A stretch of 64,000 nucleotides of DNA from Streptomyces sp. MMBL 11-1 (lineage in GTDB: Bacteria > Actinomycetota > Actinomycetes > Streptomycetales > Streptomycetaceae). Positions 1-64,000 of this stretch are shown here, piece after piece. How positions within the stretch are numbered: the stretch's first letter is position 1; the number at the start of each line of letters is the position of its first letter. Made by a program: the position numbers and the translations under genes. The notes under the pieces are model-generated. The model was not told where the DNA came from. It made no database searches and was given only the letters and a program-made list of their open reading frames with translations. The stretch lies in contig NZ_CP117709.1 of assembly GCF_028622875.1 (NCBI RefSeq), positions 2,418,001 through 2,482,000 of the forward strand, given 5' to 3'.

Positions 1-1558
1 GGACGGCGGTGACGATCTCGGTGGGGTTCATCAAGTACGTGCCGTCGCCGACGAGCGCCCAGACGGGGCGGCGCGGCCGGTCCGGGCCGGGCCGGGCTCC
101 GTCGGCGAGCAGGACGCCGATCGCGGCCGGGATCTCGTAGCCCATGCAGGAGTAGCCGTACTCGACGTGGTACTGGTCGCGGGAGCGGGTGCGCCAGAGC
201 TTGTGGAGGTCGCCGGGGAGGGAGCCGGCTGCGTTGATGAGGATGTCGTCCTCGGTGACCAGGGCGTCCAGCAGGCCGAGGACCTGGGTCTGGGTGGGGC
301 GCCCGGTGGGGTCGGGGGTGGCGAAGGATGCCTCGACCCGTGCCTCCCACGCTTCCTTCGCGCCGGTGTACTCCGTCTCGTACGCCGGGTCGACCCGGTA
401 GCCGCGTCCGGCGAGCGCCGCCGTGAGCGCCTCAAGCCCCGCGCGGGCGTCCGCGACCAGCGGAAGGGCGGCCAGTTTGTGGGCGTCGAAGCCGCTGATG
501 TTGAGGTGGAGGAAGCGGACGGCGGGATCGGCGAAGAGCGTGCCGGAGGCGGTGGTGAAGTCGGAGAAGCGGGTGCCGATACCGATCACCAGGTCGGCGG
601 TGCGGGCCAGTTCGTCGGCGGTGGCGGTGCCGGTGTGGCCGATGCCGCCGACGTCGGCCGGGTGGTCGTGGCGGAGCGCGCCCTTGCCCGCCTGGGTGGA
701 GGCGACCGGGATGCGGGTCGCGGCGGTGAACGCGGCGAGCGTCTCCTCGGCGGCGCTGTGCCGGACCCCGCCACCGGCGACGATCAGGGGGCGGCGGGCG
801 GAACGCACCGCGCGTACCGCGGCTTCCAGTTCGTGGGCGTCGGGGCCGGGCCGGCGGACGTGCCAGTCGCGCTCGGCGAAGAACTCCTGCGGCCAGTCGT
901 ACGCCTCCGCCTGCACGTCCTGCGGCAACGCGAGCGTGACGGCCCCGGTCTCGGCGGGGTCGGCGAGGACCCGCATCGCCTGGAGGGCCGCCGGAATCAG
1001 CGCCTCCGGCCGGGTGATCCGGTCGAAGTAGCGCGAGACCGGGCGCAGGCAGTCGTTGACCGAGACATCACCCGCGTACGGCACTTCGAGCTGTTGCAGT
1101 ACGGGGTCGGCGGGCCGGGTCGCGAAGGTGTCGCCGGGCAGGAGGAGGACGGGCAGGCGGTTGATCGTCGCGAGGGCCGCCCCGGTGACGAGGTTGGTGG
1201 CCCCCGGGCCGATGGACGTGGTCACCGCGTGCGCGGAGAGCCGCCCCGACTGGCGGGCGTACCCGACGGCCGCGTGCACCATGGCCTGTTCGTTGCGGCC
1301 CTGGAGGTAGGGCATGCGGTGCGCGGACCCGTTCCCGCCGCTGCCGCCGCCCGCCTCGACGAGTGCCTGGCCGATGCCGGCGACGTTGCCGTGTCCGAAG
1401 ATGCCCCAGGTGGCGCTGATGAGCCGCTGACGGCGGCCGTCGCGCTCGGTGTACTGCCGGGCCAGGAAGGCGACCAGGGCCTGAGCGGTGGTCAGCCGGC
1501 GGGTCGGACCGTGGGGGGCCGCGGGACTGGTGGGGCCGGCGGGACTCGTCGGGCTCAA
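1..1558 (-). CDS. iolD: 3D-(3,5/4)-trihydroxycyclohexane-1,2-dione hydrolase, 3' end outside window
   Basis: IolD is the ThDP-dependent ring-opening hydrolase of myo-inositol catabolism; it opens the cyclic dione to 5-deoxy-glucuronate. About 519 codons are visible; family members run near 620-650 residues, so roughly the last 100 are missing. The N-terminal part shows TTAQALVAFLARQYTERDG and GIFGHGNVAGIGQAL. The visible end holds the ThDP-binding GDGTYLMNPTEIV segment. The chosen start is TTG, because it overlaps the iolB stop as TTGA, preserving the coupling seen between every pair of genes in this operon. Context with iolB and iolC makes IolD much more likely than another acetolactate-synthase-like enzyme. 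Confidence 0.93.
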   Translation of the reverse strand, partial: MSPTSPAGPTSPAAPHGPTRRLTTAQALVAFLARQYTERDGRRQRLISATWGIFGHGNVAGIGQALVEAGGGSGGNGSAHRMPYLQGRNEQAMVHAAVGYARQSGRLSAHAVTTSIGPGATNLVTGAALATINRLPVLLLPGDTFATRPADPVLQQLEVPYAGDVSVNDCLRPVSRYFDRITRPEALIPAALQAMRVLADPAETGAVTLALPQDVQAEAYDWPQEFFAERDWHVRRPGPDAHELEAAVRAVRSARRPLIVAGGGVRHSAAEETLAAFTAATRIPVASTQAGKGALRHDHPADVGGIGHTGTATADELARTADLVIGIGTRFSDFTTASGTLFADPAVRFLHLNISGFDAHKLAALPLVADARAGLEALTAALAGRGYRVDPAYETEYTGAKEAWEARVEASFATPDPTGRPTQTQVLGLLDALVTEDDILINAAGSLPGDLHKLWRTRSRDQYHVEYGYSCMGYEIPAAIGVLLADGARPGPDRPRRPVWALVGDGTYLMNPTEIVTAV

Positions 1559-2466
1559 GGCGTTACCTCCGGGCCGGGCGCCGGATGCGCCGTGTACAGC
1601 GGGAGTCTGGCGTCGATCGGCTCCTCCCGCCAGGTGTCGCGGATCCATCGGTGGTCGGGATGGTCGCGGATCAGCCAGGCGCGCTCCTCCCCCGGCCCGG
1701 CCATCACGTTCAGGTAGTACAGCGTCCGGCCGGGCGGGGCGATGGACGGACCGTGCCAGCCGTCGGGGATGAGCACGGTGTCGCCGCCGCGCACTTCGGC
1801 GAGGACGTCCGTACCGCCGTCGCGCGAGGGGGAGACCCGGTGGTAGCCGATCCCGCCGTCCGCCACCTCGAAGTAGTAGATCTCCTCCAGTTCGCACTCC
1901 TCGCCCGGCACGTGCTCGTCGTGCTTGTGGGGCGGGTACGAGGACCAGTTGCCGCCGGGGGTGAGCACCTCGACGGCGATCAGCCGGTCGCAGTCGAAGG
2001 TGTCGGCGGCGGCGAAATTGTTCACCTGGCGCGAGCAGGTCCCGGAGCCGCGCAGCTCGACGGGTACCTCCGGCGCGGGGCCGTAGCGAGCGGGGAGTCG
2101 TCGCTCGCACTTCGCTCCTGCCAGGGCGAAGCGGCCACCTGCGCCGGAGGCGATCTGTGCGTGGGAGTCGCGCGGAACGTAGGCGAAGTCGGAGACCCCG
2201 CTGAACACGCTCTCCCGGCCCAGCAGTTCAAAGGTCTCGCCTGCCGTACGCACCGTACAGGCACCGGCCAACGGCAGGACGATCCATTCACTGCCGCCGG
2301 TGTCGAGCGTGTGAACACCGCCCGGTGCCAGCTCCAGCACCCGCAGTGCCGAACGGTCCCAGCCGGCCCGCTCGGGATCGATGTCAACGGCGTACGCCCC
2401 GCGCGCGGCGCTGCCGGCCGGCAGGTGGTTCGGGTGGTCCCGCTCCGGCGGGTGATGCGTCGTCAT
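1555..2466 (-). CDS. iolB: 5-deoxy-glucuronate isomerase
   Basis: Cupin-fold isomerase converting 5-deoxy-glucuronate to 2-deoxy-5-keto-gluconate in inositol catabolism. At 303 residues it fits the family. Both IolB halves are present: the N-terminal half with GGSEWIVLPLAG, and the C-terminal half with the probable metal site HKHDEH followed by ECELEEIYYFE and GWHGPSIAPPG. The ATG overlaps the stop of the upstream aldolase gene as ATGA, and its own stop overlaps the iolD TTG start. This indicates strict co-translation. No anomalies seen. Confidence 0.95.
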   Translation of the reverse strand: MTTHHPPERDHPNHLPAGSAARGAYAVDIDPERAGWDRSALRVLELAPGGVHTLDTGGSEWIVLPLAGACTVRTAGETFELLGRESVFSGVSDFAYVPRDSHAQIASGAGGRFALAGAKCERRLPARYGPAPEVPVELRGSGTCSRQVNNFAAADTFDCDRLIAVEVLTPGGNWSSYPPHKHDEHVPGEECELEEIYYFEVADGGIGYHRVSPSRDGGTDVLAEVRGGDTVLIPDGWHGPSIAPPGRTLYYLNVMAGPGEERAWLIRDHPDHRWIRDTWREEPIDARLPLYTAHPAPGPEVTP

Positions 2467-3374
2467 GGCCCTTCCCTACCCGTCCCGAGCAGCGATACGG
2501 CGGTGTCGACGGCACACGTCACGTCCCCGTCGACCGGGTAGAGCAACGAGCGCCCCACGACCAGCCCCCGCACGGTGGGCAGCCGCAGCGCGTCCCGCCA
2601 TTTCCCGTACGCGGCGTCCTGGTCGTCGCCGACCTCGCCGCCGAGCAGGACGGCGGGCAGGGTGGAGGCCTCCATCGCCCGGGCCATGGCGTCGGGGTCG
2701 TCGGTGACGGGGACCTTCAGCCAGGTGTACGCGGACGTACCGGCGAGGCCCGACGCGATGGCGATGGAGGTCGCCACGGCGGCGGCGCCAAGATCGTTGC
2801 GGAGGCGGCCGTCGACGCGTCGGCAGAGGAACGGTTCGACGAAGACGGGCAGCCGGTGTGCCGCCATCGCGTCGACGGTCCGGGCGGCGGTGTGCAGGGT
2901 CTCCAGCGAACCGGGGTCGTCGTGGTCGATGCGCAGCAGCAGCTTCCCCGCGTCGAACCCGTGGCGGACCAGGTCGTCCGGGCGGTAGCCGGTGAACCGG
3001 TCGTCGAGCTCGAACGCGGCGCCGGCCAGCCCGCCGCGGTTCATCGAGCCCATCACGACCTTGTCCTCCAGCGCGCCCAGCAGGAGGAGGTCGTCCAGGA
3101 CGTCGGCGGAGGCGAGCACTCCGTCGACCCCGGGGCGGGAGAGGGCGAGGCAGAGCCGTTCCAGCAGCTCGAAACGGTTGGCCATGGCGAGGGTCCGGTC
3201 CCCCACGGCGAGCGCGCCGCGCGCGGGGTGGTCCGCCGCGATGACCATCAACCGGTCTCCGGGGTGCCGGATCAGCCGTCGCCGCTTCCGTCGCGCGGCG
3301 GCCTCGGCGACGGCTTCGGGTCGCTCGGCGCGCAGCCGCACGAGTTCGGAGAGGGAGGGCGCGAGAGGCGTCAT
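2463..3374 (-). CDS. TIM-barrel aldolase of the inositol operon (DeoC/LacD-like, IolJ-equivalent candidate)
   Basis: 303-residue protein that reads as the (beta/alpha)8 aldolase family found inside actinobacterial iol operons. Recognisable segments are RLMVIAADHPARGAL near residue 43, VVMGSMNRGGLAG, KLLLRIDHDDPGS, PVFVEPFLCRR and SAYTWLKVPVT; the last contains the lysine expected for a Schiff-base aldolase. Lying between kinase (iolC) and isomerase (iolB), it probably cleaves the phosphorylated deoxy-keto-gluconate, the IolJ step, but substrate is inference. The ATG overlaps the iolC stop as ATGA. The frame stays open further upstream, but there it runs antisense-like through the iolC tail and has no family similarity. 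Confidence 0.8.
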   Translation of the reverse strand: MTPLAPSLSELVRLRAERPEAVAEAAARRKRRRLIRHPGDRLMVIAADHPARGALAVGDRTLAMANRFELLERLCLALSRPGVDGVLASADVLDDLLLLGALEDKVVMGSMNRGGLAGAAFELDDRFTGYRPDDLVRHGFDAGKLLLRIDHDDPGSLETLHTAARTVDAMAAHRLPVFVEPFLCRRVDGRLRNDLGAAAVATSIAIASGLAGTSAYTWLKVPVTDDPDAMARAMEASTLPAVLLGGEVGDDQDAAYGKWRDALRLPTVRGLVVGRSLLYPVDGDVTCAVDTAVSLLGTGREGP

Positions 3375-4603
3375 GAACCCGCTCCGGCCGCAGGGTTCGC
3401 CGGACCGCCGGGGCCGACGCGAGCGGCTGGATCGGCCGGAGCGGCGGGAGCGGCAGGAACGGCTCCTCGGTCGGCGGGAACGGCCGGAGCGGCTGGAGCG
3501 GCTCGGTCGGCGGGAGCGGCTCCGTCGCCCGGAGCGTGCGGACCGGCGGCAGCGGGAGGGGCGGCAGCGGCCGGAGCGGCCCGGTCGGCCGCCCCAGGGG
3601 TGTCGGCCGTGACGGCTCCGGCGGCCAGGGCCCCATCGACCTCGTCCGGGAACGGCATCGCCGACGAGCAGGCGAGCCGGGAGGCGACGATGGCGCCGGC
3701 CGCGTTCGCGTACCGCACGATGCGGTCCAGCGGCCACCCGGCGAGCAGTCCGTGGCAGAGCGCGCCCCCGAACGCGTCGCCCGCCCCGAGGCCGTTGACC
3801 ACCTCCACCGGCAGGGGCGGGCAGTCGGCGGTGGTGCCGTCACGGTGGACGGCGAGCACGCCCTTCGGGCCCTGTTTGACGACCGCGAGCTCCACCCCGG
3901 CCGCGAGCAGGGCCCGGGCGGCGGCGTACGGTTCGCGTTCGCCGGTCGCGATCGCGCACTCGTCGATGTTGCCCACGGCGACCGTGACCTGGGCCAGCGC
4001 CTCGCGGTACCGCGCCGGAGCCTCGGTGCTGTCGTCGCCGCCGTCCCAGAACATGGGCCGCCAGTCGAGGTCGAAGACGGTCGCCGTACGCGGCGCGCCG
4101 GCGGGGCGGGAGCCGGCCTGGCGGGCGTCGCGCGCCGCGAGGGCGGCCAGGGTCGCGGAGCGGCTCGGCTCGGCGCTGAGTCCGGTGCCCGTCATCCAGA
4201 AGATCCGGGCGTCGCGCACCGCGTCCAGGTCGAGGTCCGGCGCGTGGATCTCCAGGTCGGGGGCCTTGGGCCGCCGGTAGAAGTAGAGCGGGAAGTCGTC
4301 CGGCGGGAAGATCTCGCAGAAGGTGACCGGGGTCGGATACTCCTCCACGGCCGTCGCCCAACGGGCGTCCACGCCGAACCGTTCCAGTTCCTGGTGGAGA
4401 TACGCGCCGAAGGCGTCCTGTCCGGTCCGGGTGATCACGGCCGTCCGCCGCCCCAGCCGGGCCGCCGCCACCGCCACGTTCGTCGGGGAGCCGCCGAGGA
4501 ACTTGCCGAACGTCTCGACCCGGGCGAGCGGTACCCCGACCTCCAGCGGGTAGAGGTCCACCCCGATCCGCCCCATGGTGATCACGTCGTACGGCTCAGG
4601 CAT
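3371..4603 (-). CDS. iolC: 5-dehydro-2-deoxygluconokinase with Ala/Pro-rich tail
   Basis: PfkB-family kinase that phosphorylates 5-keto-2-deoxygluconate. It starts MPEPYDVITMGRIGVDLYP and carries the substrate motif GGSPTNVAVAAARLG and the C-terminal anion-hole/catalytic motif NGLGAGDAFGGAL. I chose the ATG at 4603 over the one at 4609 because GAAGGG then sits at 6-nt spacing. After the kinase fold ends (around residue 325) there is a roughly 80-residue Ala/Pro/Asp/Gly-rich low-complexity tail, encoded by imperfect GC-rich repeats, which normal IolC does not need. First gene of the coupled operon iolC-aldolase-iolB-iolD. Confidence 0.93.
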   Translation of the reverse strand: MPEPYDVITMGRIGVDLYPLEVGVPLARVETFGKFLGGSPTNVAVAAARLGRRTAVITRTGQDAFGAYLHQELERFGVDARWATAVEEYPTPVTFCEIFPPDDFPLYFYRRPKAPDLEIHAPDLDLDAVRDARIFWMTGTGLSAEPSRSATLAALAARDARQAGSRPAGAPRTATVFDLDWRPMFWDGGDDSTEAPARYREALAQVTVAVGNIDECAIATGEREPYAAARALLAAGVELAVVKQGPKGVLAVHRDGTTADCPPLPVEVVNGLGAGDAFGGALCHGLLAGWPLDRIVRYANAAGAIVASRLACSSAMPFPDEVDGALAAGAVTADTPGAADRAAPAAAAPPAAAGPHAPGDGAAPADRAAPAAPAVPADRGAVPAAPAAPADPAARVGPGGPANPAAGAGS

Positions 4604-4641
4604 GCCCATCCCTTCGACCCACCGGTGGCCGGCTGGTCCCA

Positions 4642-4705
4642 GGTCTAGTCCCCTCCCGGGAGCCCTGTCAACATTTTGTCCGGACATTCGGACGAACCCT
4701 TGACA
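4642..4705. promoter_or_regulatory. Divergent iolC / IolE-like promoter region with palindromic operator
   Basis: The perfect palindrome TGTCCGGACA (4677-4686) lies midway between two outward-facing -35 boxes. To the left, TTGACA (4671-4666 on minus) is followed after 18 nt by TAGACC (4647-4642) for iolC. To the right, TTGACA (4700-4705) is followed after 18 nt by GAGGCT (4724-4729), which ends 7 nt before the ATG of the IolE-like gene. A second CGGAC half-site is adjacent. The palindrome resembles GntR-type operators; the regulator is not in this window. Confidence 0.55.
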
Positions 4706-4736
4706 CTCTTCCGCACGGGCCCCGAGGCTGGGCGTT

Positions 4737-5663
4737 ATGACCCCCTCCGTCCGCTCCTCGGACCGCATCCGTATCGGCTCGGCCCCCGACTCCTGGGGTG
4801 TGTGGTTCCCCGACGACCCGCGGCAGGTGCCGTGGCAGCGCTTCCTCGACGAGGTGGCCGAGGCCGGGTACGCGTGGATCGAACTCGGCCCGTACGGCTA
4901 TCTGCCCACCGACCCGTCCCGGCTGGCGGACGAGACCCGGGGCCGGGGGCTCACGGTCTCCGCCGGGACCGTGTTCACCGGATTGCACCACGGTCCGGAG
5001 GTCTGGGACCGGACGTGGGCGCATGTCGCGGACATCGCCGGGCTGACCCGGGCCATGGGCGCCGAACACCTGGTCGTCATCCCCTCCTTCTGGCGCGACG
5101 ACAAGACGGGCGAGGTGCTGGAGGACCGGGTGCTCACCCCCGCGCAGTGGCGTGATCTGACCGCACAGACGGAGCGGCTGGGCCGGGAGGTCCGGGAGCG
5201 GTTCGGGCTGCGGATCGTCGTCCACCCGCACGCGGACACCCACATCGACACCGAGGAGAACGTCAACCGCTTCCTCGACGCCACCGATCCGGATCTCGTC
5301 TCGCTCTGCCTGGACACCGGGCACTACGCCTACTGCGGCGGCGACAGCGTCAAGCTCATCGAGACGTACGGGGAACGCATCGGCTACCTCCATCTCAAGC
5401 AGGTCGATCCGGAGGTCCTGGCGACGGTGGTGGCGGACGAGGTGCCGTTCGGCCCGGCGGTGGCCAGGGGCGTGATGTGCGAGCCGCCCGGCGGGGTCCC
5501 CGCCCTGGAGCCGGTCCTGGACGCGGCACGGGCCCTGGACGTCGACCTGTTCGCGATCGTGGAGCAGGACATGTATCCGTGTCCGCCGGACAAGCCGTTG
5601 CCCATCGCCCGCCGCACCCGGGAGTTCCTCCGCTCCTGCGGAAGGCCCGGCGCCACGGACTGA
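4737..5663 (+). CDS. IolE-like sugar isomerase/dehydratase (AP-endonuclease-2 TIM barrel)
   Basis: 308-residue xylose-isomerase-like TIM barrel. It opens RIRIGSAPDSWGVWFPDD and contains AGYAWIELGPYGYLP, the barrel segments VHPHADTHIDTEENV and LDTGHYAYCGGD, and GYLHLKQVDPEV, which supply His/Asp/Glu metal ligands typical of the fold. Its divergence from iolC across a shared operator-like palindrome suggests an inositol role, either inosose dehydratase (IolE) or isomerase (IolI/IolH); sequence reading alone does not separate these. There is no Shine-Dalgarno sequence, and the -10 box sits 7 nt upstream of the ATG, so the mRNA is probably leaderless. Confidence 0.8.
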   Translation: MTPSVRSSDRIRIGSAPDSWGVWFPDDPRQVPWQRFLDEVAEAGYAWIELGPYGYLPTDPSRLADETRGRGLTVSAGTVFTGLHHGPEVWDRTWAHVADIAGLTRAMGAEHLVVIPSFWRDDKTGEVLEDRVLTPAQWRDLTAQTERLGREVRERFGLRIVVHPHADTHIDTEENVNRFLDATDPDLVSLCLDTGHYAYCGGDSVKLIETYGERIGYLHLKQVDPEVLATVVADEVPFGPAVARGVMCEPPGGVPALEPVLDAARALDVDLFAIVEQDMYPCPPDKPLPIARRTREFLRSCGRPGATD

Positions 5664-5711
5664 GAGCGCCGTGTCCCTCCGTGGCCCCGGGCCCCTCCCG
5701 GCCGCGCGGGG

Positions 5712-6236
5712 TCAGACTCCCGTGCGCCCGTCGACGCGTTCGCGGACCAGGTCGGCATGGCCGCAGTGCCGGGCGTACTCGCCGATCATGTGGGTGTAGA
5801 TCCACCGGAGCGTGACCTGCGCGCCCATGAACGGGCTGGTGTCGTCGAGCGCCCGGACCGCGCAGTTCTGCCGGGCCCTTGCCACCTCGCCCTCCCATCG
5901 CGCGAGCGCCTGCCCGTAGGTGGAGTCCTCGGCGAGATCCCAGCCGCCGTCACGGCCCTCGGCTCCGTCCCCGCCGCCGGCCGGAGGGGCGAAGAGCGGC
6001 GGGGCGTCCTCCTGCGCGAGCACGCGGCGGAACCAGTTCCGCTCGACCTCCGCCAGGTGCTGGAGCAGTCCGAGCAGGGTGATCGGCGAGGGTGTCGCGG
6101 ACGCCTCGCGCAGGTCCTCATCGGACAGGTCCGCGCACTTCTGGGCGAGGGTGGCGCGGTAGAAGTCGAGCCAGCTCTCCAGAGAGGTGCGTTCGTCGGC
6201 GACCAGCGGGGGCATCGGGCGTTCGGAAGTGCTCAT
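5712..6236 (-). CDS. DinB/DUF664 family protein (putative thiol-dependent metalloenzyme)
   Basis: 174-residue four-helix DinB-like protein. The three expected metal-ligand histidines are visible: one in LLQHLAEVERNWFRR and two in YTHMIGEYARHCGHADLVRE, the usual C-terminal signature of actinobacterial DUF664 proteins. Related proteins include mycothiol- or bacillithiol-dependent transferases and isomerases; the substrate here is unknown. An ATG at 6245 is an alternative start; 6236 was preferred because GGAG precedes it, though at only 3-nt spacing. It is convergent with the IolE-like gene and monocistronic. Confidence 0.8.
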   Translation of the reverse strand: MSTSERPMPPLVADERTSLESWLDFYRATLAQKCADLSDEDLREASATPSPITLLGLLQHLAEVERNWFRRVLAQEDAPPLFAPPAGGGDGAEGRDGGWDLAEDSTYGQALARWEGEVARARQNCAVRALDDTSPFMGAQVTLRWIYTHMIGEYARHCGHADLVRERVDGRTGV

Positions 6237-6315
6237 GGTCTCCATCGTGGCAGCCGGGTCGGACAACGCCCGTGCCCCGCATCACCGGACCCGGTTCATC
6301 CCTTCTGCCACAGCG

Positions 6316-6346
6316 GTAACCGTTTCGGCACACATATCTCGGTTAC
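6316..6346. promoter_or_regulatory. Inverted repeat GTAACCG...CGGTTAC
   Basis: Seven-base arms GTAACCG and CGGTTAC are separated by 17 bases in the 248-bp region between the divergent DinB and small HTH genes. The left arm is itself within the palindrome CGGTAACCG. This could be a dimer operator for the adjacent HTH protein; no binding evidence is available. Confidence 0.35.
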
Positions 6347-6409
6347 GTGGGATTTCTGTCACAGTCGGTCGACAGCCCCAGGTCGCCTGCCGTCCGGGGT
6401 CGTTCAACC

Positions 6410-6442
6410 GAGCACAGGCTGAGTGATCGTCCGCCTGTGCTC
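6410..6442 (+). promoter_or_regulatory. 10-bp hairpin in the leader of the small HTH gene
   Basis: Perfect arms GAGCACAGGC and GCCTGTGCTC flank a 13-base loop. The hairpin ends 41 bases before the ATG at 6484 and is followed by a second GC-rich palindrome, GCTCCGGAGC. It would form in the 5' untranslated RNA, or serve as an operator. Confidence 0.4.
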
Positions 6443-6483
6443 CGGAGCGCAGCGGAGCAGCGAAGCGCTGAGAGGTGTCACTG

Positions 6484-6675
6484 ATGACTGACGGAACGCT
6501 CTGGTCCTACAAGGACATCGCCGCGCACATCCAGGTCCAGCCGGACACCGTCCGCTCCTATCGCAAGCACGGGCTCCTGCCCCCGCCCGACCGGGTGGAG
6601 AACGGGAAGCCGTACTGGTACGGAGACACCGTCCGCGCCTGGGTCGCCTCCCGCCCCCGCAACCGGGGCCGCTGA
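6484..6675 (+). CDS. Small MerR/AlpA-like helix-turn-helix protein
   Basis: 63-residue protein beginning MTDGTLWSYKDIAAHI and containing VQPDTVRSYRKHGLLPPPD, a winged-helix DNA-binding segment of the MerR/excisionase type, then NGKPYWYGDTVRAWVASRP, the usual wing and C-terminal helix. The ATG at 6484 has GAGAGG eight bases upstream; another in-frame ATG nine bases earlier lacks that spacing. There is no effector domain, so it is a bare DNA-binding module like AlpA. No integrase or phage genes are adjacent, so a chromosomal regulator is more likely than an excisionase. Confidence 0.75.
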   Translation: MTDGTLWSYKDIAAHIQVQPDTVRSYRKHGLLPPPDRVENGKPYWYGDTVRAWVASRPRNRGR

Positions 6676-6718
6676 CCCCTCCGCGCACCACCAGCCCCGC
6701 CCGCACGGCCCGGGCCCG

Positions 6719-7471
6719 TCATTTCCGGGCGGGCGCCCGGAAGAGGGCCGTCCAGAGGAACGACTCCCCGAAGAGCGGGGCTTGGGGCCCCTCGTCGTTC
6801 ATACGGCGCAGCTCGATCTCCGTCAGGCCGGAGAAGATCTGCCGCAGCGCCTCGGGCGAGTAGGCGAGTCCGCCCTGCAGACCGCCCGTCCGGTAGAGCT
6901 CGGCGTCCGGCAGCTCCGAACCCATCCCGCCCTCCCCGGCGGCGAAGCAGGTGAGCGCGAAGTGGCCGCCTGGTGCGAGGCAGCGCTCCAGCAGGGCGAG
7001 ATAGCTGATACGCCGGTGGGGCGGCAGGTGGTGGAAGCAGCCGGAGTCGTAGATCAGGTCGTAGGGGCCGGCCAGGGCGGCCCCCGGCGCCGTCAGGGCG
7101 AACGCGTCACCGTGGTGGAACCGGATGTCGCGGACCCCCGCCCCCTCGGCCCGCTCCCGGGCCCAGGCGAGCGCACCCGGGGAGAGGTCGACCGCGTCGA
7201 CGTCGAAGCCGAGCGAGGCCAGGTGCAGGGCGTTACGGCCGGGTCCGCAGCCGAGTTCGAGCGCTTTGCCCGGGGCGATCAGCCCGTGTCGGAGATACGC
7301 GTCGAGGTTCTCGTCGGGCTTGTCCACGAAGAACGGCACCGGCTTCGAACGGTCCGCGTAGAAGTCGTCCCACCAGGACGCCCCGCCCGCCGTCCACCGG
7401 TCCGCTCCTGGGGCGAACAGCCCGTCCATCAGCGCCAGCACATCGTCCGTCGTGGTCACGTTCCGGTCCAT
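6719..7471 (-). CDS. Class I SAM-dependent methyltransferase
   Basis: 250-residue methyltransferase with motif I LELGCGPGRNALHLAS around residue 70, the acidic residue after beta-2 in VDAVDLSPGALAWA, motif GPYDLIYDSGCFHHLPP and a C-terminal GHFALTCFAAGEGGMGSELP. The SGCFHHLPPHRR signature resembles the small-molecule/thiopurine-type methyltransferases common in actinobacteria; the substrate is unknown. Start ATG at 7471 follows AAAGGGGG. It lies downstream of the MMPL gene with a 269-bp gap, so it is probably a separate transcript. Confidence 0.85.
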   Translation of the reverse strand: MDRNVTTTDDVLALMDGLFAPGADRWTAGGASWWDDFYADRSKPVPFFVDKPDENLDAYLRHGLIAPGKALELGCGPGRNALHLASLGFDVDAVDLSPGALAWARERAEGAGVRDIRFHHGDAFALTAPGAALAGPYDLIYDSGCFHHLPPHRRISYLALLERCLAPGGHFALTCFAAGEGGMGSELPDAELYRTGGLQGGLAYSPEALRQIFSGLTEIELRRMNDEGPQAPLFGESFLWTALFRAPARK

Positions 7472-7740
7472 CCGGGCCCCCTTTTCCGATGGGGTAATTT
7501 TAGGCAATACGAGCACGAAATCCCAGGTCAGCGACCTTTCGCCGATGCCGCCGGTCAGCTTGTGACGCCTTCCGGGGCGGGCCGGGGGGCCATGCCCCGA
7601 CTTCCACCCGTTCGGTGTCCGGCAGGCCCGCCAGGGCCCGCTCCGGGGGTGTTTCCGGCCTCCCCGAGGGCTGTTTCCGAACGGCTTTCCCGCCCTGACG
7701 AGCTCGTGCGTGGTTGGCGGTAGCGCCCCGGGGACGCCTG

Positions 7741-10041
7741 TCAGCGTCCCGCAGGTTCGGCGAGCTTCGCCGCATCCGACCCGGCGGCGGCATCCGCCCT
7801 GGGCTCCGCCACCACCGGCGCGCCCCGGTCGCCCGGAGCCTCCGGAGCGGCGGCGCCGGCCGGGGCGGTGTCCCCTTCGCTGAGGCCGAACCTGCGGTGG
7901 AATGCGCGCAGGGGCGCGGGGGCCCACCAGGTGGAGCGGCCCATCAGCTTCATCACCGCCGGGACCAGCAGACCGCGCACCACCATGGCGTCCATCAGGA
8001 CGGCGAGGGCGATGCCGAGGCCCAGCATCTTGGTGTTGGTGACCCGGGAGGTGCCGATGGCCACCATCACGACCGCGAGGATCACAGCGGCGGCGGTGAT
8101 CAGTCCGCCGGTGTGCCGGAGCCCGAAGGTGACGGAGTGCTCGTGGTCGCCCGTGCGGTCGTGCTCCTCCTTGATCCGGGATATCAGGAAGACCCCGTAG
8201 TCCATGGAGAGTCCGAAGGCGACGCAGAACATCAGGACGGGCAGCGTGGTCTCGATGTCGCCCGTGCTGGTGAAGGCGAGCAGCCCGGAGAGATTCCCGT
8301 CCTGGAAGACCCAGACCACCGCTCCGAACATCGCGGTCAGGCTGAGGGCGTTGAGCACGACCGCCTGGAGCGGGATGAGCACACTGCCGGTGAGCAGGAA
8401 TACCAGGAGCAGGGTGACCACCACGATGATCGCCACCGCCCAGGGCAGCCGGTCGGCTATGGCTCCCTTGGAGTCGACGAGGACTGCCGCCGCGCCCGTC
8501 ACCGAGGTGTCCAGGGAGGGGGCGGCGGGCACAGCCCTCAGATCCCGTACGAGCTGCTGGGTCTCCTCGCCGACGGCTTCCCCCTCGGGCAGCACGCTGT
8601 AGTAGGCGACGGAGTCCCCGGTGACCGGGCCGTCGACCCGCAGGACGCCGGGGAGCTGCTCGATCCGGCTTTTCAGGGTCGCGTACTCGGCGGGGGACCC
8701 CTGGCCCTCGGCCAGCACCTCCAGGCCACCGCCGGGGCTGCCGGGGAACCCGTCGCGGATGTGTTCCTGGACCACCCGGGACTGCGCCGAGGCCGGCAGC
8801 TGACGGGCGTCCGCCGTGCCGAACTCGACGCCCAGGAAGGGCAGTCCGAGCAGCAGGAGCCCGACGGTGGTGACGACGGCGAAGACGGGTGCCCTGCGCA
8901 TCACCAGCGCGGCCAGCCGCGCCCATCCCCGGCCGGGCGGTGTGACGGCACCGCCGGCGGCGGGCGCCTTCTTCCGGCGGAACACCCGGCGCAGGTCCAG
9001 CGCGTTGATCCGGTGGCCGAGCAGCACGAGGGCCGCGGGCAGCAGGATCAGCGCGGCGGCCGCGGCCAGGAGGACCACGGCGATCCCCGCGTAGGCGAAG
9101 GACCGCAGGAAGTACTGCGGGAAGACGAGCATGGCCGACAGGGACACCGCCACGGTCAGCGCCGAGAACAGCACCGTACGCCCGGCGGTCCGCAGGGTCG
9201 TGCCCACCGCGGCCCGGGGGTCCGCGCCGCCTGCCAGCTCCTCGCGGAAGCGGCGGACGATGAACAGGGCGTAGTCGATGGCGAGTCCGAGGCCGAGCGC
9301 GGTGGTGAGGTTCATGGCGAAGACCGAGACGTCGGTGAACTCCGTCAGCCCCCGCAGGACCGCGTTGGTGCCGAGGATGGCGACGATGCCGACACCGAGC
9401 GGCAGCATCGCGGCGACGGCGCTGCCGAAGACCATGACCAGCAGGACGAGCGTCACCGGCAGGGCGATCAGCTCGGCCCGCAGCAGATCCTCCTGGATGA
9501 TCGTCTGCATCTCGTGCTGCACCGCGGCGGGCCCGCCGAGGGAGACCGTCACCGGCCCCCGCTCCCCGGCGAAGGCGGGCGCTATCCGGTCGAGGGTCTC
9601 GCCCGCGGTCTTCTCGTCGCCCAGGATCCGGGCGGCGATGACCGCCTCGTGGCCGTCCTCGGAGCGAAGGGCGGGTGACGCGGTCTCCCAGTAGGACCCG
9701 ATGCCCGAGATCCCCGGCTCCGCCCTCAGCCGCTCGACCAGGCGGGCGGCCTCGGCGGTCACCGCCGGGTCGTCGACGGTCACGGGACCACTGTCGACCA
9801 GGAGAAGCAGGTTGGGCTGGGACGCGGGGAACTCCCGCGCCAGCACCTCGGTCGCGTAGGTCGACTCGGCGTCGGGGGCCTGCCAGCCGCCGCTGCCCAT
9901 CCGGTCCGCGACCCCGCTCCCCGCGAACACCGCGAGCGCGGTGATCACCAGCGCGGCCAGCAGCGCGAGCCGCGGCCGGGCGGTGACGAACCGGGTCCAG
10001 CCGCCGACCGGCGGCGGGGCGGAACGGTTGACTTCGGACAT
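7741..10041 (-). CDS. MMPL/RND family membrane exporter
   Basis: 766-residue inner-membrane transporter of the MMPL branch of the RND superfamily. There are two repeats, each with one transmembrane helix, a large extracytoplasmic loop and a five-helix bundle. The proton-relay Asp-Tyr motifs are visible twice: GLGLAIDYALFIVRRFREEL and AFGLSMDYGVFLISRIKEEH. The C-terminal tail is Ala/Pro-rich and cytoplasmic. It is divergent from a TetR-type regulator across a 156-bp region with an inverted-repeat operator, suggesting drug- or lipid-responsive export. The substrate cannot be deduced. Confidence 0.93.
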   Translation of the reverse strand: MSEVNRSAPPPVGGWTRFVTARPRLALLAALVITALAVFAGSGVADRMGSGGWQAPDAESTYATEVLAREFPASQPNLLLLVDSGPVTVDDPAVTAEAARLVERLRAEPGISGIGSYWETASPALRSEDGHEAVIAARILGDEKTAGETLDRIAPAFAGERGPVTVSLGGPAAVQHEMQTIIQEDLLRAELIALPVTLVLLVMVFGSAVAAMLPLGVGIVAILGTNAVLRGLTEFTDVSVFAMNLTTALGLGLAIDYALFIVRRFREELAGGADPRAAVGTTLRTAGRTVLFSALTVAVSLSAMLVFPQYFLRSFAYAGIAVVLLAAAAALILLPAALVLLGHRINALDLRRVFRRKKAPAAGGAVTPPGRGWARLAALVMRRAPVFAVVTTVGLLLLGLPFLGVEFGTADARQLPASAQSRVVQEHIRDGFPGSPGGGLEVLAEGQGSPAEYATLKSRIEQLPGVLRVDGPVTGDSVAYYSVLPEGEAVGEETQQLVRDLRAVPAAPSLDTSVTGAAAVLVDSKGAIADRLPWAVAIIVVVTLLLVFLLTGSVLIPLQAVVLNALSLTAMFGAVVWVFQDGNLSGLLAFTSTGDIETTLPVLMFCVAFGLSMDYGVFLISRIKEEHDRTGDHEHSVTFGLRHTGGLITAAAVILAVVMVAIGTSRVTNTKMLGLGIALAVLMDAMVVRGLLVPAVMKLMGRSTWWAPAPLRAFHRRFGLSEGDTAPAGAAAPEAPGDRGAPVVAEPRADAAAGSDAAKLAEPAGR

Positions 10042-10123
10042 GGTGCGGTGTCCCCTTCACCGAGACCCGGGCGGCACAAGGCAGCATGGGTCGATCGTTG
10101 CCACTTACCGGCAAACACGAGTA

Positions 10124-10154
10124 GTCGCTCGCGTTTCACTAGAATGCGAGCGAC
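10124..10154. promoter_or_regulatory. TetR-type operator overlapping the MMPL promoter
   Basis: Perfect 9-bp arms GTCGCTCGC (10124-10132) and GCGAGCGAC (10146-10154) flank a 13-base spacer. On the minus strand a TTGACA (10170-10165) and CATTCT (10146-10141), 18 bases apart, form a promoter reading into the MMPL gene, so the palindrome overlaps its -10. A further CTCGCGTTTG copy lies at about 10157-10166. This is the expected architecture for repression by the divergent TetR protein. Confidence 0.65.
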
Positions 10155-10197
10155 CACTCGCGTTTGTCAACCGCATCACGAGAGCTGGGGATTGACC

Positions 10198-10920
10198 GTG
10201 TCGGAGGCCAAAGCCACCAAAGGCGCCGCGGCGGGCGGAGCGGACGGCGGACCCACCGCCGACGCGACCGACAGAGCGCCGGGCCCCAACCGTCCGCGCC
10301 GCCGTCAGGCCCGCGGCGAGGCCCGCATCGCCCAACTGCTCCAGGCCGCCGCCAGCGTCTTCTGCACCAGCGGCTACACCGCGTCGAGCACCAACGCCAT
10401 CGCCCGCGAGGCAGGGGTGTCGCCGGGCACGCTCTACCAGTTCTTCCCGAACAAGGAGGCCATCGCCGTCGAGCTGGGCGAACAGCTGCTCAACCGCTGG
10501 CGGGACACCTACGGCGCCGCCTTCGCGCAGAGCCATATCGAGCTGCCGCTCGACCGCATGCTGGACGCCATCCTCGACCCGTTGATCGCCTTCAACTGCG
10601 AGAACCCGGCCTTCTCCGTCCTGATGCACGGCTCGGAGATCCCCGGCCGCATCACCGAGGAGCACGACACGCTGCACGCCACGATGCTGACCAGGGTCGA
10701 ATCGGTGCTCGCCGGCTACCTCCCGGACGTACCGGCCGCCCAGGTCCACCGCATCGCCGACATGACCTTCATGCTCTTCAAGTCCGGCCTGGACCTGATC
10801 ATGGCCCACGAGGGCGAGGAGCGCGCGGCCTACATCCAGGAGCTGAAGACGATCATGTTCCGCTACCTGGACCCCCTGGTCGGCGACGAGGCGCCGCACC
10901 GGGCCCCGCGCACGCCGTAA
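10198..10920 (+). CDS. TetR family transcriptional regulator, likely repressor of the MMPL exporter
   Basis: 240-residue regulator with a disordered 40-residue N-terminus, then the TetR HTH from ARIAQLLQAAASVFCTSGYT through TNAIAREAGVSPGTLYQFFP. The C-terminal ligand domain is all-helical. I chose the GTG at 10198 (GTGTCGGAGGCC) because GGGGA precedes it at suitable spacing; upstream in-frame ATGs lie inside the operator region. Divergence from the MMPL gene and the intervening palindrome indicate local regulation and autoregulation. Confidence 0.9.
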   Translation: MSEAKATKGAAAGGADGGPTADATDRAPGPNRPRRRQARGEARIAQLLQAAASVFCTSGYTASSTNAIAREAGVSPGTLYQFFPNKEAIAVELGEQLLNRWRDTYGAAFAQSHIELPLDRMLDAILDPLIAFNCENPAFSVLMHGSEIPGRITEEHDTLHATMLTRVESVLAGYLPDVPAAQVHRIADMTFMLFKSGLDLIMAHEGEERAAYIQELKTIMFRYLDPLVGDEAPHRAPRTP

Positions 10921-10961
10921 GCGACCACCGGACCGACACGCGGCACCGCCGAGTCGCATCG

Positions 10962-10981
10962 ATACCCCCTAGGGGTATAGT
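10962..10981 (+). promoter_or_regulatory. CsoR-type copper operator overlapping a -10 box
   Basis: The palindrome ATACCCCCTAGGGGTAT (10962-10978) matches the known G/C-tract copper-sensing CsoR box. Its right arm runs into TATAGT (10976-10981), a near-consensus -10, so repressor binding would block RNA polymerase until Cu(I) releases it. It lies 88 bases upstream of the copper-binding protein gene. No csoR gene is present in the window. Confidence 0.85.
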
Positions 10982-11068
10982 ATGAGAGTGACGGGACGCC
11001 GGGGAGCCCTCCGCGGCCCCCTGCGCCCCGCCACGCCGCCGAAACGTGTTCGCGAAGAGGAGAACGTC

Positions 11069-11386
11069 ATGACCGCCGAGACCGAGACCCCCCAGGCCAC
11101 CGGTTCCTGCTGCACGCCCACCGGTTCCTGCCACAACGGTGCGGCCGACGTGCAGATCGAGCAGCCCGGCCCGGTCACCACCGTCTACCAGGTCAAGGGC
11201 ATGACCTGCGGCCACTGCGAGGGCTCCGTGTCGGAGGAGATCTCCGGGATCGCGGGCGTGACCTCGGTCGCCGCCGTCGCCGCCACCGGCCTGGTCACCG
11301 TCACGTCCGAGGCCCCGCTGGCCGAGGACGCCGTCCGTGCCGCCGTCGACGAGGCCGGGTACGAGCTCCTCGGCCCGGCCGCCTGA
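11069..11386 (+). CDS. copZ: Copper chaperone (HMA domain) with Cys-rich N-terminus
   Basis: 105-residue copper-binding protein. The C-terminal 65 residues form a heavy-metal-associated domain with the Cu(I) motif GMTCGHC inside [18 protein letters not shown]. An N-terminal extension of about 35 residues carries a second cysteine cluster, [13 protein letters not shown], not present in minimal CopZ. It would pass Cu(I) to CopA, encoded 101 bases downstream. Start ATG at 11069 follows GAGGAG. Expression should be copper-induced through the upstream CsoR-type box. Confidence 0.92.
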
Positions 11387-11416
11387 AGGCCGGTCCGCGG
11401 CAGCACCCCGCTGACC

Positions 11417-11463
11417 ATCGGGCCGTACTCCACCCAGTCGATACTGGTGGGGTACGGCCCGAT
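11417..11463 (+). promoter_or_regulatory. 18-bp stem-loop between the copper chaperone gene and copA
   Basis: The outer arms ATCGGGCCGTAC and GTACGGCCCGAT pair perfectly. They continue through one T-G wobble and CCACC/GGTGG to an 11-base loop, giving an 18-bp stem. It ends 24 bases before the copA ATG, just upstream of its AGGAG ribosome site. It could attenuate, terminate or protect the copZ message so that chaperone outnumbers pump. Confidence 0.65.
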
Positions 11464-11487
11464 CTGCGTTTCTCAGGAGTTCCGGAC

Positions 11488-13899
11488 ATGGCCACCACAG
11501 CAGCGGGCGGTCTCCCGGCCGCCGACGCCTCCCACGCCGAGCTGGTGATCGGCGGGATGACCTGCGCCTCGTGCGCGGCCCGCGTCGAGAAGAAGCTGAA
11601 CCGGATGGACGGCGTCACCGCCACGGTGAACTACGCGACCGAGAAGGCCCGCGTCACCTTCGGCGAGGGGCTGAAGCTGGGCGACCTGGTCGCCACGGTC
11701 GAGCGGACCGGCTACACGGCCCGACCCGTCGCACAGCCGGAACGGAAGGCACCGGCGGAAGCCGAGGCCCTCGCTCCCCCGGCCGCCGCCCCGGACACGC
11801 ACGCCGACGAGGCACGCCGTACGGACACCGCCCCGGACACCGCCCCCGGCCCGGGCGTCGCGGCCGCCGCGGGCCCGGGCCCGGAGACCGCCCCGGACTC
11901 CGCCGCCCGGGACGCCTCGGCGGAGCAGGACGCCTCCGTCGGCGCGCTCCGGCAGCGCCTCGTCGTCTGCGCCGTGCTCGCCGCCCCCGTCGTCCTGCTC
12001 GCGATGGTCCCGGCCCTCCAGTTCGACTTCTGGCAGTGGCTGAGCCTCACCCTCGCCGCGCCCGTCGTCGTCTGGGGCGGGCTGCCCTTCCACCGCGCCG
12101 CCTGGACCAACCTCCGGCACGGCGCGGCCACGATGGACACACTGGTCTCGCTCGGCACGCTCGCCGCGTTCGGCTGGTCGCTGTGGGCCCTGTTCCTCGG
12201 CGGCGCGGGCATGCCCGGCATGCGCCACGGCTTCGACCTCACCGTCCCGCGCGCCGACGCCGGCTCGACGATCTACCTGGAGGTGGCGGCCGGGGTCATC
12301 ACGTTCCTCCTGCTCGGCCGCTTCCTGGAGGCCCGCGCCAAGCGGAGGTCCGGGGCTGCGCTGCGGGCGCTGATGGACCTGGGAGCCAAGGACGTCGCGG
12401 TGCTCAGGGGCGGCAGGGAGGTCCGCGTCCCGGCGAACACGCTCGTCGTCGGTGATCGCTTCGCCGTGCGTCCCGGGGAGAAGATCGCGACGGACGGGAC
12501 CGTGGTCGAGGGCTCCTCCGCCGTCGACGCCTCCATGCTGACGGGTGAGTCCGTGCCCGTCGAGGTCACCACCGGCGACTCCGTCACCGGAGCCACCCTC
12601 AACGCCGGAGGCCGCCTCGTCGTCGAAGCCACCCGCGTCGGCTCCGACACCCAGCTCGCCCGCATGGCCCGACTCGTCGAGGACGCCCAGAACGGCAAAG
12701 CCTCCGCCCAACGCCTCGCCGACCGCATCTCCGCCGTCTTCGTCCCCATCGTCATCGCCCTCGCCCTGGGCACCCTCGGCTTCTGGCTCGGCAACGACGC
12801 CGGACTCACCGCCGCCTTCACCGCCGCCGTCGCCGTCCTCATCATCGCCTGCCCCTGCGCCCTCGGCCTCGCCACACCCACCGCCCTCATGGTCGGCACC
12901 GGCCGCGGCGCCCAGCTCGGCATCCTCATCAAGGGCCCCGAAGTCCTGGAAACCACCCGCCGCGCCGACACCATCGTCCTCGACAAGACCGGCACCGTCA
13001 CCACCGGCCGCATGACCCTCCAGACCACCCACACCACCCCCACCACCACCGAAACCGAAGCCCTCCGCCTCGCCGGAGCCCTGGAGAACGCCTCCGAACA
13101 CCCCATCGCCCAAGCCGTCGCCACCGCCGCCGCCGACACCACCGGCCCCCTCCCCACCCCCGAGGACTTCCAGAACATCCCCGGACTCGGCGTCCAGGGC
13201 GTCGTCGAGGGCCACGCCGTCCTCGTCGGGCGCGAACAGCTCCTCGCCGACGCGGCGATCCCCCTCCCGCCCGCGCTGTCGGACGCCCTGGCGGAGGCCG
13301 GGGAGCACGGCCGTACGGCGGTCGTCGTGGCCTGGGACGGCGAGGCGCGGGGCGTGTTCGGGGTGGCGGACGCGGTCAAGGACAGCAGTGCGGCGGCCGT
13401 GAGCGAGCTGCGCGCCCTGGGGCTGAGGCCCGTGCTGCTGACCGGCGACAACCGGGCGGTGGCGGAGGCCGTGGCGCGCGAGGTGGGCATCGACGAGGTC
13501 CACGCGGAGGTGCTTCCCGAGGACAAGGTGGAGGTCGTGCGGCGCCTTCAGGCCGAGGGCCGGGTCGTCGCCATGGCCGGCGACGGGGTCAACGACGCCG
13601 CCGCCCTCGCCACGGCGGACCTGGGGCTGGCGATGGGAACCGGTACGGACGCCGCCATCGAGGCGAGCGACCTCACGCTGGTTCGTGGAGATCTCAAGGT
13701 GACCGCTGACGCAATCCGCCTCTCCAGGCGTACCCTGGCCACCATCAGGGGCAACCTCTTCTGGGCCTTCGGGTACAACGTCGCGGCCTTGCCCCTGGCT
13801 GCAAGTGGCCTGCTCAACCCGATGATCGCGGGAGCCGCCATGGCGTTTTCGTCCGTGTTCGTCGTCACGAACAGCCTACGGTTGCGTGCCTTCACGTAA
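11488..13899 (+). CDS. copA: Copper-exporting P1B-type ATPase
   Basis: 803-residue Cu(I) efflux ATPase. It has an N-terminal HMA domain with [15 protein letters not shown] (residues about 20-35), then an unusually long Ala/Pro/Asp-rich linker (about 90-150), eight predicted membrane helices, actuator TGES in [11 protein letters not shown], the copper-site CPC in [13 protein letters not shown], phosphorylation motif [16 protein letters not shown] with the nucleotide-binding His-Pro, and hinge [11 protein letters not shown]. The middle third (about 12590-13200) uses almost exclusively C-ending codons, unlike the G/C mix on either side. It forms an operon with the copper chaperone gene and starts after AGGAG. 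Confidence 0.97.
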
Positions 13900-13980
13900 C
13901 TTCCACAAAGAGATGTAGATCACACCGGTTTCAGGGTAACCATCCGGTGGGTTCGTAGGTCTTAAGGTGCGAGCCAAGGA

Positions 13981-14018
13981 TGTCTTGGGGGACGTCCGAT
14001 GGAGTGTCTTGGGGGACG
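13981..14018 (+). repeat. Direct repeat TGTCTTGGGGGACG x2
   Basis: Two identical 14-base copies begin at 13981 and 14005, 24 bases apart, downstream of copA. They are not part of a recognisable gene. The 24-bp spacing is roughly two helical turns, so tandem regulator sites are possible. Confidence 0.6.
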
Positions 14019-14117
14019 CTCCTGTGGCAAGCGTTGGCCGGGGCACGTGCACCGGGGAGCTTTGAGCGGCCCTCCCGTGCGTACGTACCCCGGCGGACCG
14101 CGGCACAACAGAACAAC

Positions 14118-14133
14118 GGGAGCTTCGGCTCCC
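14118..14133 (+). terminator. UUCG tetraloop hairpin
   Basis: GGGAGC-TTCG-GCTCCC is a perfect 6-bp stem closed by the very stable UUCG tetraloop. There is no U-tract, as is common for Streptomyces terminators. Confidence 0.5.
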
Positions 14134-14182
14134 CTCAGACGCCCGGCCGGATCCCGTGGGGGGAATCCGCTCCGGGATATGG

Positions 14183-14231
14183 GAAACGCCCCGACCGTCG
14201 ACCCGTGGGGGGATCGGCGGCGGGGCGTTTC
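14183..14231. terminator. Bidirectional hairpin between copA and citA
   Basis: Perfect 11-bp arms GAAACGCCCCG (14183-14193) and CGGGGCGTTTC (14221-14231) flank a 27-base loop that is itself GC-rich. On each strand the distal arm ends in a short T-run (GTTTC), a plausible shared terminator for the convergent genes. Confidence 0.65.
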
Positions 14232-14391
14232 TCGCTTTCCGGCCCGCTCACGCCCGCACAGGCCGGCTCACGCCCGCGCGAGCCGGCGCACGAGCCCCGT
14301 GAACGCCGAATCGCCCCGGACACCGCGCTCTGTGCGAAGCGCGGTACGCGGGGCGAAGGCAGTCGGCCGAAGAGGCCGGGCACTACGGGGG

Positions 14392-14466
14392 GTGCGGGAT
14401 CCGGCGGTGCGGAATTCCGCGGTACGGGATCCAGCGGTGCGAGATCCGGCGGTGCGGGATCGCGCG
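14392..14466. repeat. 15-bp tandem repeat, five copies
   Basis: Units of the form GTGCGGGATCCGGCG repeat five times with exact 15-bp period and one to five substitutions each, then decay into a partial sixth. They lie 40 bases beyond the citrate synthase stop. Not CRISPR: the units abut without spacers. Confidence 0.75.
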
Positions 14467-14506
14467 GTACGAGGCCGGGGTCAGCGGCCTCGACACGAGG
14501 TCCTGG

Positions 14507-15805
14507 TCAGCGGCCCTCGGCCGGGACGAAGTCGCGCAGGACCTCGCCGGTGTAGATCTGACGCGGGCGGCCGATGCGGGAACCCGGCTCCTTGATCATC
14601 TCGTGCCACTGGGCGATCCAGCCGGGAAGGCGGCCGAGCGCGAAGAGCACGGTGAACATCTCGGTCGGGAAGCCCATGGCCCGGTAGATCAGACCGGTGT
14701 AGAAGTCCACGTTGGGGTAGAGGTTGCGCGAGACGAAGTAGTCGTCGGAGAGCGCGTGCTCCTCCAGCTTGAGCGCGATGTCGAGCAGCTCGTCGGACTT
14801 GCCGAGCGCGGACAGCACGTCGTGTGCGGCAGCCTTGATGATCTTGGCGCGCGGGTCGAAGGACTTGTACACCCGGTGGCCGAAGCCCATCAGGCGGACG
14901 CCGTCCTCCTTGTTCTTCACCTTGCGGATGAAGGAGTCGACGTCGCCACCGTTGGCCTGGATGCCTTCCAGCATCTCCAGCACCGACTGGTTGGCGCCAC
15001 CGTGCAGGGGGCCCCAGAGCGCCGAGATACCGGCGGAGATCGAGGCGAACATGTTCGCCTGCGAGGAGCCGACCAGACGCACGGTGGAGGTCGAACAGTT
15101 CTGCTCGTGGTCCGCGTGCAGGATGAGCAGCTTGTCCAGCGCCGAGACGACGACCGGGTCCAGCTCGTACTCCTGGGCGGGGACCGAGAAGGTCATCCGC
15201 AGGAAGTTCTCGACGTACCCGAGGTCGTTGCGCGGGTAGACGAAGGGGTGCCCGATCGACTTCTTGTAGGCGTACGCCGCGATCGTCGGGAGCTTCGCCA
15301 GGAGGCGGATCGTCGAGAGGTGACGCTGCTGCTCGTCGAACGGGTTGTGGCTGTCCTGGTAGAACGTGGACAGCGCGCTGACGACCGAGGACAGCATGGC
15401 CATCGGGTGGGCGTCGCGCGGGAAGCCGTCGAAGAACCGCTTGACGTCCTCGTGCAGCAGCGTGTGCTGGGTGATCTCGTTCTTGAAGGCCGCCAGCTCG
15501 TCGACCTTCGGCAGATCGCCGTTGATCAGCGTGTACGCGACCTCGAGGAACGACGAGCGCTCGGCGAGCTGCTCGATCGGGTATCCGCGGTAGCGCAGAA
15601 TGCCCTGCTCACCGTCGAGGTACGTGACGGCGGATTTATAGGCGGCGGTGTTGCCGTATCCGCTGTCCAGCGTCACCAGGCCGGTATTGGCCCGGAGCTT
15701 CCCGATGTCGAAGCCCTTGTCGCCGACGGTGCTGTCGATCACCGGGTAGGTGTACTCGTCATCGCCGTACCGCAGTACGACAGCGTTGTTGGTGTGCTCG
15801 CTCAC
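14507..15805 (-). CDS. citA: Citrate synthase
   Basis: 432-residue hexameric-type citrate synthase, entry enzyme of the TCA cycle. All catalytic signatures are present: the His in LWGPLHGGANQSV, the His in GFGHRVYKSFDPRAK and the Asp in NVDFYTGLIYRAMG, with SANMFAS-like substrate region SSQANMFASISAG. The GTG at 15805 (GTGAGCGAGCAC) is preferred because GAGGG precedes it by about six bases; the frame continues open upstream but without similarity. It is monocistronic, convergent with copA and followed by likely terminator hairpins. Confidence 0.97.
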   Translation of the reverse strand: MSEHTNNAVVLRYGDDEYTYPVIDSTVGDKGFDIGKLRANTGLVTLDSGYGNTAAYKSAVTYLDGEQGILRYRGYPIEQLAERSSFLEVAYTLINGDLPKVDELAAFKNEITQHTLLHEDVKRFFDGFPRDAHPMAMLSSVVSALSTFYQDSHNPFDEQQRHLSTIRLLAKLPTIAAYAYKKSIGHPFVYPRNDLGYVENFLRMTFSVPAQEYELDPVVVSALDKLLILHADHEQNCSTSTVRLVGSSQANMFASISAGISALWGPLHGGANQSVLEMLEGIQANGGDVDSFIRKVKNKEDGVRLMGFGHRVYKSFDPRAKIIKAAAHDVLSALGKSDELLDIALKLEEHALSDDYFVSRNLYPNVDFYTGLIYRAMGFPTEMFTVLFALGRLPGWIAQWHEMIKEPGSRIGRPRQIYTGEVLRDFVPAEGR

Positions 15806-15939
15806 GTCATCCCTCACCGACGTAGTGCCTCTTCTTCGAGGTGCCCTGACTGTCTTCCACCCTCCCCCATTCGGCTCAGGAGAGTGCACTCGGGGTCGTC
15901 CATTGGACTCATTGGCGGCACTGAGTGCCGCCAACTTAC

Positions 15940-18246
15940 TCATCCTGCCCCCTGGGCTACGGTTCCGGAAGACCCGCGTGATGTTTCCCACCGATTTGAT
16001 CGATCATTTTCGTCCAGGGGTCTCATGAAGTCTTCTCCCGAGCCGCCCCGGAGCCGGAAATCCAGCGCCGTACAGCGTCTGCCTGCGGAAACCGTGCGGA
16101 CCGCCTGGCCGATCGCCTTCCGGGACCCGACCAGGACGACGAGCTTCTTGGCCCTCGTCACGGCCGTGTAGAGCAGATTGCGCTGGAGCATCATCCAGGC
16201 GCTGGTGGTGACGGGGATGACGACGGCCGGATACTCGCTGCCCTGGGAGCGGTGGATGGTCATGGCGTACGCGTGGGCCAGCTCGTCCAGCTCGTCGAAG
16301 TCGTAGCCGATCTCCTCGTCCTCGTCGGTGTGGACGGTGAGCTTCTGTTCGTCCACGTCCAGGCCGGTGACGACGCCGACCGTGCCGTTGAAGACGCCGT
16401 TCTCGCCCTTGTCGTAGTTGTTCCGGATCTGGGTGACCTTGTCACCGACCCGGAAGACCCGGCCGCCGAACCGCTTCTCGGGGAGGTCGGGACGGCCCGG
16501 GGTGATGGCCTGCTGGAGCAGTCCGTTCAGGTGCCCCGCACCGGCGGGCCCCCGGTGCATCGGGGCGAGCACCTGCACGTCACGGCGTGGATCGAGGCCG
16601 AACTTGGCCGGAATGCGACGGGCCGCCACATCGACGGCGAGCTTGCCCGCGTCCTCCGTCTCGTCCTCCACGAAGAGGAAGAAGTCGTCCAGCCCTTCCG
16701 TGAGCGGCGGCTGCCCGGCGTTGATCCGGTGGGCGTTCGTCACGACGCCGGACTGCTGGGCCTGGCGGAAGATCCGGGTGAGCCGGACGGCGGGGACCGG
16801 GCCGCCCTCCGTGAGCAGGTCGCTCAGCACCTCCCCCGCGCCGACGGAGGGCAGTTGGTCGACGTCACCCACGAGAAGGAGGTGGGCACCGGGTGCCACC
16901 GCCTTCACGAGCTTGTTGGCGAGCAGCAGATCGAGCATCGACGCCTCGTCCACGACGACCAGATCCGCGTCCAGCGGGCGGTCCCGGTCGTAGGCCGCGT
17001 CCCCGCCCGGCTTCAGCTCCAGGAGCCGGTGCACGGTGGACGCCTCGGCCCCGGCCAGCTCGGCGAGCCGCTTGGCGGCCCGGCCGGTGGGCGCGGCCAG
17101 CACGACCTTGGCCCGCTTCGCCCGGGCCAGCTCGACGATGGACCGTACGGTGAACGACTTCCCGCAGCCGGGGCCGCCGGTCAGGACGGCCACCTTCCGG
17201 CTGAGCGCGAGCCGTACGGCCTGCTCCTGCTCGGGCGCGAGAACAGCCCCCGTACGGGTGGCGAGCCAGGCCAGGGCCTTCTCCCAGTCCACGTCCCTGA
17301 AGGCGGGCAGCCGGTCCTCGGCGGTGTTCAGCAGGCGGCGCACCTGCCCGGCCAGGGACAGCTCGGCCCGGTGGAAGGGGACGAGGTAGACCGCCGTGAC
17401 CGGCTCGCCGCCCTCGGGGGACGGCACCTTCTCCCGTACGACGCCCTCCGGGTCGGCGGCCAGCTCGGCCAGGCACTCGATGACCAGCCCGGTGTCGACC
17501 TGGAGCAGCTTGACGCCGTCCGCGATGAGCCGCTCCTCGGGGAGGTAGCAGTGCCCCTGGTCGGAGGACTGGGACAGGGCGTACTGGAGGCCGGCCTTGA
17601 CCCGCTCGGGGCTGTCGTGCGGAATGCCGACGGCCTGGGCGATCTTGTCGGCGGTGAGGAAGCCGATGCCCCAGACGTCGGCGGCCAGCCGGTAGGGCTG
17701 GTTCTTCACGACGGAGATCGAGGCGTCCTCGTACTTCTTGTAGATGCGGACGGCGATGGAGGTGGAGACGCCGACGCCCTGGAGGAAGACCATGACCTCC
17801 TTGATCGCCTTCTGCTCCTCCCAGGCGGCCGCGATCATCTTCGTGCGTTTGGGGCCGAGGCCGGGGACCTCGACGAGGCGCTTCGGCTCCTGCTCGATGA
17901 TGTCGAGGGTGTCGACGCCGAAGTGGGTGGTGATCCGGTCGGCCATCACCGGCCCGATCCCCTTGATCAGCCCGGAGCCGAGGTAGCGGCGGATGCCTTG
18001 GATGGTGGCGGGCAGCACGGTGGTGTAGTTCTCCACGGTGAACTGCTTGCCGTACTGGGAGTGCGAGCCCCAACGGCCCTCCATCCGCAGCGATTCGCCG
18101 ACCTGCGCGCCGAGCAGCGCGCCGACGACGGTGAGGAGGTCCCCGGCTCCGCGTCCGGTGTCGACGCGGGCGACCGTGTACCCGTTCTCCTCGTTGGCGT
18201 AGGTGATCCGCTCCAGGACACCCTCGAGGACGGCCATGTTGGACAT
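15940..18246 (-). CDS. recD2: RecD2-type ATP-dependent DNA helicase
   Basis: 768-residue superfamily 1B helicase. The N-terminal domain has helix-hairpin-helix segments (LIKGIGPVMADRI, VPGLGPKRTKMIAAA) that distinguish RecD2 from RecBCD-associated RecD. Helicase motifs follow: Walker A LTGGPGCGKSFT, Walker B VVVDEASMLD, LVGDVDQLPSVGAG and the C-terminal TIHRSQGSEYPAVVIP and LLYTAVTRAK. It translocates 5' to 3' and acts in repair, not in a RecBCD complex; no recB or recC is nearby. A second ATG nine bases downstream is possible. It is upstream of citA on the same strand with a 134-bp gap. Confidence 0.92.
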   Translation of the reverse strand: MSNMAVLEGVLERITYANEENGYTVARVDTGRGAGDLLTVVGALLGAQVGESLRMEGRWGSHSQYGKQFTVENYTTVLPATIQGIRRYLGSGLIKGIGPVMADRITTHFGVDTLDIIEQEPKRLVEVPGLGPKRTKMIAAAWEEQKAIKEVMVFLQGVGVSTSIAVRIYKKYEDASISVVKNQPYRLAADVWGIGFLTADKIAQAVGIPHDSPERVKAGLQYALSQSSDQGHCYLPEERLIADGVKLLQVDTGLVIECLAELAADPEGVVREKVPSPEGGEPVTAVYLVPFHRAELSLAGQVRRLLNTAEDRLPAFRDVDWEKALAWLATRTGAVLAPEQEQAVRLALSRKVAVLTGGPGCGKSFTVRSIVELARAKRAKVVLAAPTGRAAKRLAELAGAEASTVHRLLELKPGGDAAYDRDRPLDADLVVVDEASMLDLLLANKLVKAVAPGAHLLLVGDVDQLPSVGAGEVLSDLLTEGGPVPAVRLTRIFRQAQQSGVVTNAHRINAGQPPLTEGLDDFFLFVEDETEDAGKLAVDVAARRIPAKFGLDPRRDVQVLAPMHRGPAGAGHLNGLLQQAITPGRPDLPEKRFGGRVFRVGDKVTQIRNNYDKGENGVFNGTVGVVTGLDVDEQKLTVHTDEDEEIGYDFDELDELAHAYAMTIHRSQGSEYPAVVIPVTTSAWMMLQRNLLYTAVTRAKKLVVLVGSRKAIGQAVRTVSAGRRCTALDFRLRGGSGEDFMRPLDENDRSNRWETSRGSSGTVAQGAG

Positions 18247-18367
18247 GGTCCGACGCTACCGGGTGGCGCTGACAGCGCGGTTCGCGGCCGGGGCTCGGCC
18301 TGGCGCCCCTCCGTCCGGTACGGGTACGTCGCCGAGGGGCGTCAGTGCCGGATGCGACGATGCGGGC

Positions 18368-19006
18368 ATGAGCACATGCCAGGACTGGTCCCTTGTTCCC
18401 CCGCCCGGCCGCATCGTCGCGGGCCTCGCCTTCACCATGGCGCTCCACGCCGTGGCGGGGCTCACGCCGCGGCACGCCCCCGAGCCGGAGAGGGTCGCGT
18501 ACGACGACGGCGGAGGCAGCACCTTTGTGCTGGACCTCGGCGGGGCCTCGCCCGTACTGGTGGTGGACGACCACGACGAGCGCGACGCCCCGATGAGCCG
18601 CAAGGACGTCACCTCGGCCCTCGGACTGGCAGACCTGCCGGGCCACCTCGCCCAGGAGGACCGGACGTTCAGCGGCGCGGCCCGGTGGGACGGCCGGTCC
18701 TGGACGCCCGACCTCGGCGTGCCGGGCCAGGTGGTCGCCAATCTCGTCGACCGACCGCACCTTCTGGGCGAGGCCGGCATTGTGCTGGCCGATGTCGCTG
18801 AGGGAGAAGCCGACCGCGCCGCGCTGGCCGTCCTCCTGGACGCGGTCAGCGCGGGCGCCTGGACCCTGAGCGCCGTCGAGGCGGCCCTGCGCCTCACCCC
18901 GAACGAGGAGGACGAGGAGCTGGAGGCCGAGCCGGACGTGGGCGCCGCCGCCGAGACTCTGGAGCTGTACCGGCCGGTGCTGCGGCGGGCTTCTCAGGAG
19001 GGGTGA
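18368..19006 (+). CDS. Conserved hypothetical protein, 212 aa
   Basis: I do not recognise a family. It begins MSTCQDWSLVPPPGRI and is soluble, with no signal peptide or membrane helix. The composition is acidic, with NEEDEELEAEPD near the C-terminus. The middle reads STFVLDLGGASPVLVVDDHDE and later GQVVANLVDRPHLLGEAGI. GC third-position bias supports a real gene. It is divergent from recD2, whose start is 121 bp away. The start codon is supported only by a weak ribosome site; no other in-frame ATG is near. Function unknown. Confidence 0.65.
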   Translation: MSTCQDWSLVPPPGRIVAGLAFTMALHAVAGLTPRHAPEPERVAYDDGGGSTFVLDLGGASPVLVVDDHDERDAPMSRKDVTSALGLADLPGHLAQEDRTFSGAARWDGRSWTPDLGVPGQVVANLVDRPHLLGEAGIVLADVAEGEADRAALAVLLDAVSAGAWTLSAVEAALRLTPNEEDEELEAEPDVGAAAETLELYRPVLRRASQEG

Positions 19007-19353
19007 GCACCGACCGCGCATGCCCGGCTTCCGGCCGCTTCAGGCCCAGCCACAGCGGTGGAGACCAGGACGGGCACCCCGTGACCGGGTCCGCTCACGT
19101 AGCGACAGGTTGCAGCGCATCGCTCTTGCCCATCACCACGGTGACTTCCTGGACAAAGGGCTGGAACAGCAGGCGGCTGCCCACCCCGTCCACCCCGTCC
19201 ACCCCGTCCACCCTGCCCGCCCCACCGCACCTCCTACCTCAGTAGCACGTCCGTTTTGGCTCCCCGGTATGACGCCCCGCGCACGGCCGGCCCCGCACGC
19301 TGCACCCCGTCGGTACATCGCTACGAGCGGATCGCGAGAGGGCGGAACGGGAC
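19007..19353 (+). other. 347-bp intergenic region with 9-bp tandem repeats, upstream of ABC operon
   Basis: I see no gene or structured RNA here. It contains four tandem copies of the 9-base unit CCACCCCGT (19181-19216), followed by a lower-GC stretch with TATGAC at 19268-19273 that could be the -10 of the ABC transporter operon. No convincing -35 or operator was found. Confidence 0.5.
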
Positions 19354-20184
19354 ATGAGACTACGCAAGGACAAGCGGCACACAGCGGGCGACCGGCCCGG
19401 GCCCGGGACCGCCGCCACTCCCGGGCTCGCCGTCGAACTGCGCGGTGTCCGGCGGCAGTACGGGCGCGGCGCGAGCGCCGTGCACGCCCTCGCGGGCGTC
19501 GACCTCGCCCTGCCGCGCGGGACGTTCACCGCGATCATGGGGCCGTCCGGCTCCGGCAAGTCCACCTTCCTCCAGTGCGCCGCCGGGCTCGACCGGCCCT
19601 CGGCGGGATCCGTGCGCCTCGGTGGTACGGAGATCACCGGGATGAACGAGAACCAGCTCACCGAACTGCGCCGCAGCCGCCTCGGCTTCGTCTTCCAGGC
19701 CTTCAACCTGCTGCCCTCGCTGACCGTGGAGCAGAACGTCCTGCTGCCTCTGCGCCTCGCCGGAAAGCGCCAGGACCGCCGCCGGGCGGACGCCGTGCTC
19801 GCGCGGGTCGGGCTCGCCGACAAGGCGCGGCGGCGGCCCGGCGAGCTGTCCGGTGGCCAGCAGCAGCGGGTGGCCGTGGCCCGCGCCCTGGTGACCGCCC
19901 CCGATGTGGTGTTCGCCGACGAACCCACCGGAGCCCTGGACTCCGGCACCGCCGCCGAGGTCCTCGGGTTGCTCCGGCACGCCGTCGACTCCGCCGGGGC
20001 CACCGTCGTCATGGTCACCCACGACCCGACCGCCGCCGCCTGGGCGGACCGGGTGCTGTTCCTCGCGGACGGGACGTTCGCCGGAGGTCTGGAGCGCGGA
20101 TCGGCGGAGCAGATCGCGGAGCGGATGCGGGTGCTCACCGCCCGTACCGCCGGTGCGGGCGCGGTGGCGGGTGTGGCGGCGTGA
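19354..20184 (+). CDS. MacB/LolD-type ABC transporter ATP-binding protein
   Basis: 276-residue ATPase of the MacB/LolD (FtsE-like) group. It has Walker A GPSGSGKST near residue 70, Q-loop FVFQAFNLLPSLT, signature LSGGQQQRVAVARAL, Walker B VVFADEPTGALD and H-loop VMVTHDP. A C-terminal extension of about 40 residues contains QIAERMRVLTARTA. The stop overlaps the permease ATG (TGATG), so the two are co-translated. Such systems move lipids, peptides or act as mechanotransmitters rather than importing solutes; no regulator is adjacent. Start follows GGAACGGGAC. Confidence 0.93.
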   Translation: MRLRKDKRHTAGDRPGPGTAATPGLAVELRGVRRQYGRGASAVHALAGVDLALPRGTFTAIMGPSGSGKSTFLQCAAGLDRPSAGSVRLGGTEITGMNENQLTELRRSRLGFVFQAFNLLPSLTVEQNVLLPLRLAGKRQDRRRADAVLARVGLADKARRRPGELSGGQQQRVAVARALVTAPDVVFADEPTGALDSGTAAEVLGLLRHAVDSAGATVVMVTHDPTAAAWADRVLFLADGTFAGGLERGSAEQIAERMRVLTARTAGAGAVAGVAA

Positions 20185-22724
20185 TGCGTCCCAACGGACT
20201 CGCCCGCGCGGCCGTCCGCTTCCGGCCCGCGTCGTTCGCCGGGACCTTCGTGGCGCTGATGATGTCCGCGCTGATCGTCGCGGCCTGCGGAATCCTGCTG
20301 GAGACCGGGCTGCGCGCGTCGGTGCCGCCGGAGCGGTACGCCGCCGCGCCGGTCGTCGCGGCGGCGGACCAGTACAGATACGTCGTCACGGGCAGCGGGG
20401 AGGACCGCGAGGAGGAGGCGGTCCCGCTGCCGGACACCGCGCGGGTGGACGCCGGGCTCGCGGCGAAGGCCGCCGAGGCGACGGGGGCGGCCGGCACCGT
20501 ACCGGACTTCACCTTTACCGTACGGGCGGCGGCCCGGGAAGCCGACGCGGACGCCCAGGAACCGCCCGTCCCCGGGGGCGCGTTCACCGCACACGGTTGG
20601 GGCTCGCACGCGTTCACCGGTACCGCGCTGTCCGCCGGTTCCGCGCCCCGTACGGGGGAGGTGGTGCTCGACGCGGGTACGGCCGATGTGGCGAAGGTCG
20701 CCGTCGGCGACACCATCGCCCTGCACACCGCCGCCGGGCAGCGGGACTTCCGCGTCGCGGGCGTCGCGGAGGCAGGACCTGCGGAGAGCGCCCGGAACTC
20801 CGGTCCCGCCCAGGCGCTCGCCTGGTTCTCCGACGCCGAGGCCGCCACGCTCGCCGGGCATCCCGGCACCGCGGACGCCATCGTCGTCCTGGCGGAACCC
20901 GGCACCGGCACCGACGCCCTCGCCGCCTCCGTGCGGCAGGCCCTGGCCGGCTCCGGGGCCGAGGTGCGCACCGGCGACGACCGGGGTGCCGTCGAGGACC
21001 CGGGCCTCGGCCACGCCAGGGAGACGCTCTTCGGGCTCGGCGGCTCCTTCGGCGGGATCGCCACCATCGTCGCGGTCTTCACGGCGGCCGGGACGGTGGC
21101 CCTGTCCGTGTCCCAGCGGTCGCGTGAGTTCGCGTTGCTGCGCGCGGTCGGGGCCACCCCGCGCCAGATCCGCCGCGCGGTCGCCTCCGAAGCGCTGCTC
21201 GTCGCGCCCCTCGCCGGGATCGTCGGCTGCCTGCCCGGCGTCGGGCTCGCGTACTGGTGGTTCGGGCAGTTGCAGGACCGGGGTGCGATCCCGGAGGCGG
21301 TGCGGGTGCACGTCTCCTGGATCCCCCTCCTCGTCGCCGTCACCGTCGGGCTGCTCACCGCGCTCGGAGCGGGCTGGGCGGCCGGGCGCGGGCCCGCGAG
21401 GATCAGGCCGGGACAGGCGCTGAGCGAGGCGTCGGTGGAGCGGCTGCGACCGGGCGTCGTCGTCACGGTGCTCGGCATCGGCGCGCTCGTCGGCGGCGCG
21501 TTCCTCACCGGTCTCTCCGCCCGTTCGACGGGGGACGACGCGGCCGGGGCCGCCCTCGGCGTCGTCATGTGCTTCATGCTCGCCGTCGCGCTGCTCGGCC
21601 CCCTGGTGGCCCGGATCTGCGCGGGCCTCTTCGGTCTCCCGCTGCGCGCGGCGGGTCCGGCCGGCGAGCTGGCCGCCGCCAACTCCCGTACCAACGCCCG
21701 TCGTCTCGCCTCCGCGATCACGCCGATCGCGCTCGCCGTGGCCTTCGCCTCGACGCTCGTCTTCATGCACACGAGCCAGAACCACATCGCGGACGCGCAG
21801 TTGCGGGCGGGCCTCACCGCGGATCACGTGGTGACGGACCCGGCCGGGCTCCCCGTGGACGCGCCGGAGCGCGCCGCCCGTGCGCCGGGTGTGGACGCGG
21901 CCGTGGGCCTGCTGAACACCCAGGTGCTCGTGCCGGGCGGCTCCGGCGAGTTCGCCTCACTCCAGGGGGCGACGGCACAGGGGGTCACCGGCTCCGGTGC
22001 CGAGCTGGCGAAGGTGCAGGACCTGGACGTACGCGAAGGAAGCCTCGACCGGCTCGGCAAGGGCCGTATCGCCATCGACCGGACCCTGGCGACCTCGGCG
22101 GGCGTCGGCGTGGGCGACCGGCTGCCGCTCCATCTCCCCGACGGCGTCGAGGCCGCACCCGAGGTCGTCGCGGTGTACGGGCGCGGTCTCGGCCTGGCCT
22201 CGGTGACCATGGACCGGGCGTCCCTGGCCGGGCACGTCTCGTCCGGCTTCGACAGCGCGCTGCTGGTGCGCGGCGGCTCGGCGCGGTCACTCACGGCCCT
22301 GGGCGAGGTCACCGACGCCTCCGGCTTCGCCACCGAGCAGAGTCTCGACGCCCGGCTCGGCGCCTGGTCCAACACCACCATGGCCGCGGTCCTCGGCGGC
22401 TTCGCCGCGATCGCCGCGGTCAACACCCTGGTGATGACGGTGCTCGACCGCCGCCGCGAGCTGGGCACGTTGCGCCTGGTCGGCTCGGTCCGGCGCCAGG
22501 TGCTGCGGATGCTCCGCTGGGAGAGCCTGCTGGTGTCCTCGGCGGGCGTGGTCCTCGGCTCCGCCATCGCCGCGGCCACCCTGGTGCCGATGGTGCGCGG
22601 CATGACCGGCGAGGCACCGTACGTGCCGCCGCTGCTCTACGGCTCGTTCGTGGCCGCCGCCGGTGGACTGGCCCTGCTCGCGGTCGAGCTGCCGGGCCGG
22701 GTGGCGCTGCGGCGGTGGTCGTAG
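20184..22724 (+). CDS. FtsX/MacB-like ABC transporter permease
   Basis: 846-residue permease with two FtsX-like domains. It opens with one helix (FVALMMSALIVAACGILL), a large extracytoplasmic MacB-like domain, then three helices containing VSQRSREFALLRAVGATP. A second extracytoplasmic domain and a final FtsX block with TVLDRRRELGTLRLVGSVRRQ follow. The ATG overlaps the ATPase stop. The duplicated FtsX arrangement is the common actinobacterial form. A GC hairpin follows the stop, separating it from the convergent amidase gene. Confidence 0.92.
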   Translation: MRPNGLARAAVRFRPASFAGTFVALMMSALIVAACGILLETGLRASVPPERYAAAPVVAAADQYRYVVTGSGEDREEEAVPLPDTARVDAGLAAKAAEATGAAGTVPDFTFTVRAAAREADADAQEPPVPGGAFTAHGWGSHAFTGTALSAGSAPRTGEVVLDAGTADVAKVAVGDTIALHTAAGQRDFRVAGVAEAGPAESARNSGPAQALAWFSDAEAATLAGHPGTADAIVVLAEPGTGTDALAASVRQALAGSGAEVRTGDDRGAVEDPGLGHARETLFGLGGSFGGIATIVAVFTAAGTVALSVSQRSREFALLRAVGATPRQIRRAVASEALLVAPLAGIVGCLPGVGLAYWWFGQLQDRGAIPEAVRVHVSWIPLLVAVTVGLLTALGAGWAAGRGPARIRPGQALSEASVERLRPGVVVTVLGIGALVGGAFLTGLSARSTGDDAAGAALGVVMCFMLAVALLGPLVARICAGLFGLPLRAAGPAGELAAANSRTNARRLASAITPIALAVAFASTLVFMHTSQNHIADAQLRAGLTADHVVTDPAGLPVDAPERAARAPGVDAAVGLLNTQVLVPGGSGEFASLQGATAQGVTGSGAELAKVQDLDVREGSLDRLGKGRIAIDRTLATSAGVGVGDRLPLHLPDGVEAAPEVVAVYGRGLGLASVTMDRASLAGHVSSGFDSALLVRGGSARSLTALGEVTDASGFATEQSLDARLGAWSNTTMAAVLGGFAAIAAVNTLVMTVLDRRRELGTLRLVGSVRRQVLRMLRWESLLVSSAGVVLGSAIAAATLVPMVRGMTGEAPYVPPLLYGSFVAAAGGLALLAVELPGRVALRRWS

Positions 22725-22733
22725 GGCGGGCGT

Positions 22734-22762
22734 ACGGGCGGGGGGCCGGGCTCCCCGCCCGT
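22734..22762. terminator. Hairpin between ABC permease and convergent amidase
   Basis: Perfect 10-bp arms ACGGGCGGGG and CCCCGCCCGT flank a 9-base loop, ten bases after the permease stop. No U-tract. Confidence 0.6.
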
Positions 22763-22888
22763 CGTGAGCACGGCCCGGGGCAGGGCCGGCGCCCCGGGGA
22801 GTCCGCGCGGCGATGGCGCCGGGTCCACGGCGGCGGCCCTTCGCGGGCCCCGCGTCCCCTCCGCGTTGCCTCCGAGTTCGCCCCGCGC

Positions 22889-23545
22889 TCAGCGCATGCT
22901 CGCCGCGACCTCGTTGCGCAGTTGCGGCAGCTTGTCGTGGAGTACGCCCGGGCAGAGGGTGTCGCCGAAGTCCTTGTGCCCGTAGATCCGGCTCGGCGCG
23001 ATGCCGTACTGGCTGCAGGTGTACGCGCAGAGCGCCACCAGGACCTCCCACTGGGCACGCGGCGGCTGGGCTCCGTCGTGGTACGCGCCCTCGTTGGCGA
23101 TGCCGATGCCCGCCCCGTTCTGGCCGGAGGTGTGCGCGCCCAGGACGAAGTCGCTGCCGCCCCACAGCGTGCTGAGGCTGCGGTGGCGGCCCTCGGTGAT
23201 CCAGCCGCCCCGGCTGACGAGGAAGTGGTAACCCGTGTCGGTCCAGCCGTTCTTGTCCATGTGCAGGTCCTGGACCCAGTGGGCGTGCCGGTGGGCCTGG
23301 GCGCGGGAGACGTCGGAGGTGTTGGCGCTGACCGTGTGGTGCACGACGATCATGGTCGGCCGCCTTCCCACCAGCTCGACCGGGCTCCGCGGCGGACGGG
23401 CTTGCCACCGGGTCGTGCTGTCGATGTCCGGTTCGATGGCGTCGAGGGCGTCGGCGGCGTGGGCCGTACCCGGCAGGGCGACGGCGGCCAGGCCACCGGC
23501 GCCGGCGAGGAGGACGTGGCGGCGGGACGGCTGCGGGAGGTTCAC
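22889..23545 (-). CDS. Secreted peptidoglycan-recognition N-acetylmuramoyl-L-alanine amidase
   Basis: 218-residue exported amidase of the PGRP/amidase-2 fold. A twin-arginine-like signal (SRRHVLLAGAGGLAAVALPG) ends near AHA. Zinc ligands are visible: first His in IVVHHTVSANTSD, second His in IYGHKDFGDTLCPG and the Cys of TLCPG, with the catalytic region TGYHFLVSRGG. It cleaves the amide between muramic acid and the stem peptide outside the membrane. The GTG at 23545 follows AGGAG at 6-nt spacing. It lies downstream of the GH25 lysozyme gene on the same strand, separated by a strong hairpin, so the two may be transcribed separately. Confidence 0.9.
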   Translation of the reverse strand: MNLPQPSRRHVLLAGAGGLAAVALPGTAHAADALDAIEPDIDSTTRWQARPPRSPVELVGRRPTMIVVHHTVSANTSDVSRAQAHRHAHWVQDLHMDKNGWTDTGYHFLVSRGGWITEGRHRSLSTLWGGSDFVLGAHTSGQNGAGIGIANEGAYHDGAQPPRAQWEVLVALCAYTCSQYGIAPSRIYGHKDFGDTLCPGVLHDKLPQLRNEVAASMR

Positions 23546-23680
23546 GGCGAGCTCCTGGGGTGGGGGCGGCGGCGGGCGCGCGGCGGCACAGGACGAGGGC
23601 CGGTGGGGGCGGTGGCCAGCGGGGGCGGTCGCCGTGGGGCCGGGGGCGTTGAGAGGCGGGGCGGCGCGGGCGGTCGTGCG

Positions 23681-23723
23681 GCGGCGGCCGGGTGAGCCGC
23701 TGACGGGCTCACCCGGCCGCCGC
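23681..23723 (-). terminator. 18-bp perfect hairpin after the lysozyme gene
   Basis: Arms GCGGCGGCCGGGTGAGCC (23681-23698) and its complement (23706-23723) pair perfectly around a 7-base loop, 16 bases after the GH25 stop codon. This is one of the strongest terminator-like structures in the window; there is no U-tract. Confidence 0.75.
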
Positions 23724-23739
23724 GCATACGCCGGTGCCG

Positions 23740-24621
23740 CTAAGCCGTGTTGTTGGCGAGCGCCTGGAGCCGGGTCATGGAACCGTTGAACTTGTTGCGG
23801 TCCACGTCGCCGGAGACTCCGGAGACCCGGCCGGTGGCCGAGTACTGCCAGATCGTCCAGGTCGGGAAGCCGCTGGGTATGTTGGGGCTGCTGGTTCCCC
23901 AGTGCGCCACCCAGAGCGGGGACTTGGTGGCCATGCCGGTCCAGTTCCCGGTGCAGGTGTTCCACCAGCTGGCCGTCGTGTAGATGACGACGTCGCGGGT
24001 GGTGCGCGCCTTGTACGTGTTGTAGAAGTCGTTGATCCACGTGCGCATCTGGGTCGTGGAGAGGCCGTAGCACATGGCGCCGTAGGGGTTGTGCTCGATG
24101 TCCAGCACCCCGGGGAGGGTCTTGCCGTCCCTGGACCAGCCTCCGCCGCTGCTCGCGAAGTAGTTGGCCTGGGTCGCCCCGTTGGAGATGTTGGGGCGGG
24201 CGAAGTGGTAGGCGCCCCGGATCAGGCCGGCGTTGTAGGAGCCGGTGTAGTTGGCGTTGAAGCTGCTGTCCTTGAAGGACGTGCCCTCGGTGGCCTTCAT
24301 GTAGGCGAAGTCGATGCCGGCGGCCTTCACCGAGCCCCAGTTGATCGACCCCTGCCAGTGGGAGACGTCGATGCCCTGGACGCCACTGGTGTCCATCGGC
24401 GTCACATCGTCCGCCGCCGAGGAGGCGGGACCCTGCTCGATACGGGTGCCCGCACCCATCCACGCCTGCCCGGACCGGACCGGCTTGTCGGGACCGGGCG
24501 GCGCGGCGACGGCCGGGCCCGTACCGGTCAGGATCAGCGTCGCGGCACTGACCAGAGCTCCTGCCAGCAGAGCCCCTCTGGATCTCTTGAGTCGGCGGGA
24601 CGGAGAACGGTACGCGGGCAT
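23740..24621 (-). CDS. Secreted GH25 lysozyme (muramidase)
   Basis: 293-residue exported N-acetylmuramidase. The signal peptide (RSRGALLAGALVSAATLILT...AVAA) is followed by a short linker and the GH25 barrel. Catalytic acidic residues are visible in GIDVSHWQGSINW, DFAYMKATEGTSF and LPGVLDIEHNPYG, with YHFARPNISNG and LWVAHWGTSSPNIPSG typical of Streptomyces cellosyl-like enzymes. I chose the ATG at 24621 because GGAGGT precedes it; upstream in-frame ATGs fall in the palindromic leader. Presumed role is cell-wall turnover or lysis of other bacteria. Confidence 0.93.
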   Translation of the reverse strand: MPAYRSPSRRLKRSRGALLAGALVSAATLILTGTGPAVAAPPGPDKPVRSGQAWMGAGTRIEQGPASSAADDVTPMDTSGVQGIDVSHWQGSINWGSVKAAGIDFAYMKATEGTSFKDSSFNANYTGSYNAGLIRGAYHFARPNISNGATQANYFASSGGGWSRDGKTLPGVLDIEHNPYGAMCYGLSTTQMRTWINDFYNTYKARTTRDVVIYTTASWWNTCTGNWTGMATKSPLWVAHWGTSSPNIPSGFPTWTIWQYSATGRVSGVSGDVDRNKFNGSMTRLQALANNTA

Positions 24622-24655
24622 AGCCACCTCCGGGCACGTTGACGGGGAAGAGACC

Positions 24656-24682
24656 CATGGCATCCGATAATCGGATGCCATG
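24656..24682. promoter_or_regulatory. 27-bp near-perfect palindrome upstream of the lysozyme gene
   Basis: Arms CATGGCATCCGAT and ATCGGATGCCATG are exact complements around a single central A, giving 13 paired bases each side. It ends 35 bases before the lysozyme start, so it is either a high-affinity operator or, if transcribed, a leader hairpin. It is the longest uninterrupted palindrome I see in the window. Confidence 0.75.
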
Positions 24683-24834
24683 GACATGCCATGAGTAACG
24701 CACGGACAAGGAAGGGCGTAAAGAGGCCATTCGGTCTAGACCTGTGTCGCACGCCCCCACCTGCGCGAACGCGTCGACATGGCGAGAATTTTCATTTCTG
24801 AAGGCTGCGACCGCAGATGACCGCCACCCAGCCC

Positions 24835-24863
24835 TGGTCGGGGTACTCAAATTTGACTACTCT
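24835..24863 (+). promoter_or_regulatory. Candidate leaderless promoter of the VOC gene
   Basis: TGGTCG (24835-24840), a 17-base spacer and TACTCT (24858-24863) are followed after six bases directly by the ATG at 24870. No ribosome site is present, so transcription would start at or next to the start codon. Confidence 0.45.
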
Positions 24864-24869
24864 CGGCGG

Positions 24870-25577
24870 ATGACCGAAACGACCATCCCGATGCTGCCCT
24901 GCCGCACCTCGTTGATCGAGGCCACCGTCGACTTCTACACCGCTCTCGGCTTCGAGACGACGCACCTCCAGAAGAGCCCGTACGCGTACGCCGTCGTCGA
25001 GCGCGGGTCGGTCGAACTCCAGCTCTACGGCATGAAGGAGTACGACCCGGTGTCCTCCCACTCCGGGTGCTACGTCCTGACCGATGACGTCGACGGCCTG
25101 CACACGGCGTTCCGCGCCGGTCTCAAAGCGGCCTATGGCCGCGTCCCGGCGAGGGGGTTGCCGCGCATCGGCCCACTGAAGGCCATGTCGTACGGGGTGC
25201 GGCAGTTCCTCATGACCGACCCGACCGGGAACACGATCCGGATCGGACAGCCGATCAGCGAGGACCAGAACCACCGGCCCGCGCCGAAGGAGACGTTCGC
25301 CCGCGCGCTGCACATGGCGGATCTCTTCGCGGACTCCAAGCAGGACCTGCCGGGCGCGGCGAAGATCATCGACCGCGTACTGGGGCTGACGGACGAACAC
25401 CCCACCCCGGTGCAGAGGCTGCGCCTTCTCGTCCTGCGCGGGGACATCGCGCAGCGGATGGGGGAGGCGGAGCGGGCGGCGGGGCTGCTGGACGAGGCGG
25501 CGGCGGTCCACCTCGACGCCGAGGAACGGGACGCCGCGGCCGACGCCCTGTCCAGGCTCGCCGAGCTGCGGAGCTGA
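24870..25577 (+). CDS. VOC (glyoxalase/bleomycin-resistance-like) protein with helical C-terminal repeat domain
   Basis: 235-residue protein. Residues 1-130 are a vicinal-oxygen-chelate domain: the opening IPMLPCRTSLIEATVDFYTA, LGFETTHLQKSPYAYAVVER, VELQLYGMKEY and the closing TDPTGNTIRIGQP. The last 100 residues (ALHMADLFADSKQDLPGAAK to ALSRLAELRS) are helical and resemble two TPR-like hairpins, unusual for a simple VOC enzyme. Many such proteins bind drugs rather than catalyse. It stands alone, divergent from the lysozyme gene and convergent with the sugar operon. Confidence 0.85.
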   Translation: MTETTIPMLPCRTSLIEATVDFYTALGFETTHLQKSPYAYAVVERGSVELQLYGMKEYDPVSSHSGCYVLTDDVDGLHTAFRAGLKAAYGRVPARGLPRIGPLKAMSYGVRQFLMTDPTGNTIRIGQPISEDQNHRPAPKETFARALHMADLFADSKQDLPGAAKIIDRVLGLTDEHPTPVQRLRLLVLRGDIAQRMGEAERAAGLLDEAAAVHLDAEERDAAADALSRLAELRS

Positions 25578-25905
25578 CGCCCCACGGCGAAGTCCTCGCG
25601 CAGGTGACGCGGGTCGGAGGGCTCCACCGGATCTGCTGGTGGCCGCCCCACCGCGCCCGAGGCGGCGCCGGCCGGGGTGCCGAGCCACAGCCGGCGGGAG
25701 CCGGAAAGGCGAAATGCTAAGCCCGTAAAGGCGAAACGGGGCCCGGCCTCGCGGCCGGACCCCCCTCGCTTTCCCCTCCCGTCGGGCCTTCCCGTTCCCC
25801 CCGGACCCCTCCCCGGAAGTACCCGACGCCATGTGTGACACGGGAAGGTACGCGAAGGTTGCAGCCCTTTACGATCTCTTTGCCAACAGGGTCGCGCAGG
25901 GGCTC
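25578..25905. other. 328-bp convergent intergenic region
   Basis: No gene found. It contains a duplicated decamer AAAGGCGAAA (about 25704 and 25727), then the hairpin at 25738-25765. From about 25838 to 25890 there is a lower-GC stretch leading toward the isomerase stop. Confidence 0.5.
25738..25765. terminator. GC-rich hairpin between VOC gene and sugar operon
   Basis: CCGGCC-TCGC-GGCCGG forms a perfect inner stem extended by GGGG/CCCC outer arms. It is suitable for both convergent transcripts. Confidence 0.55.
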
Positions 25906-26742
25906 TCAGCAGGCGTGTTGCACATAGCGCTCCGCCACTTCCGCCAGGGCTTCGGCCCCGTCGCGGGCCCACAGCGCCTCGTTGAAGATCTCCACCTCGA
26001 TCGGGCCGTCGAAGCCGGCGGCCTCCACGTGACGGCGGAACGCGCGGAAGTCCACACATCCGTCGCCCAGTTGGCCCCGGCCCAGCAGGACGCCCGCCGG
26101 GAGCGGGGTGATCCAGTCGGCCAGCTGGAAGGAGTGGATGCGGCCGCCCGCACCCGCGCGGGCGATCTGGGCGGGCGCCCGGTCGTCCCACCAGAGGTGG
26201 TAGGTGTCGACGACCACGCCGACCTGTTCGGCCGGGAAGCGTTCCGCGAGGTCCAGCGCCTGGCCGAGCGTGGAGACGACGCAGCGGTCGGAGGCGTACA
26301 TCGGGTGCAGTGGCTCGATCGCCAGGCGTACGCCGCGCGTGGCCGCGTACGGGGCCAGTTCCGCCAGCGCGTCGGCCACCCGCTCCCGGGCCCCGTACAG
26401 GTCGCGGCTGCCGGGCGGGAGGCCGCCGGAGACCAGGACCAGGGTGTCGGTGGACAGGGCCGCCGCCTCGTCGATCGCCGCACGGTTGTCGTCCAGGGCG
26501 CGGGCGCGCTCCGCCGGGTCGAGCGCGGTGAAGAAGCCGCCCCGGCAGAGGCTGGTGACGCTGAGCCCGGCATCCGCGAGGAGCCTGGCCGCGCGTTCGA
26601 CGCCGTACGCCTGCACCGGGGCCCGCCACAGGCCCACCATGCCGATGCCCGCCTCGACGCAGCCCTCGGTCAGCTCCTCCAGCGACCACTGCTTGACGGT
26701 CTCCTGGTTGAGCGAGAGGCGGGAGAGCCGGTCGTCGCTCAT
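25906..26742 (-). CDS. Sugar phosphate isomerase/epimerase (AP-endonuclease-2 TIM barrel)
   Basis: 278-residue TIM barrel, third gene of the LacI-regulated operon. It begins SRLSLNQETVKQWSLEELTE and shows VRLAIEPLHPMYASDRCVV, GVVVDTYHLWWDDR, GRIHSFQLADWITPLP and a final PIEVEIFNEALWARDG, supplying the Glu/Asp/His/Glu metal ligands of the fold. It likely isomerises or epimerises an intermediate produced by the two upstream enzymes; the sugar is unknown. Its ATG overlaps the DUF993 gene stop (ATGA), so it is translationally coupled. Confidence 0.88.
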   Translation of the reverse strand: MSDDRLSRLSLNQETVKQWSLEELTEGCVEAGIGMVGLWRAPVQAYGVERAARLLADAGLSVTSLCRGGFFTALDPAERARALDDNRAAIDEAAALSTDTLVLVSGGLPPGSRDLYGARERVADALAELAPYAATRGVRLAIEPLHPMYASDRCVVSTLGQALDLAERFPAEQVGVVVDTYHLWWDDRAPAQIARAGAGGRIHSFQLADWITPLPAGVLLGRGQLGDGCVDFRAFRRHVEAAGFDGPIEVEIFNEALWARDGAEALAEVAERYVQHAC

Positions 26743-27887
26743 CGCGCGCCTCCGTGGACCGCGAGCAGGGAGCGCATCCGGTGTTCGGCCAGGCCCGGGT
26801 CCGGGAACAGGCCCAGACCGTCGGCCAGTTCGTACGCCTTCGCCAGGTGCGGGAGGGAGCGCGCCGACTGGAGTCCGCCCACCATCGTGAAGTGGTCCTG
26901 GTGGCCGGAGAGCCAGGCCAGGAAGACCACGCCCGTCTTGTAGAAGCGGGTCGGCGGCCGGAAGAGGTGGCGGGAGAGTCCGACCGTGGGGTCCAGGAGC
27001 GCCCGGAAGCCGTCCACGTCTCCCGTGTCCAGCACGCCTACCGCGTGCGCCGCCAGCGGACCCAGCGGGTCGAAGATGCCCAACAGGGCGTGGCTGAAGC
27101 CGCGTTCGTCGCCCGCGATGAGTTCCGGGTAGTTGAAGTCGTCGCCCGTGTAGCAGCGCACCCCGCCCGGCAGACGGCGGCGGACGCCGATCTCGCGGGC
27201 CGCGTCCAGGAGGGAGATCTTGACGCCGTCGACCTTGTCCGGGTGCTCGGCGATGACCTTGAGGAACGTCTCCGTGGCGTCGTCGAGGCCGGCGCTGCCC
27301 CAGTAGCCCTCCAGGGCCGGGTCGAACATCGGGCCCAGCCAGTGCAGGATCACCGGCTCCGACGCCTGGCGCAGGAGGTGGGCGTACGTGGCGAGGTAGT
27401 CCTCCGGGCCCCGGGCGGCGCGGACCAGCGCGCGGGAGGCCATGAGGATCGGCTGGACACCGTTCTCCTCGGCCAGGGCCAGTTGCTCCTCGTACGCCGC
27501 CGTGACCTCGGCCAGGGTGGGCGCCGGGCCGTCGGGCAGCTGGTCGGTGCCCACGCCGCAGGCGATCCTGCCGCCCACCGCCTTCGCCTCGGCGGCCGAG
27601 CGGCGGATCAGTTCGGCGGCGCCCGCCCAGTCCAGGCCCATGCCGCGCTGCGCGGTGTCCATGGCCTCCGCGACGCCCAGGCCGTGCGACCACAGGTGGC
27701 GGCGGAAGGCGAGCGTGGACTCCCAGTCGACGGCCGCCGGGCCGTCCGGGCCGATGTCCGCGTACGGGTCGGCGACCACGTGTGCCGCCGAGAAGACCGT
27801 ACGGGAGGTGGGGGTCGCCGCTTGCGGGGTGAGGTCGAGCGGTGTGGCGCGGGGCGTGTAGGGACCCTGCGGGAGGTGGACCGTCAT
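26739..27887 (-). CDS. DUF993 protein, dihydrodipicolinate-synthase-like aldolase
   Basis: 382-residue TIM-barrel protein of the DUF993 group, distantly related to DapA/NAL aldolases. Characteristic stretches are TVFSAAHVVADPYADIGP, GRIACGVGTDQLPDG, VILHWLGPMFDPALEGYWG, KVDGVKISLLDA (probable Schiff-base lysine) and RCYTGDDFNYPELIAGDE. It probably cleaves or dehydrates a keto-sugar acid made by the upstream oxidoreductase. This oxidoreductase-DUF993-isomerase trio recurs in actinobacterial sugar operons, but no substrate is established to my knowledge. Confidence 0.85.
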   Translation of the reverse strand: MTVHLPQGPYTPRATPLDLTPQAATPTSRTVFSAAHVVADPYADIGPDGPAAVDWESTLAFRRHLWSHGLGVAEAMDTAQRGMGLDWAGAAELIRRSAAEAKAVGGRIACGVGTDQLPDGPAPTLAEVTAAYEEQLALAEENGVQPILMASRALVRAARGPEDYLATYAHLLRQASEPVILHWLGPMFDPALEGYWGSAGLDDATETFLKVIAEHPDKVDGVKISLLDAAREIGVRRRLPGGVRCYTGDDFNYPELIAGDERGFSHALLGIFDPLGPLAAHAVGVLDTGDVDGFRALLDPTVGLSRHLFRPPTRFYKTGVVFLAWLSGHQDHFTMVGGLQSARSLPHLAKAYELADGLGLFPDPGLAEHRMRSLLAVHGGAR

Positions 27888-27927
27888 GTCAGCGGCCTCC
27901 GGCGCCGCCGCGGACCGGTCGCGCGGG

Positions 27928-29079
27928 TCACAGGGTCAGCTCCGGAACGTCGAAGCGGCGGCCCTCGGCGGACGACTTGAGCCCCAGCTCGGCCAGTTGG
28001 ACGCCCCGGGCGCCGGCCAGCAGGTCCCAGCCGTACGGCTCGTCCAGGACCACATGGCGCAGGAACAGCTCCCACTGCGCCTTGAAGCCGTTGTCGAACT
28101 CCTGGTTGTCCGGCACCTCCTGCCACTGGTCGCGGAACGACTCGGTGACCGGGAGGTCCGGGTTCCAGACCGGCTTGGGGGTCGCCGAGCGGTGCTGGAC
28201 ACGGCAGTTGCGCAGGCCCGCGACGGCGGAGCCGAGGGTGCCGTCGACCTGGAACTCCACCAGCTCGTCGCGGTTGACCCGGACCGCCCAGGAGGAGTTG
28301 ATCTGCGCGACGGCTCCGCCCGCGAGTTGGAAGATGCCGTACGCGGCGTCGTCGGCGGTCGCCTCGTACGGCTCGCCCCGCTCGTCCCAGCGTCGCGGAA
28401 CGTGCGTCCGCACGTGGGCCGTTACGGAGGTGACCTGGCCGAACAGCTCGTGGAGCACGTACTCCCAGTGCGGGAACATGTCGACGACGATGCCGCCGCC
28501 GTCCTCCGCGCGGTAGTTCCACGAGGGGCGCTGGGCCTCCTGCCAGTCGCCCTCGAAGACCCAGTAGCCGAACTCCCCGCGCACGGAGAGGATCTCGCCG
28601 AAGAAGCCGCCGTCGATCAGGCGCTTCAGCTTCAGCAGGCCCGGCAGGAAGATCTTGTCCTGGACGACGCCGTGCTTGATGCCCGCGTCCCGGGCGAGCC
28701 GGGCCAGGTCGAGGGCCCCCGCGACGTCCGTGGCGGTCGGCTTCTCGGTGTAGACGTGCTTGCCCGCCGCGATCGCCTTCTTGATCGCCTCCACCCGGGC
28801 GGAGGTGACCTGGGCGTCGAAGTAGATGTCGACCGTGTCGTCCGCGAGGACCGCGTCCAGGTCGGTCGACCACTCGGTCAGACCGTGGCGCTCGGCGAGC
28901 TCCTCCAGGGCGTGGGCGCGCCGGCCGACGAGCACGGGCTCGGGCCACAGCACCTCGCCGTCGCCGAGATCCAGGCCGCCCTGCTCGCGGATCGCGAGGA
29001 TCGAGCGCACCAGGTGCTGCCGGTACCCCATGCGCCCCGTGACGCCGTTCATGGCGATGCGCACTGTCCTGCGTGTCAC
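27928..29079 (-). CDS. Gfo/Idh/MocA family NAD(P)-dependent sugar oxidoreductase
   Basis: 383-residue dehydrogenase. The Rossmann start is TVRIAMNGVTGRMGYRQHL, a variant of GxGxxG. The EKP dinucleotide/substrate signature is in HVYTEKPTATDVAGAL, and the catalytic region includes GGGIVVDMFPHWEYVLHEL. It oxidises a sugar or sugar acid, first step of the operon. I chose the GTG at 29079 with GGAGGG seven bases upstream; the LacI-type operator then lies 21 bases upstream. A 40-base gap separates it from the DUF993 gene. Confidence 0.9.
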   Translation of the reverse strand: MTRRTVRIAMNGVTGRMGYRQHLVRSILAIREQGGLDLGDGEVLWPEPVLVGRRAHALEELAERHGLTEWSTDLDAVLADDTVDIYFDAQVTSARVEAIKKAIAAGKHVYTEKPTATDVAGALDLARLARDAGIKHGVVQDKIFLPGLLKLKRLIDGGFFGEILSVRGEFGYWVFEGDWQEAQRPSWNYRAEDGGGIVVDMFPHWEYVLHELFGQVTSVTAHVRTHVPRRWDERGEPYEATADDAAYGIFQLAGGAVAQINSSWAVRVNRDELVEFQVDGTLGSAVAGLRNCRVQHRSATPKPVWNPDLPVTESFRDQWQEVPDNQEFDNGFKAQWELFLRHVVLDEPYGWDLLAGARGVQLAELGLKSSAEGRRFDVPELTL

Positions 29080-29100
29080 GAAGGTCCCTCCATACAGTGG

Positions 29101-29116
29101 TAGCAAGCGCTTTCTA
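29101..29116. promoter_or_regulatory. LacI-family operator in the divergent promoter
   Basis: TAGCAAGCGCTTTCTA is a 16-bp palindrome with one mismatched pair and the central CG step typical of LacI/CcpA-type sites (core AAGCGCTT). It lies between the oxidoreductase GTG and the lacI-type gene, positioned to repress both. Confidence 0.8.
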
Positions 29117-29188
29117 TGTGAGATGACGCTAGCCTGCCGACAGCGGCCGGACAAGAGGGGGCCGGACGTGATCTCACGGAGGACAGCG

Positions 29189-30289
29189 ATGACAGTCACC
29201 CTGGCGGATGTGGCGGCCCGCGCCCGGGTGTCCCCGGCCACCGTTTCGCGTGTGCTGAACGGCAACTACCCGGTGGCGGCGTCGACCCGGGAGCGGGTCC
29301 TGCGCGCGGTGGACGACCTCGACTACGTGCTCAACGGGCCCGCCAGCTCGCTCGCGGCGGCCACCTCGGACCTGGTCGGCATCCTGGTCAACGACATCGC
29401 CGACCCGTTCTTCGGGATCATGGCGGGGGCGGCCCAGACGCAGATCGGCGGCCCCGGCGACGGCTCCGGACGGGCGGGCGGCGAGAAGCTGGCCGTCATC
29501 TGCAACACGGGCGGCTCCCCGGAGCGCGAACTCACCTACCTCACCCTCCTCCAGCGCCAGCGCGCCGCCGCCGTCGTCCTCACCGGCGGCGCGGTCGAGA
29601 ACCCGGCGCACCGGGCCGCGATGTCCGCGAAGCTGACGAAGCTCGCGGACGCGGGCACCCGGATCGTCTTCTGCGGGCGGCCCCCGCTGCCCGAGGGGGA
29701 CGCGCTCGTCGCCGCGCTCGCGTTCGACAACCGGGGCGGCGGACGCCGGCTCGCCGAGCACCTGATCTCGCTCGGCCACCGCAGGATCGGTTACGTCGCC
29801 GGCCCCCCGGAGCGCACCACCACCCGGCACCGGCTGGAGGGCCACCGCGAGGCGCTGCGCGCCGCCGGACTGGACGCGGGTCCGGCCGGGCCGGGCGGGG
29901 GCCGGGGCTCCATCGATCAGGACCTGCTCACCGTGCACGGCCCCTACGACCGGCGCTCCGGCTACGAAGCCACCCTCGAACTCCTGCGCAGGGCACCGGA
30001 CGTGACCGCGATCGTGGCCGCCAACGACACCGTGGCGCTGGGTGCCTGCGCGGCCGTCCGGGACCAGGGGATGCGGATCCCCCAGGACATCTCGGTCGCG
30101 GGCTTCGACGACCTGCCGTTCTCGGTGGACGCCGTGCCGGCCCTCACGACGGTACGACTGCCGCTCTTCGAGGCGGGCGCCCGGGCCGGCCGGCTCGCGA
30201 TGGGCAAGGAGGACCCGCCGCCCGGCGGCATCGCGACCATCGCGGCCGAGCTGATGATCCGGGGGTCGACGGCGGCGCCGCGCGGGTGA
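29189..30289 (+). CDS. LacI family transcriptional regulator of the adjacent sugar operon
   Basis: 366-residue regulator. The N-terminal LacI HTH (MTVTLADVAARARVSPATVS then RVLNGNYPVAASTRERV) includes the minor-groove hinge LNGPASSLAA. A periplasmic-binding-protein-like effector domain follows, with LVGILVNDIADPFFG, RRIGYVAGPPERTT and ISVAGFDDLPFSVDAVPAL. The ATG at 29189 follows GGAGG. Divergence from the oxidoreductase gene and the intervening AAGCGCTT operator support autoregulation and control of the operon; inducer unknown. Two Gly-rich insertions (GGPGDGSGRAGG and AGPAGPGGGRG) are atypical loops. Confidence 0.93.
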   Translation: MTVTLADVAARARVSPATVSRVLNGNYPVAASTRERVLRAVDDLDYVLNGPASSLAAATSDLVGILVNDIADPFFGIMAGAAQTQIGGPGDGSGRAGGEKLAVICNTGGSPERELTYLTLLQRQRAAAVVLTGGAVENPAHRAAMSAKLTKLADAGTRIVFCGRPPLPEGDALVAALAFDNRGGGRRLAEHLISLGHRRIGYVAGPPERTTTRHRLEGHREALRAAGLDAGPAGPGGGRGSIDQDLLTVHGPYDRRSGYEATLELLRRAPDVTAIVAANDTVALGACAAVRDQGMRIPQDISVAGFDDLPFSVDAVPALTTVRLPLFEAGARAGRLAMGKEDPPPGGIATIAAELMIRGSTAAPRG

Positions 30290-30306
30290 GCCGGCCCGGG
30301 GACGCC

Positions 30307-30330
30307 CCTCCGGGCCCGTCGGCCCGGAGG
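30307..30330. terminator. Hairpin after lacI-type gene
   Basis: CCTCCGGGCC-CGTC-GGCCCGGAGG is a perfect 10-bp stem with a 4-base loop, between the convergent regulator and small-protein genes. Confidence 0.7.
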
Positions 30331-30336
30331 AGACCT

Positions 30337-30681
30337 CTAGCCCAGCAGCCCCAGCAGCCGCCCCAGCGCGTCCGCGACGGGCTGGGCCACCGGGCCGACC
30401 GCGGTGGTGAGCTGCCCGAGCCGTGCGAGGGTGAGACCACGCCCGGTCATCGCCTCGCGGTCCAGGGCGAGCACGGGGAGGGTCTCCTCGACCGTGCGGG
30501 CCTGGTCCGGGGTGAGATGAGCGCTGAGGTCGCGCAGCCGGGCGGTCAACTCCTGCACAGCGGCACGGAGTTCGGGGTCCTGGGCGGCGCCCACGTAACC
30601 GTTGTTGATCCCGATGTTCTGGGCGCCGGTCTGGTTGATGACGGGGCCGTTGTAGATCGAGTGGTGCGTCGGTTCGGTCAT
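30337..30681 (-). CDS. Small protein with N-terminal NQ/G-rich motif and helical domain
   Basis: 114 residues. Positions 9-24 are YNGPVINQTGAQNIGI, an Asn/Gln/Gly-rich segment that recurs almost exactly at the C-terminus of the protein encoded immediately upstream. The remaining 85 residues are amphipathic helices (ELRAAVQELTARLRDLSAHL, then QPVADALGRLLGLLG). I do not recognise the helical domain. The ATG overlaps the upstream stop (ATGA), so the two proteins are made together. The shared motif resembles bacterial amyloid-signalling pairs, in which a motif on one protein templates the other; this is inference. Confidence 0.7.
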   Translation of the reverse strand: MTEPTHHSIYNGPVINQTGAQNIGINNGYVGAAQDPELRAAVQELTARLRDLSAHLTPDQARTVEETLPVLALDREAMTGRGLTLARLGQLTTAVGPVAQPVADALGRLLGLLG

Positions 30682-31292
30682 AGCCTGATCCCCGTGTTCT
30701 GACCGCCGTTCTGGTTGAAGACGGGGCCGTTGTAGTTGTTGAGCTGGTGCACGTAGGCCGTGAACTCGGCCTCCGGGTGGTCGATCGCGTGGACCACCCG
30801 CCCGGCGATGGTCCGCAGCTCGTCCACGCTCGGCAGCGTCACGAGGACGCGGGAGCCGCCGGCCGTCTCCACGACCAGGACCGGCTTCTCCGGTGCGACC
30901 ATCATCTTGATGAAGTAGACGACCAGAACGATCAGCAGGACGAGAACCGGTGCCCAGCCGGTCACCGAATAGACGACGGCCACCAACGCCATGCCCAGCA
31001 GGAAGCGGAGGACGTTCCGCTCCGGTTTGATCTTGATGGCCTCGACCCGGGTGAGGTTGTGCAGCGGCAGGGCCGCCGAGCCGATCCAGAGCATCCGGCG
31101 CTTGACCGCGATCTCCAGGACGCCTCCCGGACTCGGCAGCGGCGGTAGCGGCGGCGGCTGCGAGGGAGGTCCGGCCGGATCCGGCGGTGGCGAGGACGGC
31201 GGCCCGGAGGGCGGTCCGGGTGGTGGTGAGGTCGGCGGTCCGGACGGTGGCGCAGATGCCGACGGCTGCCCGGCGTTACCCGTGGTGTCCAT
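30678..31292 (-). CDS. DUF6232-like membrane protein with C-terminal NQ/G-rich motif
   Basis: 204 residues. The N-terminal 50 are Pro/Ser-rich and disordered. Residues 58-85 resemble DUF6232 proteins (EIAVKRRMLWIGSAALPLHN). Two adjacent hydrophobic helices follow (FLLGMALVAVVYSVTGW and VLVLLIVLVVYFIKMM), then a soluble domain VVETAGGSRVLVTLPSVDE. The last residues are YNGPVFNQNGGQNTGI plus two more. The motif therefore sits at the extreme C-terminus, while in the partner encoded next it is near the N-terminus. Membrane-anchored sensor or scaffold is plausible. Confidence 0.75.
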   Translation of the reverse strand: MDTTGNAGQPSASAPPSGPPTSPPPGPPSGPPSSPPPDPAGPPSQPPPLPPLPSPGGVLEIAVKRRMLWIGSAALPLHNLTRVEAIKIKPERNVLRFLLGMALVAVVYSVTGWAPVLVLLIVLVVYFIKMMVAPEKPVLVVETAGGSRVLVTLPSVDELRTIAGRVVHAIDHPEAEFTAYVHQLNNYNGPVFNQNGGQNTGIRL

Positions 31293-31441
31293 GCGCGTTC
31301 CCCCGTGAACTCGTCACACCCGCCCCGCATGCGCGGGAGCCCTATTAAGCACCCGCCCCGGCTCCGGGCGGCAGGCGAGAACCCGCCAATCCTCGCTCCA
31401 CGGACACGCGTTACCGGCGTCTGCGTGCCGGGGCGCGAAAG

Positions 31442-31460
31442 ATGGGGGCGACTCCCCCAT
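31442..31460. promoter_or_regulatory. Palindrome upstream of the lanM gene
   Basis: ATGGGGG-CGACT-CCCCCAT has perfect 7-bp arms and lies 80 bases before the chosen lanM start, in the promoter-proximal region shared with the divergent DUF6232 gene. Candidate operator or leader hairpin. Confidence 0.5.
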
Positions 31461-31540
31461 GCGCCCGCACCCGCTCCCCCGCCACGATGGACGCGGGCGG
31501 CCCGACCGGGGCCGGGCCAGGACCGGGGAGGTGCGGAGCG

Positions 31541-34500
31541 ATGACGGAGAAGGATCTGATCGACAGAGGGACGGCCCGCCGGCCCTCCCCCTCCCTCTCC
31601 CCCGCTGTCTCCGTCGCGTCCGCCGCGTCCGCCCCCGCTCCTGACGCCCCCGCTCCTGACGCCTCCGCCCCTGACGCCTCCGCCCCTGACACGTCCGTCG
31701 CGTCCGGCGACAGCGCTTCCGGCACGCCCGGCGCTGCCCCGTCCGCGCGCTCACTCCCCTCCCCCTCCCCCTTCGAGGGTGCGGCCGGAGAGCCGTGGTG
31801 GCTGCCCGGCGTCGTCGGGAGCAGCACCTCCGGCGAACCCGGCTGGGCGGTCTTCGCCCGGGAGGCCGTCGCCGCGGCGCCGGGCGACGTGGTGGTCGCC
31901 GACCGGGCGTACCCCGGACTCAGCGGCTTCGCGCCGGTCGTCGCGCCCTTCGCGGAGGCGGCGGCGCTGCGGCTCCGGGACGCGCTCGCGGAGGACGGCC
32001 CGGCGGTCGACGGCGCGGTGGGCGGCCGGGCGACGGACAGCGCCGTGGGCGGCCGGGCGGCGGCCGGCCCGGCGGCGGACGGCTCCTCGGCCCTCCTCGC
32101 GGACTTCCGGCGGCAGCTGACGCGCCGGCTGTCCCGGATCGCGGCCCGCACTCTCGTCACGGAACTGCACGAGGCCCGGCGGCTGGGCCGGCTGAGCGGC
32201 GAGGGGTCCGAGGAGCGCTTCCGGGACTTCGTACGGCGGACCGCCCGCCGCGACGGTCTCGCCCTGCTCGTCACCGGCTACCCCGTGCTGGCCCGGCTCC
32301 TCGCGACGGCCTGCCTGAACGCGGGGGACGCGTTCGCGGAGATGGCCGCGCGGCTCGCCGCCGACCGGCACCTGCTGGCCCCGTCGGGGGTGCTCGGCGA
32401 CCGTGCCGGTTCACCGGAGCGCGGGCTCGGCGGGAGCGCGGGGCCTGGGGCCCTGGCCGGGGTCGAGGCCGGGGCGGGCGACAGTCATCGCGGGGGCCGC
32501 TCGGTGATGCTGCTGCGGTTCGCCGACGGCGCCCGGCTGGTCTACAAGCCGCGTCCGCTCGCGGCGCACCGGCACTTCAACGCCCTGGCCGAGTGGTTCG
32601 GTTCGCTGCCCGGCGCCCCGGAGCTGCGGGTGCTGCGGGTCCTGGACCGGGGGGACTACGGCTGGGCCGAGTTCGTCGAGGAACGGCCGTGCGCCTCGGT
32701 CGCGGAGACCCGGCTGTTCTACCGGCGCCAGGGTGCGCTGCTGGCCCTGCTGCACACGCTGGACGGTACGGACCTGCACCACGAGAACGTGATCGCCTGC
32801 GGTCCGCACCCGGTCCTGGTCGATGTGGAGACCCTGTTCCACCCACCGCTCGGGCCCGCCCGGTCCACCGATCCGGCCGCCCGGGCCCTGCACGACTCGG
32901 TCCACCGGGTCGGTCTGCTGCCCCAGTTGCTCGTCGGGGACACCACCGCACTCGACATGTCCGCCATCGGCGGGGGCCGGGCCGCGTCGTCGCCGATCGA
33001 GACCGCCGACTGGGCGGACACCGGAACCGACCGCATGCGGCTGGTGCGGCGGGCGGGCCGGTTCACCGAGTCCGCCAACCGGCCCCGGCTGGGCGGAGTG
33101 GCGGCCGATCCCTCCGCGTACACCGAAGCGTTGTGCGGCGGCTTCCGCGCCGGATACACCGCCATCAGCGAGCACCGGGACGACCTCGTGGGCGAAGGGG
33201 GGCTGTTGCGGCTCTTCGCGCGGGACGAGGTGCGCGTGGTGCCGCGCCCGACCTGGACGTACACGACACTGCTGGACGAGTCGACCCACCCCGACCTGAT
33301 GCGGGACGCCACCGAACGGCACCGCGTGCTCTCGTTGCTGCGCACCCCGCTCCTGGGCGTGCCCGCGCTGCCCGGAGTGGAGGACGAGGAGGTGGCGGAG
33401 CTGTGGTGCGGTGACGTGCCGGTGTTCGGCACCCGGCCGGGCGGTACGGAGGTGTGGAGCGGCACCGGCCGTACGGTTCCGGGGCCGGCCCACCACCGGC
33501 CGTCGCCCGACGGGCCCCCGCAGGACCGGACCGCACGTGACCGGAGCGCACTCGACGGGCCCCCGCAGGGCCGGGCCGCCCCCGACCGGGCCGCCGACGG
33601 CGGCGTCGAGCCCACGGGGCTGGCGCGCGTCGAGGCGAAGGTGCGCGCGATGGACACCGTGGACCGCCAGGACCAGGAACGGATCATCCGGACCGCCATG
33701 GTGAGCACCTCGCCCGAGCCGCCGCACCGGGCGGCGCCGGGCGGCCGGTCGCGGAGCGCGGCGACCGCCCCGGAGCCCGAGCAACTGCTCTCCGCCGCAC
33801 GGTCGGTGGGCGACCAGCTCGTCTCCCTCGCCTACCGGCACGAGGGCCGCACCAACTGGATCGGACTCGAACTGCTCGGCGAGCGCTACTGGCGGCTCAC
33901 GTCGATGGCCGCGGACCTCGCGGGCGGTTACACCGGCCCCGCCCTCTTCCTGGCGCAGCTGGCCGCGCTCACCGGCGCCTCCCGGTACGCGGAGGCGGCC
34001 CGCGAGGCGCTCGCCCCGGTCCCGGGGCTGCTGGACGCGCTGCACGGGCGGGCCGACGAGCTCGGGGCCCTGGGCTCCGGAGCCTTCGCGGGCCTCGGCG
34101 GCATCGCGTTCGCGCTGGCCGAGGTGGGCACGCTGCTGGGCGACCGGGAGGTGCTGGACCAGGCCGGTCCGGCCGTCCGGCTGAGCTGCGCGGCGAGCGC
34201 GGCCGAGGACGGGTACGGGGTGCGCGGCGGCGCGGCGGGCGGGCTCGTCTCGCTGCTCGCGGTGCACGGCGCCACCGGCCGCCCGGAGGCTTGGCGTGGC
34301 GCGGAGCGCTGCGCCGAGCGGATCGCCGCCGCCCCGCTCCCCGGGACCGGGGGCTTCGCCGACGGGGCGGCGGGGATCGGCTGGGCGCTGCTCCGCTTCG
34401 CCGGGGCCGGGGGTGACGCCCGCCACCGGATCGCCGGGCTGGAGGCCCTGCGCCGGGCGACGGCCGGAGCGACCCGCCTGACGACCGCCGGAGCGCCGCA

Positions 34501-34987
34501 CGACACGACCGCCGGGGCGCTCCGGCCAACCACCACCGGGGCGGCCGGCCGGACAAGCGCCGGAGCGGCCCGGGGAACGGCCGCCGGGCCGGCCTGGTGC
34601 GACGGGGTCGCCGGGATCGCGCTGGCGATCGCGGACAGCCCCGAGGCGCTGGCGGACCCGGAGCTGTCCGGCTGGCTCGCGGCGCGCTCCGGTGAGCTGG
34701 CGGACATCGGCCCGCTCGCCGACGACAGCCTGTGCCACGGAGAGTCGGGGCTGCTCGAACTCCTCGGCCACAGCGCGCTGCCGGCCGCACGGCCCGCGTG
34801 GATGCGCCGGGCCGGAACGCTGCTGGCCTCGGCGGACCGGGCGGGCCCGCAGTGCGGGACGCCCGGCCGCGTACCGCACCCGGGGCTGCTCACCGGGCTC
34901 TCGGGGATCGGGCACGGGCTGCTGCGGGCCGGGTTCCCCGACCGGATCGGGTCCGCGCTGCTCCTGCGCCCCTCCCGGACACCCTGA
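31541..34987 (+). CDS. lanM: Class II lanthipeptide synthetase LanM
   Basis: 1148-residue bifunctional enzyme that would dehydrate Ser/Thr and cyclise with Cys. The DUF4135 dehydratase half shows VYKPRPLAAHRHF, LDGTDLHHENVIACGPH and VLVDVETLFHP, matching LanM phosphorylation/elimination residues. The LanC-like half starts near residue 750 (GRTNWIGLELLGERYWRL) and has zinc-site motifs WCDGVAGIAL and LCHGESGLLELL. The N-terminus carries Ala/Pro/Asp repeats (APDASAPDASAPD). Low-complexity inserts lie between the halves and before the zinc site (TTAGAPHDTTAGAL region). The ATG at 31541 has GGAGG upstream. A Cys-free peptide follows in the same frame. Confidence 0.88.
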   Translation: MTEKDLIDRGTARRPSPSLSPAVSVASAASAPAPDAPAPDASAPDASAPDTSVASGDSASGTPGAAPSARSLPSPSPFEGAAGEPWWLPGVVGSSTSGEPGWAVFAREAVAAAPGDVVVADRAYPGLSGFAPVVAPFAEAAALRLRDALAEDGPAVDGAVGGRATDSAVGGRAAAGPAADGSSALLADFRRQLTRRLSRIAARTLVTELHEARRLGRLSGEGSEERFRDFVRRTARRDGLALLVTGYPVLARLLATACLNAGDAFAEMAARLAADRHLLAPSGVLGDRAGSPERGLGGSAGPGALAGVEAGAGDSHRGGRSVMLLRFADGARLVYKPRPLAAHRHFNALAEWFGSLPGAPELRVLRVLDRGDYGWAEFVEERPCASVAETRLFYRRQGALLALLHTLDGTDLHHENVIACGPHPVLVDVETLFHPPLGPARSTDPAARALHDSVHRVGLLPQLLVGDTTALDMSAIGGGRAASSPIETADWADTGTDRMRLVRRAGRFTESANRPRLGGVAADPSAYTEALCGGFRAGYTAISEHRDDLVGEGGLLRLFARDEVRVVPRPTWTYTTLLDESTHPDLMRDATERHRVLSLLRTPLLGVPALPGVEDEEVAELWCGDVPVFGTRPGGTEVWSGTGRTVPGPAHHRPSPDGPPQDRTARDRSALDGPPQGRAAPDRAADGGVEPTGLARVEAKVRAMDTVDRQDQERIIRTAMVSTSPEPPHRAAPGGRSRSAATAPEPEQLLSAARSVGDQLVSLAYRHEGRTNWIGLELLGERYWRLTSMAADLAGGYTGPALFLAQLAALTGASRYAEAAREALAPVPGLLDALHGRADELGALGSGAFAGLGGIAFALAEVGTLLGDREVLDQAGPAVRLSCAASAAEDGYGVRGGAAGGLVSLLAVHGATGRPEAWRGAERCAERIAAAPLPGTGGFADGAAGIGWALLRFAGAGGDARHRIAGLEALRRATAGATRLTTAGAPHDTTAGALRPTTTGAAGRTSAGAARGTAAGPAWCDGVAGIALAIADSPEALADPELSGWLAARSGELADIGPLADDSLCHGESGLLELLGHSALPAARPAWMRRAGTLLASADRAGPQCGTPGRVPHPGLLTGLSGIGHGLLRAGFPDRIGSALLLRPSRTP

Positions 34988-35068
34988 CTGAACCACGGGT
35001 TTCAAGGTTTCACGAACGAACATCACCACCACCACCACGACCACGACCACCCAGAGGATGAGGCAGAG

Positions 35069-35266
35069 ATGAAGCAGTACGGCGAATCGGCCCTGCAGGC
35101 GTCCGGCGAGATCGCGCACGAGGGCGCGCCCGAGCACCCGGCCGGGCAGATCTCCTTGGGGTCCACCGGAGGCCTCGGTGCGCGCGGCAGACTTCTCAGC
35201 GCCTCGGAGGGCGAGAGCGGCTACAGCCACGACCTTCCGTGGACCACCATGACCGCACCCTGGTGA
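35069..35266 (+). CDS. Cysteine-free 65-aa peptide, candidate LanM substrate
   Basis: 65-residue peptide beginning MKQYGESALQASGEIAHEGA and ending GYSHDLPWTTMTAPW, with no cysteine at all. A Gly-rich stretch LGSTGGLGARG could be a leader/core boundary. Size, position right after lanM and a good ribosome site (GAGG, 5-nt spacing) make it the best substrate candidate, but without Cys it could only be dehydrated, not given lanthionine rings unless Cys came in trans. The frame is the same as lanM, and the 27 intervening codons include six consecutive His followed by Asp-His-Asp-His. Confidence 0.6.
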   Translation: MKQYGESALQASGEIAHEGAPEHPAGQISLGSTGGLGARGRLLSASEGESGYSHDLPWTTMTAPW

Positions 35267-35345
35267 ACGATTTCGGCCAACTCAGGTGTCATTGAGCCGA
35301 ATTGGCCCGCTGCCGCAGGGGGTGGGGCTCCAGTAGCCTGCGGCC

Positions 35346-38273
35346 ATGCGAGCCACTTCGCCGGTCATCGTCGGGCGGGACGAGGAGATCGGACTCCTGA
35401 GCAGCGCCCTGGACGCCGTACAACGGCGTTCGGGGCGCGCGCTGTTCCTCCTCGGGGAAGCCGGTATCGGCAAGTCCCGGCTGGTGGGCGAGTGCGCCTA
35501 CCGGGCGTACGGGCTCGGCATGCCGGTGCTGCGCGGCCGGGCCACCTCGACCGGGCTCGTCGTCCCCTTCCGTCCGCTCGCGGAGGCCCTGGCCTCCCGG
35601 TTCCGGGCCGCGGGCACCCCGACCGATCCGGAGCTGGCGCCCTACCATCCGGCGCTGGCCCGGCTGGTGCCGGAGTGGCGCAGGGACGGCTCCCCCGGCT
35701 ATCCGGAGACGGTCGTGGAGCTGGCCGAGGCCCTGCTGCGGCTGCTGTCCGTGCTGGGCCGGGAGGCGGGGTGCGCGATCCTGCTGGAGGATCTGCACGA
35801 CTGCGACACGGAGACCGTGGCGGTCGTCGAGTACGTCATCGACAACCTGGCCGATCTGCCCATCCTGTTTCTGGGCACCCTGCGCCCGGAGCCGGGCGCC
35901 GCCCTGGACCTCGTACGTTCCGCCGAGCGCCGGCACACCGCGACGGTGCGGGAGATGGGACCGCTGCGCGACGACCGGGTGCGGGCGCTGACGGGCGCGT
36001 GTCTGGAGGCACGGCCGGAGGAGATACCCGAGGCGGTGCACCGCCGGCTGGCCGAACACGCGGCGGGCAACCCGTACTTGCTGGAGGTACTGCTGGCGGA
36101 CCTGCTGGACACCGGCCGGCTCCGCCGGACGGACGACGGGTGGGAGGCGGCGGAGCAGCCGGGCGGTGCGGTCCCCTCGGACATCGTCCGCAGCTGGGCC
36201 CGCAGGCTGGAGCGGCTGGACGAGCCGGTGCGGGACCTCCTGCTGGCGTCGGCCACCCTGGGCAGCCAGTTCTCGGTGCCCGTGCTCCAGACCGTCACCG
36301 GCTTCGAGGACCGGGCCCTGTTCACCCATCTGCGGTCGGCCGTGGAGGCCGGTGTCATCGCGCCGGACGGCGCGGCCCCCGACCGCTACACCTTCCGGCA
36401 CTCGCTGACCGCCGAGGCCCTGATCTCCTCGCTGGCGCCGGCCGAGCGCGCCTCGCTGGCCCGCCGCGCCGCCGGGGCCATCGAGCACTCCGGGCAGCCG
36501 CTGGACGAGGACGGGCGGCAGCTCGTGGCCTCGCTGCAACTGGCCGCGGGCAACCGGGCGGGGGCGGCCCGCCAGTTCGCGGAGGCCGGAAGACGGATGC
36601 TCGCTTCGGGAGCGCACGGCTCCGCCGTGGTGCTGCTGGAGCGGGCGCACCCGCTGGCCGCCGAGACCGACCGGGCCGCCGTCGCCGAGTCGCTGGCGGT
36701 CGCCCGTGCCGAGGGCGGCGACCTGGACGGCGCGCTGGCGCTGGCGGACGCGCTGCCGCCGGTCCCGGCGCGTTCCGAGGCCGCCGCCCGGCGCGGCCGG
36801 ACCCACATCGAACTCGCCTGGGCGGCCGTCATGGCGGAGCGCCCCGCCGACGCGGCGCTCCAGGTCGAAGCGGCCCGCGTCCTGCTCGGCCCGTCGCCGC
36901 CGCCGGGCCGCCGGGCCGCGCTCGTGGTGGTCGAGGGGCATCTGGCACTGCTTCCCGGGCACGGGCACGGGCACAAGCCCCGGGATCCGGCGGATTCCGA
37001 GCGGACCGTGCGGGAGGCCGCGGAGACCGCCGAGGCGGAGGGGCTGCCCGTGGTGGCCTGCCAGGCCTGGCAGTTACTGGCGCTGCTGCGGCGCGAGGAG
37101 GGCTTCGACGCCGCGGACGCCGCGCTGGAGCGGATGCTGTCGATCTCCACCGAGCACGCCCTGCCGGTCTGGCGGGTGGAGGCGTTGGTGCGGCTCGGGG
37201 CGAACGCCTTCCTGCGGACCGGGGACGCGGCCAGGCTGCTCTCCGCGCGGGCGGCGGCCACCGAGCTGGGCGCCCTGCTGCTGACCCGTACGGTCGACGG
37301 GCTGCTCGCGATGAACGCGGTGATGTGCGCCCGGTGGGAGGAGGCGCAGGAGATCATCGACCGCTCGGCGGAGGCCAGTGCCCGGGTCGGTGACCGGTCC
37401 GCCCACCGCTATCTGCTGCTGGCCGGGGCGACGATGGCCGCGCACCGGGGGCGGCGCCGGGAGATGGACCGGGCGCTGGCGGCGTTCCGGCGGGCCGGTG
37501 GCGAGCAGTCGCTGCTGGTGCCGCTCCGGTCGGGGCTGTGCCGGGCGTTCGGGGCGCTGCTGGAGGAGGACCGGGAGCGGGCGGCGGCGGGGCTGGACGA
37601 GGCGCTGGCCTGGGAGTCGGACCACCCGAGCTATTACTACCTGAGCGGGCGGTACGGGCTGCGCCCGCTGCTGCGGGTGCTGGCGGGCGAGGCGGACCGG
37701 GCGGATCTCGCGGAGGCGCGGGCGGCCCCGGGGGGCGCTCTCGCCTGGAACCGGCAGTTCCTGGAGCTGGCCGACGCGGTGCTGCTGGGCCGGGAGGGGG
37801 ACCCGGCCGGGGCCGCCCGGCTGATGGCGTCCTTCGACGGGGTCTCCACGCCCTTCCCGGTCGCCCGCCACCTGGGGCTGCGGCTGGTCGCGGAGGCGGC
37901 CCTCGCGGACGGGTGGGGTGAGCCGGTGGCGTGGCTGCGGTCCGCCGAGGAGTTCTTCTACGGGGCCGGGGTGCAGGCGGTCGCCTCCGCGTGCCGGGCC
38001 GCGCTGCGGCAGGCCGGGGCCAGTGTGGGCCAGCACCGGGGCGGCTGGGACCGGATCCCGTCGCCGCTGCGGGCCGGCGGGGTGACCCCGCGCGAGTACG
38101 AGGTGTTCGTCCTGCTGCCCGAGCGGCCGGGGAACCAGCAGATCGCCCGGCAGTTGTCCATCTCGCCCCGCACGGTGGAGAAGCACATGGCCAGTCTGCT
38201 GAGCAAGACCGGGCGCGCGGACCGGGCCGCGCTGTGCGAGTTCGCCGCCGAGTGCGCCGTCGAACCGGCCTGA
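35346..38273 (+). CDS. LAL-family LuxR transcriptional regulator (AAA ATPase + HTH)
   Basis: 975-residue large ATP-binding LuxR regulator. Walker A GEAGIGKSRLVGE is near residue 40, Walker B-like CAILLEDLHDCD near 145, followed by a long TPR-like helical middle. The C-terminal LuxR HTH is GVTPREYEVFVLLPERPGNQ then QIARQLSISPRTVEKHM, near residues 910-950. LAL proteins activate natural-product clusters. It sits 79 bases after the Cys-free peptide gene, same strand, suggesting control of the lanM unit, the LanKC unit or both. HTH residue usage is normal; no truncation. Confidence 0.9.
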   Translation: MRATSPVIVGRDEEIGLLSSALDAVQRRSGRALFLLGEAGIGKSRLVGECAYRAYGLGMPVLRGRATSTGLVVPFRPLAEALASRFRAAGTPTDPELAPYHPALARLVPEWRRDGSPGYPETVVELAEALLRLLSVLGREAGCAILLEDLHDCDTETVAVVEYVIDNLADLPILFLGTLRPEPGAALDLVRSAERRHTATVREMGPLRDDRVRALTGACLEARPEEIPEAVHRRLAEHAAGNPYLLEVLLADLLDTGRLRRTDDGWEAAEQPGGAVPSDIVRSWARRLERLDEPVRDLLLASATLGSQFSVPVLQTVTGFEDRALFTHLRSAVEAGVIAPDGAAPDRYTFRHSLTAEALISSLAPAERASLARRAAGAIEHSGQPLDEDGRQLVASLQLAAGNRAGAARQFAEAGRRMLASGAHGSAVVLLERAHPLAAETDRAAVAESLAVARAEGGDLDGALALADALPPVPARSEAAARRGRTHIELAWAAVMAERPADAALQVEAARVLLGPSPPPGRRAALVVVEGHLALLPGHGHGHKPRDPADSERTVREAAETAEAEGLPVVACQAWQLLALLRREEGFDAADAALERMLSISTEHALPVWRVEALVRLGANAFLRTGDAARLLSARAAATELGALLLTRTVDGLLAMNAVMCARWEEAQEIIDRSAEASARVGDRSAHRYLLLAGATMAAHRGRRREMDRALAAFRRAGGEQSLLVPLRSGLCRAFGALLEEDRERAAAGLDEALAWESDHPSYYYLSGRYGLRPLLRVLAGEADRADLAEARAAPGGALAWNRQFLELADAVLLGREGDPAGAARLMASFDGVSTPFPVARHLGLRLVAEAALADGWGEPVAWLRSAEEFFYGAGVQAVASACRAALRQAGASVGQHRGGWDRIPSPLRAGGVTPREYEVFVLLPERPGNQQIARQLSISPRTVEKHMASLLSKTGRADRAALCEFAAECAVEPA

Positions 38274-38558
38274 GGGGCGAGCACGGGGCCCACGCCCCCT
38301 TCCCCGGCCCGGCCACTCCCGGCCCGGCCAAGCACCGCCGGGTGGTCCCGCAGGGTCCCGGACCCGGGCCGCGCGCCGCCCCGGCGGTCCCGCCGTGGGG
38401 GCCGGGGCGGGCAACATGGGGGCGCCGGGCGGTTTCGGTCGGGTCACCGGGCGGAAGATGCGTGCGGGGCCCCGATGCGCGGGGGCCGGGGCGGCAGCAG
38501 GATCGGGACGTCCGCACGGCCCAGCCCGCCGCCCGTCCCTGTTCCCGGAGGCCCGCCG

Positions 38559-40565
38559 ATGACCCGACCTCCCGCCCGTACCGGCTCCGCCGGTGCGGTA
38601 CACGTCTCCCTGCTCGGTCCGCTCACGGCCCGGCTGGACGGCCGTGAGCTGCAGCTCGGTCCGCGAAAGCAGCGACTGGTCCTCGCCACCCTGCTGGCCC
38701 GCCCCAACACCCCCGTGCCGGTGGGTGTGCTGATCGACGCGGTGTGGCCGGACGACCCGCCCCGTACCGCCCGCAAGAACCTCCAGGTCTACGTCAGTGC
38801 CGCCCGCGCCCTCCTGGGGCCGGCCGGGGACGGGACCCGGCACCGGGTGGTGCACGGCTGCGGGGGCTACCTCCTGCGCATCGCCGAGGGCGAGCTGGAC
38901 ACGCTGCGCTTCGGGGCGCTGGCCCGCGCGGGGCGGGCGGCGGCCGGGCGGGGCGACCTGCCGGGCGCCGCCCGGCTGTTGCGTGAGGCGCTGGACCTGT
39001 GGGAGGGGCCGCCGCTGAACGACCTGCGGGACTCCGCCGAGGTCGCCGAGGAGGCCGACCGGCTGGAGGCCCGCTGTCTGACGGTGTTCGAGGACTGGGC
39101 GGAGGCCGAGATCGAGCTGGGCCGGGCCGCTGTCGCGGTGGACGGGCTGCGGGATCTGGTGGAGCGGCATCCGCTGCGGGAGCGGCTCCGGGCCGCCTGG
39201 ATGAACTCCCTGCACCAGTCGGGCCGGCAGGCCGAGGCGCTGGCGGTGTACGACGACTACCGGCAGCTGCTGGCGCGCGAGCTGGGCCTGGAGCCGAGTC
39301 CGGCGATGGCGGGGCTGTACCGCTCGATGCTCGGCCGGGGGCGCGAGGCCCGGCGGCCCGCCGCCGCCCGGGAGACGGTGAGCGCGGTGGCGCTGCCCGC
39401 CTGTACGGGGGCCTTCACCGGCCGCCGCGACGAACTGCGGGACCTTCTCGACGTGCTGGGCGGCGGCGAGGAGCGGGTGGTGGTCGTCTCGGGCCCGGCC
39501 GGGGCGGGCAAGTCGGCGCTGGCGGTCCGGGCGGCGCATCTGCTCGCCGACCGCTTCCCCGACGGCCGCGTCCAGGTCCGGGTGCGCCGGGAGGACGGTA
39601 CGGCGCGCGGCCCGGCGGAGGTCCTGGCGGAGCTGGGGCGGCTGTGCGGGGTGGCGGGCGCCGCCCCTGCGGGGCCGGAGGGCGGGCCGGGGGACGTCCG
39701 GGCGGCGGGGGCCCTCGCGGACGCCTGGCAGGGGTGGCTGGCCCGGCACCGGGCGCTGGTCGTCCTGGACGACGTGCCGGGCGAGGCGGCCGTACGGGGG
39801 CTGCTGCCGCGGTCCGGGCGGTGTTCCGTACTGGTCACCGCACGGGGGCAGTTGGCCGGGCTCGCCCCGGTGCACCGGATCGCGTTGCCCGCGCCGGCGG
39901 ACGGCGAGGCCCTGGAGCTGCTGGGGAAGCTGATCGGGGCCGGGCGGCTGCGGACCGACCCGGGTGCGGCGTTGCGGATCGTCCGGGCCTGCGGGGCGCT
40001 GCCCCTCGCGGTGGAGGTGAGCGGGATGCGGCTGGCGGTGCTGCGGCATCTGCCGCTGGCGGAGTACGCGGCCCGGCTGGAGGACCCGTCGGCCGCACTG
40101 GACGAACTGGTCGCCGGGGACGTCTCCGTACGGGACCGGATCGCGTCCGGCTGGCGGGATCTCGCGGACGGCGAGCGTCGGGTGCTGGGGCGGCTGGCGG
40201 GGCTCTCCGAGGACGGGGGGTTCACCCTGGACCGGGCCACGGCGGCGCTGGGCTGTGGGGAGCGGACGGCGATCCGGGCCGTCGAGTCGCTCATCCACGC
40301 CGGCGCGGTGACCTCGCCCGCCGGGGAGGTCACCGCGCATGCCGCGCTGTACGAGGTGCCGAGGCTGCTCGGCCTGTACGCCCGCGAGCGGGAGGCCCTC
40401 GCGCACGGCGGCGCACCCGCCGGCACCGGCGTACCGGTCACGCCCGCGCACCCCGGCGCACCGGCCCCGGCCCGCGTGCAGGGTCTGCCCCCGGCTCCGG
40501 CCCCGGATCTCATCGGCGTACCTGCCCGCGCGGTGGTGGCGGCCGGTCCGCTCAGCCCAGGGTGA
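38559..40565 (+). CDS. SARP-type regulator with NB-ARC-like ATPase domain (AfsR-like)
   Basis: 668-residue regulator. An N-terminal OmpR-like winged helix (VHVSLLGPLTARLDGRELQL, RKQRLVLATLLARPNTPVPV) is followed by the bacterial transcriptional activator domain with LREALDLWEGPPLNDL and LGLEPSPAMAGLY. An NB-ARC-like NTPase comes next, with Walker A VSGPAGAGKSALA and RALVVLDDVPGEAAV, then a short C-terminal helical part lacking the TPRs of full AfsR. SARPs bind heptameric direct repeats phased at 11 bp. The ATG at 38559 follows GGAGG. Its 3' end overlaps the convergent lanKC gene by 14 bp. Confidence 0.9.
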   Translation: MTRPPARTGSAGAVHVSLLGPLTARLDGRELQLGPRKQRLVLATLLARPNTPVPVGVLIDAVWPDDPPRTARKNLQVYVSAARALLGPAGDGTRHRVVHGCGGYLLRIAEGELDTLRFGALARAGRAAAGRGDLPGAARLLREALDLWEGPPLNDLRDSAEVAEEADRLEARCLTVFEDWAEAEIELGRAAVAVDGLRDLVERHPLRERLRAAWMNSLHQSGRQAEALAVYDDYRQLLARELGLEPSPAMAGLYRSMLGRGREARRPAAARETVSAVALPACTGAFTGRRDELRDLLDVLGGGEERVVVVSGPAGAGKSALAVRAAHLLADRFPDGRVQVRVRREDGTARGPAEVLAELGRLCGVAGAAPAGPEGGPGDVRAAGALADAWQGWLARHRALVVLDDVPGEAAVRGLLPRSGRCSVLVTARGQLAGLAPVHRIALPAPADGEALELLGKLIGAGRLRTDPGAALRIVRACGALPLAVEVSGMRLAVLRHLPLAEYAARLEDPSAALDELVAGDVSVRDRIASGWRDLADGERRVLGRLAGLSEDGGFTLDRATAALGCGERTAIRAVESLIHAGAVTSPAGEVTAHAALYEVPRLLGLYAREREALAHGGAPAGTGVPVTPAHPGAPAPARVQGLPPAPAPDLIGVPARAVVAAGPLSPG

Positions 40566-43158
40566 GCAGCTTCAGCAGGTCGTGCGGACGGGCGTCGGCG
40601 GAGGCCCCGTGGTTGGGCCCGTCGGCTTCCGCCGCGGCCAGGAAGTGCAGGGCCAGCAGCAGCCCGGCCGCCCCGGTGGCCAGGTCGGCGGAGCAGCGCC
40701 GCAGCCCCGCCCCGGGCACCAGCAGCCGGTCCTCGTCGGCGACCAGGTGCCAGGACAGGTTGCGTACGGAGGCGAGGACTCCTGGCCCGGCCGGGCCCCG
40801 CTCCAGCTGACGTGCGGTGGCGACGAGTCCGGCCCGTCCCGTGAACAGCCCCGGTTCGCGGACGAACTCGTTGGTGCAGCCCTTGTGCACGCCGGGCAGC
40901 AGGGCGGCGAGCGCGGGCGCCTCGTGCCGGGCCAGGTAGGCGCGGGCGACCAGGGCGAAGCCGCCGCTGCCCTGGTCGAGGTAGAGCAGGTGGCGGCGGC
41001 CGTCCTTGACCTGGACGGTGCCGTCGGGCATCGCGGTGCAGTGGCCGGAGTCCCGGTACAGGGCGGTGCGGGCGGCGCGCGGCAGCCACTCCTCGCCGGT
41101 GAGCGCGTGGAGTTCGAGGTGCAGCAGGGCGACGCCGCTCAGTCCGCGCAGCAGCCCCGCGGAGGGCGGGGCGGTCAGGCCGCCGCCCGCCGCCGTTTCG
41201 CCCCGGACCAGACAGTCGAGGTCCCAGGCGGTGCGCAGGGCCATGTCCACCAACTCCGGGTCCGGAGCGGACGTGCCGGCGGTCGCGGTCGCCAGCCGCA
41301 GGGCGGCCAGGGCCGTGCCCGCGCGGCCGGTCAGGAGGTCGGCGGAGGTGGAGGGGTGCGCGGCGGCGGTGGCCCGGGCGAAGAGCTCCCGCGCCTCGTC
41401 CGGGCGGCCGAGCAGCGCCAGCACCGCCGCGGTGCCCGGCAGTCCGTCGAACAGGCCGCCGGATGAGGCGGGGTCGCGCCGGTGGGCGGCCGCCGCGAGC
41501 CAGTCGGTCCAGGCCTCCGGGACGGGGGCCCCGATGCGGTGGAGGGCGTAGAGGACGCCGGCCGCCCCGTGCGCCAGGTCGCTTCCGCCGGTGGCGAAGG
41601 CCTTCGGGTCGCCGGGAAAGAGCCGGTCGCGGCGTTCGGGCGTCGCGCCCGCGTGGAGTCCGGCGAGCAGCCGGGTCCGCAGGCCGTCCCAGTCGGGGGC
41701 GGGGCCGTCGAGCAGGGCCGCGATCTCGCTCTCCCGGCCGTCCGCCACGGTCCGCAGGACCGCGGGGCGGCGGGGCCCCGCGTTGGCCGCCAGGCCGTAC
41801 CTGCGCCGCGCCCAGCGTTCCAGGGTCAGGGCCTTGGCCCGGTCGTGGCCGGCCATCTCCATGAGGGGCATCAGCATGGAGAGCCAGGTCGCCCAGAGCG
41901 CGTAGGCGTCGGCCTCGGCGCCGGAGGTCCCGGCGGGCGCCTGGAGGCCCGGCGCGCCCGCCGTCGGGGTGTCCCGGTCGTCGAGGCCGGTGGCGTACTC
42001 GAAGTCGATGAGGGCGACGCGGCCGTCGGGGCGGACGATGATGTTGTTGGGGTGCAGGTCGCCGAAGCGCAGGCCGCGCCCGTGCACGGCCGCGAGCGCC
42101 CGCGTGAGCTGTTCGGTCACGGAGTCCACCCACGCGGTGTACGGGGCGAGTTCGGCGGCCGTGCCCGCCCCGCGGACGAGGGCGAAACGGGCGACGATCT
42201 CCTCCAGGAGGGTGGTCCCCTCTATGTGCTCCTCGATCAGGAAGTGGTGCTCCCACACGGTCGTCACCCCGTGCACCGCCGGTACGCAGTCCAGTCCGGC
42301 CAGCGCGGTCAGGGCCCGGTGTTCGCGGTGCAGCCGTGTCACCGCGTCGTCGCCGGCCCCGTCGAGCCCGCAGTGCGGCCGGGCCTCGCGGAGGACCACC
42401 TGCCGGCCGGTCTCCCGGTGCCGGGCCAGGTAGATCCCACCCGCGTTGGAGAACTGGAGGGCCGAGAGGACGGTGTAGGGGAAGGCGGCGTCCCCGGCGG
42501 CGGCGCGGGCCGCCAGGTGCGGTCGCAGCGCCCCGGGGACGGTGACCCACGACGGGACCCGGAACACCACCCCGCGCTCGTCGGGCACCAGTTCGCCGGA
42601 GGGGTGGCGCAGGGCGGGGACGCGTTCGCCGTCCGCGTCCCGGCACCAGCGGGCGGTGAACGCCCCGTACCGGACGTGCACCGGGGTGTCGCCGATCCGG
42701 AGGTCGCTGAGGATGTACGGGCCGCGCCGTCCGGCGAGGACGCGGGTCAGCTCGTCCAGGACCCGCAGGAAGACGGTCTCGTCCGGCGGATAGAGCGTGA
42801 GGAACTTCCCCGCGCCGGAGCGGGACATGTACTTGCCGGACATCAGCAGGAGCGCCTGCTCGCTGCGGAGGAACTTGAACGGCACCCGGTGGGAGAGGCA
42901 GACGCCGGTGGTGTCGCGCAGGGTCGCCTCCGCCTCCTCCGGGACGGTGGAGACGTGGATCTTCCACCCCTGCTCGGCCGGTTCACCGTGTTCGGGCAGC
43001 ATCGAGGTCCACAGCCCGCCCGGGGTCCGGCGCCAGCCCTCGGGGGGCGGGGCGATGTCCAGCGGGTAGCGGGTCTCCTCGTCCCGCAGCCGGGCCGGGG
43101 TGTCGTAGTACGTACGGTCGGCGAGGCAGTAGAGCTGGGTCTGCTGCGGTCCGGGCAC
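40552..43158 (-). CDS. lanKC: Class III lanthipeptide synthetase LanKC
   Basis: 868-residue trifunctional enzyme. The N-terminal phosphoSer/Thr lyase region shows WKIHVSTVPEEAEA, VPFKFLRSEQALLLM and GAGKFLTLYP. The kinase domain has HGRGLRFGDLHPNNIIV and VALIDFEYATG. The C-terminal LanC-like toroid (SDLAHGAAGVLYALH, LRGLSGVALLHLEL) lacks the Cys-Cys-His zinc set, so it is class III rather than class IV (LanL). It would dehydrate and cyclise the two LDLQ-leader peptides encoded upstream. The GTG at 43158 has GAGGAGG. Order on the minus strand is precursors, MFS, LanKC, with 11 bases between MFS and this gene. Confidence 0.93.
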   Translation of the reverse strand: MPGPQQTQLYCLADRTYYDTPARLRDEETRYPLDIAPPPEGWRRTPGGLWTSMLPEHGEPAEQGWKIHVSTVPEEAEATLRDTTGVCLSHRVPFKFLRSEQALLLMSGKYMSRSGAGKFLTLYPPDETVFLRVLDELTRVLAGRRGPYILSDLRIGDTPVHVRYGAFTARWCRDADGERVPALRHPSGELVPDERGVVFRVPSWVTVPGALRPHLAARAAAGDAAFPYTVLSALQFSNAGGIYLARHRETGRQVVLREARPHCGLDGAGDDAVTRLHREHRALTALAGLDCVPAVHGVTTVWEHHFLIEEHIEGTTLLEEIVARFALVRGAGTAAELAPYTAWVDSVTEQLTRALAAVHGRGLRFGDLHPNNIIVRPDGRVALIDFEYATGLDDRDTPTAGAPGLQAPAGTSGAEADAYALWATWLSMLMPLMEMAGHDRAKALTLERWARRRYGLAANAGPRRPAVLRTVADGRESEIAALLDGPAPDWDGLRTRLLAGLHAGATPERRDRLFPGDPKAFATGGSDLAHGAAGVLYALHRIGAPVPEAWTDWLAAAAHRRDPASSGGLFDGLPGTAAVLALLGRPDEARELFARATAAAHPSTSADLLTGRAGTALAALRLATATAGTSAPDPELVDMALRTAWDLDCLVRGETAAGGGLTAPPSAGLLRGLSGVALLHLELHALTGEEWLPRAARTALYRDSGHCTAMPDGTVQVKDGRRHLLYLDQGSGGFALVARAYLARHEAPALAALLPGVHKGCTNEFVREPGLFTGRAGLVATARQLERGPAGPGVLASVRNLSWHLVADEDRLLVPGAGLRRCSADLATGAAGLLLALHFLAAAEADGPNHGASADARPHDLLKLLTLG

Positions 43159-43169
43159 GGCGGTCCTCC

Positions 43170-44618
43170 TCAGAGTGCGCCGGGACGACCGGCGGTGTCG
43201 GGGGTGGGTCGGGCCGGGGCTTCCTCCACGGCGGTCCCCTGGTGGGTCCGGGCGGCTCCGGCCGGTTCGGGAGCGGGTTCCCCGGGCGTCCGCGTACCGG
43301 CGGATGTCCTCGTACCGTCAGCCGTCGACGTACCGGCGGATGTCCCCGTACCGTCAGCCGTCCGCGTACCGGCGGATGTCCCCGTACCGTCAGCCGTCCG
43401 CGTACCGGCGGGCGCCGGGACCGCGCCGGCCCGGACGGAGGGGGCGAACGTCACCACGGCCGCCGAGACGGCCAGCACGCACCCGGTCACCCCGAAGGCC
43501 GCGCGGCTGCCCAGAGCGGTCAGCAGGGCGCCGCCCGCGAGCGGCCCGAACGGCTGGACGACGGAGGACAGGAAGCTCGCCGCGCTCTGCACCCGGCCGA
43601 GCCGGTCCTCCGGGGTGACGACCAGCAGGGTCGAGAGGAAGCCGATGCTGGCGATCGTCGACAGGCACATGCAGAGGGCGCACAACAGGCCGGCCATCAG
43701 GGGGCTGCTGAGCCAGGCCAGCGCGGCGGCCGTCCCGACACAGCTCCAGCAGGTGATGACGATGAGCGTCCGGACGTGACGGTCGGGTGCGAGCCGGGGC
43801 GCGAGCAGCGCGCCGACGAGGGCGCCCGCCGAGACACAGGTGATGACGAAGCCCCCGCCGAGGCCGGAGCGCCCGCCCCCGGAGAAGACGGCGAGCGCGG
43901 TGAAGGTGAGGGCGCCGAACGCGAAGTTCATGCCCAGGCCGAAGACGAGCAGCACCGTGCGCAGGTAGGGCAGTTGCCACAGGAAGGTGAGACCTGCGGT
44001 GAGTTCCCGGCGGCTGAACACCGAACCGGCCTTGGTCCTGGCCTCCGAGCGGGTCCGCACGAGGGCGACGCAGACCGTCGAGAGGAACAGCCCGAGGAAC
44101 TGGGCGGTGAAGGGCAGGGCTTCGTGCACGCCGAACAACGCACCACCGACGAGCGGGCCGACCAGCCGGACGGTGGAGGTGCGCGCCTGGAGGCGTGCGG
44201 TCGCCGTGCCCATCTGGTCCGGCGGCACGACCGCGCGCATCAGACCGAACGCGGCGGGGGCGTAGACGCTGTTCAGCACGGCGCCGGCGGTCGCGACCAG
44301 CAGGACGAGCGCCATCGGGGCGCTCCCGTTCCACACGGCGACGGTCAGGGCGGTGACCGCGGCCAGGCTCCCCACGTCGCACAGCCGCATCAGGCGGCGG
44401 CGTTCGACCCGGTCGGCCATGACCCCGCCCGGCAGCATCGTGATCAGCACGGCGCAGACGGACACCGTCCCCACGAGGCCGGCCTGCACGGCGGAGCCGG
44501 TCTCCCTGAGGATGAGCAGGGGCAGTGCGAGGGCGCCCATCTGGCTGCCCAGAACGGCGAAGAGGCCGCTCATCCAGAGCAGCCGGAAATCCCGGTTGGA
44601 GCGGAGCGACGTGGCCAT
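43170..44618 (-). CDS. MFS transporter of the class III lanthipeptide unit
   Basis: 482-residue major facilitator with 12 predicted helices, beginning MATSLRSNRDFRLLWMSGLF and containing the loop signature GGVMADRVERRRLMRLCD. It resembles the enterobactin-exporter-like (EntS/MefA) MFS group. Placed between the precursors and lanKC, it is likely the exporter, whereas class III clusters more often use ABC transporters. The C-terminal cytoplasmic tail contains 12-residue repeats (GTRTADGTGTSA) encoded by a 36-bp tandem repeat. Start ATG at 44618 follows GGGAG. Confidence 0.88.
   Translation of the reverse strand: MATSLRSNRDFRLLWMSGLFAVLGSQMGALALPLLILRETGSAVQAGLVGTVSVCAVLITMLPGGVMADRVERRRLMRLCDVGSLAAVTALTVAVWNGSAPMALVLLVATAGAVLNSVYAPAAFGLMRAVVPPDQMGTATARLQARTSTVRLVGPLVGGALFGVHEALPFTAQFLGLFLSTVCVALVRTRSEARTKAGSVFSRRELTAGLTFLWQLPYLRTVLLVFGLGMNFAFGALTFTALAVFSGGGRSGLGGGFVITCVSAGALVGALLAPRLAPDRHVRTLIVITCWSCVGTAAALAWLSSPLMAGLLCALCMCLSTIASIGFLSTLLVVTPEDRLGRVQSAASFLSSVVQPFGPLAGGALLTALGSRAAFGVTGCVLAVSAAVVTFAPSVRAGAVPAPAGTRTADGTGTSAGTRTADGTGTSAGTSTADGTRTSAGTRTPGEPAPEPAGAARTHQGTAVEEAPARPTPDTAGRPGAL
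43291..43410 (-). repeat. 36-bp tandem repeat in the MFS 3' end
   Basis: Three units of 36 bp start at 43291, 43327 and 43363, with a fourth partial of 12 bp; they differ at only a few positions. They encode the Thr/Gly/Ala repeats of the MFS tail and keep the reading frame. Confidence 0.9.
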
Positions 44619-45075
44619 CGGAGGGCTCCCGGAGATCGTCGGGCAGGGCGGTGTGAGAGACGTGCGTGCGCTGTGCGGACGCGGGTCACGTGGCGGGAAG
44701 GGGCCGGACCCCCGGCGGGGCAGGGCGGGGCGGGTGCCGCGGCGGAACCGACCGGACCCGCGGCAGGGCTGGGCGGAAGCCGCGACAGCACGGGCGGACC
44801 CGCGACAGGGCAGAAGCCGCGAGAGAACGGGCCGGACCCGCGGCAGGGCGGGGCAGAAGCCGCGACAGCGCGGGCGGACCCGCGACAGGGCAGAAGCCGC
44901 GGGAGAACGGGCAGGACCCGCGGCAGGGCGGGGCGGAAGCCGCGACAGCACGGGCCGGACCTGCGGCGGGGCGGCTCCCGTGGTCACGGAGCCGCCCCGT
45001 ACCGTCTGTCCGCCGTCCGGGCGCCGCGGCGGCGAGGCGTCGGCCTCGTCCGCCGCGGCGCACGGCCCGGTGGGA
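44619..45075 (-). other. 457-bp region between precursor 1 and the MFS gene, with 80-bp repeats
   Basis: No gene is supported: the frame upstream of the MFS start is Arg/Pro/Ala-rich repeat translation. About half is an 80-bp tandem repeat (units 44754-44833, 44834-44913, then a partial to about 44973). In a class III operon this spacer between the precursor and the processing genes could hold a stem-loop that lowers downstream expression relative to precursor. Confidence 0.7.
44754..44973. repeat. 80-bp tandem repeat, 2.7 copies
   Basis: Two full 80-base units differ at a handful of positions, followed by about 60 bases of a third. Within each unit the motifs GGAAGCCGCGACAGC and GGCAGAAGCCGCG are themselves half-repeats about 40 bases apart, so the unit arose from an older 40-bp duplication. 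Confidence 0.9.
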
Positions 45076-45228
45076 TCAGAGCGGCTGCGTCTCGACGACG
45101 CTCAGGACGCTGATGCAGTTGCCGTCGGTCTGGTCGCCGCCCTGGACGGACGTCTCCTGGAGGTCCAGCACGGAGTGCGCCTCGACCTCGGGGGTCTCGT
45201 CGGCGGTGGGCTTGGTGTTCTCGGACAT
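45076..45228 (-). CDS. lanA1: Class III lanthipeptide precursor 1
   Basis: 50-residue precursor. The leader MSENTKPTADETPEVEAHSV continues into LDLQE, the helix motif that LanKC enzymes recognise. The core region ends GNCISVLSVVETQPL, with Thr/Ser at positions 26-27. Its single Cys (38) precedes Ser 40 and Ser 43, the reverse of the canonical Ser-x2-Ser-x3-Cys labionin layout. Start ATG at 45228 is preceded by GGAG. It is 94 bases downstream of a near-identical paralogue and upstream of the MFS and lanKC genes. Confidence 0.88.
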   Translation of the reverse strand: MSENTKPTADETPEVEAHSVLDLQETSVQGGDQTDGNCISVLSVVETQPL

Positions 45229-45322
45229 GGCGATCTCCATCCACTCGTCACTGCGATGACAGGAAGCTGCGGGACGACCGGAACCCCCGGAGGGAGCTGC
45301 CCCTGGGCGTCCGGCGCGGGGA

Positions 45323-45484
45323 TCAGTTCTCGACGACGCTCAGCACGCTGATGCAGTTGCCGGGGGGCGCGATGATGTCGCGGTCGGCGTTGACGGCCGT
45401 CTCCTGGAGGTCCAGCACGGAGTGCGCCTCGACCTCGGGGGTCTCGTTGGTGTCGTCGGCGGCGGGCTTGGTGTTCTCGGACAT
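45323..45484 (-). CDS. lanA2: Class III lanthipeptide precursor 2
   Basis: 53-residue paralogue of precursor 1. The leader (MSENTKPAADDTNETPEVEA then HSVLDLQE) is nearly identical with a short insertion. The core differs in its first half (TAVNADRDIIAPP) but shares GNCISVLSVVE exactly and ends with Asn. Conservation of both leader and the 11-residue C-terminal block, with drift between them, suggests that the CISVLS block is the modified part. It is first gene of the minus-strand operon; GGAG precedes the ATG. The two peptides could form a two-component product or simple variants. Confidence 0.9.
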   Translation of the reverse strand: MSENTKPAADDTNETPEVEAHSVLDLQETAVNADRDIIAPPGNCISVLSVVEN

Positions 45485-45804
45485 GGCGGTCTCCATCCAC
45501 TCGTCACTGCGGGTCCGGGTCCGTGGGGCGCGCCCCTCGGTGTCCGGTGCGGCCGGCCGGTGCCTGCCGTTGCCGAGAAAGTTAGGAAGCCGGGCCTGGC
45601 GATCGCTTCGGCGGCGGTATGGCGTCGGTATCGGGCCAGTTCGGAGGGAGGGAAGCACTGCTTTCCGGCCTCGCCGACGGCCCCCGCACCCGCCCCCACC
45701 TGGGCCCATACCGCCGCCGAAGCCCCACCGGACCGTCCGTGAACCGGTGACGCGCAGCCTGGGTACGCACCCGACGCGCCCCGGCCCAGAAGGAGGCGGC
45801 CCGC
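45485..45804. other. 320-bp divergent promoter region of lanA2 and the radical SAM gene
   Basis: Contains no gene. It carries the 18-bp inverted repeat pair described separately, an 11-bp-phased CGGTAT direct repeat (45615 and 45626) and, on the minus strand, TAACTT around 45580-45590 as a possible -10 for lanA2. Confidence 0.6.
45605..45723. promoter_or_regulatory. Two inverted 18-bp sites in the lanA2 / radical SAM promoter region
   Basis: GCTTCGGCGGCGGTATGG (45605-45622) recurs as its exact reverse complement at 45706-45723, 83 bases apart. Each copy faces one of the divergent genes (121 bases from lanA2, 82 from the radical SAM gene). Next to the left copy CGGTAT repeats at 11-bp spacing, the phasing SARP activators use. 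Likely binding sites that switch on both units together. Confidence 0.7.
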
Positions 45805-46989
45805 ATGGAACTCGCCGAACTCGTCTCACGGCGGCCCTACCCGGCCGCCGGTCTGCTCCTCGGCCTCACCCGGCGCTGCCCCCTGCGCTGCGCGCACTGC
45901 TCGACCGGGTCGGACCTGTTCGCCCGGGAAGAGCCGGACGCCGGTCAACTGGAGCGCTTCGTCGGCTCGTTCAACGAGGAGAACCGGCCCGACGTCGTGA
46001 TGCTCACCGGCGGGGAGCCGCTGCTGCTGCCCGCGCTCGCCGAACGGCTGAGCGTGCTGGCGCACCGCGCCGGGTCCCGTACCGCGCTGCTCAGCGGCAT
46101 GTTCTTCGCCCGGTCCGGGAACACGCGGCCGGACGGCAACCGGCCGGGGAGCCACCGGGGCCGTGGGGACGGCGGGACCGGCCGGACCGGCCGGGGCGGG
46201 AAGGCGATTCCCCCCGCGATCCTGCGCGCGATCCGGTCCGTCGACCATTTCTCGGCCTCCCTCGACGTCCACCACGAGCGGGAGGTCCCGCGCGCCGACG
46301 TGTTCCGGGCCCTGCACCGGATCCGGGACGAGGGCGTGGCCGTGAGCTTCCACCTCACCGGGACCGGGGCGTCCGACCCGTATCTCGCCGACATCACCCG
46401 GGCGGTGGAGAAGGAGTTCGGCGGCCGGGTCCCCTGTCTGGTCAACGAGGTGCGGCCGTTCGGCCGGGCGGCCTCCTGGGCGAGGCCCGCCCGGATCGGC
46501 CCCGACCCGGCGGTGGCGTCGCCGTGCTCGATGGCCGCCTGGCCCGTGGTCGCCTTCGACGGCCGCGTGCTGGCCTGCTGCAACCAGGACACCGTCGACC
46601 AGCGGCCCGTCCCGGCCCATCTGGACCTCGGGCACATCGGCGTCGACGACTGGGCGACCGTGCGCCACCGGGCGCTGGAGTCCCCGGTGCTGCGCATGCT
46701 CCGCGCGGTGGGGCCCGCGCATCTGGCCGCCCGGTACGGCTCCGGCCCCCCGGCGGGCTCCTACTGCGACGGCTGCCGGGCTCTGGGCGGCGACGAGGCG
46801 GCGGCGGCCGGAGCCCTTGCGGTGGCGGGCGGGGCGGCCGGAGCGCTGCTGGACCTGACGGCCGCGGTGCGCGGCGCCCGGGAGGGTGCGCAGGGTGTCG
46901 TGCGCCGCCACGGCTGCGCGGAGTACGCACCGCTGGTCGTCGCGGGCGGGTCTCCGGCGCCGGAGACCGACGCCCCGGATGTCCGATGA
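45805..46989 (+). CDS. Radical SAM enzyme, RiPP-maturase-like
   Basis: 394-residue radical SAM protein. Cluster motif CPLRCAHC (Cys 25, 29, 32) is CxxxCxxC, followed by VVMLTGGEPLLLPAL (the GGE SAM motif). C-terminal cysteines in VLACCNQDT and SYCDGCRALG suggest an auxiliary SPASM/twitch-like cluster. A Gly/Arg/Asp-rich insertion near residue 110-130 (RPGSHRGRGDGGTGR) is unusual. The ATG follows AAGGAGG and the stop overlaps the next gene as ATGA. Divergent from the lanthipeptide operon; substrate may be the 72-aa protein, the LanA peptides or another peptide. Confidence 0.85.
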   Translation: MELAELVSRRPYPAAGLLLGLTRRCPLRCAHCSTGSDLFAREEPDAGQLERFVGSFNEENRPDVVMLTGGEPLLLPALAERLSVLAHRAGSRTALLSGMFFARSGNTRPDGNRPGSHRGRGDGGTGRTGRGGKAIPPAILRAIRSVDHFSASLDVHHEREVPRADVFRALHRIRDEGVAVSFHLTGTGASDPYLADITRAVEKEFGGRVPCLVNEVRPFGRAASWARPARIGPDPAVASPCSMAAWPVVAFDGRVLACCNQDTVDQRPVPAHLDLGHIGVDDWATVRHRALESPVLRMLRAVGPAHLAARYGSGPPAGSYCDGCRALGGDEAAAAGALAVAGGAAGALLDLTAAVRGAREGAQGVVRRHGCAEYAPLVVAGGSPAPETDAPDVR

Positions 46990-47741
46990 GCGCGGTGGCC
47001 GGCGGCACGCGGCTCGGGCGCGCGGGGGCCTCCGCACGCCTCCGGGTCAAACTCCGCCTCCTGGAGCCGGAGTTCCGGGCGGCGACGCATCATATGTGGC
47101 GGTCCGATGGGCTGTTGCCGCGCTACCGGACGTATCTGTGCACCATGCACGCCGTCATCCGCGCCTCCGTCCCGCTGATGGAGCTGGCCCTCGGCCGGGC
47201 TCGCGCCCGGGCCGCGTCCGGCGATCCGCTGGCGGCACCGCTCGCCGCGTACCTGGAGAAGCACATCCGGGAGGAGGAGGGCCATGACGCCTGGCTGCTG
47301 GAGGACCTCCGGGCGGCGGGCGGCGCACCCGAGGACGCGCTGGGTCCGCTGCCCCCTCCCCTGGTCGCCTCGCTCGTCGGGTCCCAGCACTACTGGATCG
47401 AGCACCACCACCCGGTCGCCCTGCTCGGCTACATCGCCGTGCTGGAGGGCTACGCGCCGGCCCCCGGCCTCACCGGCCGCATCGCCCGGCTGACCGGGCT
47501 GCCCGCCGCCGCGCTGCGGACCGTGCGGGAGCACTCGGTGCTCGACACGGAGCACCTGGACGAGCTGTACGCGCTGCTGGACCGGCTGCCGCTCGGCCGG
47601 GGGCCCGAAGCGGCCGTGGCGGTCAGCGCACTGCACTCCCTCGACGCGCTCACCCAGCTGTTCGTCCGGCTCGGGCGCTCCGCACCGGCGCCGTCGCTGC
47701 GGGGAGCCGGACCTGTCCCACCGATGGGAGCCACACCATGA
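46986..47741 (+). CDS. Haem-oxygenase-like di-iron oxidase (iron-containing redox enzyme family)
   Basis: 251-residue all-helical protein. Probable iron ligands lie in EKHIREEEGHDAWLLEDL (Glu and His), in YWIEHHHPVALLGYIAVLEG and in SVLDTEHLDELYALLD, the spacing seen in HDO-type non-haem di-iron oxidases and the related TenA/PqqC fold. Such enzymes desaturate, cleave or oxidise amino-acid or fatty-acid substrates. Both ends overlap neighbours by ATGA, so it is translationally locked to the radical SAM enzyme and the 72-aa protein, implying a stepwise pathway. Exact reaction unknown. Confidence 0.75.
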   Translation: MSAVAGGTRLGRAGASARLRVKLRLLEPEFRAATHHMWRSDGLLPRYRTYLCTMHAVIRASVPLMELALGRARARAASGDPLAAPLAAYLEKHIREEEGHDAWLLEDLRAAGGAPEDALGPLPPPLVASLVGSQHYWIEHHHPVALLGYIAVLEGYAPAPGLTGRIARLTGLPAAALRTVREHSVLDTEHLDELYALLDRLPLGRGPEAAVAVSALHSLDALTQLFVRLGRSAPAPSLRGAGPVPPMGATP

Positions 47742-47956
47742 CCGGACCACCCCAGGACGAGGAACGGCCCGCGCTGCCCGACGCGTTGTACGAGGCGGGC
47801 TTCCCCGTGGACCTGCTCACCGAGGAACAGCGCGAGGTCCTGAGCGGACTGACCCCGCAGGAACTGGACGTGCTGCTGGACATCAGGAGGCGGCTGGACG
47901 CCGTGGGGCCGGAGGTCCAGGCACACGGCGAGATCGCCGGCGGAGCGCTGTTCTGA
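47738..47956 (+). CDS. 72-aa small protein of the radical SAM unit (candidate RiPP precursor or carrier)
   Basis: 72 acidic residues: MTGPPQDEERPALPDALYEA, then LLTEEQREVLSGLTPQELDVL, and an end QAHGEIAGGALF. There is no Cys. From memory it resembles small Streptomyces proteins that some annotations call aroma-sacti cluster domain proteins, found beside radical SAM genes; not verified here. The helical middle plus short GEIAGGALF tail suit a leader with a tiny core. Overlap with the oxidase gene (ATGA) and a 13-bp terminator hairpin directly after mark it as the end of the operon. Confidence 0.7.
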   Translation: MTGPPQDEERPALPDALYEAGFPVDLLTEEQREVLSGLTPQELDVLLDIRRRLDAVGPEVQAHGEIAGGALF

Positions 47957-47972
47957 CCGGAGACCGATCAGC

Positions 47973-48011
47973 GGTACGGGCCCGGCTCCGGCGACGGACC
48001 GGGCCCGTACC
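47973..48011 (+). terminator. 13-bp hairpin after the 72-aa protein gene
   Basis: Perfect arms GGTACGGGCCCGG and CCGGGCCCGTACC flank a 13-base loop, 16 bases after the stop. It separates the radical SAM operon from the cyclase-ATPase operon. Confidence 0.7.
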
Positions 48012-48105
48012 CGCCCGGGGCCGCAACGTCACGACGTCCCGGCAGCGTCGCCCGCCCCGTTCGCCCGATCGCACGCGCCTTGTGCGCACGACCACCGGCC
48101 GCACC

Positions 48106-48165
48106 ACCGTTGACCGCACGGCCGTTGACCGCATGACCGTTGACCGCGCCACCGTTGACCGCACG
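48106..48165 (+). repeat. 15-bp tandem repeat containing TTGACC, four copies
   Basis: Units of the form ACCGTTGACCGCACG repeat four times at exact 15-bp period, ending 23 bases before the cyclase-ATPase start codon. Each unit contains TTGACC, resembling a -35 hexamer, so the array may affect promoter or regulator spacing. Confidence 0.85.
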
Positions 48166-48188
48166 GCCCCCGGGAGAGAAGGACCGCC

Positions 48189-51100
48189 ATGAACTGCCCC
48201 TCGTGCCAGCAGGATCTGCCGCCGACGGCCCGGTTCTGTTCGTCCTGCGGGACGCCGTGCGCGACCGCCGCCGCCACCGGGACCGGACCGGCCCCCGCCG
48301 CGCCGCACGGTGACGAACGCAAGCCGGTGACCGTGCTGTTCTGCGATCTCGTCGGGTCCACCGCGCTGTCCGGGGTGCTCGACCCGGAGACGCTGCGCAC
48401 GGTGACCCTGCGGTACTTCGAGGCGATGAGTGCGGAGATCGTGGCGCGGGGCGGGACCCCGGAGAAGTTCATCGGGGACGCGGTGATGGCGGTGTTCGGC
48501 GTACCGGTGGTCCGTGAGGACGACGCCCGCCGGGCGCTGGCGGCGGCGCTCGGGATGCGCCGGGCGCTGGCCCGGCTGAACGAGGAGCTGGAGGCCACCC
48601 TGGGCATCGAACTGGCCACCCGGATCGGCGTCAACACCGGTCAGGTGGTGGCGGGTTCGGACACGGACGCACGGCAGGCCCTGGTCTCAGGGGAGACCGT
48701 CAACATCGCCGCCCGGCTGGAGCAGAACGCGGGCAGCGGCGAGATCCTCATCGGCCCGGGGACCCTGCTCGCCGCCGGCCCGACGGTGAGCGCCGAGCCC
48801 ACCGGGCCGCTGCGGCTGAAGGGCAAGCGGGACAGCGTGGAGGCCTATCGGCTGCTGGCGCTGGGCGCGGACGACCCCGAGCTGCTGCGCCGCTTCGACG
48901 TCCCCTTCGTCGGCCGCGACGCCGAGCGGCAGGCGCTGGACACCGCCCTGGAACGGGCCGCGCACGGCGGCGGGGCCGGACCTCTGCGGGTCACCGGGGA
49001 GGCGGGCATCGGCAAGACCCGGCTGGTCCGGGAGTGGCTGGCGCGGCGGTCGGCGTCCGGAGTGCTCGCGTACGGCGCGGGGCGGTGCCGCAGTTACGGG
49101 GACCACGGCACCCTCGCCCCGCTGGCCGACGCGGTACGTTCGCTGGTGGCGGCCGGGCTCACGCCCGAGCCCCCGCCCGGGCCAGGTCCCGGGCCCGCGC
49201 CCCGCCCCGCGGACGACGCGAAGGACGCGGCGGGCGGGCTGGCGGTCGACGACGCGATGGCCCTGCTGTCCGGGGGCCTGCTGCGCGACGGCACGCCGAA
49301 CGCGCCCTTCGAGGACATGTGCGCGGCTCTGACGGCGGTCCTGGAGCGGGCCGCCCGGGCCCGCCCGGTCGTCCTGGTGCTGGACGACTGGCACGCGGCG
49401 GCCCCACTGCTGGTCCGCACGGTGCACCGGCTGACGGACGGGCCGGGGTGCGCGGGGGTGCTGGTGCTCTGCGCCGGGCGGCCCGACGGGCCGGACGGCG
49501 CGGAGGGTGCGGACGGGCCGGACGAGGGGGGCGGGCTTCCCACCGGTGCGGGGCGCCTCCAGCTCACCGGACTGCCGCCCGAGGAGGCGGCGCGGCTCGC
49601 CGCCGGTCTCGCCGGTCCGGGCGGCGGGCCCGCCCCGGTGGACGACCGGCTCCTCGCCCGGGCCGGGGGCAATCCGCTCTACCTGGAACAGCTCCTGGTC
49701 GGCGACCGGCCGGACCCGGCGGTCGCCTCCCGCCCGGGGGAACCGGCCGCCGAGGAGGACCTGCCGCCCACGCTCCAGGCCCTGCTGGGCGCGCGCATCG
49801 GGGCCCTGGCCAGGGCGGAGCGCGGGGTGGTGGACCTGGCCGCGGTGATCGGGCGTGAGTTCACCGCCCCGGAACTGGTCCGGCTGGAGCTGTCCGTGCG
49901 GGCCGGGGAGGGCCACGAGGCCGGGCAGCCGGCCGGGGCGACCGGTGCGGCCCCCGAGCACCGGCGACGCGTCGAGGAGGTGCTGGCGGTGCTGGGCCGG
50001 CGCCGTCTGGTGGAGTCGGGGCCGCCGGGGGGCCGGGAGGCGGCGGCGTACCGGTTCAGCAGCGGACTGGTGCACGAGGTCGCCTACGCCTCGCTGTCCA
50101 AGCGGGCCAAGGCGGAACGCCATGCCTGGGCGGCGGAGCTGCCCAGCGTGCTGCGGAGCGGCGACGGCGCGGTCGGCGGCCACCTGGAGCGTGCCTACCG
50201 CTACCGCGCGGAGCTGGGCCTGCTGGACGACCGGGCCCGGCGGCTGCGCGAGCGGGCCGCCGCCGCGCTGGGCCGGGCCGGGGCGCAGGCCGCCGCCCGG
50301 TCCGACCTGCACTGGGCGCACGGTCTGCTGGAACGGGCGGTGGACCTGTGCCCCGGGGACCCGGCGGCGACGCGGCGGCTCGGCGAGGTACGGGTGGCGC
50401 TGGGCCGCACCGGGGAGGGGGCCGAACTGCTCCGCCGGGTAAGGGACTCGGGGTCCGACGCGGTGGAGGCCGCGCATGCCCGTCTCGCGCTGGCGGTGCT
50501 GGATCCGGGCGGTCCGGGCCCCGGCCCCGCCGCCGTGGCCCGTGCCGTGCTCCCGGTCTTCGAGGCGGCCGGGGACTCGGCCGGCCGGGCGCGGGCCCAT
50601 CTGCGGCTCGCCCAGCAGTTCCAGCGGTCCGGGCGGCACGAGGAGGCGGAGCGGGACCAGGCGCGGGCCCTGGAGCACGCGGTGCTGGCGGGCGCGGAGC
50701 CGGAACGGGCCGGGGCGCTCGGCGCGATCGGTGTCTCCCTGTGGCGGGGGCCGGTTCCGGTGCCCACCGCGGTGATCCGCTGCCGGACCCTGCTCGCGGC
50801 GCACGGGGCGGGCCGGCCCACGGTGCGGGTCACCCTCAACTGCCCGCTGGCAGTGCTGTACGCGCTCCAGTACCGGCCCGACGACGCCTACCGCTGCCTG
50901 GCCGAGGCGGAACGGCTGGCCGGGAAGCTGGGGTTCGCCGAGGCGGAGGTCTTCCTTCCGGTGTTCCGGGCGACGGTGGAGGCGCTGCTCGGCAACGGCA
51001 CGGAGGCTCTGGACCTGCTGGACCGGGCGGACACGGCGGCCCGGCGCACGGGGGCGGCCGGGATGCGGACGGCGGTGGCGCTGGACGCGGCCCGCCTCGA

Positions 51101-51485
51101 CCTGGACGCGGGCCGGGAGGAGCGGGCGGCCGTCCGGCTGGCGGGTGTCGGGGACACCTCGGGGCTGAGCCGCGCGGACGCGGTGGACCTGGCGGGGCTG
51201 CGGTCCCGGCTGGCGGTGCGGGACCGCCCGGAGGAGGCGGCCGAGCGCGCGGACCGGGCGGTCCGGGCCTCGCTGCTCACGGATTCCCCGCTGGTGCAGG
51301 CGACGGCCGAGCTGGACCGGGCGCACACGCTCGCCGCCCTGGGCCGGTGGCCGGAGGCCGGGGCCTCGGCCCGGTCGGCCGGGGCGCACTTCACGGGCAA
51401 GGGGCATCTGCCGGGGGCGCGCCGGGTCGCCGGGTTCCTCACGCACCCGCCCCGGCCCATGGCCACGACGAGGGAGAGGAGCTGA
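48189..51485 (+). CDS. Zinc-ribbon / class III adenylate cyclase / AAA ATPase / TPR signalling protein
   Basis: 1098-residue multidomain protein. A zinc ribbon (CPSC...CSSC, Cys 3, 6, 18, 21) is followed by a class III nucleotide cyclase domain with KPVTVLFCDLVGSTALSG and FIGDAVMAVFGVPVV, then TRIGVNTGQVVAGSD. An ATPase with Walker A GEAGIGKTRL near residue 270 and VVLVLDDWHAA comes next, then roughly 500 residues of TPR-like helices. This layout is known from actinobacterial regulators that couple ATPase/TPR sensing to cyclase or decoy cyclase domains. Start follows GAGAAGGA. The next gene begins 4 bases after its stop. Confidence 0.88.
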   Translation: MNCPSCQQDLPPTARFCSSCGTPCATAAATGTGPAPAAPHGDERKPVTVLFCDLVGSTALSGVLDPETLRTVTLRYFEAMSAEIVARGGTPEKFIGDAVMAVFGVPVVREDDARRALAAALGMRRALARLNEELEATLGIELATRIGVNTGQVVAGSDTDARQALVSGETVNIAARLEQNAGSGEILIGPGTLLAAGPTVSAEPTGPLRLKGKRDSVEAYRLLALGADDPELLRRFDVPFVGRDAERQALDTALERAAHGGGAGPLRVTGEAGIGKTRLVREWLARRSASGVLAYGAGRCRSYGDHGTLAPLADAVRSLVAAGLTPEPPPGPGPGPAPRPADDAKDAAGGLAVDDAMALLSGGLLRDGTPNAPFEDMCAALTAVLERAARARPVVLVLDDWHAAAPLLVRTVHRLTDGPGCAGVLVLCAGRPDGPDGAEGADGPDEGGGLPTGAGRLQLTGLPPEEAARLAAGLAGPGGGPAPVDDRLLARAGGNPLYLEQLLVGDRPDPAVASRPGEPAAEEDLPPTLQALLGARIGALARAERGVVDLAAVIGREFTAPELVRLELSVRAGEGHEAGQPAGATGAAPEHRRRVEEVLAVLGRRRLVESGPPGGREAAAYRFSSGLVHEVAYASLSKRAKAERHAWAAELPSVLRSGDGAVGGHLERAYRYRAELGLLDDRARRLRERAAAALGRAGAQAAARSDLHWAHGLLERAVDLCPGDPAATRRLGEVRVALGRTGEGAELLRRVRDSGSDAVEAAHARLALAVLDPGGPGPGPAAVARAVLPVFEAAGDSAGRARAHLRLAQQFQRSGRHEEAERDQARALEHAVLAGAEPERAGALGAIGVSLWRGPVPVPTAVIRCRTLLAAHGAGRPTVRVTLNCPLAVLYALQYRPDDAYRCLAEAERLAGKLGFAEAEVFLPVFRATVEALLGNGTEALDLLDRADTAARRTGAAGMRTAVALDAARLDLDAGREERAAVRLAGVGDTSGLSRADAVDLAGLRSRLAVRDRPEEAAERADRAVRASLLTDSPLVQATAELDRAHTLAALGRWPEAGASARSAGAHFTGKGHLPGARRVAGFLTHPPRPMATTRERS

Positions 51486-51488
51486 CCG

Positions 51489-52568
51489 ATGACGACCACG
51501 GAGCCGGAACGGCCGCGCACGGAAACGGAACAGCCGCGTACGGAGCCCCAACGGCCGCGTACGGAGACGGCACGGCCGCGTACGGAAACGGAACGGCCGA
51601 GCACGGAGACGGCACGGCCCCTCACGCAACCGGAACGATCACAGCCGGGGCCGGGGCAGCCGGGGCCGGGACCGGGGCAGCCGTGGACGGCCCCCGGCGC
51701 ACGCGGGGCCCCGGGGCAGGGGCTGACCTGGAGTCTGCGCGGGCGCGGCCCCGATGACGTACCGGTGCTGGCGGACGCCGGACCGCCGGGCGGACGCCCC
51801 GCCGGGCCCGCCACCGGGCGCGGCGTACGCGTGTGCGTGGTGGATTCGGGCGTGGAGCGGGACCATCCGCTGATCGGCCCGCTGGCCGGTTCCTGGGTGG
51901 TCGTCAAGGACGGGGAGAGCGGGGAGATCACGGTCGAGCCGACGACCACCGGAGACACCTGCGGGCACGGCACCGCGTGCGCGGGCATCGTCCGCCGGAC
52001 CGCCCCGGAGTGCGAGATCCACAGTGTGCGGGTGCTCGGGGAGCGGTTCTCCGGCACCGGGGACGTCCTGATGGCCGGGCTGCGCTGGGCGGTGGAGCAG
52101 CGCTTCGACGTGGTCAACCTCAGCCTGTCGACCACCCGCACACGGTTCGCGCAGGAGCTGCACAACCTGGCCGACAGCGCCTACTTCGCCCGTACGGTGA
52201 TCGTCGCCTCGGCCCACAACACCCCGGTGGAGAGCTTCCCCTGGCGGTTCGCCTCGGTGATCTCGGTGGGCAGCCACCAGGAGGACGACCCCGAACTGCA
52301 CCTGTACAACCCGGACCCCCCGGTGGAGTTCTTCGGTCCTGGCCAGAACGTGACCGTGCCGTGGCTGGGCGGCCGGACGATCCGCACCACGGGGAACAGC
52401 TTCGCCACGCCGTACGTCGCCGGGCTCTGCGCCCGCGTCCTGTCCGCGCATCCGCGGATGACGGCCTTCCAGCTCAAGAACGCCCTCTATCTGTCCGCGG
52501 CCAATGTGCGCCACGCGCCGCGTCCTTCCACTGCGGCAGGAGATATCCGTGATGACTCCGAGAACTGA
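51489..52568 (+). CDS. Cytoplasmic subtilisin-like S8 peptidase
   Basis: 359 residues. The catalytic triad is complete: Asp in RVCVVDSGVERDHP, His in CGHGTACAGIV and Ser in TTGNSFATPYVAGLC, with the oxyanion Asn in VIVASAHNTP. No signal peptide or propeptide is visible. Instead the first 50 residues are RPRTET-type repeats encoded by roughly 30-bp DNA repeats. A cytoplasmic S8 next to peptide-modifying enzymes could be a leader peptidase; alternatively it is regulated by the co-transcribed cyclase-ATPase and GAF proteins. Four bases separate it from the upstream gene; its end overlaps the GAF gene by 17 bases. Confidence 0.9.
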   Translation: MTTTEPERPRTETEQPRTEPQRPRTETARPRTETERPSTETARPLTQPERSQPGPGQPGPGPGQPWTAPGARGAPGQGLTWSLRGRGPDDVPVLADAGPPGGRPAGPATGRGVRVCVVDSGVERDHPLIGPLAGSWVVVKDGESGEITVEPTTTGDTCGHGTACAGIVRRTAPECEIHSVRVLGERFSGTGDVLMAGLRWAVEQRFDVVNLSLSTTRTRFAQELHNLADSAYFARTVIVASAHNTPVESFPWRFASVISVGSHQEDDPELHLYNPDPPVEFFGPGQNVTVPWLGGRTIRTTGNSFATPYVAGLCARVLSAHPRMTAFQLKNALYLSAANVRHAPRPSTAAGDIRDDSEN

Positions 52569-53178
52569 TTCCGCCCCCTCCTCCTCCCTCTCCCCCACCG
52601 CCGCCGCGGTCGCCGACGCGCCGCGCAGCGAGCTGCTCCAGTCGGTCGTCGACGTGGCCCGCGCCATCTTCGGGGCGGAGGCCAGTTCGGTGTTCCTGCT
52701 CGACGAGGAGGCGGACGAGCTGGTCTTCCAGGCCGTGTCCGGGCAGGGCGAGGAGTTCCTCGTGGGCCGCCGGTTCCCGGCCGGCCGCGGGATCGCCGGG
52801 TGGGTGGCGACCTCCGGCGAGCCGATGGTGGTGGACGACCTGAGCGCCGATCCGTCCTTCGACCGCTCGCTGGCCGAGTCGACCGCGTACGTGCCGAACG
52901 CCCTGATGGCGGCTCCGCTCATCAGCGACTCCCGGGTCCTCGGCGTGCTGGAGGTGCTGGACCCCTCCCCGCAGGCCCGGTCGGGCGTCCGGGAGCTGGA
53001 CCTGCTCGCGATGTTCGCCCGACAGGCCGCCGCCGCCCTGCGGGTGATCACCCCGGAGCGGGTGCGGGAGGCCGAGCAGCGCGCATCCTCCTTCACCGGC
53101 GCGCTGGAGGGCGCGCGGCGCGAGGACGCGCTGAAGCTGCTGGGTAGCCTGGAGCGACTGCTGCGGGGCGTCGGCTGA
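52552..53178 (+). CDS. GAF domain protein
   Basis: 208-residue single GAF-domain sensor: ELLQSVVDVARAIFGAEASS, then SVFLLDEEADELVFQAVSG, RRFPAGRGIAGWVATSGEP and AAPLISDSRVLGVLEVLD are the standard strands and helices. A C-terminal helix (ALKLLGSLERLLRGVG) may dimerise. There is no output domain, so it likely binds a small molecule (possibly a cyclic nucleotide from the adjacent cyclase; inference) and acts by protein contact. AGGAG supports either the GTG at 52549 or the ATG used here. Last gene of the three-gene signalling operon. Confidence 0.88.
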   Translation: MTPRTDSAPSSSLSPTAAAVADAPRSELLQSVVDVARAIFGAEASSVFLLDEEADELVFQAVSGQGEEFLVGRRFPAGRGIAGWVATSGEPMVVDDLSADPSFDRSLAESTAYVPNALMAAPLISDSRVLGVLEVLDPSPQARSGVRELDLLAMFARQAAAALRVITPERVREAEQRASSFTGALEGARREDALKLLGSLERLLRGVG

Positions 53179-53195
53179 GGAGGCCGGGGCCGGGG

Positions 53196-53320
53196 AGCAG
53201 CCACCGGCCCCGCGTCCGCGAGCAGCGACCGGCCCGGCGTCCGGGATCAGCGACCTGCCCCGCGTGCGGGTTCAGCGACCTGCCCCGCGTCCGGGAGTAG
53301 TGGCCTGCCCGACGGGCAGG
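53196..53320. repeat. 25-bp tandem repeat, five copies
   Basis: Five units of 25 bp, consensus beginning AGCAGCGACCGGCCC, fill most of the 176-bp gap between the GAF and isomerase genes. Divergence increases toward the last unit. No coding role. Confidence 0.85.
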
Positions 53321-53354
53321 AGCGGGGCGTCGGCACAAGGGAAGGACACGCACG

Positions 53355-54143
53355 ATGAAGCTCGCATTCTCCACTCTCGGGGTGCCGGGAACGCCGGTCT
53401 CCGAGGTCGTCCGGCTCGCCGCCGGGAACGGCTACCGGGGGGTGGAGCTGCGCGTCCACCCCGAGGAGCCGGTCCACCTGGGCCTCTCGTCGCTGGAACG
53501 GGCCGATGTGGTCGAGGCGTTCAAGGCCGGCGGGGTGGAGATCCTGGCCCTCGCCGGGTATGTGAACGCGGCTGCCGAGGGGGACGACGAACCGGTCGTG
53601 GCGGAGCTGTCCGAGCTGGTGAGGCTCGCGCGGGACCTGGGCGCGTCCTACGTCCGGGTCTTCCCCGGCGGAGGCGACCAGGAGCAGGCGGAGGCCGACG
53701 CGACGGCCGCCCGGCGGCTCGGCGCCGCCGCACCGGCCGCCGCCGACATGGGTGTGAGCATCCTGCTGGAAACCCATGATTCGCACCGGGCGGGCCTCGA
53801 CGTCGCGCGGGTCGTCGCCGCGGTCGGGCACCCCCGGGTCGGGGCGATCTGGGACGTGCTGCACACCTGGCTCGCCGGTGAGGAGCCGGCCGCCAGTCAC
53901 GCGGTGCTCGCCCCGCACCTGGGGTACGTCCAGGTGAAGGACGTCGCCTCGGCGGACGACCTCACTCCGGTGGCGCTGGGCTCCGGGGTGCTTCCGCTGG
54001 CCGCCTGCCTGGACCTGCTCGGCCCGGACACGTGGGTGTGCTGGGAGTACGAGAAGCGCTGGTACCCGGGGGTGGCGGAGCTGCCGGGTCTGCTGGGCGC
54101 GGGGCGCGAGCACCTGCTGCGGCTCGGAGCGCCGAAGCAGTAG
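53355..54143 (+). CDS. Sugar phosphate isomerase/epimerase (TIM barrel)
   Basis: 262-residue AP-endonuclease-2-type barrel. It begins MKLAFSTLGVPGTPVSEVVR; barrel segments include GYRGVELRVHPEEPVHLGL, VSILLETHDSHRAGLDV, VGAIWDVLHTWLAGEEP and GYVQVKDVASADD, ending VCWEYEKRWYPGV, which together give the Glu/Asp/His/Glu metal site. It is the third member of this fold in the window (with the 4.7 and 26 kb genes) and has no operon partners. Start follows GGAAGGA. Substrate unknown. Confidence 0.88.
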   Translation: MKLAFSTLGVPGTPVSEVVRLAAGNGYRGVELRVHPEEPVHLGLSSLERADVVEAFKAGGVEILALAGYVNAAAEGDDEPVVAELSELVRLARDLGASYVRVFPGGGDQEQAEADATAARRLGAAAPAAADMGVSILLETHDSHRAGLDVARVVAAVGHPRVGAIWDVLHTWLAGEEPAASHAVLAPHLGYVQVKDVASADDLTPVALGSGVLPLAACLDLLGPDTWVCWEYEKRWYPGVAELPGLLGAGREHLLRLGAPKQ

Positions 54144-54200
54144 CGGCGGGGCGGTGCGAGGGCGCGGGGCCGGTGCGGAGCGGCACCTCCCGCGCCCTTT

Positions 54201-54303
54201 CGCGTCGGTGGGAGGCGGGTGTCCGCGCGCCCTTTCGCGTCCGTGGGAAGCGGTGTGCCCGCGCGTTTCCGCGTCCTTGGGAAGCGGTGTGCCCGCGCGT
54301 TTC
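54201..54303. repeat. 34-36-bp tandem repeat, three copies
   Basis: Units starting CGCGTCCGTGGGAAGCGG repeat at 54201, 54236 and 54270, the last two nearly identical, then stop in a partial unit. They lie upstream of the GH3 promoter. Confidence 0.85.
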
Positions 54304-54357
54304 CGCGTCCCTCCGTTCGCGTGCGGGTCGTGACGCGGGCGGCTCGGCCTCTTGACC

Positions 54358-54403
54358 GGAAGTTAGTTTCCATATAAGCGTACTCACTTGAAAGTTTCTT
54401 TCA
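54358..54403. promoter_or_regulatory. Two operator-like inverted repeats in the GH3 promoter
   Basis: GGAAGTTAGTTTCC (54358-54371) and TGAAAGTTTCTTTCA (54389-54403; perfect 6-bp arms, 3-base spacer) flank TATAAG (54373-54378), with TTGACC at 54352-54357 as a possible -35 (15-base spacing, short). The GAAAG/CTTTC layout is typical of RpiR or ROK sugar regulators, suiting amino-sugar control. The region is strikingly AT-rich for this DNA. Confidence 0.6.
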
Positions 54404-54421
54404 CCCCGGGAAGGAGCTCAC

Positions 54422-56269
54422 GTGCCCCACCGCACCTCAAGACGCACCCTCCTCACCGCCACCGCGGCCGCCACGGCGGCGGCGGCCACCGGCGCGCTCG
54501 CCGTCCCCTCCGCCGCATCCGCACCCTCCACGAACGCGAACGCCTCCAGCGACCGCCGGCTGCGACGGATCATCGCCGGGATGAGCCTGGAGGAGAAGGT
54601 CGGCCAGCTCTTCGTGATGCGGGTCTACGGGCATTCCGCCACCGACCCCGATCAGGCCGACATCGACGCGAACCTCAAGGAGATCGGGGTCCGCACCGCC
54701 GCCGAACTGATCTCCACGTACCACGTCGGCGGGATCATCTACTTCACCTGGGCGCACAACACCCGCGACCCGCAGCAGATCGCCGAACTCTCCAACGGCC
54801 TCCAGCGCGCGGCCCTCGCCGGGCGCTCCCGGCTGCCGCTGCTCGTCTCCACCGACCAGGAGCACGGCATCGTCTGCCGGGTCGGCGAACCCGCCACCCT
54901 GCTTCCGGGCGCGATGGCCCTGGGCGCGGGCGGCTCACGCTCCGACACCCGCCGGGCGGCCTGGATCGCGGGAGCCGAACTGGCCGCGCTCGGCATCAAC
55001 CAGAACTACGCGCCGGACGCCGACGTCAACGTCAACCCGGCCAACCCGGTCATCGGCGTACGCTCCTTCGGCTCCGACCCCGACGCGGTGGCCGCCCTGG
55101 TCGCGGAGCAGGTGAAGGGCTACCAGGGCGCGGGCATCGCGTCGACCGCCAAGCACTTCCCCGGCCACGGCGACACCAGCACCGACAGCCACACCGGGCT
55201 GCCCGTCATCAACCACACCCGCGCGCAGTGGGAGGAGCTGGACGCCCCGCCGTTCCGCGCCGCGATCCGGGCCCGTATCGACTCGATCATGACCGCGCAC
55301 ATCGTGGTCCCCGCCCTCGACCCGTCCGAGGACCCGGCCACGCTCTCCCGGCCGATCCTCACCGGCATCCTCCGCGAGGAGCTGGGCTACGACGGGGTGG
55401 TGGTCACCGACTCGCTCGGCATGGAGGGGGTGCGCACGAAGTACGGCGACGACCGCGTGCCGGTCCTCGCGCTGCTGGCGGGCGTGGACCAGCTGCTGAA
55501 CCCGCCGAACCTCTCCGTCGCCTGGAACGCCGTGCTGGATGCGGTGCGGGGCGGCGAGATCAGCGAGGCGCGCGTCGATGAATCGATCCTGCGGATCCTG
55601 CGGCTGAAGAGCCGGCTGGGCCTGTTCCGGGACCCGTTCGTCAGCCGGCGGGGCGTCGAGCGCACGGTCGGCAGCCGCACCCACCGGGCCGCCGCCGACC
55701 GGATCGCCGAGCGCACGACGACCCTTCTCGCCGACCCGGGCACGCTGCTGCCGCTCACCCGCCGCAGCCACCGCGACCTGCTGGTGGTGGGAGCCGATCC
55801 GGCCTCCCCCTCCGGGACGACGGGCCCGCCGACCAGCACGCTGAGGGACGCCTTCGCCGAACTGGGCTTCAACGCGCGGTCGTTGTCCACCGGTACGGCT
55901 CCGAGCCAGGCGAAGATCGCCGAGGCGGTCGCCGCCGCCGAGGGCCGGGACGTGGTGGTCGTGGCGACGTACAACGTCACGGCGACCAGCTCGCAGCGCA
56001 CCCTGGTCACGGCCCTCGTCGCGACCGGCGTCCCGGTGGTCACCGTCGCCGTCCGCAACCCCTACGACGTCGCCCACCTCACCGGGACCAAAGTCGCCGC
56101 GAGCCTCGCCGCGTACTCCTGGACCGACGTCGAACTGCGCGCCGCCGCCCGGGTGATCGCGGGCCGGGCCGCCCCGGAGGGCACCCTCCCGGTCCCGGTG
56201 CAGCGCGCGGACGATCCGACGCGGGTGCTGTATCCGGTGGGCCACGGGCTGTCCTACGACAGGGTGTAG
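54422..56269 (+). CDS. Secreted GH3 beta-N-acetylhexosaminidase (NagZ-like)
   Basis: 615-residue glycosidase exported by the Tat route (RTSRRTLLTATAAA then Ala-rich h-region). Typical GH3 hexosaminidase motifs: KHFPGHGDTSTDSHTGLP with the catalytic His-Asp pair, and the nucleophile Asp in VVVTDSLGMEGV. The C-terminal 220 residues form the second alpha/beta domain (DLLVVGADPASPSGT), found in longer actinobacterial forms but not in short NagZ. It releases GlcNAc from muropeptides or chitin fragments outside the cell. The GTG start follows GAAGGAG. Confidence 0.92.
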   Translation: MPHRTSRRTLLTATAAATAAAATGALAVPSAASAPSTNANASSDRRLRRIIAGMSLEEKVGQLFVMRVYGHSATDPDQADIDANLKEIGVRTAAELISTYHVGGIIYFTWAHNTRDPQQIAELSNGLQRAALAGRSRLPLLVSTDQEHGIVCRVGEPATLLPGAMALGAGGSRSDTRRAAWIAGAELAALGINQNYAPDADVNVNPANPVIGVRSFGSDPDAVAALVAEQVKGYQGAGIASTAKHFPGHGDTSTDSHTGLPVINHTRAQWEELDAPPFRAAIRARIDSIMTAHIVVPALDPSEDPATLSRPILTGILREELGYDGVVVTDSLGMEGVRTKYGDDRVPVLALLAGVDQLLNPPNLSVAWNAVLDAVRGGEISEARVDESILRILRLKSRLGLFRDPFVSRRGVERTVGSRTHRAAADRIAERTTTLLADPGTLLPLTRRSHRDLLVVGADPASPSGTTGPPTSTLRDAFAELGFNARSLSTGTAPSQAKIAEAVAAAEGRDVVVVATYNVTATSSQRTLVTALVATGVPVVTVAVRNPYDVAHLTGTKVAASLAAYSWTDVELRAAARVIAGRAAPEGTLPVPVQRADDPTRVLYPVGHGLSYDRV

Positions 56270-56290
56270 CCCGACAACCCCCGCGCACCT

Positions 56291-56318
56291 GGCGCGGCCC
56301 GCTCCGGCGGGCCGCGCC
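56291..56318. terminator. 11-bp hairpin between GH3 and S37 genes
   Basis: GGCGCGGCCCG-CTCCGG-CGGGCCGCGCC is a perfect 11-bp stem with a 6-base loop, placed between convergent genes. Confidence 0.7.
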
Positions 56319-56423
56319 GGCGGGCCGCGCCGGGGGTACGGGGCTGCGCCCGCCGGTCGCCGGGGGGATGACCGAAGGGCGCAGCCCACGCGGGGCACCG
56401 CCGGGAGAGCCGCGAGGGGGCCG

Positions 56424-57908
56424 CTACGGGCGCAGCGTGGCCTCGTCGCGCTCGATCTCGCCGTTGCGCTTGTCCAGCTTCTTGTCGAACTTCGCCAGCG
56501 GCTTCGCCTTCGCCGGGTCGGCCTCGACGGCCGCCGGGGCGACGCCCGCCCAGCGCAGGATCGCGGCGGTGGCCTTCGCCTTCTCCTCGGCGGGGAGGCC
56601 GGAGACCTTCGCGCCGTGGTTGCCGCCGGGGACGGTGTAGACGTAGCTGTCCTTCGCGCCGCGTCCGAGGCGGAACGGCTCCGCGCTCCACGGGTCGTTC
56701 TCCCCGTTGACGTACATCATCTGCCGGGCGTTGCGCTTGACCCAGCGGTCGATGTCCCGCATCGCGCCCCGGTCGAACGTCATGGGGATGGAGCGGGGCA
56801 CGAAGTTGCGCGGGGGCTGGTAGCCGTAGCGGCTCAGCTTGCTGAGCCAGGGCTGCTTGATGTCCGGCGACCCGAGCTGGGTGCCCGCCTGGTAGTAGTA
56901 CGGGGTGTACCGCTCCAGGCCCTGGTCGACATAGGCGGAGAAGCCGGAGATGGAGTCGACCGAGTTCCAGATGACGTCGTCGCTGGCGTCCTCGGCGTCG
57001 GCCGGGAGGTCCGCGCAGTCGGCGAGCAGGCTGTACTGCCAGAACGCCCACCCGTAGTCCATGACCGTGGCCTCGTAGGCCCGGTCGAGGGAGCCGACGG
57101 TGTTGAAGGTCCAGCCCTGCGCCGCGGCCAGCTCCTTGTACTTCTTCTGGAGCGGGGCCCGGCGGATCAGCGCCTCGCGCTGCACGTCGGCCAGCTTGTC
57201 GCGGCACTCCTCGGTGCCGACGTTGCGGAAGAACCGGTCGTACGCCGAGTCCTCGTTGTTCACCACGTCGTTGGGCGCGACGTAGGCGACGACGCCGTCC
57301 ATGTCCTTCGGGTAGAAGCGCTCGAAGTACGTGGCGGTCATGCCGCCCTTGGACCCGCCGGTGGCCAGCCACTTCTTGTCGTAGATCTTCTTCAGCGCCG
57401 TGAACACCCGGTGCTGGTCGCTGGCGGCCTGCCAGATGTCCAGCTTGGACCAGTCGGCCGGGGCCGGCCGGGACGGGGTGAAGTAGCGGTACTCCAGGGA
57501 GACCTGGTTGCCGTCGATGATCTGCGTCGGCTCGCTGCGGCTGGGGTTCGTGGAGACGTTGTAGCCGCTGGTGAAGAAGACCGTCGGGCGGCTCACGTCC
57601 TTGTGCAGCAGCGTCAGACGCTGCTGGAACGTGCCCTTGGACGGGCGCCGGTGGTCGACCGGCTGGGTGTAGTTGAGGACGAAGTAGCGGTAGCCAGCGT
57701 AAGGCTTCTCCTCGATCAGACTCATGCCCGGGATGGCCAGGATGCGGTCCTTGATGTCCTCGTTGCTCGCTTCGCCGCCCTTGGCAGCGCCGCTGCTCCG
57801 CTTCGCGGCCGGCTCAGCGGCGGTGGCCGCACCGGCCGAGGCCCCCGTGACTCCTACCGTGCCTATGAGCACGGCGAGCGAGAGAACCCCTGTGAGTGAC
57901 TTGCGCAT
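56424..57908 (-). CDS. Secreted tripeptidyl aminopeptidase (S37 family)
   Basis: 494-residue exported serine peptidase. Signal peptide MRKSLTGVLSLAVLIGTVGV is followed by an Ala-rich processing site. The nucleophile serine is in WLATGGSKGGMTATYFERFYP (GxSxGG), the acid probably in NGENDPWSAEPFRLG and the His in VPGGNHGAKVSGLP. It matches the Streptomyces PS-10-type tripeptidyl aminopeptidases that trim tripeptides from extracellular proteins. A charged C-terminal tail (KFDKKLDKRNGEIERDEA) may be a coiled coil. The ATG follows AAGGGGAG. Monocistronic. Confidence 0.9.
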   Translation of the reverse strand: MRKSLTGVLSLAVLIGTVGVTGASAGAATAAEPAAKRSSGAAKGGEASNEDIKDRILAIPGMSLIEEKPYAGYRYFVLNYTQPVDHRRPSKGTFQQRLTLLHKDVSRPTVFFTSGYNVSTNPSRSEPTQIIDGNQVSLEYRYFTPSRPAPADWSKLDIWQAASDQHRVFTALKKIYDKKWLATGGSKGGMTATYFERFYPKDMDGVVAYVAPNDVVNNEDSAYDRFFRNVGTEECRDKLADVQREALIRRAPLQKKYKELAAAQGWTFNTVGSLDRAYEATVMDYGWAFWQYSLLADCADLPADAEDASDDVIWNSVDSISGFSAYVDQGLERYTPYYYQAGTQLGSPDIKQPWLSKLSRYGYQPPRNFVPRSIPMTFDRGAMRDIDRWVKRNARQMMYVNGENDPWSAEPFRLGRGAKDSYVYTVPGGNHGAKVSGLPAEEKAKATAAILRWAGVAPAAVEADPAKAKPLAKFDKKLDKRNGEIERDEATLRP

Positions 57909-58030
57909 GCACGCTCCCCTTGGTTCACAACAGTCGCCGTGAACTTATCGGGGCAACACACGCCACGCCAGACCTGGTTGTCCGTGTCAGTGGAGAAGTC
58001 GGCGCAGAAGGGGAGGAGTCGGCGGAAAGG

Positions 58031-58534
58031 TCAGCAGAGAATCCATCCGGTGGAGGCGGATTTCCCGCCGATCGCGCCGGAGGCCCGTACGCACCGGTTG
58101 AGTGCGCTGACGGTGACCGGACCGGCCATCTTCGTGTACGCGCCCTTGTCGGAGACGGCGCGTCCGCCGCGCGCCTGGAGCGTGACGCTCATCGTCCGCC
58201 GCTTGCCGGGCTTCTTCGCGACGGTCACCGCGCAGACCTGGGCGCGGCTCTTGTAGACGCGCACTTCTCCCGTGGAGAACCCGACGGTCTTCGCCGGGCG
58301 GCCGGAGCAGCCGGAGGCGGCCCGCGCGACGCCGGGGGCGCCGAGCAGGGGCACGAGTCCGGCCAGCAGGAGCAGAACGAGGAGGCGGGCCAGCAACGGC
58401 CGTCCCCCCGGCCCCGGCCTCGTGAGACCGGCCTGCCCAGCCGGTCCCGCTGCCTCCGCCGGTCCGGCCGGTCCCGCCGGTCCCGTCTGCCTCATGGGTC
58501 TCACCGGCCCCGCGGTTCTGCCGAACACCTTCAC
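58031..58534 (-). CDS. Small secreted Cys-containing protein with collagen-like N-terminal stretch
   Basis: 167 residues from the GTG at 58534, or 154 from the ATG at 58495. The N-terminus has collagen-like GPAGPAGPAEAAGPAGQAG, then a hydrophobic export segment LLARLLVLLLLAGLVPLLG ending near ARA. The mature part (about 95 residues) is basic with four cysteines (SGCSGRP, AQVCAVTVAK, NRCVRASG, GWILC), likely two disulfides. I recognise no enzyme motif. GC codon bias supports coding; start choice is uncertain. A Gly-Pro-Ala repeat before a signal-like helix is odd and may mean that the true start lies at the hydrophobic segment. Confidence 0.6.
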   Translation of the reverse strand: MKVFGRTAGPVRPMRQTGPAGPAGPAEAAGPAGQAGLTRPGPGGRPLLARLLVLLLLAGLVPLLGAPGVARAASGCSGRPAKTVGFSTGEVRVYKSRAQVCAVTVAKKPGKRRTMSVTLQARGGRAVSDKGAYTKMAGPVTVSALNRCVRASGAIGGKSASTGWILC

Positions 58535-58622
58535 CCCCACCTGACATCTGTACGCACCCGTGCGTCCCTGGCTACGACGCAGCAGACCCGTGGGAGGTTG
58601 CACCGCCGGACCCGAGGGCCCC

Positions 58623-61600
58623 TCAGACGCCCGCCGGCTCGTCCTCCCCTATGCCCTCGCCGATGAAGGTGCGCCAGAGCCGGGCGTACCGCCCGCCCCG
58701 GGCGAGCAGCTCGTCGTGCGTGCCGTCCTCGACGACGCGCCCGTGGTCCATGACCACGACACGGTCGGCGCGGGCGGCGGTGGTCAGCCGGTGGGCCACC
58801 ACCAGCGTGGTGCGGCGGCCGGCGAGGCGGTCGGTGGCCTGGTTGACCAGGGCCTCCGTGGCCAGGTCCAGGGCGGCGGTGGCCTCGTCCAGGAGCAGGA
58901 TGTCCGGGTCGACGAGTTCGGCGCGGGCCAGGGCGATGAGCTGGCGCTGTCCGGCGGAGAGGTTACGGCCGCGCTCGGCGACCTCGTGGAGATAACCGTC
59001 CTCCAGCGTGGCGATCATCTCGTGCGCGCCGACCGCGCGGGCGGCGGCCTCCACCCGGGCGTCGGTGGCGTCGGGCAGCCCGTAGGCGATGGCGTCGCGG
59101 ACCGTGCCGCCGAAGAGGTACGCCTCCTGCGGGACGACACCGAGACGGTGCCGGTAGGCGGTCATGTCGAGGGTGCGCAGATCCGCTCCGTCGGCGGTGA
59201 CCCGGCCGACCGTGGGGTCGTAGTACCGGGCGACGAGCTTCACGAGGGTCGACTTCCCGGCCCCCGTCTCCCCGACGAAGGCCACCGTCTGGCCGGCCGG
59301 GATGCGCAGGTCGACACCGCTCAGGGCCTCCTCGCCGGAGCCGTACGCGAAGGAGACGTCCTCGAACGCGATCTCGCCCCGCAGCGAGCGCACGCCGAGC
59401 GGCTCGTCCGGGTCGGCGGTCGAGGTGGGCTCGCGCAGCAGTTCCTGGATGCGGCCGAGGGAGACGGTCGCCTGCTGGTAGCCGTCGAAGACCTGGGAGA
59501 GCTGCTGGACGGGGGCGAAGAACAGCTCGATGTAGAGGAGGTAGGCGACCAGGGCGCCGACGGTCAGCGTGCCGTTGTCGACGCGTCCCGCGCCGACGAT
59601 GATCACGGCAGCCGCGGCGACGGAGGCCAGCAGCTGGACGAAGGGGAAGTAGACGGAGATCAGCCACTGGCCGCGCACCCGGGCCTGGCGGTAGTGGTCG
59701 CTGTGCTCGGCGAAGCGGACGGCCCCGTCGTGCTCGCGGCCGAAGGCCTGGACGATGCGGAGGCCGGAGACGGACTCCTGGAGGTCGGCGTTGACGGCGC
59801 TGATACGGGTCCGGGCCAGCTCGTACGCCTTGACGCTGCTGCGCCGGAAGAAGACGGTGCCGATGATCAGCACGGGCAGGGTGGCGAAGACGACCAGGGC
59901 GAGCTGGACGTCCAGGACGAGCAGCGCGGCCATGATGCCGAAGAAGGTGACCACGGAGACGAACGCGGTGACCAGCCCGGTCTGGAGGAACGTGGCGAGG
60001 GCGTCCACGTCCGTCGTCATCCGGGTCATGATCCGGCCGGTCAGTTCCCGCTCGTAGTAGTCGAGGCCGAGCCGCTGGAGCTGGGCGAAGATCTTCAGGC
60101 GGAGCGAGTAGAGGATCCGCTCGCCGGTCCGGCCGGTCATCCGGATCTCGCCGGTCTGCGCCGTCCATTGGACGAGGACGACGACCAGCGCGATCGCGGA
60201 GGCCGCCCACACCGCGCCGGTGGAGACCTGGGAGACGCCCTCGTCGATGCCGTGCCGGATCAGGACCGGCAGCAGCAGGCCCATTCCGGCGTCGACGGCG
60301 ACAAGCCCGAGGCTGATCAGCAGGACCCCGCCGAAGCCGCGCAGCAGCCGGCGCAGCCCGTAGGAGTCCTCCGCGCGCACGGCGGCGGCCTCGTCCACCC
60401 CGGGGGTGTCCGTGGCGGGCGGCAGCGCCTCGACCTGGGCGAGCAGCTCGGGCGTCGCGGGCATACCGGCGACGGTGGTGTCCCCCTCCTCCTCCTTGCG
60501 GATCCACAGCTCGGGGGTGATGCCGCGCTCCGCGTCGAACTCGGCGTCCAGCTCCTCCTGGAGGGCACGGTCGTCCTCGAGGGCGGCCTCGGTGCGCTCC
60601 GGCCGGTGGCCGGGTGAGGTGCCGCCCAGCTCGTCGGGGTCGGTGAGGAGGCGGCGGTAGAGCGCGGAGGTGCGCTCCAGCTCCTCGTGGGTGCCGATCG
60701 CGGCGAGCTTCCCGGCGTCCAGGACGGCGATGCGGTCGGCGAGCTGGAGGGTGGAGCGGCGGTGGGCGATGAGCAGGGTCGTGCGGCCCGCCATCACCTG
60801 CTTGAGGGCCTCGTGGATCTCGTGCTCGACGCGGGCGTCGACGGCGGAGGTCGCGTCGTCGAGGAGGAGGAGCCGGGGGTCGGTGAGGATGGCCCGGGCG
60901 AGGGCGACCCGCTGGCGCTGGCCGCCGGAGAGGGTGAGCCCGTGCTCGCCGACGGTGGTGTCGTACCCCTCGGGCAGTTCGGCGATGAACCCGTCGGCCT
61001 GCGCGGCGCGGGCGGCCTGCTCGATCTGCTCCTGGGTGGCGTCGGGGAGGCCGTAGGCGATGTTGGCGCGGATGGTGTCGGAGAACAGGAAGCTGTCCTC
61101 GGGGACGAGGCCGATCGCGGAGCGCAGGGACGCCTGGGTGAGCTCGCGGACGTCGTGGCCGCCGATGAGGACGGCCCCGTGGGACACGTCGTAGAAGCGG
61201 GGCAGCAGGAGCGAGACGGTGGACTTGCCGCTGCCGGACGCGCCGACGACGGCGACGGTCTCACCGGGTTCGACGGTGAGCGAGAAGCCGTCGAGGACGG
61301 GGCGCTCCTCCTCGTAACCGAAGCGGACGTCGTCGAACTCGATGCCGGCCGGGGCGTCGGCGGGCAGCTCCTTCGTACCGTCCCGCATGGAGGGCTCGGT
61401 GTCGATGAGTTCCAGGACCCGCTCCACGCCGGCCCGGGCCTGCTGGCCGACGGTGAGGACCATGGCGAGCATCCGGACCGGGCCGACGAGCTGGGCGAGG
61501 TAGGTGGAGAAGGCGACGAAGGTGCCGAGGGTGATCTCGCCCCGGATGGCGAGCCAGCCGCCGAGGGCGAGCATGGCGACCTGGCCGAGCGCGGGCACCG

Positions 61601-62354
61601 CCTGGAGGGCCGGGGTGTAGCGGGAGTTCAGCCGGATGGTGCGCAGCCGCCCGGCGAACAGCCGGCGTCCGACCTCGCGGAGCTTGCCGGTCTCCTGGTC
61701 CTCCTGGCCGAAGCCCTTGACGACCCGGACCCCGGAGACGGCCCCGTCGACGACTCCGGCGACGGCGGCCGCCTGGCTCTGGGCGTACCAGGTGGCGGGG
61801 AAGAGCCGGGTGCGGGAGCGGCGGGCGATGAACCAGAGGGCGGGGGCGACGGCGAGGGCGACGAGGGTCAGGGGCAGCGAGAGCCAGGCCATGATGACCA
61901 GGGAGATGAGGAAGAGCAGCACGTTCCCGATGGTCATCGGGAGCATGAACAGCAGCCCCTGGATCAGCTGGAGGTCGCTGGTGGCACGGCCGACGACCTG
62001 CCCGGTGGACAGCTCGTCCTGACGTTTCCCGTCGAGTCGGGTGATCGTCGTGTACATGTCCGTACGCAGGTCGTGCTGGACGTCCAGGGCGAGCCGGCCG
62101 CCGTAGTACCTGCGGATGTAGGTGGCTATGTAGACGAGGACGGCCGCGCCTATGAGCAGTCCGGTCCAGACGGCGAGGGAGCGGGTGTGGTCGGTGACCA
62201 CGTCGTCGATGATCACCTTGGTGATGAGCGGCACGAGGGCCATGACGGCCATACCGGCGAGCGACGAGCCGAGAGCGAGCACGACGTTGCGCCGGTACCG
62301 CCACGCGTACCCGGTCAGCCGCCGGCTCCACCCCTGTTGCTCTGCGCCCGTCAC
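58623..62354 (-). CDS. Fused heterodimer-type ABC exporter (TMD-NBD-TMD-NBD)
   Basis: 1243-residue single-chain exporter with two full halves. Half 1: six helices, Walker A GASGSGKST near 370, signature LSGGQRQRVALARA, Walker B LLLLDDATSAVD with Asp where the catalytic Glu should be. Half 2: Walker A GETGAGKST near 1026, signature LSAGQRQLIALARA, Walker B LLLDEATAALD with the Glu kept. One ATP site is therefore degenerate, as in heterodimeric exporters of the TM287/288 or BmrCD kind, here fused. An acidic linker (about 585-680) joins the halves. The GTG at 62354 follows GGGAGG. Substrate unknown. Confidence 0.93.
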   Translation of the reverse strand: MTGAEQQGWSRRLTGYAWRYRRNVVLALGSSLAGMAVMALVPLITKVIIDDVVTDHTRSLAVWTGLLIGAAVLVYIATYIRRYYGGRLALDVQHDLRTDMYTTITRLDGKRQDELSTGQVVGRATSDLQLIQGLLFMLPMTIGNVLLFLISLVIMAWLSLPLTLVALAVAPALWFIARRSRTRLFPATWYAQSQAAAVAGVVDGAVSGVRVVKGFGQEDQETGKLREVGRRLFAGRLRTIRLNSRYTPALQAVPALGQVAMLALGGWLAIRGEITLGTFVAFSTYLAQLVGPVRMLAMVLTVGQQARAGVERVLELIDTEPSMRDGTKELPADAPAGIEFDDVRFGYEEERPVLDGFSLTVEPGETVAVVGASGSGKSTVSLLLPRFYDVSHGAVLIGGHDVRELTQASLRSAIGLVPEDSFLFSDTIRANIAYGLPDATQEQIEQAARAAQADGFIAELPEGYDTTVGEHGLTLSGGQRQRVALARAILTDPRLLLLDDATSAVDARVEHEIHEALKQVMAGRTTLLIAHRRSTLQLADRIAVLDAGKLAAIGTHEELERTSALYRRLLTDPDELGGTSPGHRPERTEAALEDDRALQEELDAEFDAERGITPELWIRKEEEGDTTVAGMPATPELLAQVEALPPATDTPGVDEAAAVRAEDSYGLRRLLRGFGGVLLISLGLVAVDAGMGLLLPVLIRHGIDEGVSQVSTGAVWAASAIALVVVLVQWTAQTGEIRMTGRTGERILYSLRLKIFAQLQRLGLDYYERELTGRIMTRMTTDVDALATFLQTGLVTAFVSVVTFFGIMAALLVLDVQLALVVFATLPVLIIGTVFFRRSSVKAYELARTRISAVNADLQESVSGLRIVQAFGREHDGAVRFAEHSDHYRQARVRGQWLISVYFPFVQLLASVAAAAVIIVGAGRVDNGTLTVGALVAYLLYIELFFAPVQQLSQVFDGYQQATVSLGRIQELLREPTSTADPDEPLGVRSLRGEIAFEDVSFAYGSGEEALSGVDLRIPAGQTVAFVGETGAGKSTLVKLVARYYDPTVGRVTADGADLRTLDMTAYRHRLGVVPQEAYLFGGTVRDAIAYGLPDATDARVEAAARAVGAHEMIATLEDGYLHEVAERGRNLSAGQRQLIALARAELVDPDILLLDEATAALDLATEALVNQATDRLAGRRTTLVVAHRLTTAARADRVVVMDHGRVVEDGTHDELLARGGRYARLWRTFIGEGIGEDEPAGV

Positions 62355-62486
62355 GCGTTGCCTCCCGTTTCGGCCTTCTCCTCGGCCTGTCCGCCGGTCC
62401 AGCTGATCCGGCTGTTCCACCTGGTCTACCGGAAGGCACCAACGCCCGGGGCTGCGGATTTCATCCCGCCGCCCCGGACGTACGGC

Positions 62487-64000
62487 TCACAGGTGCGTCG
62501 GCTCGAACATCCGCAGCAGGGCCGGGAGCACGACGACGGAGGGGCCCGGGGCCGCCAGCGCCTTACTCAGGTCCCCGGCGAGGGAGTCCGGTGTCGTGCG
62601 GACGGCGGGGACACCGAAGGACTCGGCGAGCGCGACGAAGTCCGGGCGGGACAGCTCGGTGGCGGTGGCCTCGCCGAAGGCTCCCGTCATGTACTCGCGC
62701 AGGATGCCGTAGCCGCCGTCGTCGACGATCAGCCAGGTCAGCGGCAGGTCGTACTGGCGGGCGGTGGCCAGTTCCGCGATGGAGTACATCGCGCCGCCGT
62801 CACCGGAGACCGCGAGTACGGGCTTCGTCGGGTCGGCGACGGCCGCGCCGATGGCCGCCGGGAAGCCGTAGCCGAGGCCGCCCGCGCCCTGGGCGGAGTG
62901 CATGGTGTTGGGGCGGCGCGCGTCGAACGCGGACCAGGCCCAGTACGCCAGGATCGTCATGTCCCAGAAGCTGGGCGCGCCGTCGGGCAGCGCCTCGCGG
63001 ACGGCGGCGAGGACCTGCTGCTCCAGGGTGAGGTCCTGGGCGTCGATCCGGGCCCGTACCTTCTCCAGCACCGTACGTACGCGCTCGGCGGCTCCCGCGT
63101 CCTCGCGGGGCTCGACGGCGTCCAGGAGGTCGGACAGGGCCTCGCGGGCGTCGGAGTGGATGCCGAGGGCGGGGTGGTTGGACTCCAGCTTCCCGGCGTC
63201 CGCCTCGATCTGGATCACCCGGCCGCGCGGGCGGAAGGTGTGGTAGTTCGAGGAGAGTTCGCCGAGCCCCGAACCGACGACGAGGAGAACGTCCGCGTCC
63301 TCCAGGAAGTCGGTCGTGTGCCGGTCCTCCAGCCAGGAGCGCAGCGACAGCGGGTGCTCCCAGGGGAACGCGCCCTTGCCGCCGAAGGTGGTGACGACGG
63401 GGGCGTCGATCCTCTCGGCCAGCGCGAGGAGCTTGCCGGAGGCGTCGGAGCGGACGACTCCGCCCCCTGCGATGATCACCGGCCGTTCGGCGTCCGCCAG
63501 CAGGTGCGCGGCGGCGATCGTCAGCTCGGGCCGGGGATACAGCTCGCGCGGGGTGGCGTCCATGGCGCTGACGACCGGCAGGGAGGTCTCGGCGAGCAAC
63601 ACGTCCTGCGGGATCTCCACCCAGACCGGCCCGTGCGGGGCGGTCAGCGCGGACTCCCAGGCGGCGGCGATCGCGGAGGGGATCTGGGAGGCGGACCGCA
63701 CGGTGTGGACGGACTTCACGAGGTCGCGGACGGAGGCCTGCTGGTCGCGCAGCTCGTGGAGGAAGCCGTGCCGGCCGCCGCCGAGCCCGGCCGTGGGGAT
63801 CTGGCTGGAGATCGCGAGGACGGGCGCGGAGGCGGCGGCCGCCTCCTGGAGCGCGGCGAGCGAGGTGAGCGCGCCGGGCCCGGTGGAGAGCAGCAGGGGC
63901 GCGACCTCGCCGGTGATCCGGCCGTACGCGTCGGCGGCGAAGCCCGCGTTGTTCTCGACACGGAGTCCCACGTAACGGAGGGAGGAGCGGCGCAGCGCGT
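62487..64000 (-). CDS. Thiamine-pyrophosphate-dependent enzyme (acetolactate-synthase-like), 5' end outside window
   Basis: 504 codons are visible to the right edge, where the frame is still open; roughly the first 40-60 residues are missing. The activating Glu is in RYVGLRVENNAGFAADAYGR (normally HEQ). The pyrimidine domain continues GPGALTSLAALQEAAAASAP. The ThDP/Mg site is AVSGDGGAMYSIAELATA followed by LIVDDGGYGILREY. It resembles AHAS large-subunit-like ThDP decarboxylases without an adjacent ilvN, so a true acetolactate synthase is unlikely; benzoylformate-decarboxylase-like or other keto-acid enzymes are alternatives. Ends with ALLRMFEPTHL. Confidence 0.88.
   Translation of the reverse strand, partial: ALRRSSLRYVGLRVENNAGFAADAYGRITGEVAPLLLSTGPGALTSLAALQEAAAASAPVLAISSQIPTAGLGGGRHGFLHELRDQQASVRDLVKSVHTVRSASQIPSAIAAAWESALTAPHGPVWVEIPQDVLLAETSLPVVSAMDATPRELYPRPELTIAAAHLLADAERPVIIAGGGVVRSDASGKLLALAERIDAPVVTTFGGKGAFPWEHPLSLRSWLEDRHTTDFLEDADVLLVVGSGLGELSSNYHTFRPRGRVIQIEADAGKLESNHPALGIHSDAREALSDLLDAVEPREDAGAAERVRTVLEKVRARIDAQDLTLEQQVLAAVREALPDGAPSFWDMTILAYWAWSAFDARRPNTMHSAQGAGGLGYGFPAAIGAAVADPTKPVLAVSGDGGAMYSIAELATARQYDLPLTWLIVDDGGYGILREYMTGAFGEATATELSRPDFVALAESFGVPAVRTTPDSLAGDLSKALAAPGPSVVVLPALLRMFEPTHL

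Follow-up and report, generated by a model that had tools for sequence, protein, structure and literature searches.

Two peptide cassettes that appear to share a tag, a protease and a regulator in Streptomyces sp. MMBL 11-1

The region 31541..53178 of the window (the whole 64,000-nucleotide stretch of Streptomyces sp. MMBL 11-1 analysed here) appears to hold two peptide cassettes with a common regulator, protease and five-letter tag, together with a third, separable kit. We put at about 0.62 the probability that the LanKC and radical SAM (rSAM) parts are one co-regulated, co-processed system making at least two separate peptides, with the tag, [DE]VxAH, cut by an S8 subtilase. The link between the units goes beyond adjacency, but the data do not support one hybrid product, because the precursors are separate and each unit is found without the other. 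Family and domain matches confirm the gene content proposed by a sequence-only reading of this region (LanM, LanKC, rSAM/oxidase, LAL, SARP, cyclase-ATPase/subtilisin/GAF):

31541..34987, + strand: LanM, class II lanthipeptide synthetase, unit I (TIGR03897, DUF4135, LANC_like; aligns to LicM2 and CylM)
35069..35266, + strand: p65, 65-aa Cys-free peptide 3' of LanM and its candidate substrate, unit I (conservation; no family match)
35346..38273, + strand: LAL-type LuxR regulator, unit I (AAA_16, GerE; accompanies LanM-p65 in G075)
38475..40565, + strand: SARP (BTAD and NB-ARC) with EVTAH near the C-terminus, unit II (domain and motif matches)
40552..43158, - strand: LanKC, class III lanthionine synthetase, cassette of unit II (NF038151, RamC_N, solved homologues)
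43170..44618, - strand: MFS exporter (PF07690; start set at MATSLR from conservation)
45076..45228, - strand: lanA2 precursor, MSENT start, EVEAH, VLDLQ and core GNCISVLSVVE (sequence, conservation)
45323..45484, - strand: lanA1 precursor, with the same start, motifs and core (sequence, conservation)
45605..45723, no strand: operator-like region with a GGTAT pair (11-bp spacing) and a copy in the opposite orientation that makes an 18-bp perfect inverted repeat (sequence, conservation)
45805..46989, + strand: rSAM enzyme, CxxxCxxC near the N-terminus, core of unit II (PF04055, sequence)
46986..47741, + strand: HOx, heme-oxygenase-fold oxidase (PF14518; model and fold matches)
47738..47956, + strand: SactA, 72-aa precursor, EVQAH before the tail GEIAGGALF (NF045560, conservation)
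48189..51485, + strand: cyclase/AAA-ATPase/TPR protein (PF00211, PF13191)
51489..52568, + strand: S8 subtilase with hydrophilic N-terminus, proposed tag reader (PF00082)
52504..53178, + strand: GAF-domain protein (PF01590)

Enzymes and precursors

With scores of 880.7 against NF038151 (cut-off 575) and 246.6 against RamC_N, LanKC has the domains of its family, and homologues with solved structures were found; its single Pkinase match (30.3) is slightly below the cut-off of 31.7, and its LANC_like match reaches 23.5 versus 23.2. The tandem duplicates lanA1 and lanA2 encode precursors without an NCBIfam match, both with VLDLQ, in agreement with the LxLQ leader of class III. In the LanA cores the order is C-x-S-x-x-S, opposite to the class III core motif S-x2-S-x(2-5)-C given in an excerpt of PMC8960859. 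Across the leader family the Cys position is reversed in 78 of 111 proteins and the order canonical in 8 of 111; all 111 carry [DE]VxAH, the search profile having been built from such sequences. One member (P0042) bears the UniRef name FxLD family lantipeptide. LanKC would recognise VLDLQ and dehydrate and cyclise the LanA cores, in which Cys stands ahead of both Ser, and the MFS protein would export the product.

SactA shares with the NCBIfam aroma-sacti/StsA-related group the NF045560 domain (82.5, cut-off 30) and an adjoining rSAM enzyme, but differs from it in failing NF045559 (27.1, cut-off 75) and in having no Cys; a sactionine is therefore impossible in SactA, and its classification as a sactipeptide was rejected. 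The rSAM enzyme fell below cut-off as a PqqE (23.7 versus 381) or mycofactocin type (13.7 versus 265), and both assignments were discarded. For HOx, model and fold matches support a heme-oxygenase fold, consistent with a heme-oxygenase-like non-heme oxidase (HDO), and its metal-binding-type residues E97, H100, E154, H183, D187 and H190 are invariant in 35 sequences. Together, rSAM and HOx would modify the Cys-free SactA tail. In the Var cluster (excerpt of PMC6511847), also a RiPP cluster, a heme-oxygenase-like protein, VarO, likewise acts beside an MFS protein and a repeating precursor, but the chemistry there is YcaO/TfuA, where rSAM is found here.

The [DE]VxAH tag and the S8 subtilase

The tag is common to all three precursors, as EVEAH in both LanA leaders and EVQAH directly before the SactA tail. 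Among 23 window proteins checked, EVxAH occurs in LanA1, LanA2, SactA and the SARP and is absent from the other 19. Under the same filter, 80 loci yielded 119 small ORFs with [DE]VxAH versus 3, 2, 1, 0, 0 and 0 for six control motifs. Multi-core precursors of relatives have the motif before each core (L129, L132, L134, L136-L139 and L141), with up to 12 matches, and in L124, L142, L143 and L145 it lies at the leader/core junction, after LSLQ and directly before the core. Four loci (L153-L156) have LanKC, a tagged LanA and cyclase-S8-GAF without rSAM, HOx or SactA, no SactA match being found in these genomes; there the tag stays with S8. Twelve of 74 S8 loci lack a tagged peptide besides SactA under the filter, although one of them, L118, has a LanA.

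The S8 protein has the subtilisin triad and fold, as in leader proteases. We infer from these sequence patterns that [DE]VxAH is the processing site of a cytosolic S8 subtilase, which would cut the precursors at the sole element they share, while the cyclase-ATPase and GAF proteins would sense or gate the system. Counting against this model are the 12 S8 loci without a further tagged peptide and the place of the LanA tag, which precedes VLDLQ, so that a cut there would leave part of the leader and require trimming.

According to excerpts of the respective papers, class III actinobacterial clusters usually lack a leader protease (PMC7268733), and an S8 protease is reported to serve class III leaders that carry a (T/S/A)EVE motif (PMC10885120); a DUF6895 epimerase is the subject of a title in the references of PMC13352647. 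The AmyP-type class III systems of PMC10885120 resemble ours, as far as the excerpt describes them, in LanKC, LxLQ leader, S8 and an EVE-containing site, but here the motif is [DE]VxAH, precedes LxLQ and also occurs in precursors of unrelated type, and the core has the order C-x-S-x-x-S. Cyanobactin systems (PatA/PatG, multi-core precursors; same excerpt) likewise pair a subtilase with a recognition sequence repeated per core, as in the relatives here; unlike in cyanobactins, no macrocyclase was seen, a single tag serves several tailoring cassettes of unrelated kinds, and the window S8 matches the PatA family weakly (29.9 bits, cut-off 421).

Regulation and occurrence in relatives

A conserved GGTAT repeat with 11-bp spacing, and an opposed copy, separate lanA1 from the rSAM gene. 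SARP-controlled promoters characteristically contain direct repeats spaced by 11 bp, and such repeats were recognised in 26 of the 30 regions read. The single-site pattern with three mismatches was found 5 times versus 3.23 expected, not above chance, so what carries weight is that the perfect pair exists and is conserved. The SARP would act at these repeats and switch on both divergent operons. It also carries EVTAH, in a loop that seems to be missing from canonical homologues; the SARPs of L157, L159 and L167 have a hairpin without the insert, and the motif is absent from the parts read of the 11 other BTAD proteins of the genome (C-terminus complete in 3, beyond the stretch in 8). Fourteen of 88 SARP-like ORFs are without the motif, some of them truncated, broken in frame by N runs, divergent or unrelated; examples are EVTSH in L123 and L128, VEGFAH in L150 and an unrelated ORF in L091. 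The co-regulation of the LanKC and rSAM parts, suggested earlier from inverted sites at the divergent promoters, gains support from the conserved operator-like repeats, the gene order and the common precursor motif.

The LanKC and rSAM parts keep their order in relatives, as the sequence-only reading had proposed looking for, and the same layout recurs with exchanged cassettes. That reading would have regarded the units as merely neighbours had they occurred independently in most related genomes; instead, p65 and the rSAM core are present in all 12 genomes, our own among them, that have this LanA type out of the 150 Streptomyces genomes searched. The units are nonetheless separable, since 5 of 22 SactA-core genomes lack p65, this LanA and, in the stretch read, LanKC. 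The leader family occurs in 20 of the 150 genomes, 19 of which also have the SactA core; its absence from 3 of the 22 core genomes (G024, G095 and G108) is a further point against the model of common processing. Among 200 genomes of the bacterial family, 32 have it, 27 with a SactA match; of the remaining five, four have cyclase-S8-GAF, G216 being left out of that comparison. Of the 74 S8 loci, 29 have rSAM and SactA with no LanKC match, at most 25 of them informative because in at least four (L024 and L149, which are the same contig, L127 and L142) the stretch stops short of where LanKC would lie. Many loci are close relatives and several are one genome under two labels, so that these counts refer to loci, not lineages; L041 and L050 contain runs of N.

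LanM scores 651.9 against TIGR03897 of NCBIfam (cut-off 304), as a class II synthetase should. It shares with class II lanthipeptide systems the dehydratase and cyclase domains; the differences are the LAL regulator and a conserved adjoining p65 without the Cys expected of a class II substrate, although some relatives' p65 have one. All 11 close loci have p65, as do 9 of 10 further genomes, and family searches, NCBIfam included, gave no match to it; p65 is the putative LanM substrate. LanM-p65-LAL is separable, because it stands alone at the same chromosomal place in G075 (L085). Control of LanM by the lanA1/rSAM repeats was rejected, as noncoding DNA upstream of LanM, p65 or LAL holds no GGTAT-type repeat with up to three mismatches; the scan gave two three-mismatch matches inside the LanM ORF and one two-mismatch match at 15032. 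LanM-p65-LAL would be a second system without the tag, kept at the same place. The suggestion that several clusters have merged fits this unit; for LanKC and the rSAM parts a functional tie is supported.

Alternative explanations and significance

Could the motif be a docking site for another partner (cyclase-ATPase, GAF, exporter or modifying enzyme) instead of a protease site? It follows cyclase-S8-GAF as a block, and sequence alone therefore cannot single out S8; the SARP carries it too, and in LanA it lies away from the core. We nevertheless hold docking to be unlikely, since repetition before each core and the junction position fit cutting better, the VEGQ relatives L090 and L091 change both precursors together, and the S8/EVE pairing described in the excerpt of PMC10885120 provides a precedent.

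The earlier suggestion of one hybrid peptide, with rSAM and HOx also modifying LanA to give both kinds of link, draws on the divergent adjacency with common repeats, the common motif and the reversed Cys; Cys ahead of its acceptors recalls sactipeptides. As the leading reading it was rejected and we judge it quite improbable, because rSAM-HOx has its own adjoining precursor, SactA, and occurs without LanKC in the stretch (L063-L069), while LanKC-LanA occurs without rSAM, HOx and SactA in the four loci L153-L156. That the units are mere neighbours which have stayed side by side through common descent within one clade, sharing no step, is very improbable for LanKC and rSAM and still likely for LanM versus the rest. 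The flanks DUF993-GFO-LacI and AP2-GH3-S37 are syntenic too, and LanM-p65-LAL can fill its slot alone; against this stand the common motif, the exchange of cassettes behind the same leader (L047, L062, L063-L066), and, in G115 and G066, two genomes that possess the core, tagged cassettes located elsewhere (L086, L087). Under the favoured reading of one co-processed system, the LanKC cassette is swapped in relatives for others whose precursors keep the tag.

Tentatively, and with rather less confidence, these patterns may reflect a modular RiPP chassis of Streptomycetaceae, in which a single cytosolic S8, aided by cyclase, GAF and SARP, matures precursors of unrelated chemistry through [DE]VxAH and so leaves the cassettes exchangeable. 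S8 may then also cut the SARP, closing a loop between peptide processing and transcription, and this lineage's LanKC would make rings with a Cys that precedes the dehydrated serines. Searches among open-licence papers turned up no title on this locus and nothing on aroma-sacti, a lanthipeptide with EVEAH or a shared protease. The locus poses three directly testable chemical questions: the C-x-S-x-x-S core with its reversed order, the lack of Cys in the peptide that accompanies LanM, and the product of rSAM and a heme-oxygenase-fold enzyme, likewise Cys-free. For class III pathways it provides a candidate leader protease with sequence specificity. Should the tag prove to be a common processing site, it could be used to find many precursors that lack annotation, with one core or several, and would show Streptomyces exchanging RiPP chemistries while keeping a single unit for maturation and control.

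A linked pair of separable units

LanM, LanKC and radical SAM (rSAM)/oxidase units lie together, as the sequence-only reading had observed, an observation that the analysis confirmed. The order LanM-p65-LAL-SARP-LanKC-MFS-LanA-rSAM is conserved in 11 of 11 close relatives (upstream stretches L051-L061), with HOx and SactA next in all 11 matching stretches (L002-L012) and the cyclase gene after SactA in ten, the L005 stretch stopping short of it. LanKC is present in 26 of 30 named loci (L021-L050); three stretches (L021, L024, L048) do not extend to its position, and L047 has a different cassette there. Among 150 Streptomyces genomes, SactA (>100 bits) occurs in 22, p65 in 17 (16 also with SactA), and LanA-type precursors with the ENTxP..[DE]VxAH leader (the leader family) in 20 (19 also with SactA), the sole exception being a weak match in genome G144.

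In G075 (L085), DUF993-GFO-LacI-LanM-p65-LAL is followed directly by AP2-GH3-S37, the right-hand neighbours in the window too, and the SARP-to-GAF block is absent at the identical chromosomal place, a natural gap. The core, rSAM-HOx-SactA-cyclase-S8-GAF, is found in nine core genomes (L062-L070). In three of these nine, G057, G004 and G015 (L082-L084), LanM, p65, LAL and SARP lie upstream of it, and a fourth, G041 (L081), keeps p65-LAL-SARP, with no clear LanM seen at that locus. Of the ten named relatives L041-L050, nine have p65, which adjoins LanM and LAL in every one of the nine stretches retrieved; at L048 and L050 p65 and core are on different contigs, and these two do not bear on linkage. 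The gap, the core genomes and the p65 loci therefore define two units, LanM-p65-LAL (unit I) and SARP-cassette-core (unit II).

In unit I, p65 (window 35069-35266) is Cys-free and belongs to a family of conserved LanM-adjacent peptides (L081-L085, L093-L101), some with a single Cys whose position varies. LanM retains dehydratase and cyclase motifs, judged by eye in alignment to LicM2. A DUF6232 protein and a 114-residue partner (30337-31292) lie upstream of LanM, and close relatives differ in whether they have them.

Direct repeats at 11-bp spacing are typical of SARP operators. The lanA1-rSAM intergenic region contains a CGGTAT pair at this spacing, consistent with a putative SARP operator, and an opposed copy creates an 18-bp perfect inverted repeat. 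Among 30 such regions read, the GGTAT pair at 11-bp spacing recurs in 26 and the opposed copy in 28, with neither in L063 and L066. A search of the window found a single instance of the exact pair, and none near LanM or LAL. The interpretation given in the sequence-only reading is thus supported in part: the conserved repeats favor the co-regulation it proposed between LanKC and rSAM and do not extend it to LanM.

A tag common to the precursors

LanA1 and LanA2 read ENTKP..PEVEAH-S-VLDLQ..core, and the C-terminal end of SactA is PEVQAHGEIAGGALF; all three carry the pentapeptide tag [DE]VxAH. ENTxP..[DE]VxAH is constant in relatives, and the remainder of the precursor varies. At L047, VLDLQ and core are swapped, the new core being ICGVYDKE, beside rSAM, methyltransferase and MFS genes. 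Precursors in L063-L066 have a GCIVNNSSD-like core; the L063 neighbors are rSAM, a DUF6895 protein, MFS and a 402-residue protein without Pfam match, which we take, from its N-terminus, to be a glycosyltransferase. At L062, a LanKC 34% identical to that of the window is paired with a canonical SxxSxxC core. Within the leader family, C-x-S-x-x-S follows LxLQ in 78 of 111 proteins, 75 of these having exactly one Cys after LxLQ, and the canonical order is found in eight. Multi-core precursors carry the tag before every core, with 3 to 12 matches (L129, L132, L134, L136-L139, L141), and in L124, L142, L143 and L145 it stands after LSLQ, immediately before the core.

The precursor near 8260 of L138 has 314 residues, WCI(A/V)H-type cores and 12 tag matches. 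Away from the core locus, three further loci (L086, L087, L088) encode tagged precursors whose cores are of NNSD or NGSS type, in genomes that possess the core as well (G115, G066, G070).

With one filter applied to 80 loci (1.59 Mb), [DE]VxAH was found in 119 small ORFs, including SactA and in-frame SARP fragments, and six control motifs in 3, 2, 1, 0, 0 and 0. A tagged peptide besides SactA is present in 62 of 74 S8 loci; the other 12 have none under the filter, and one of them, L118, has LanA. In 29 of the 74, rSAM and SactA occur without a LanKC match (at least four of these from a stretch ending too early), and in four LanKC occurs without rSAM and SactA. Loci L153-L156 have SARP-LanKC-MFS-LanA and cyclase-S8-GAF, and rSAM, HOx and SactA are absent from them; therefore, the tag accompanies cyclase-S8-GAF, not rSAM.

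Proposed processing by the S8 protease

Protein families, motifs, gene order and conservation are the observed parts of a mechanism in which the S8 protein would cut the precursors at the tag. This protein has the catalytic triad of subtilisins, and its N-terminus is hydrophilic, with no evident signal peptide. The closest precedent is an S8 protease of class III pathways, reviewed in PMC10885120, with the motif (T/S/A)EVE. Both aroma-sacti precursors read VEGQ in L090 and L091, and both precursors read VxAH in L089, a pattern that joint change of motif and reader would produce, in a set of three loci, which is few. L090 and L091 are related systems, each with one aroma-sacti domain in a longer ORF just before the cyclase gene, after a LuxR-like part in L090.

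Cutting at the SactA tag would release a short, Cys-free tail. Because related tails end GGALF, GGVVW or GGLFF, they suggest rSAM and HOx chemistry at the aromatic end. Locus L147 (G184) has three SactA-type matches side by side near an rSAM 42% identical; the two that were read end GGVVW and GGLFF. Cutting LanA at its tag, ahead of VLDLQ, would make additional trimming necessary, and this is the weakest step of the mechanism.

The SARP (window 38475-40565) possibly represents another protease substrate. Near residue 618 it carries EVTAH, the motif of the precursors, in a loop that seems to be missing from canonical homologs in the same genome. The window SARP has AGEVTAHAALYEVPRLLGLYA at the position where others encoded there show PGRYRYHDLVRLYA or LGRYQLHDLTRAFA; this same-genome control is partial, with a complete C-terminus in 3 of 11. 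Of 88 SARP-like ORFs in the fetched loci, 74 have [DE][VI]xAH among their C-terminal 140 residues.

Known enzyme families stand here in an arrangement in which a tag is shared and cassettes are swapped. Searches of open-licence papers found no description of it.
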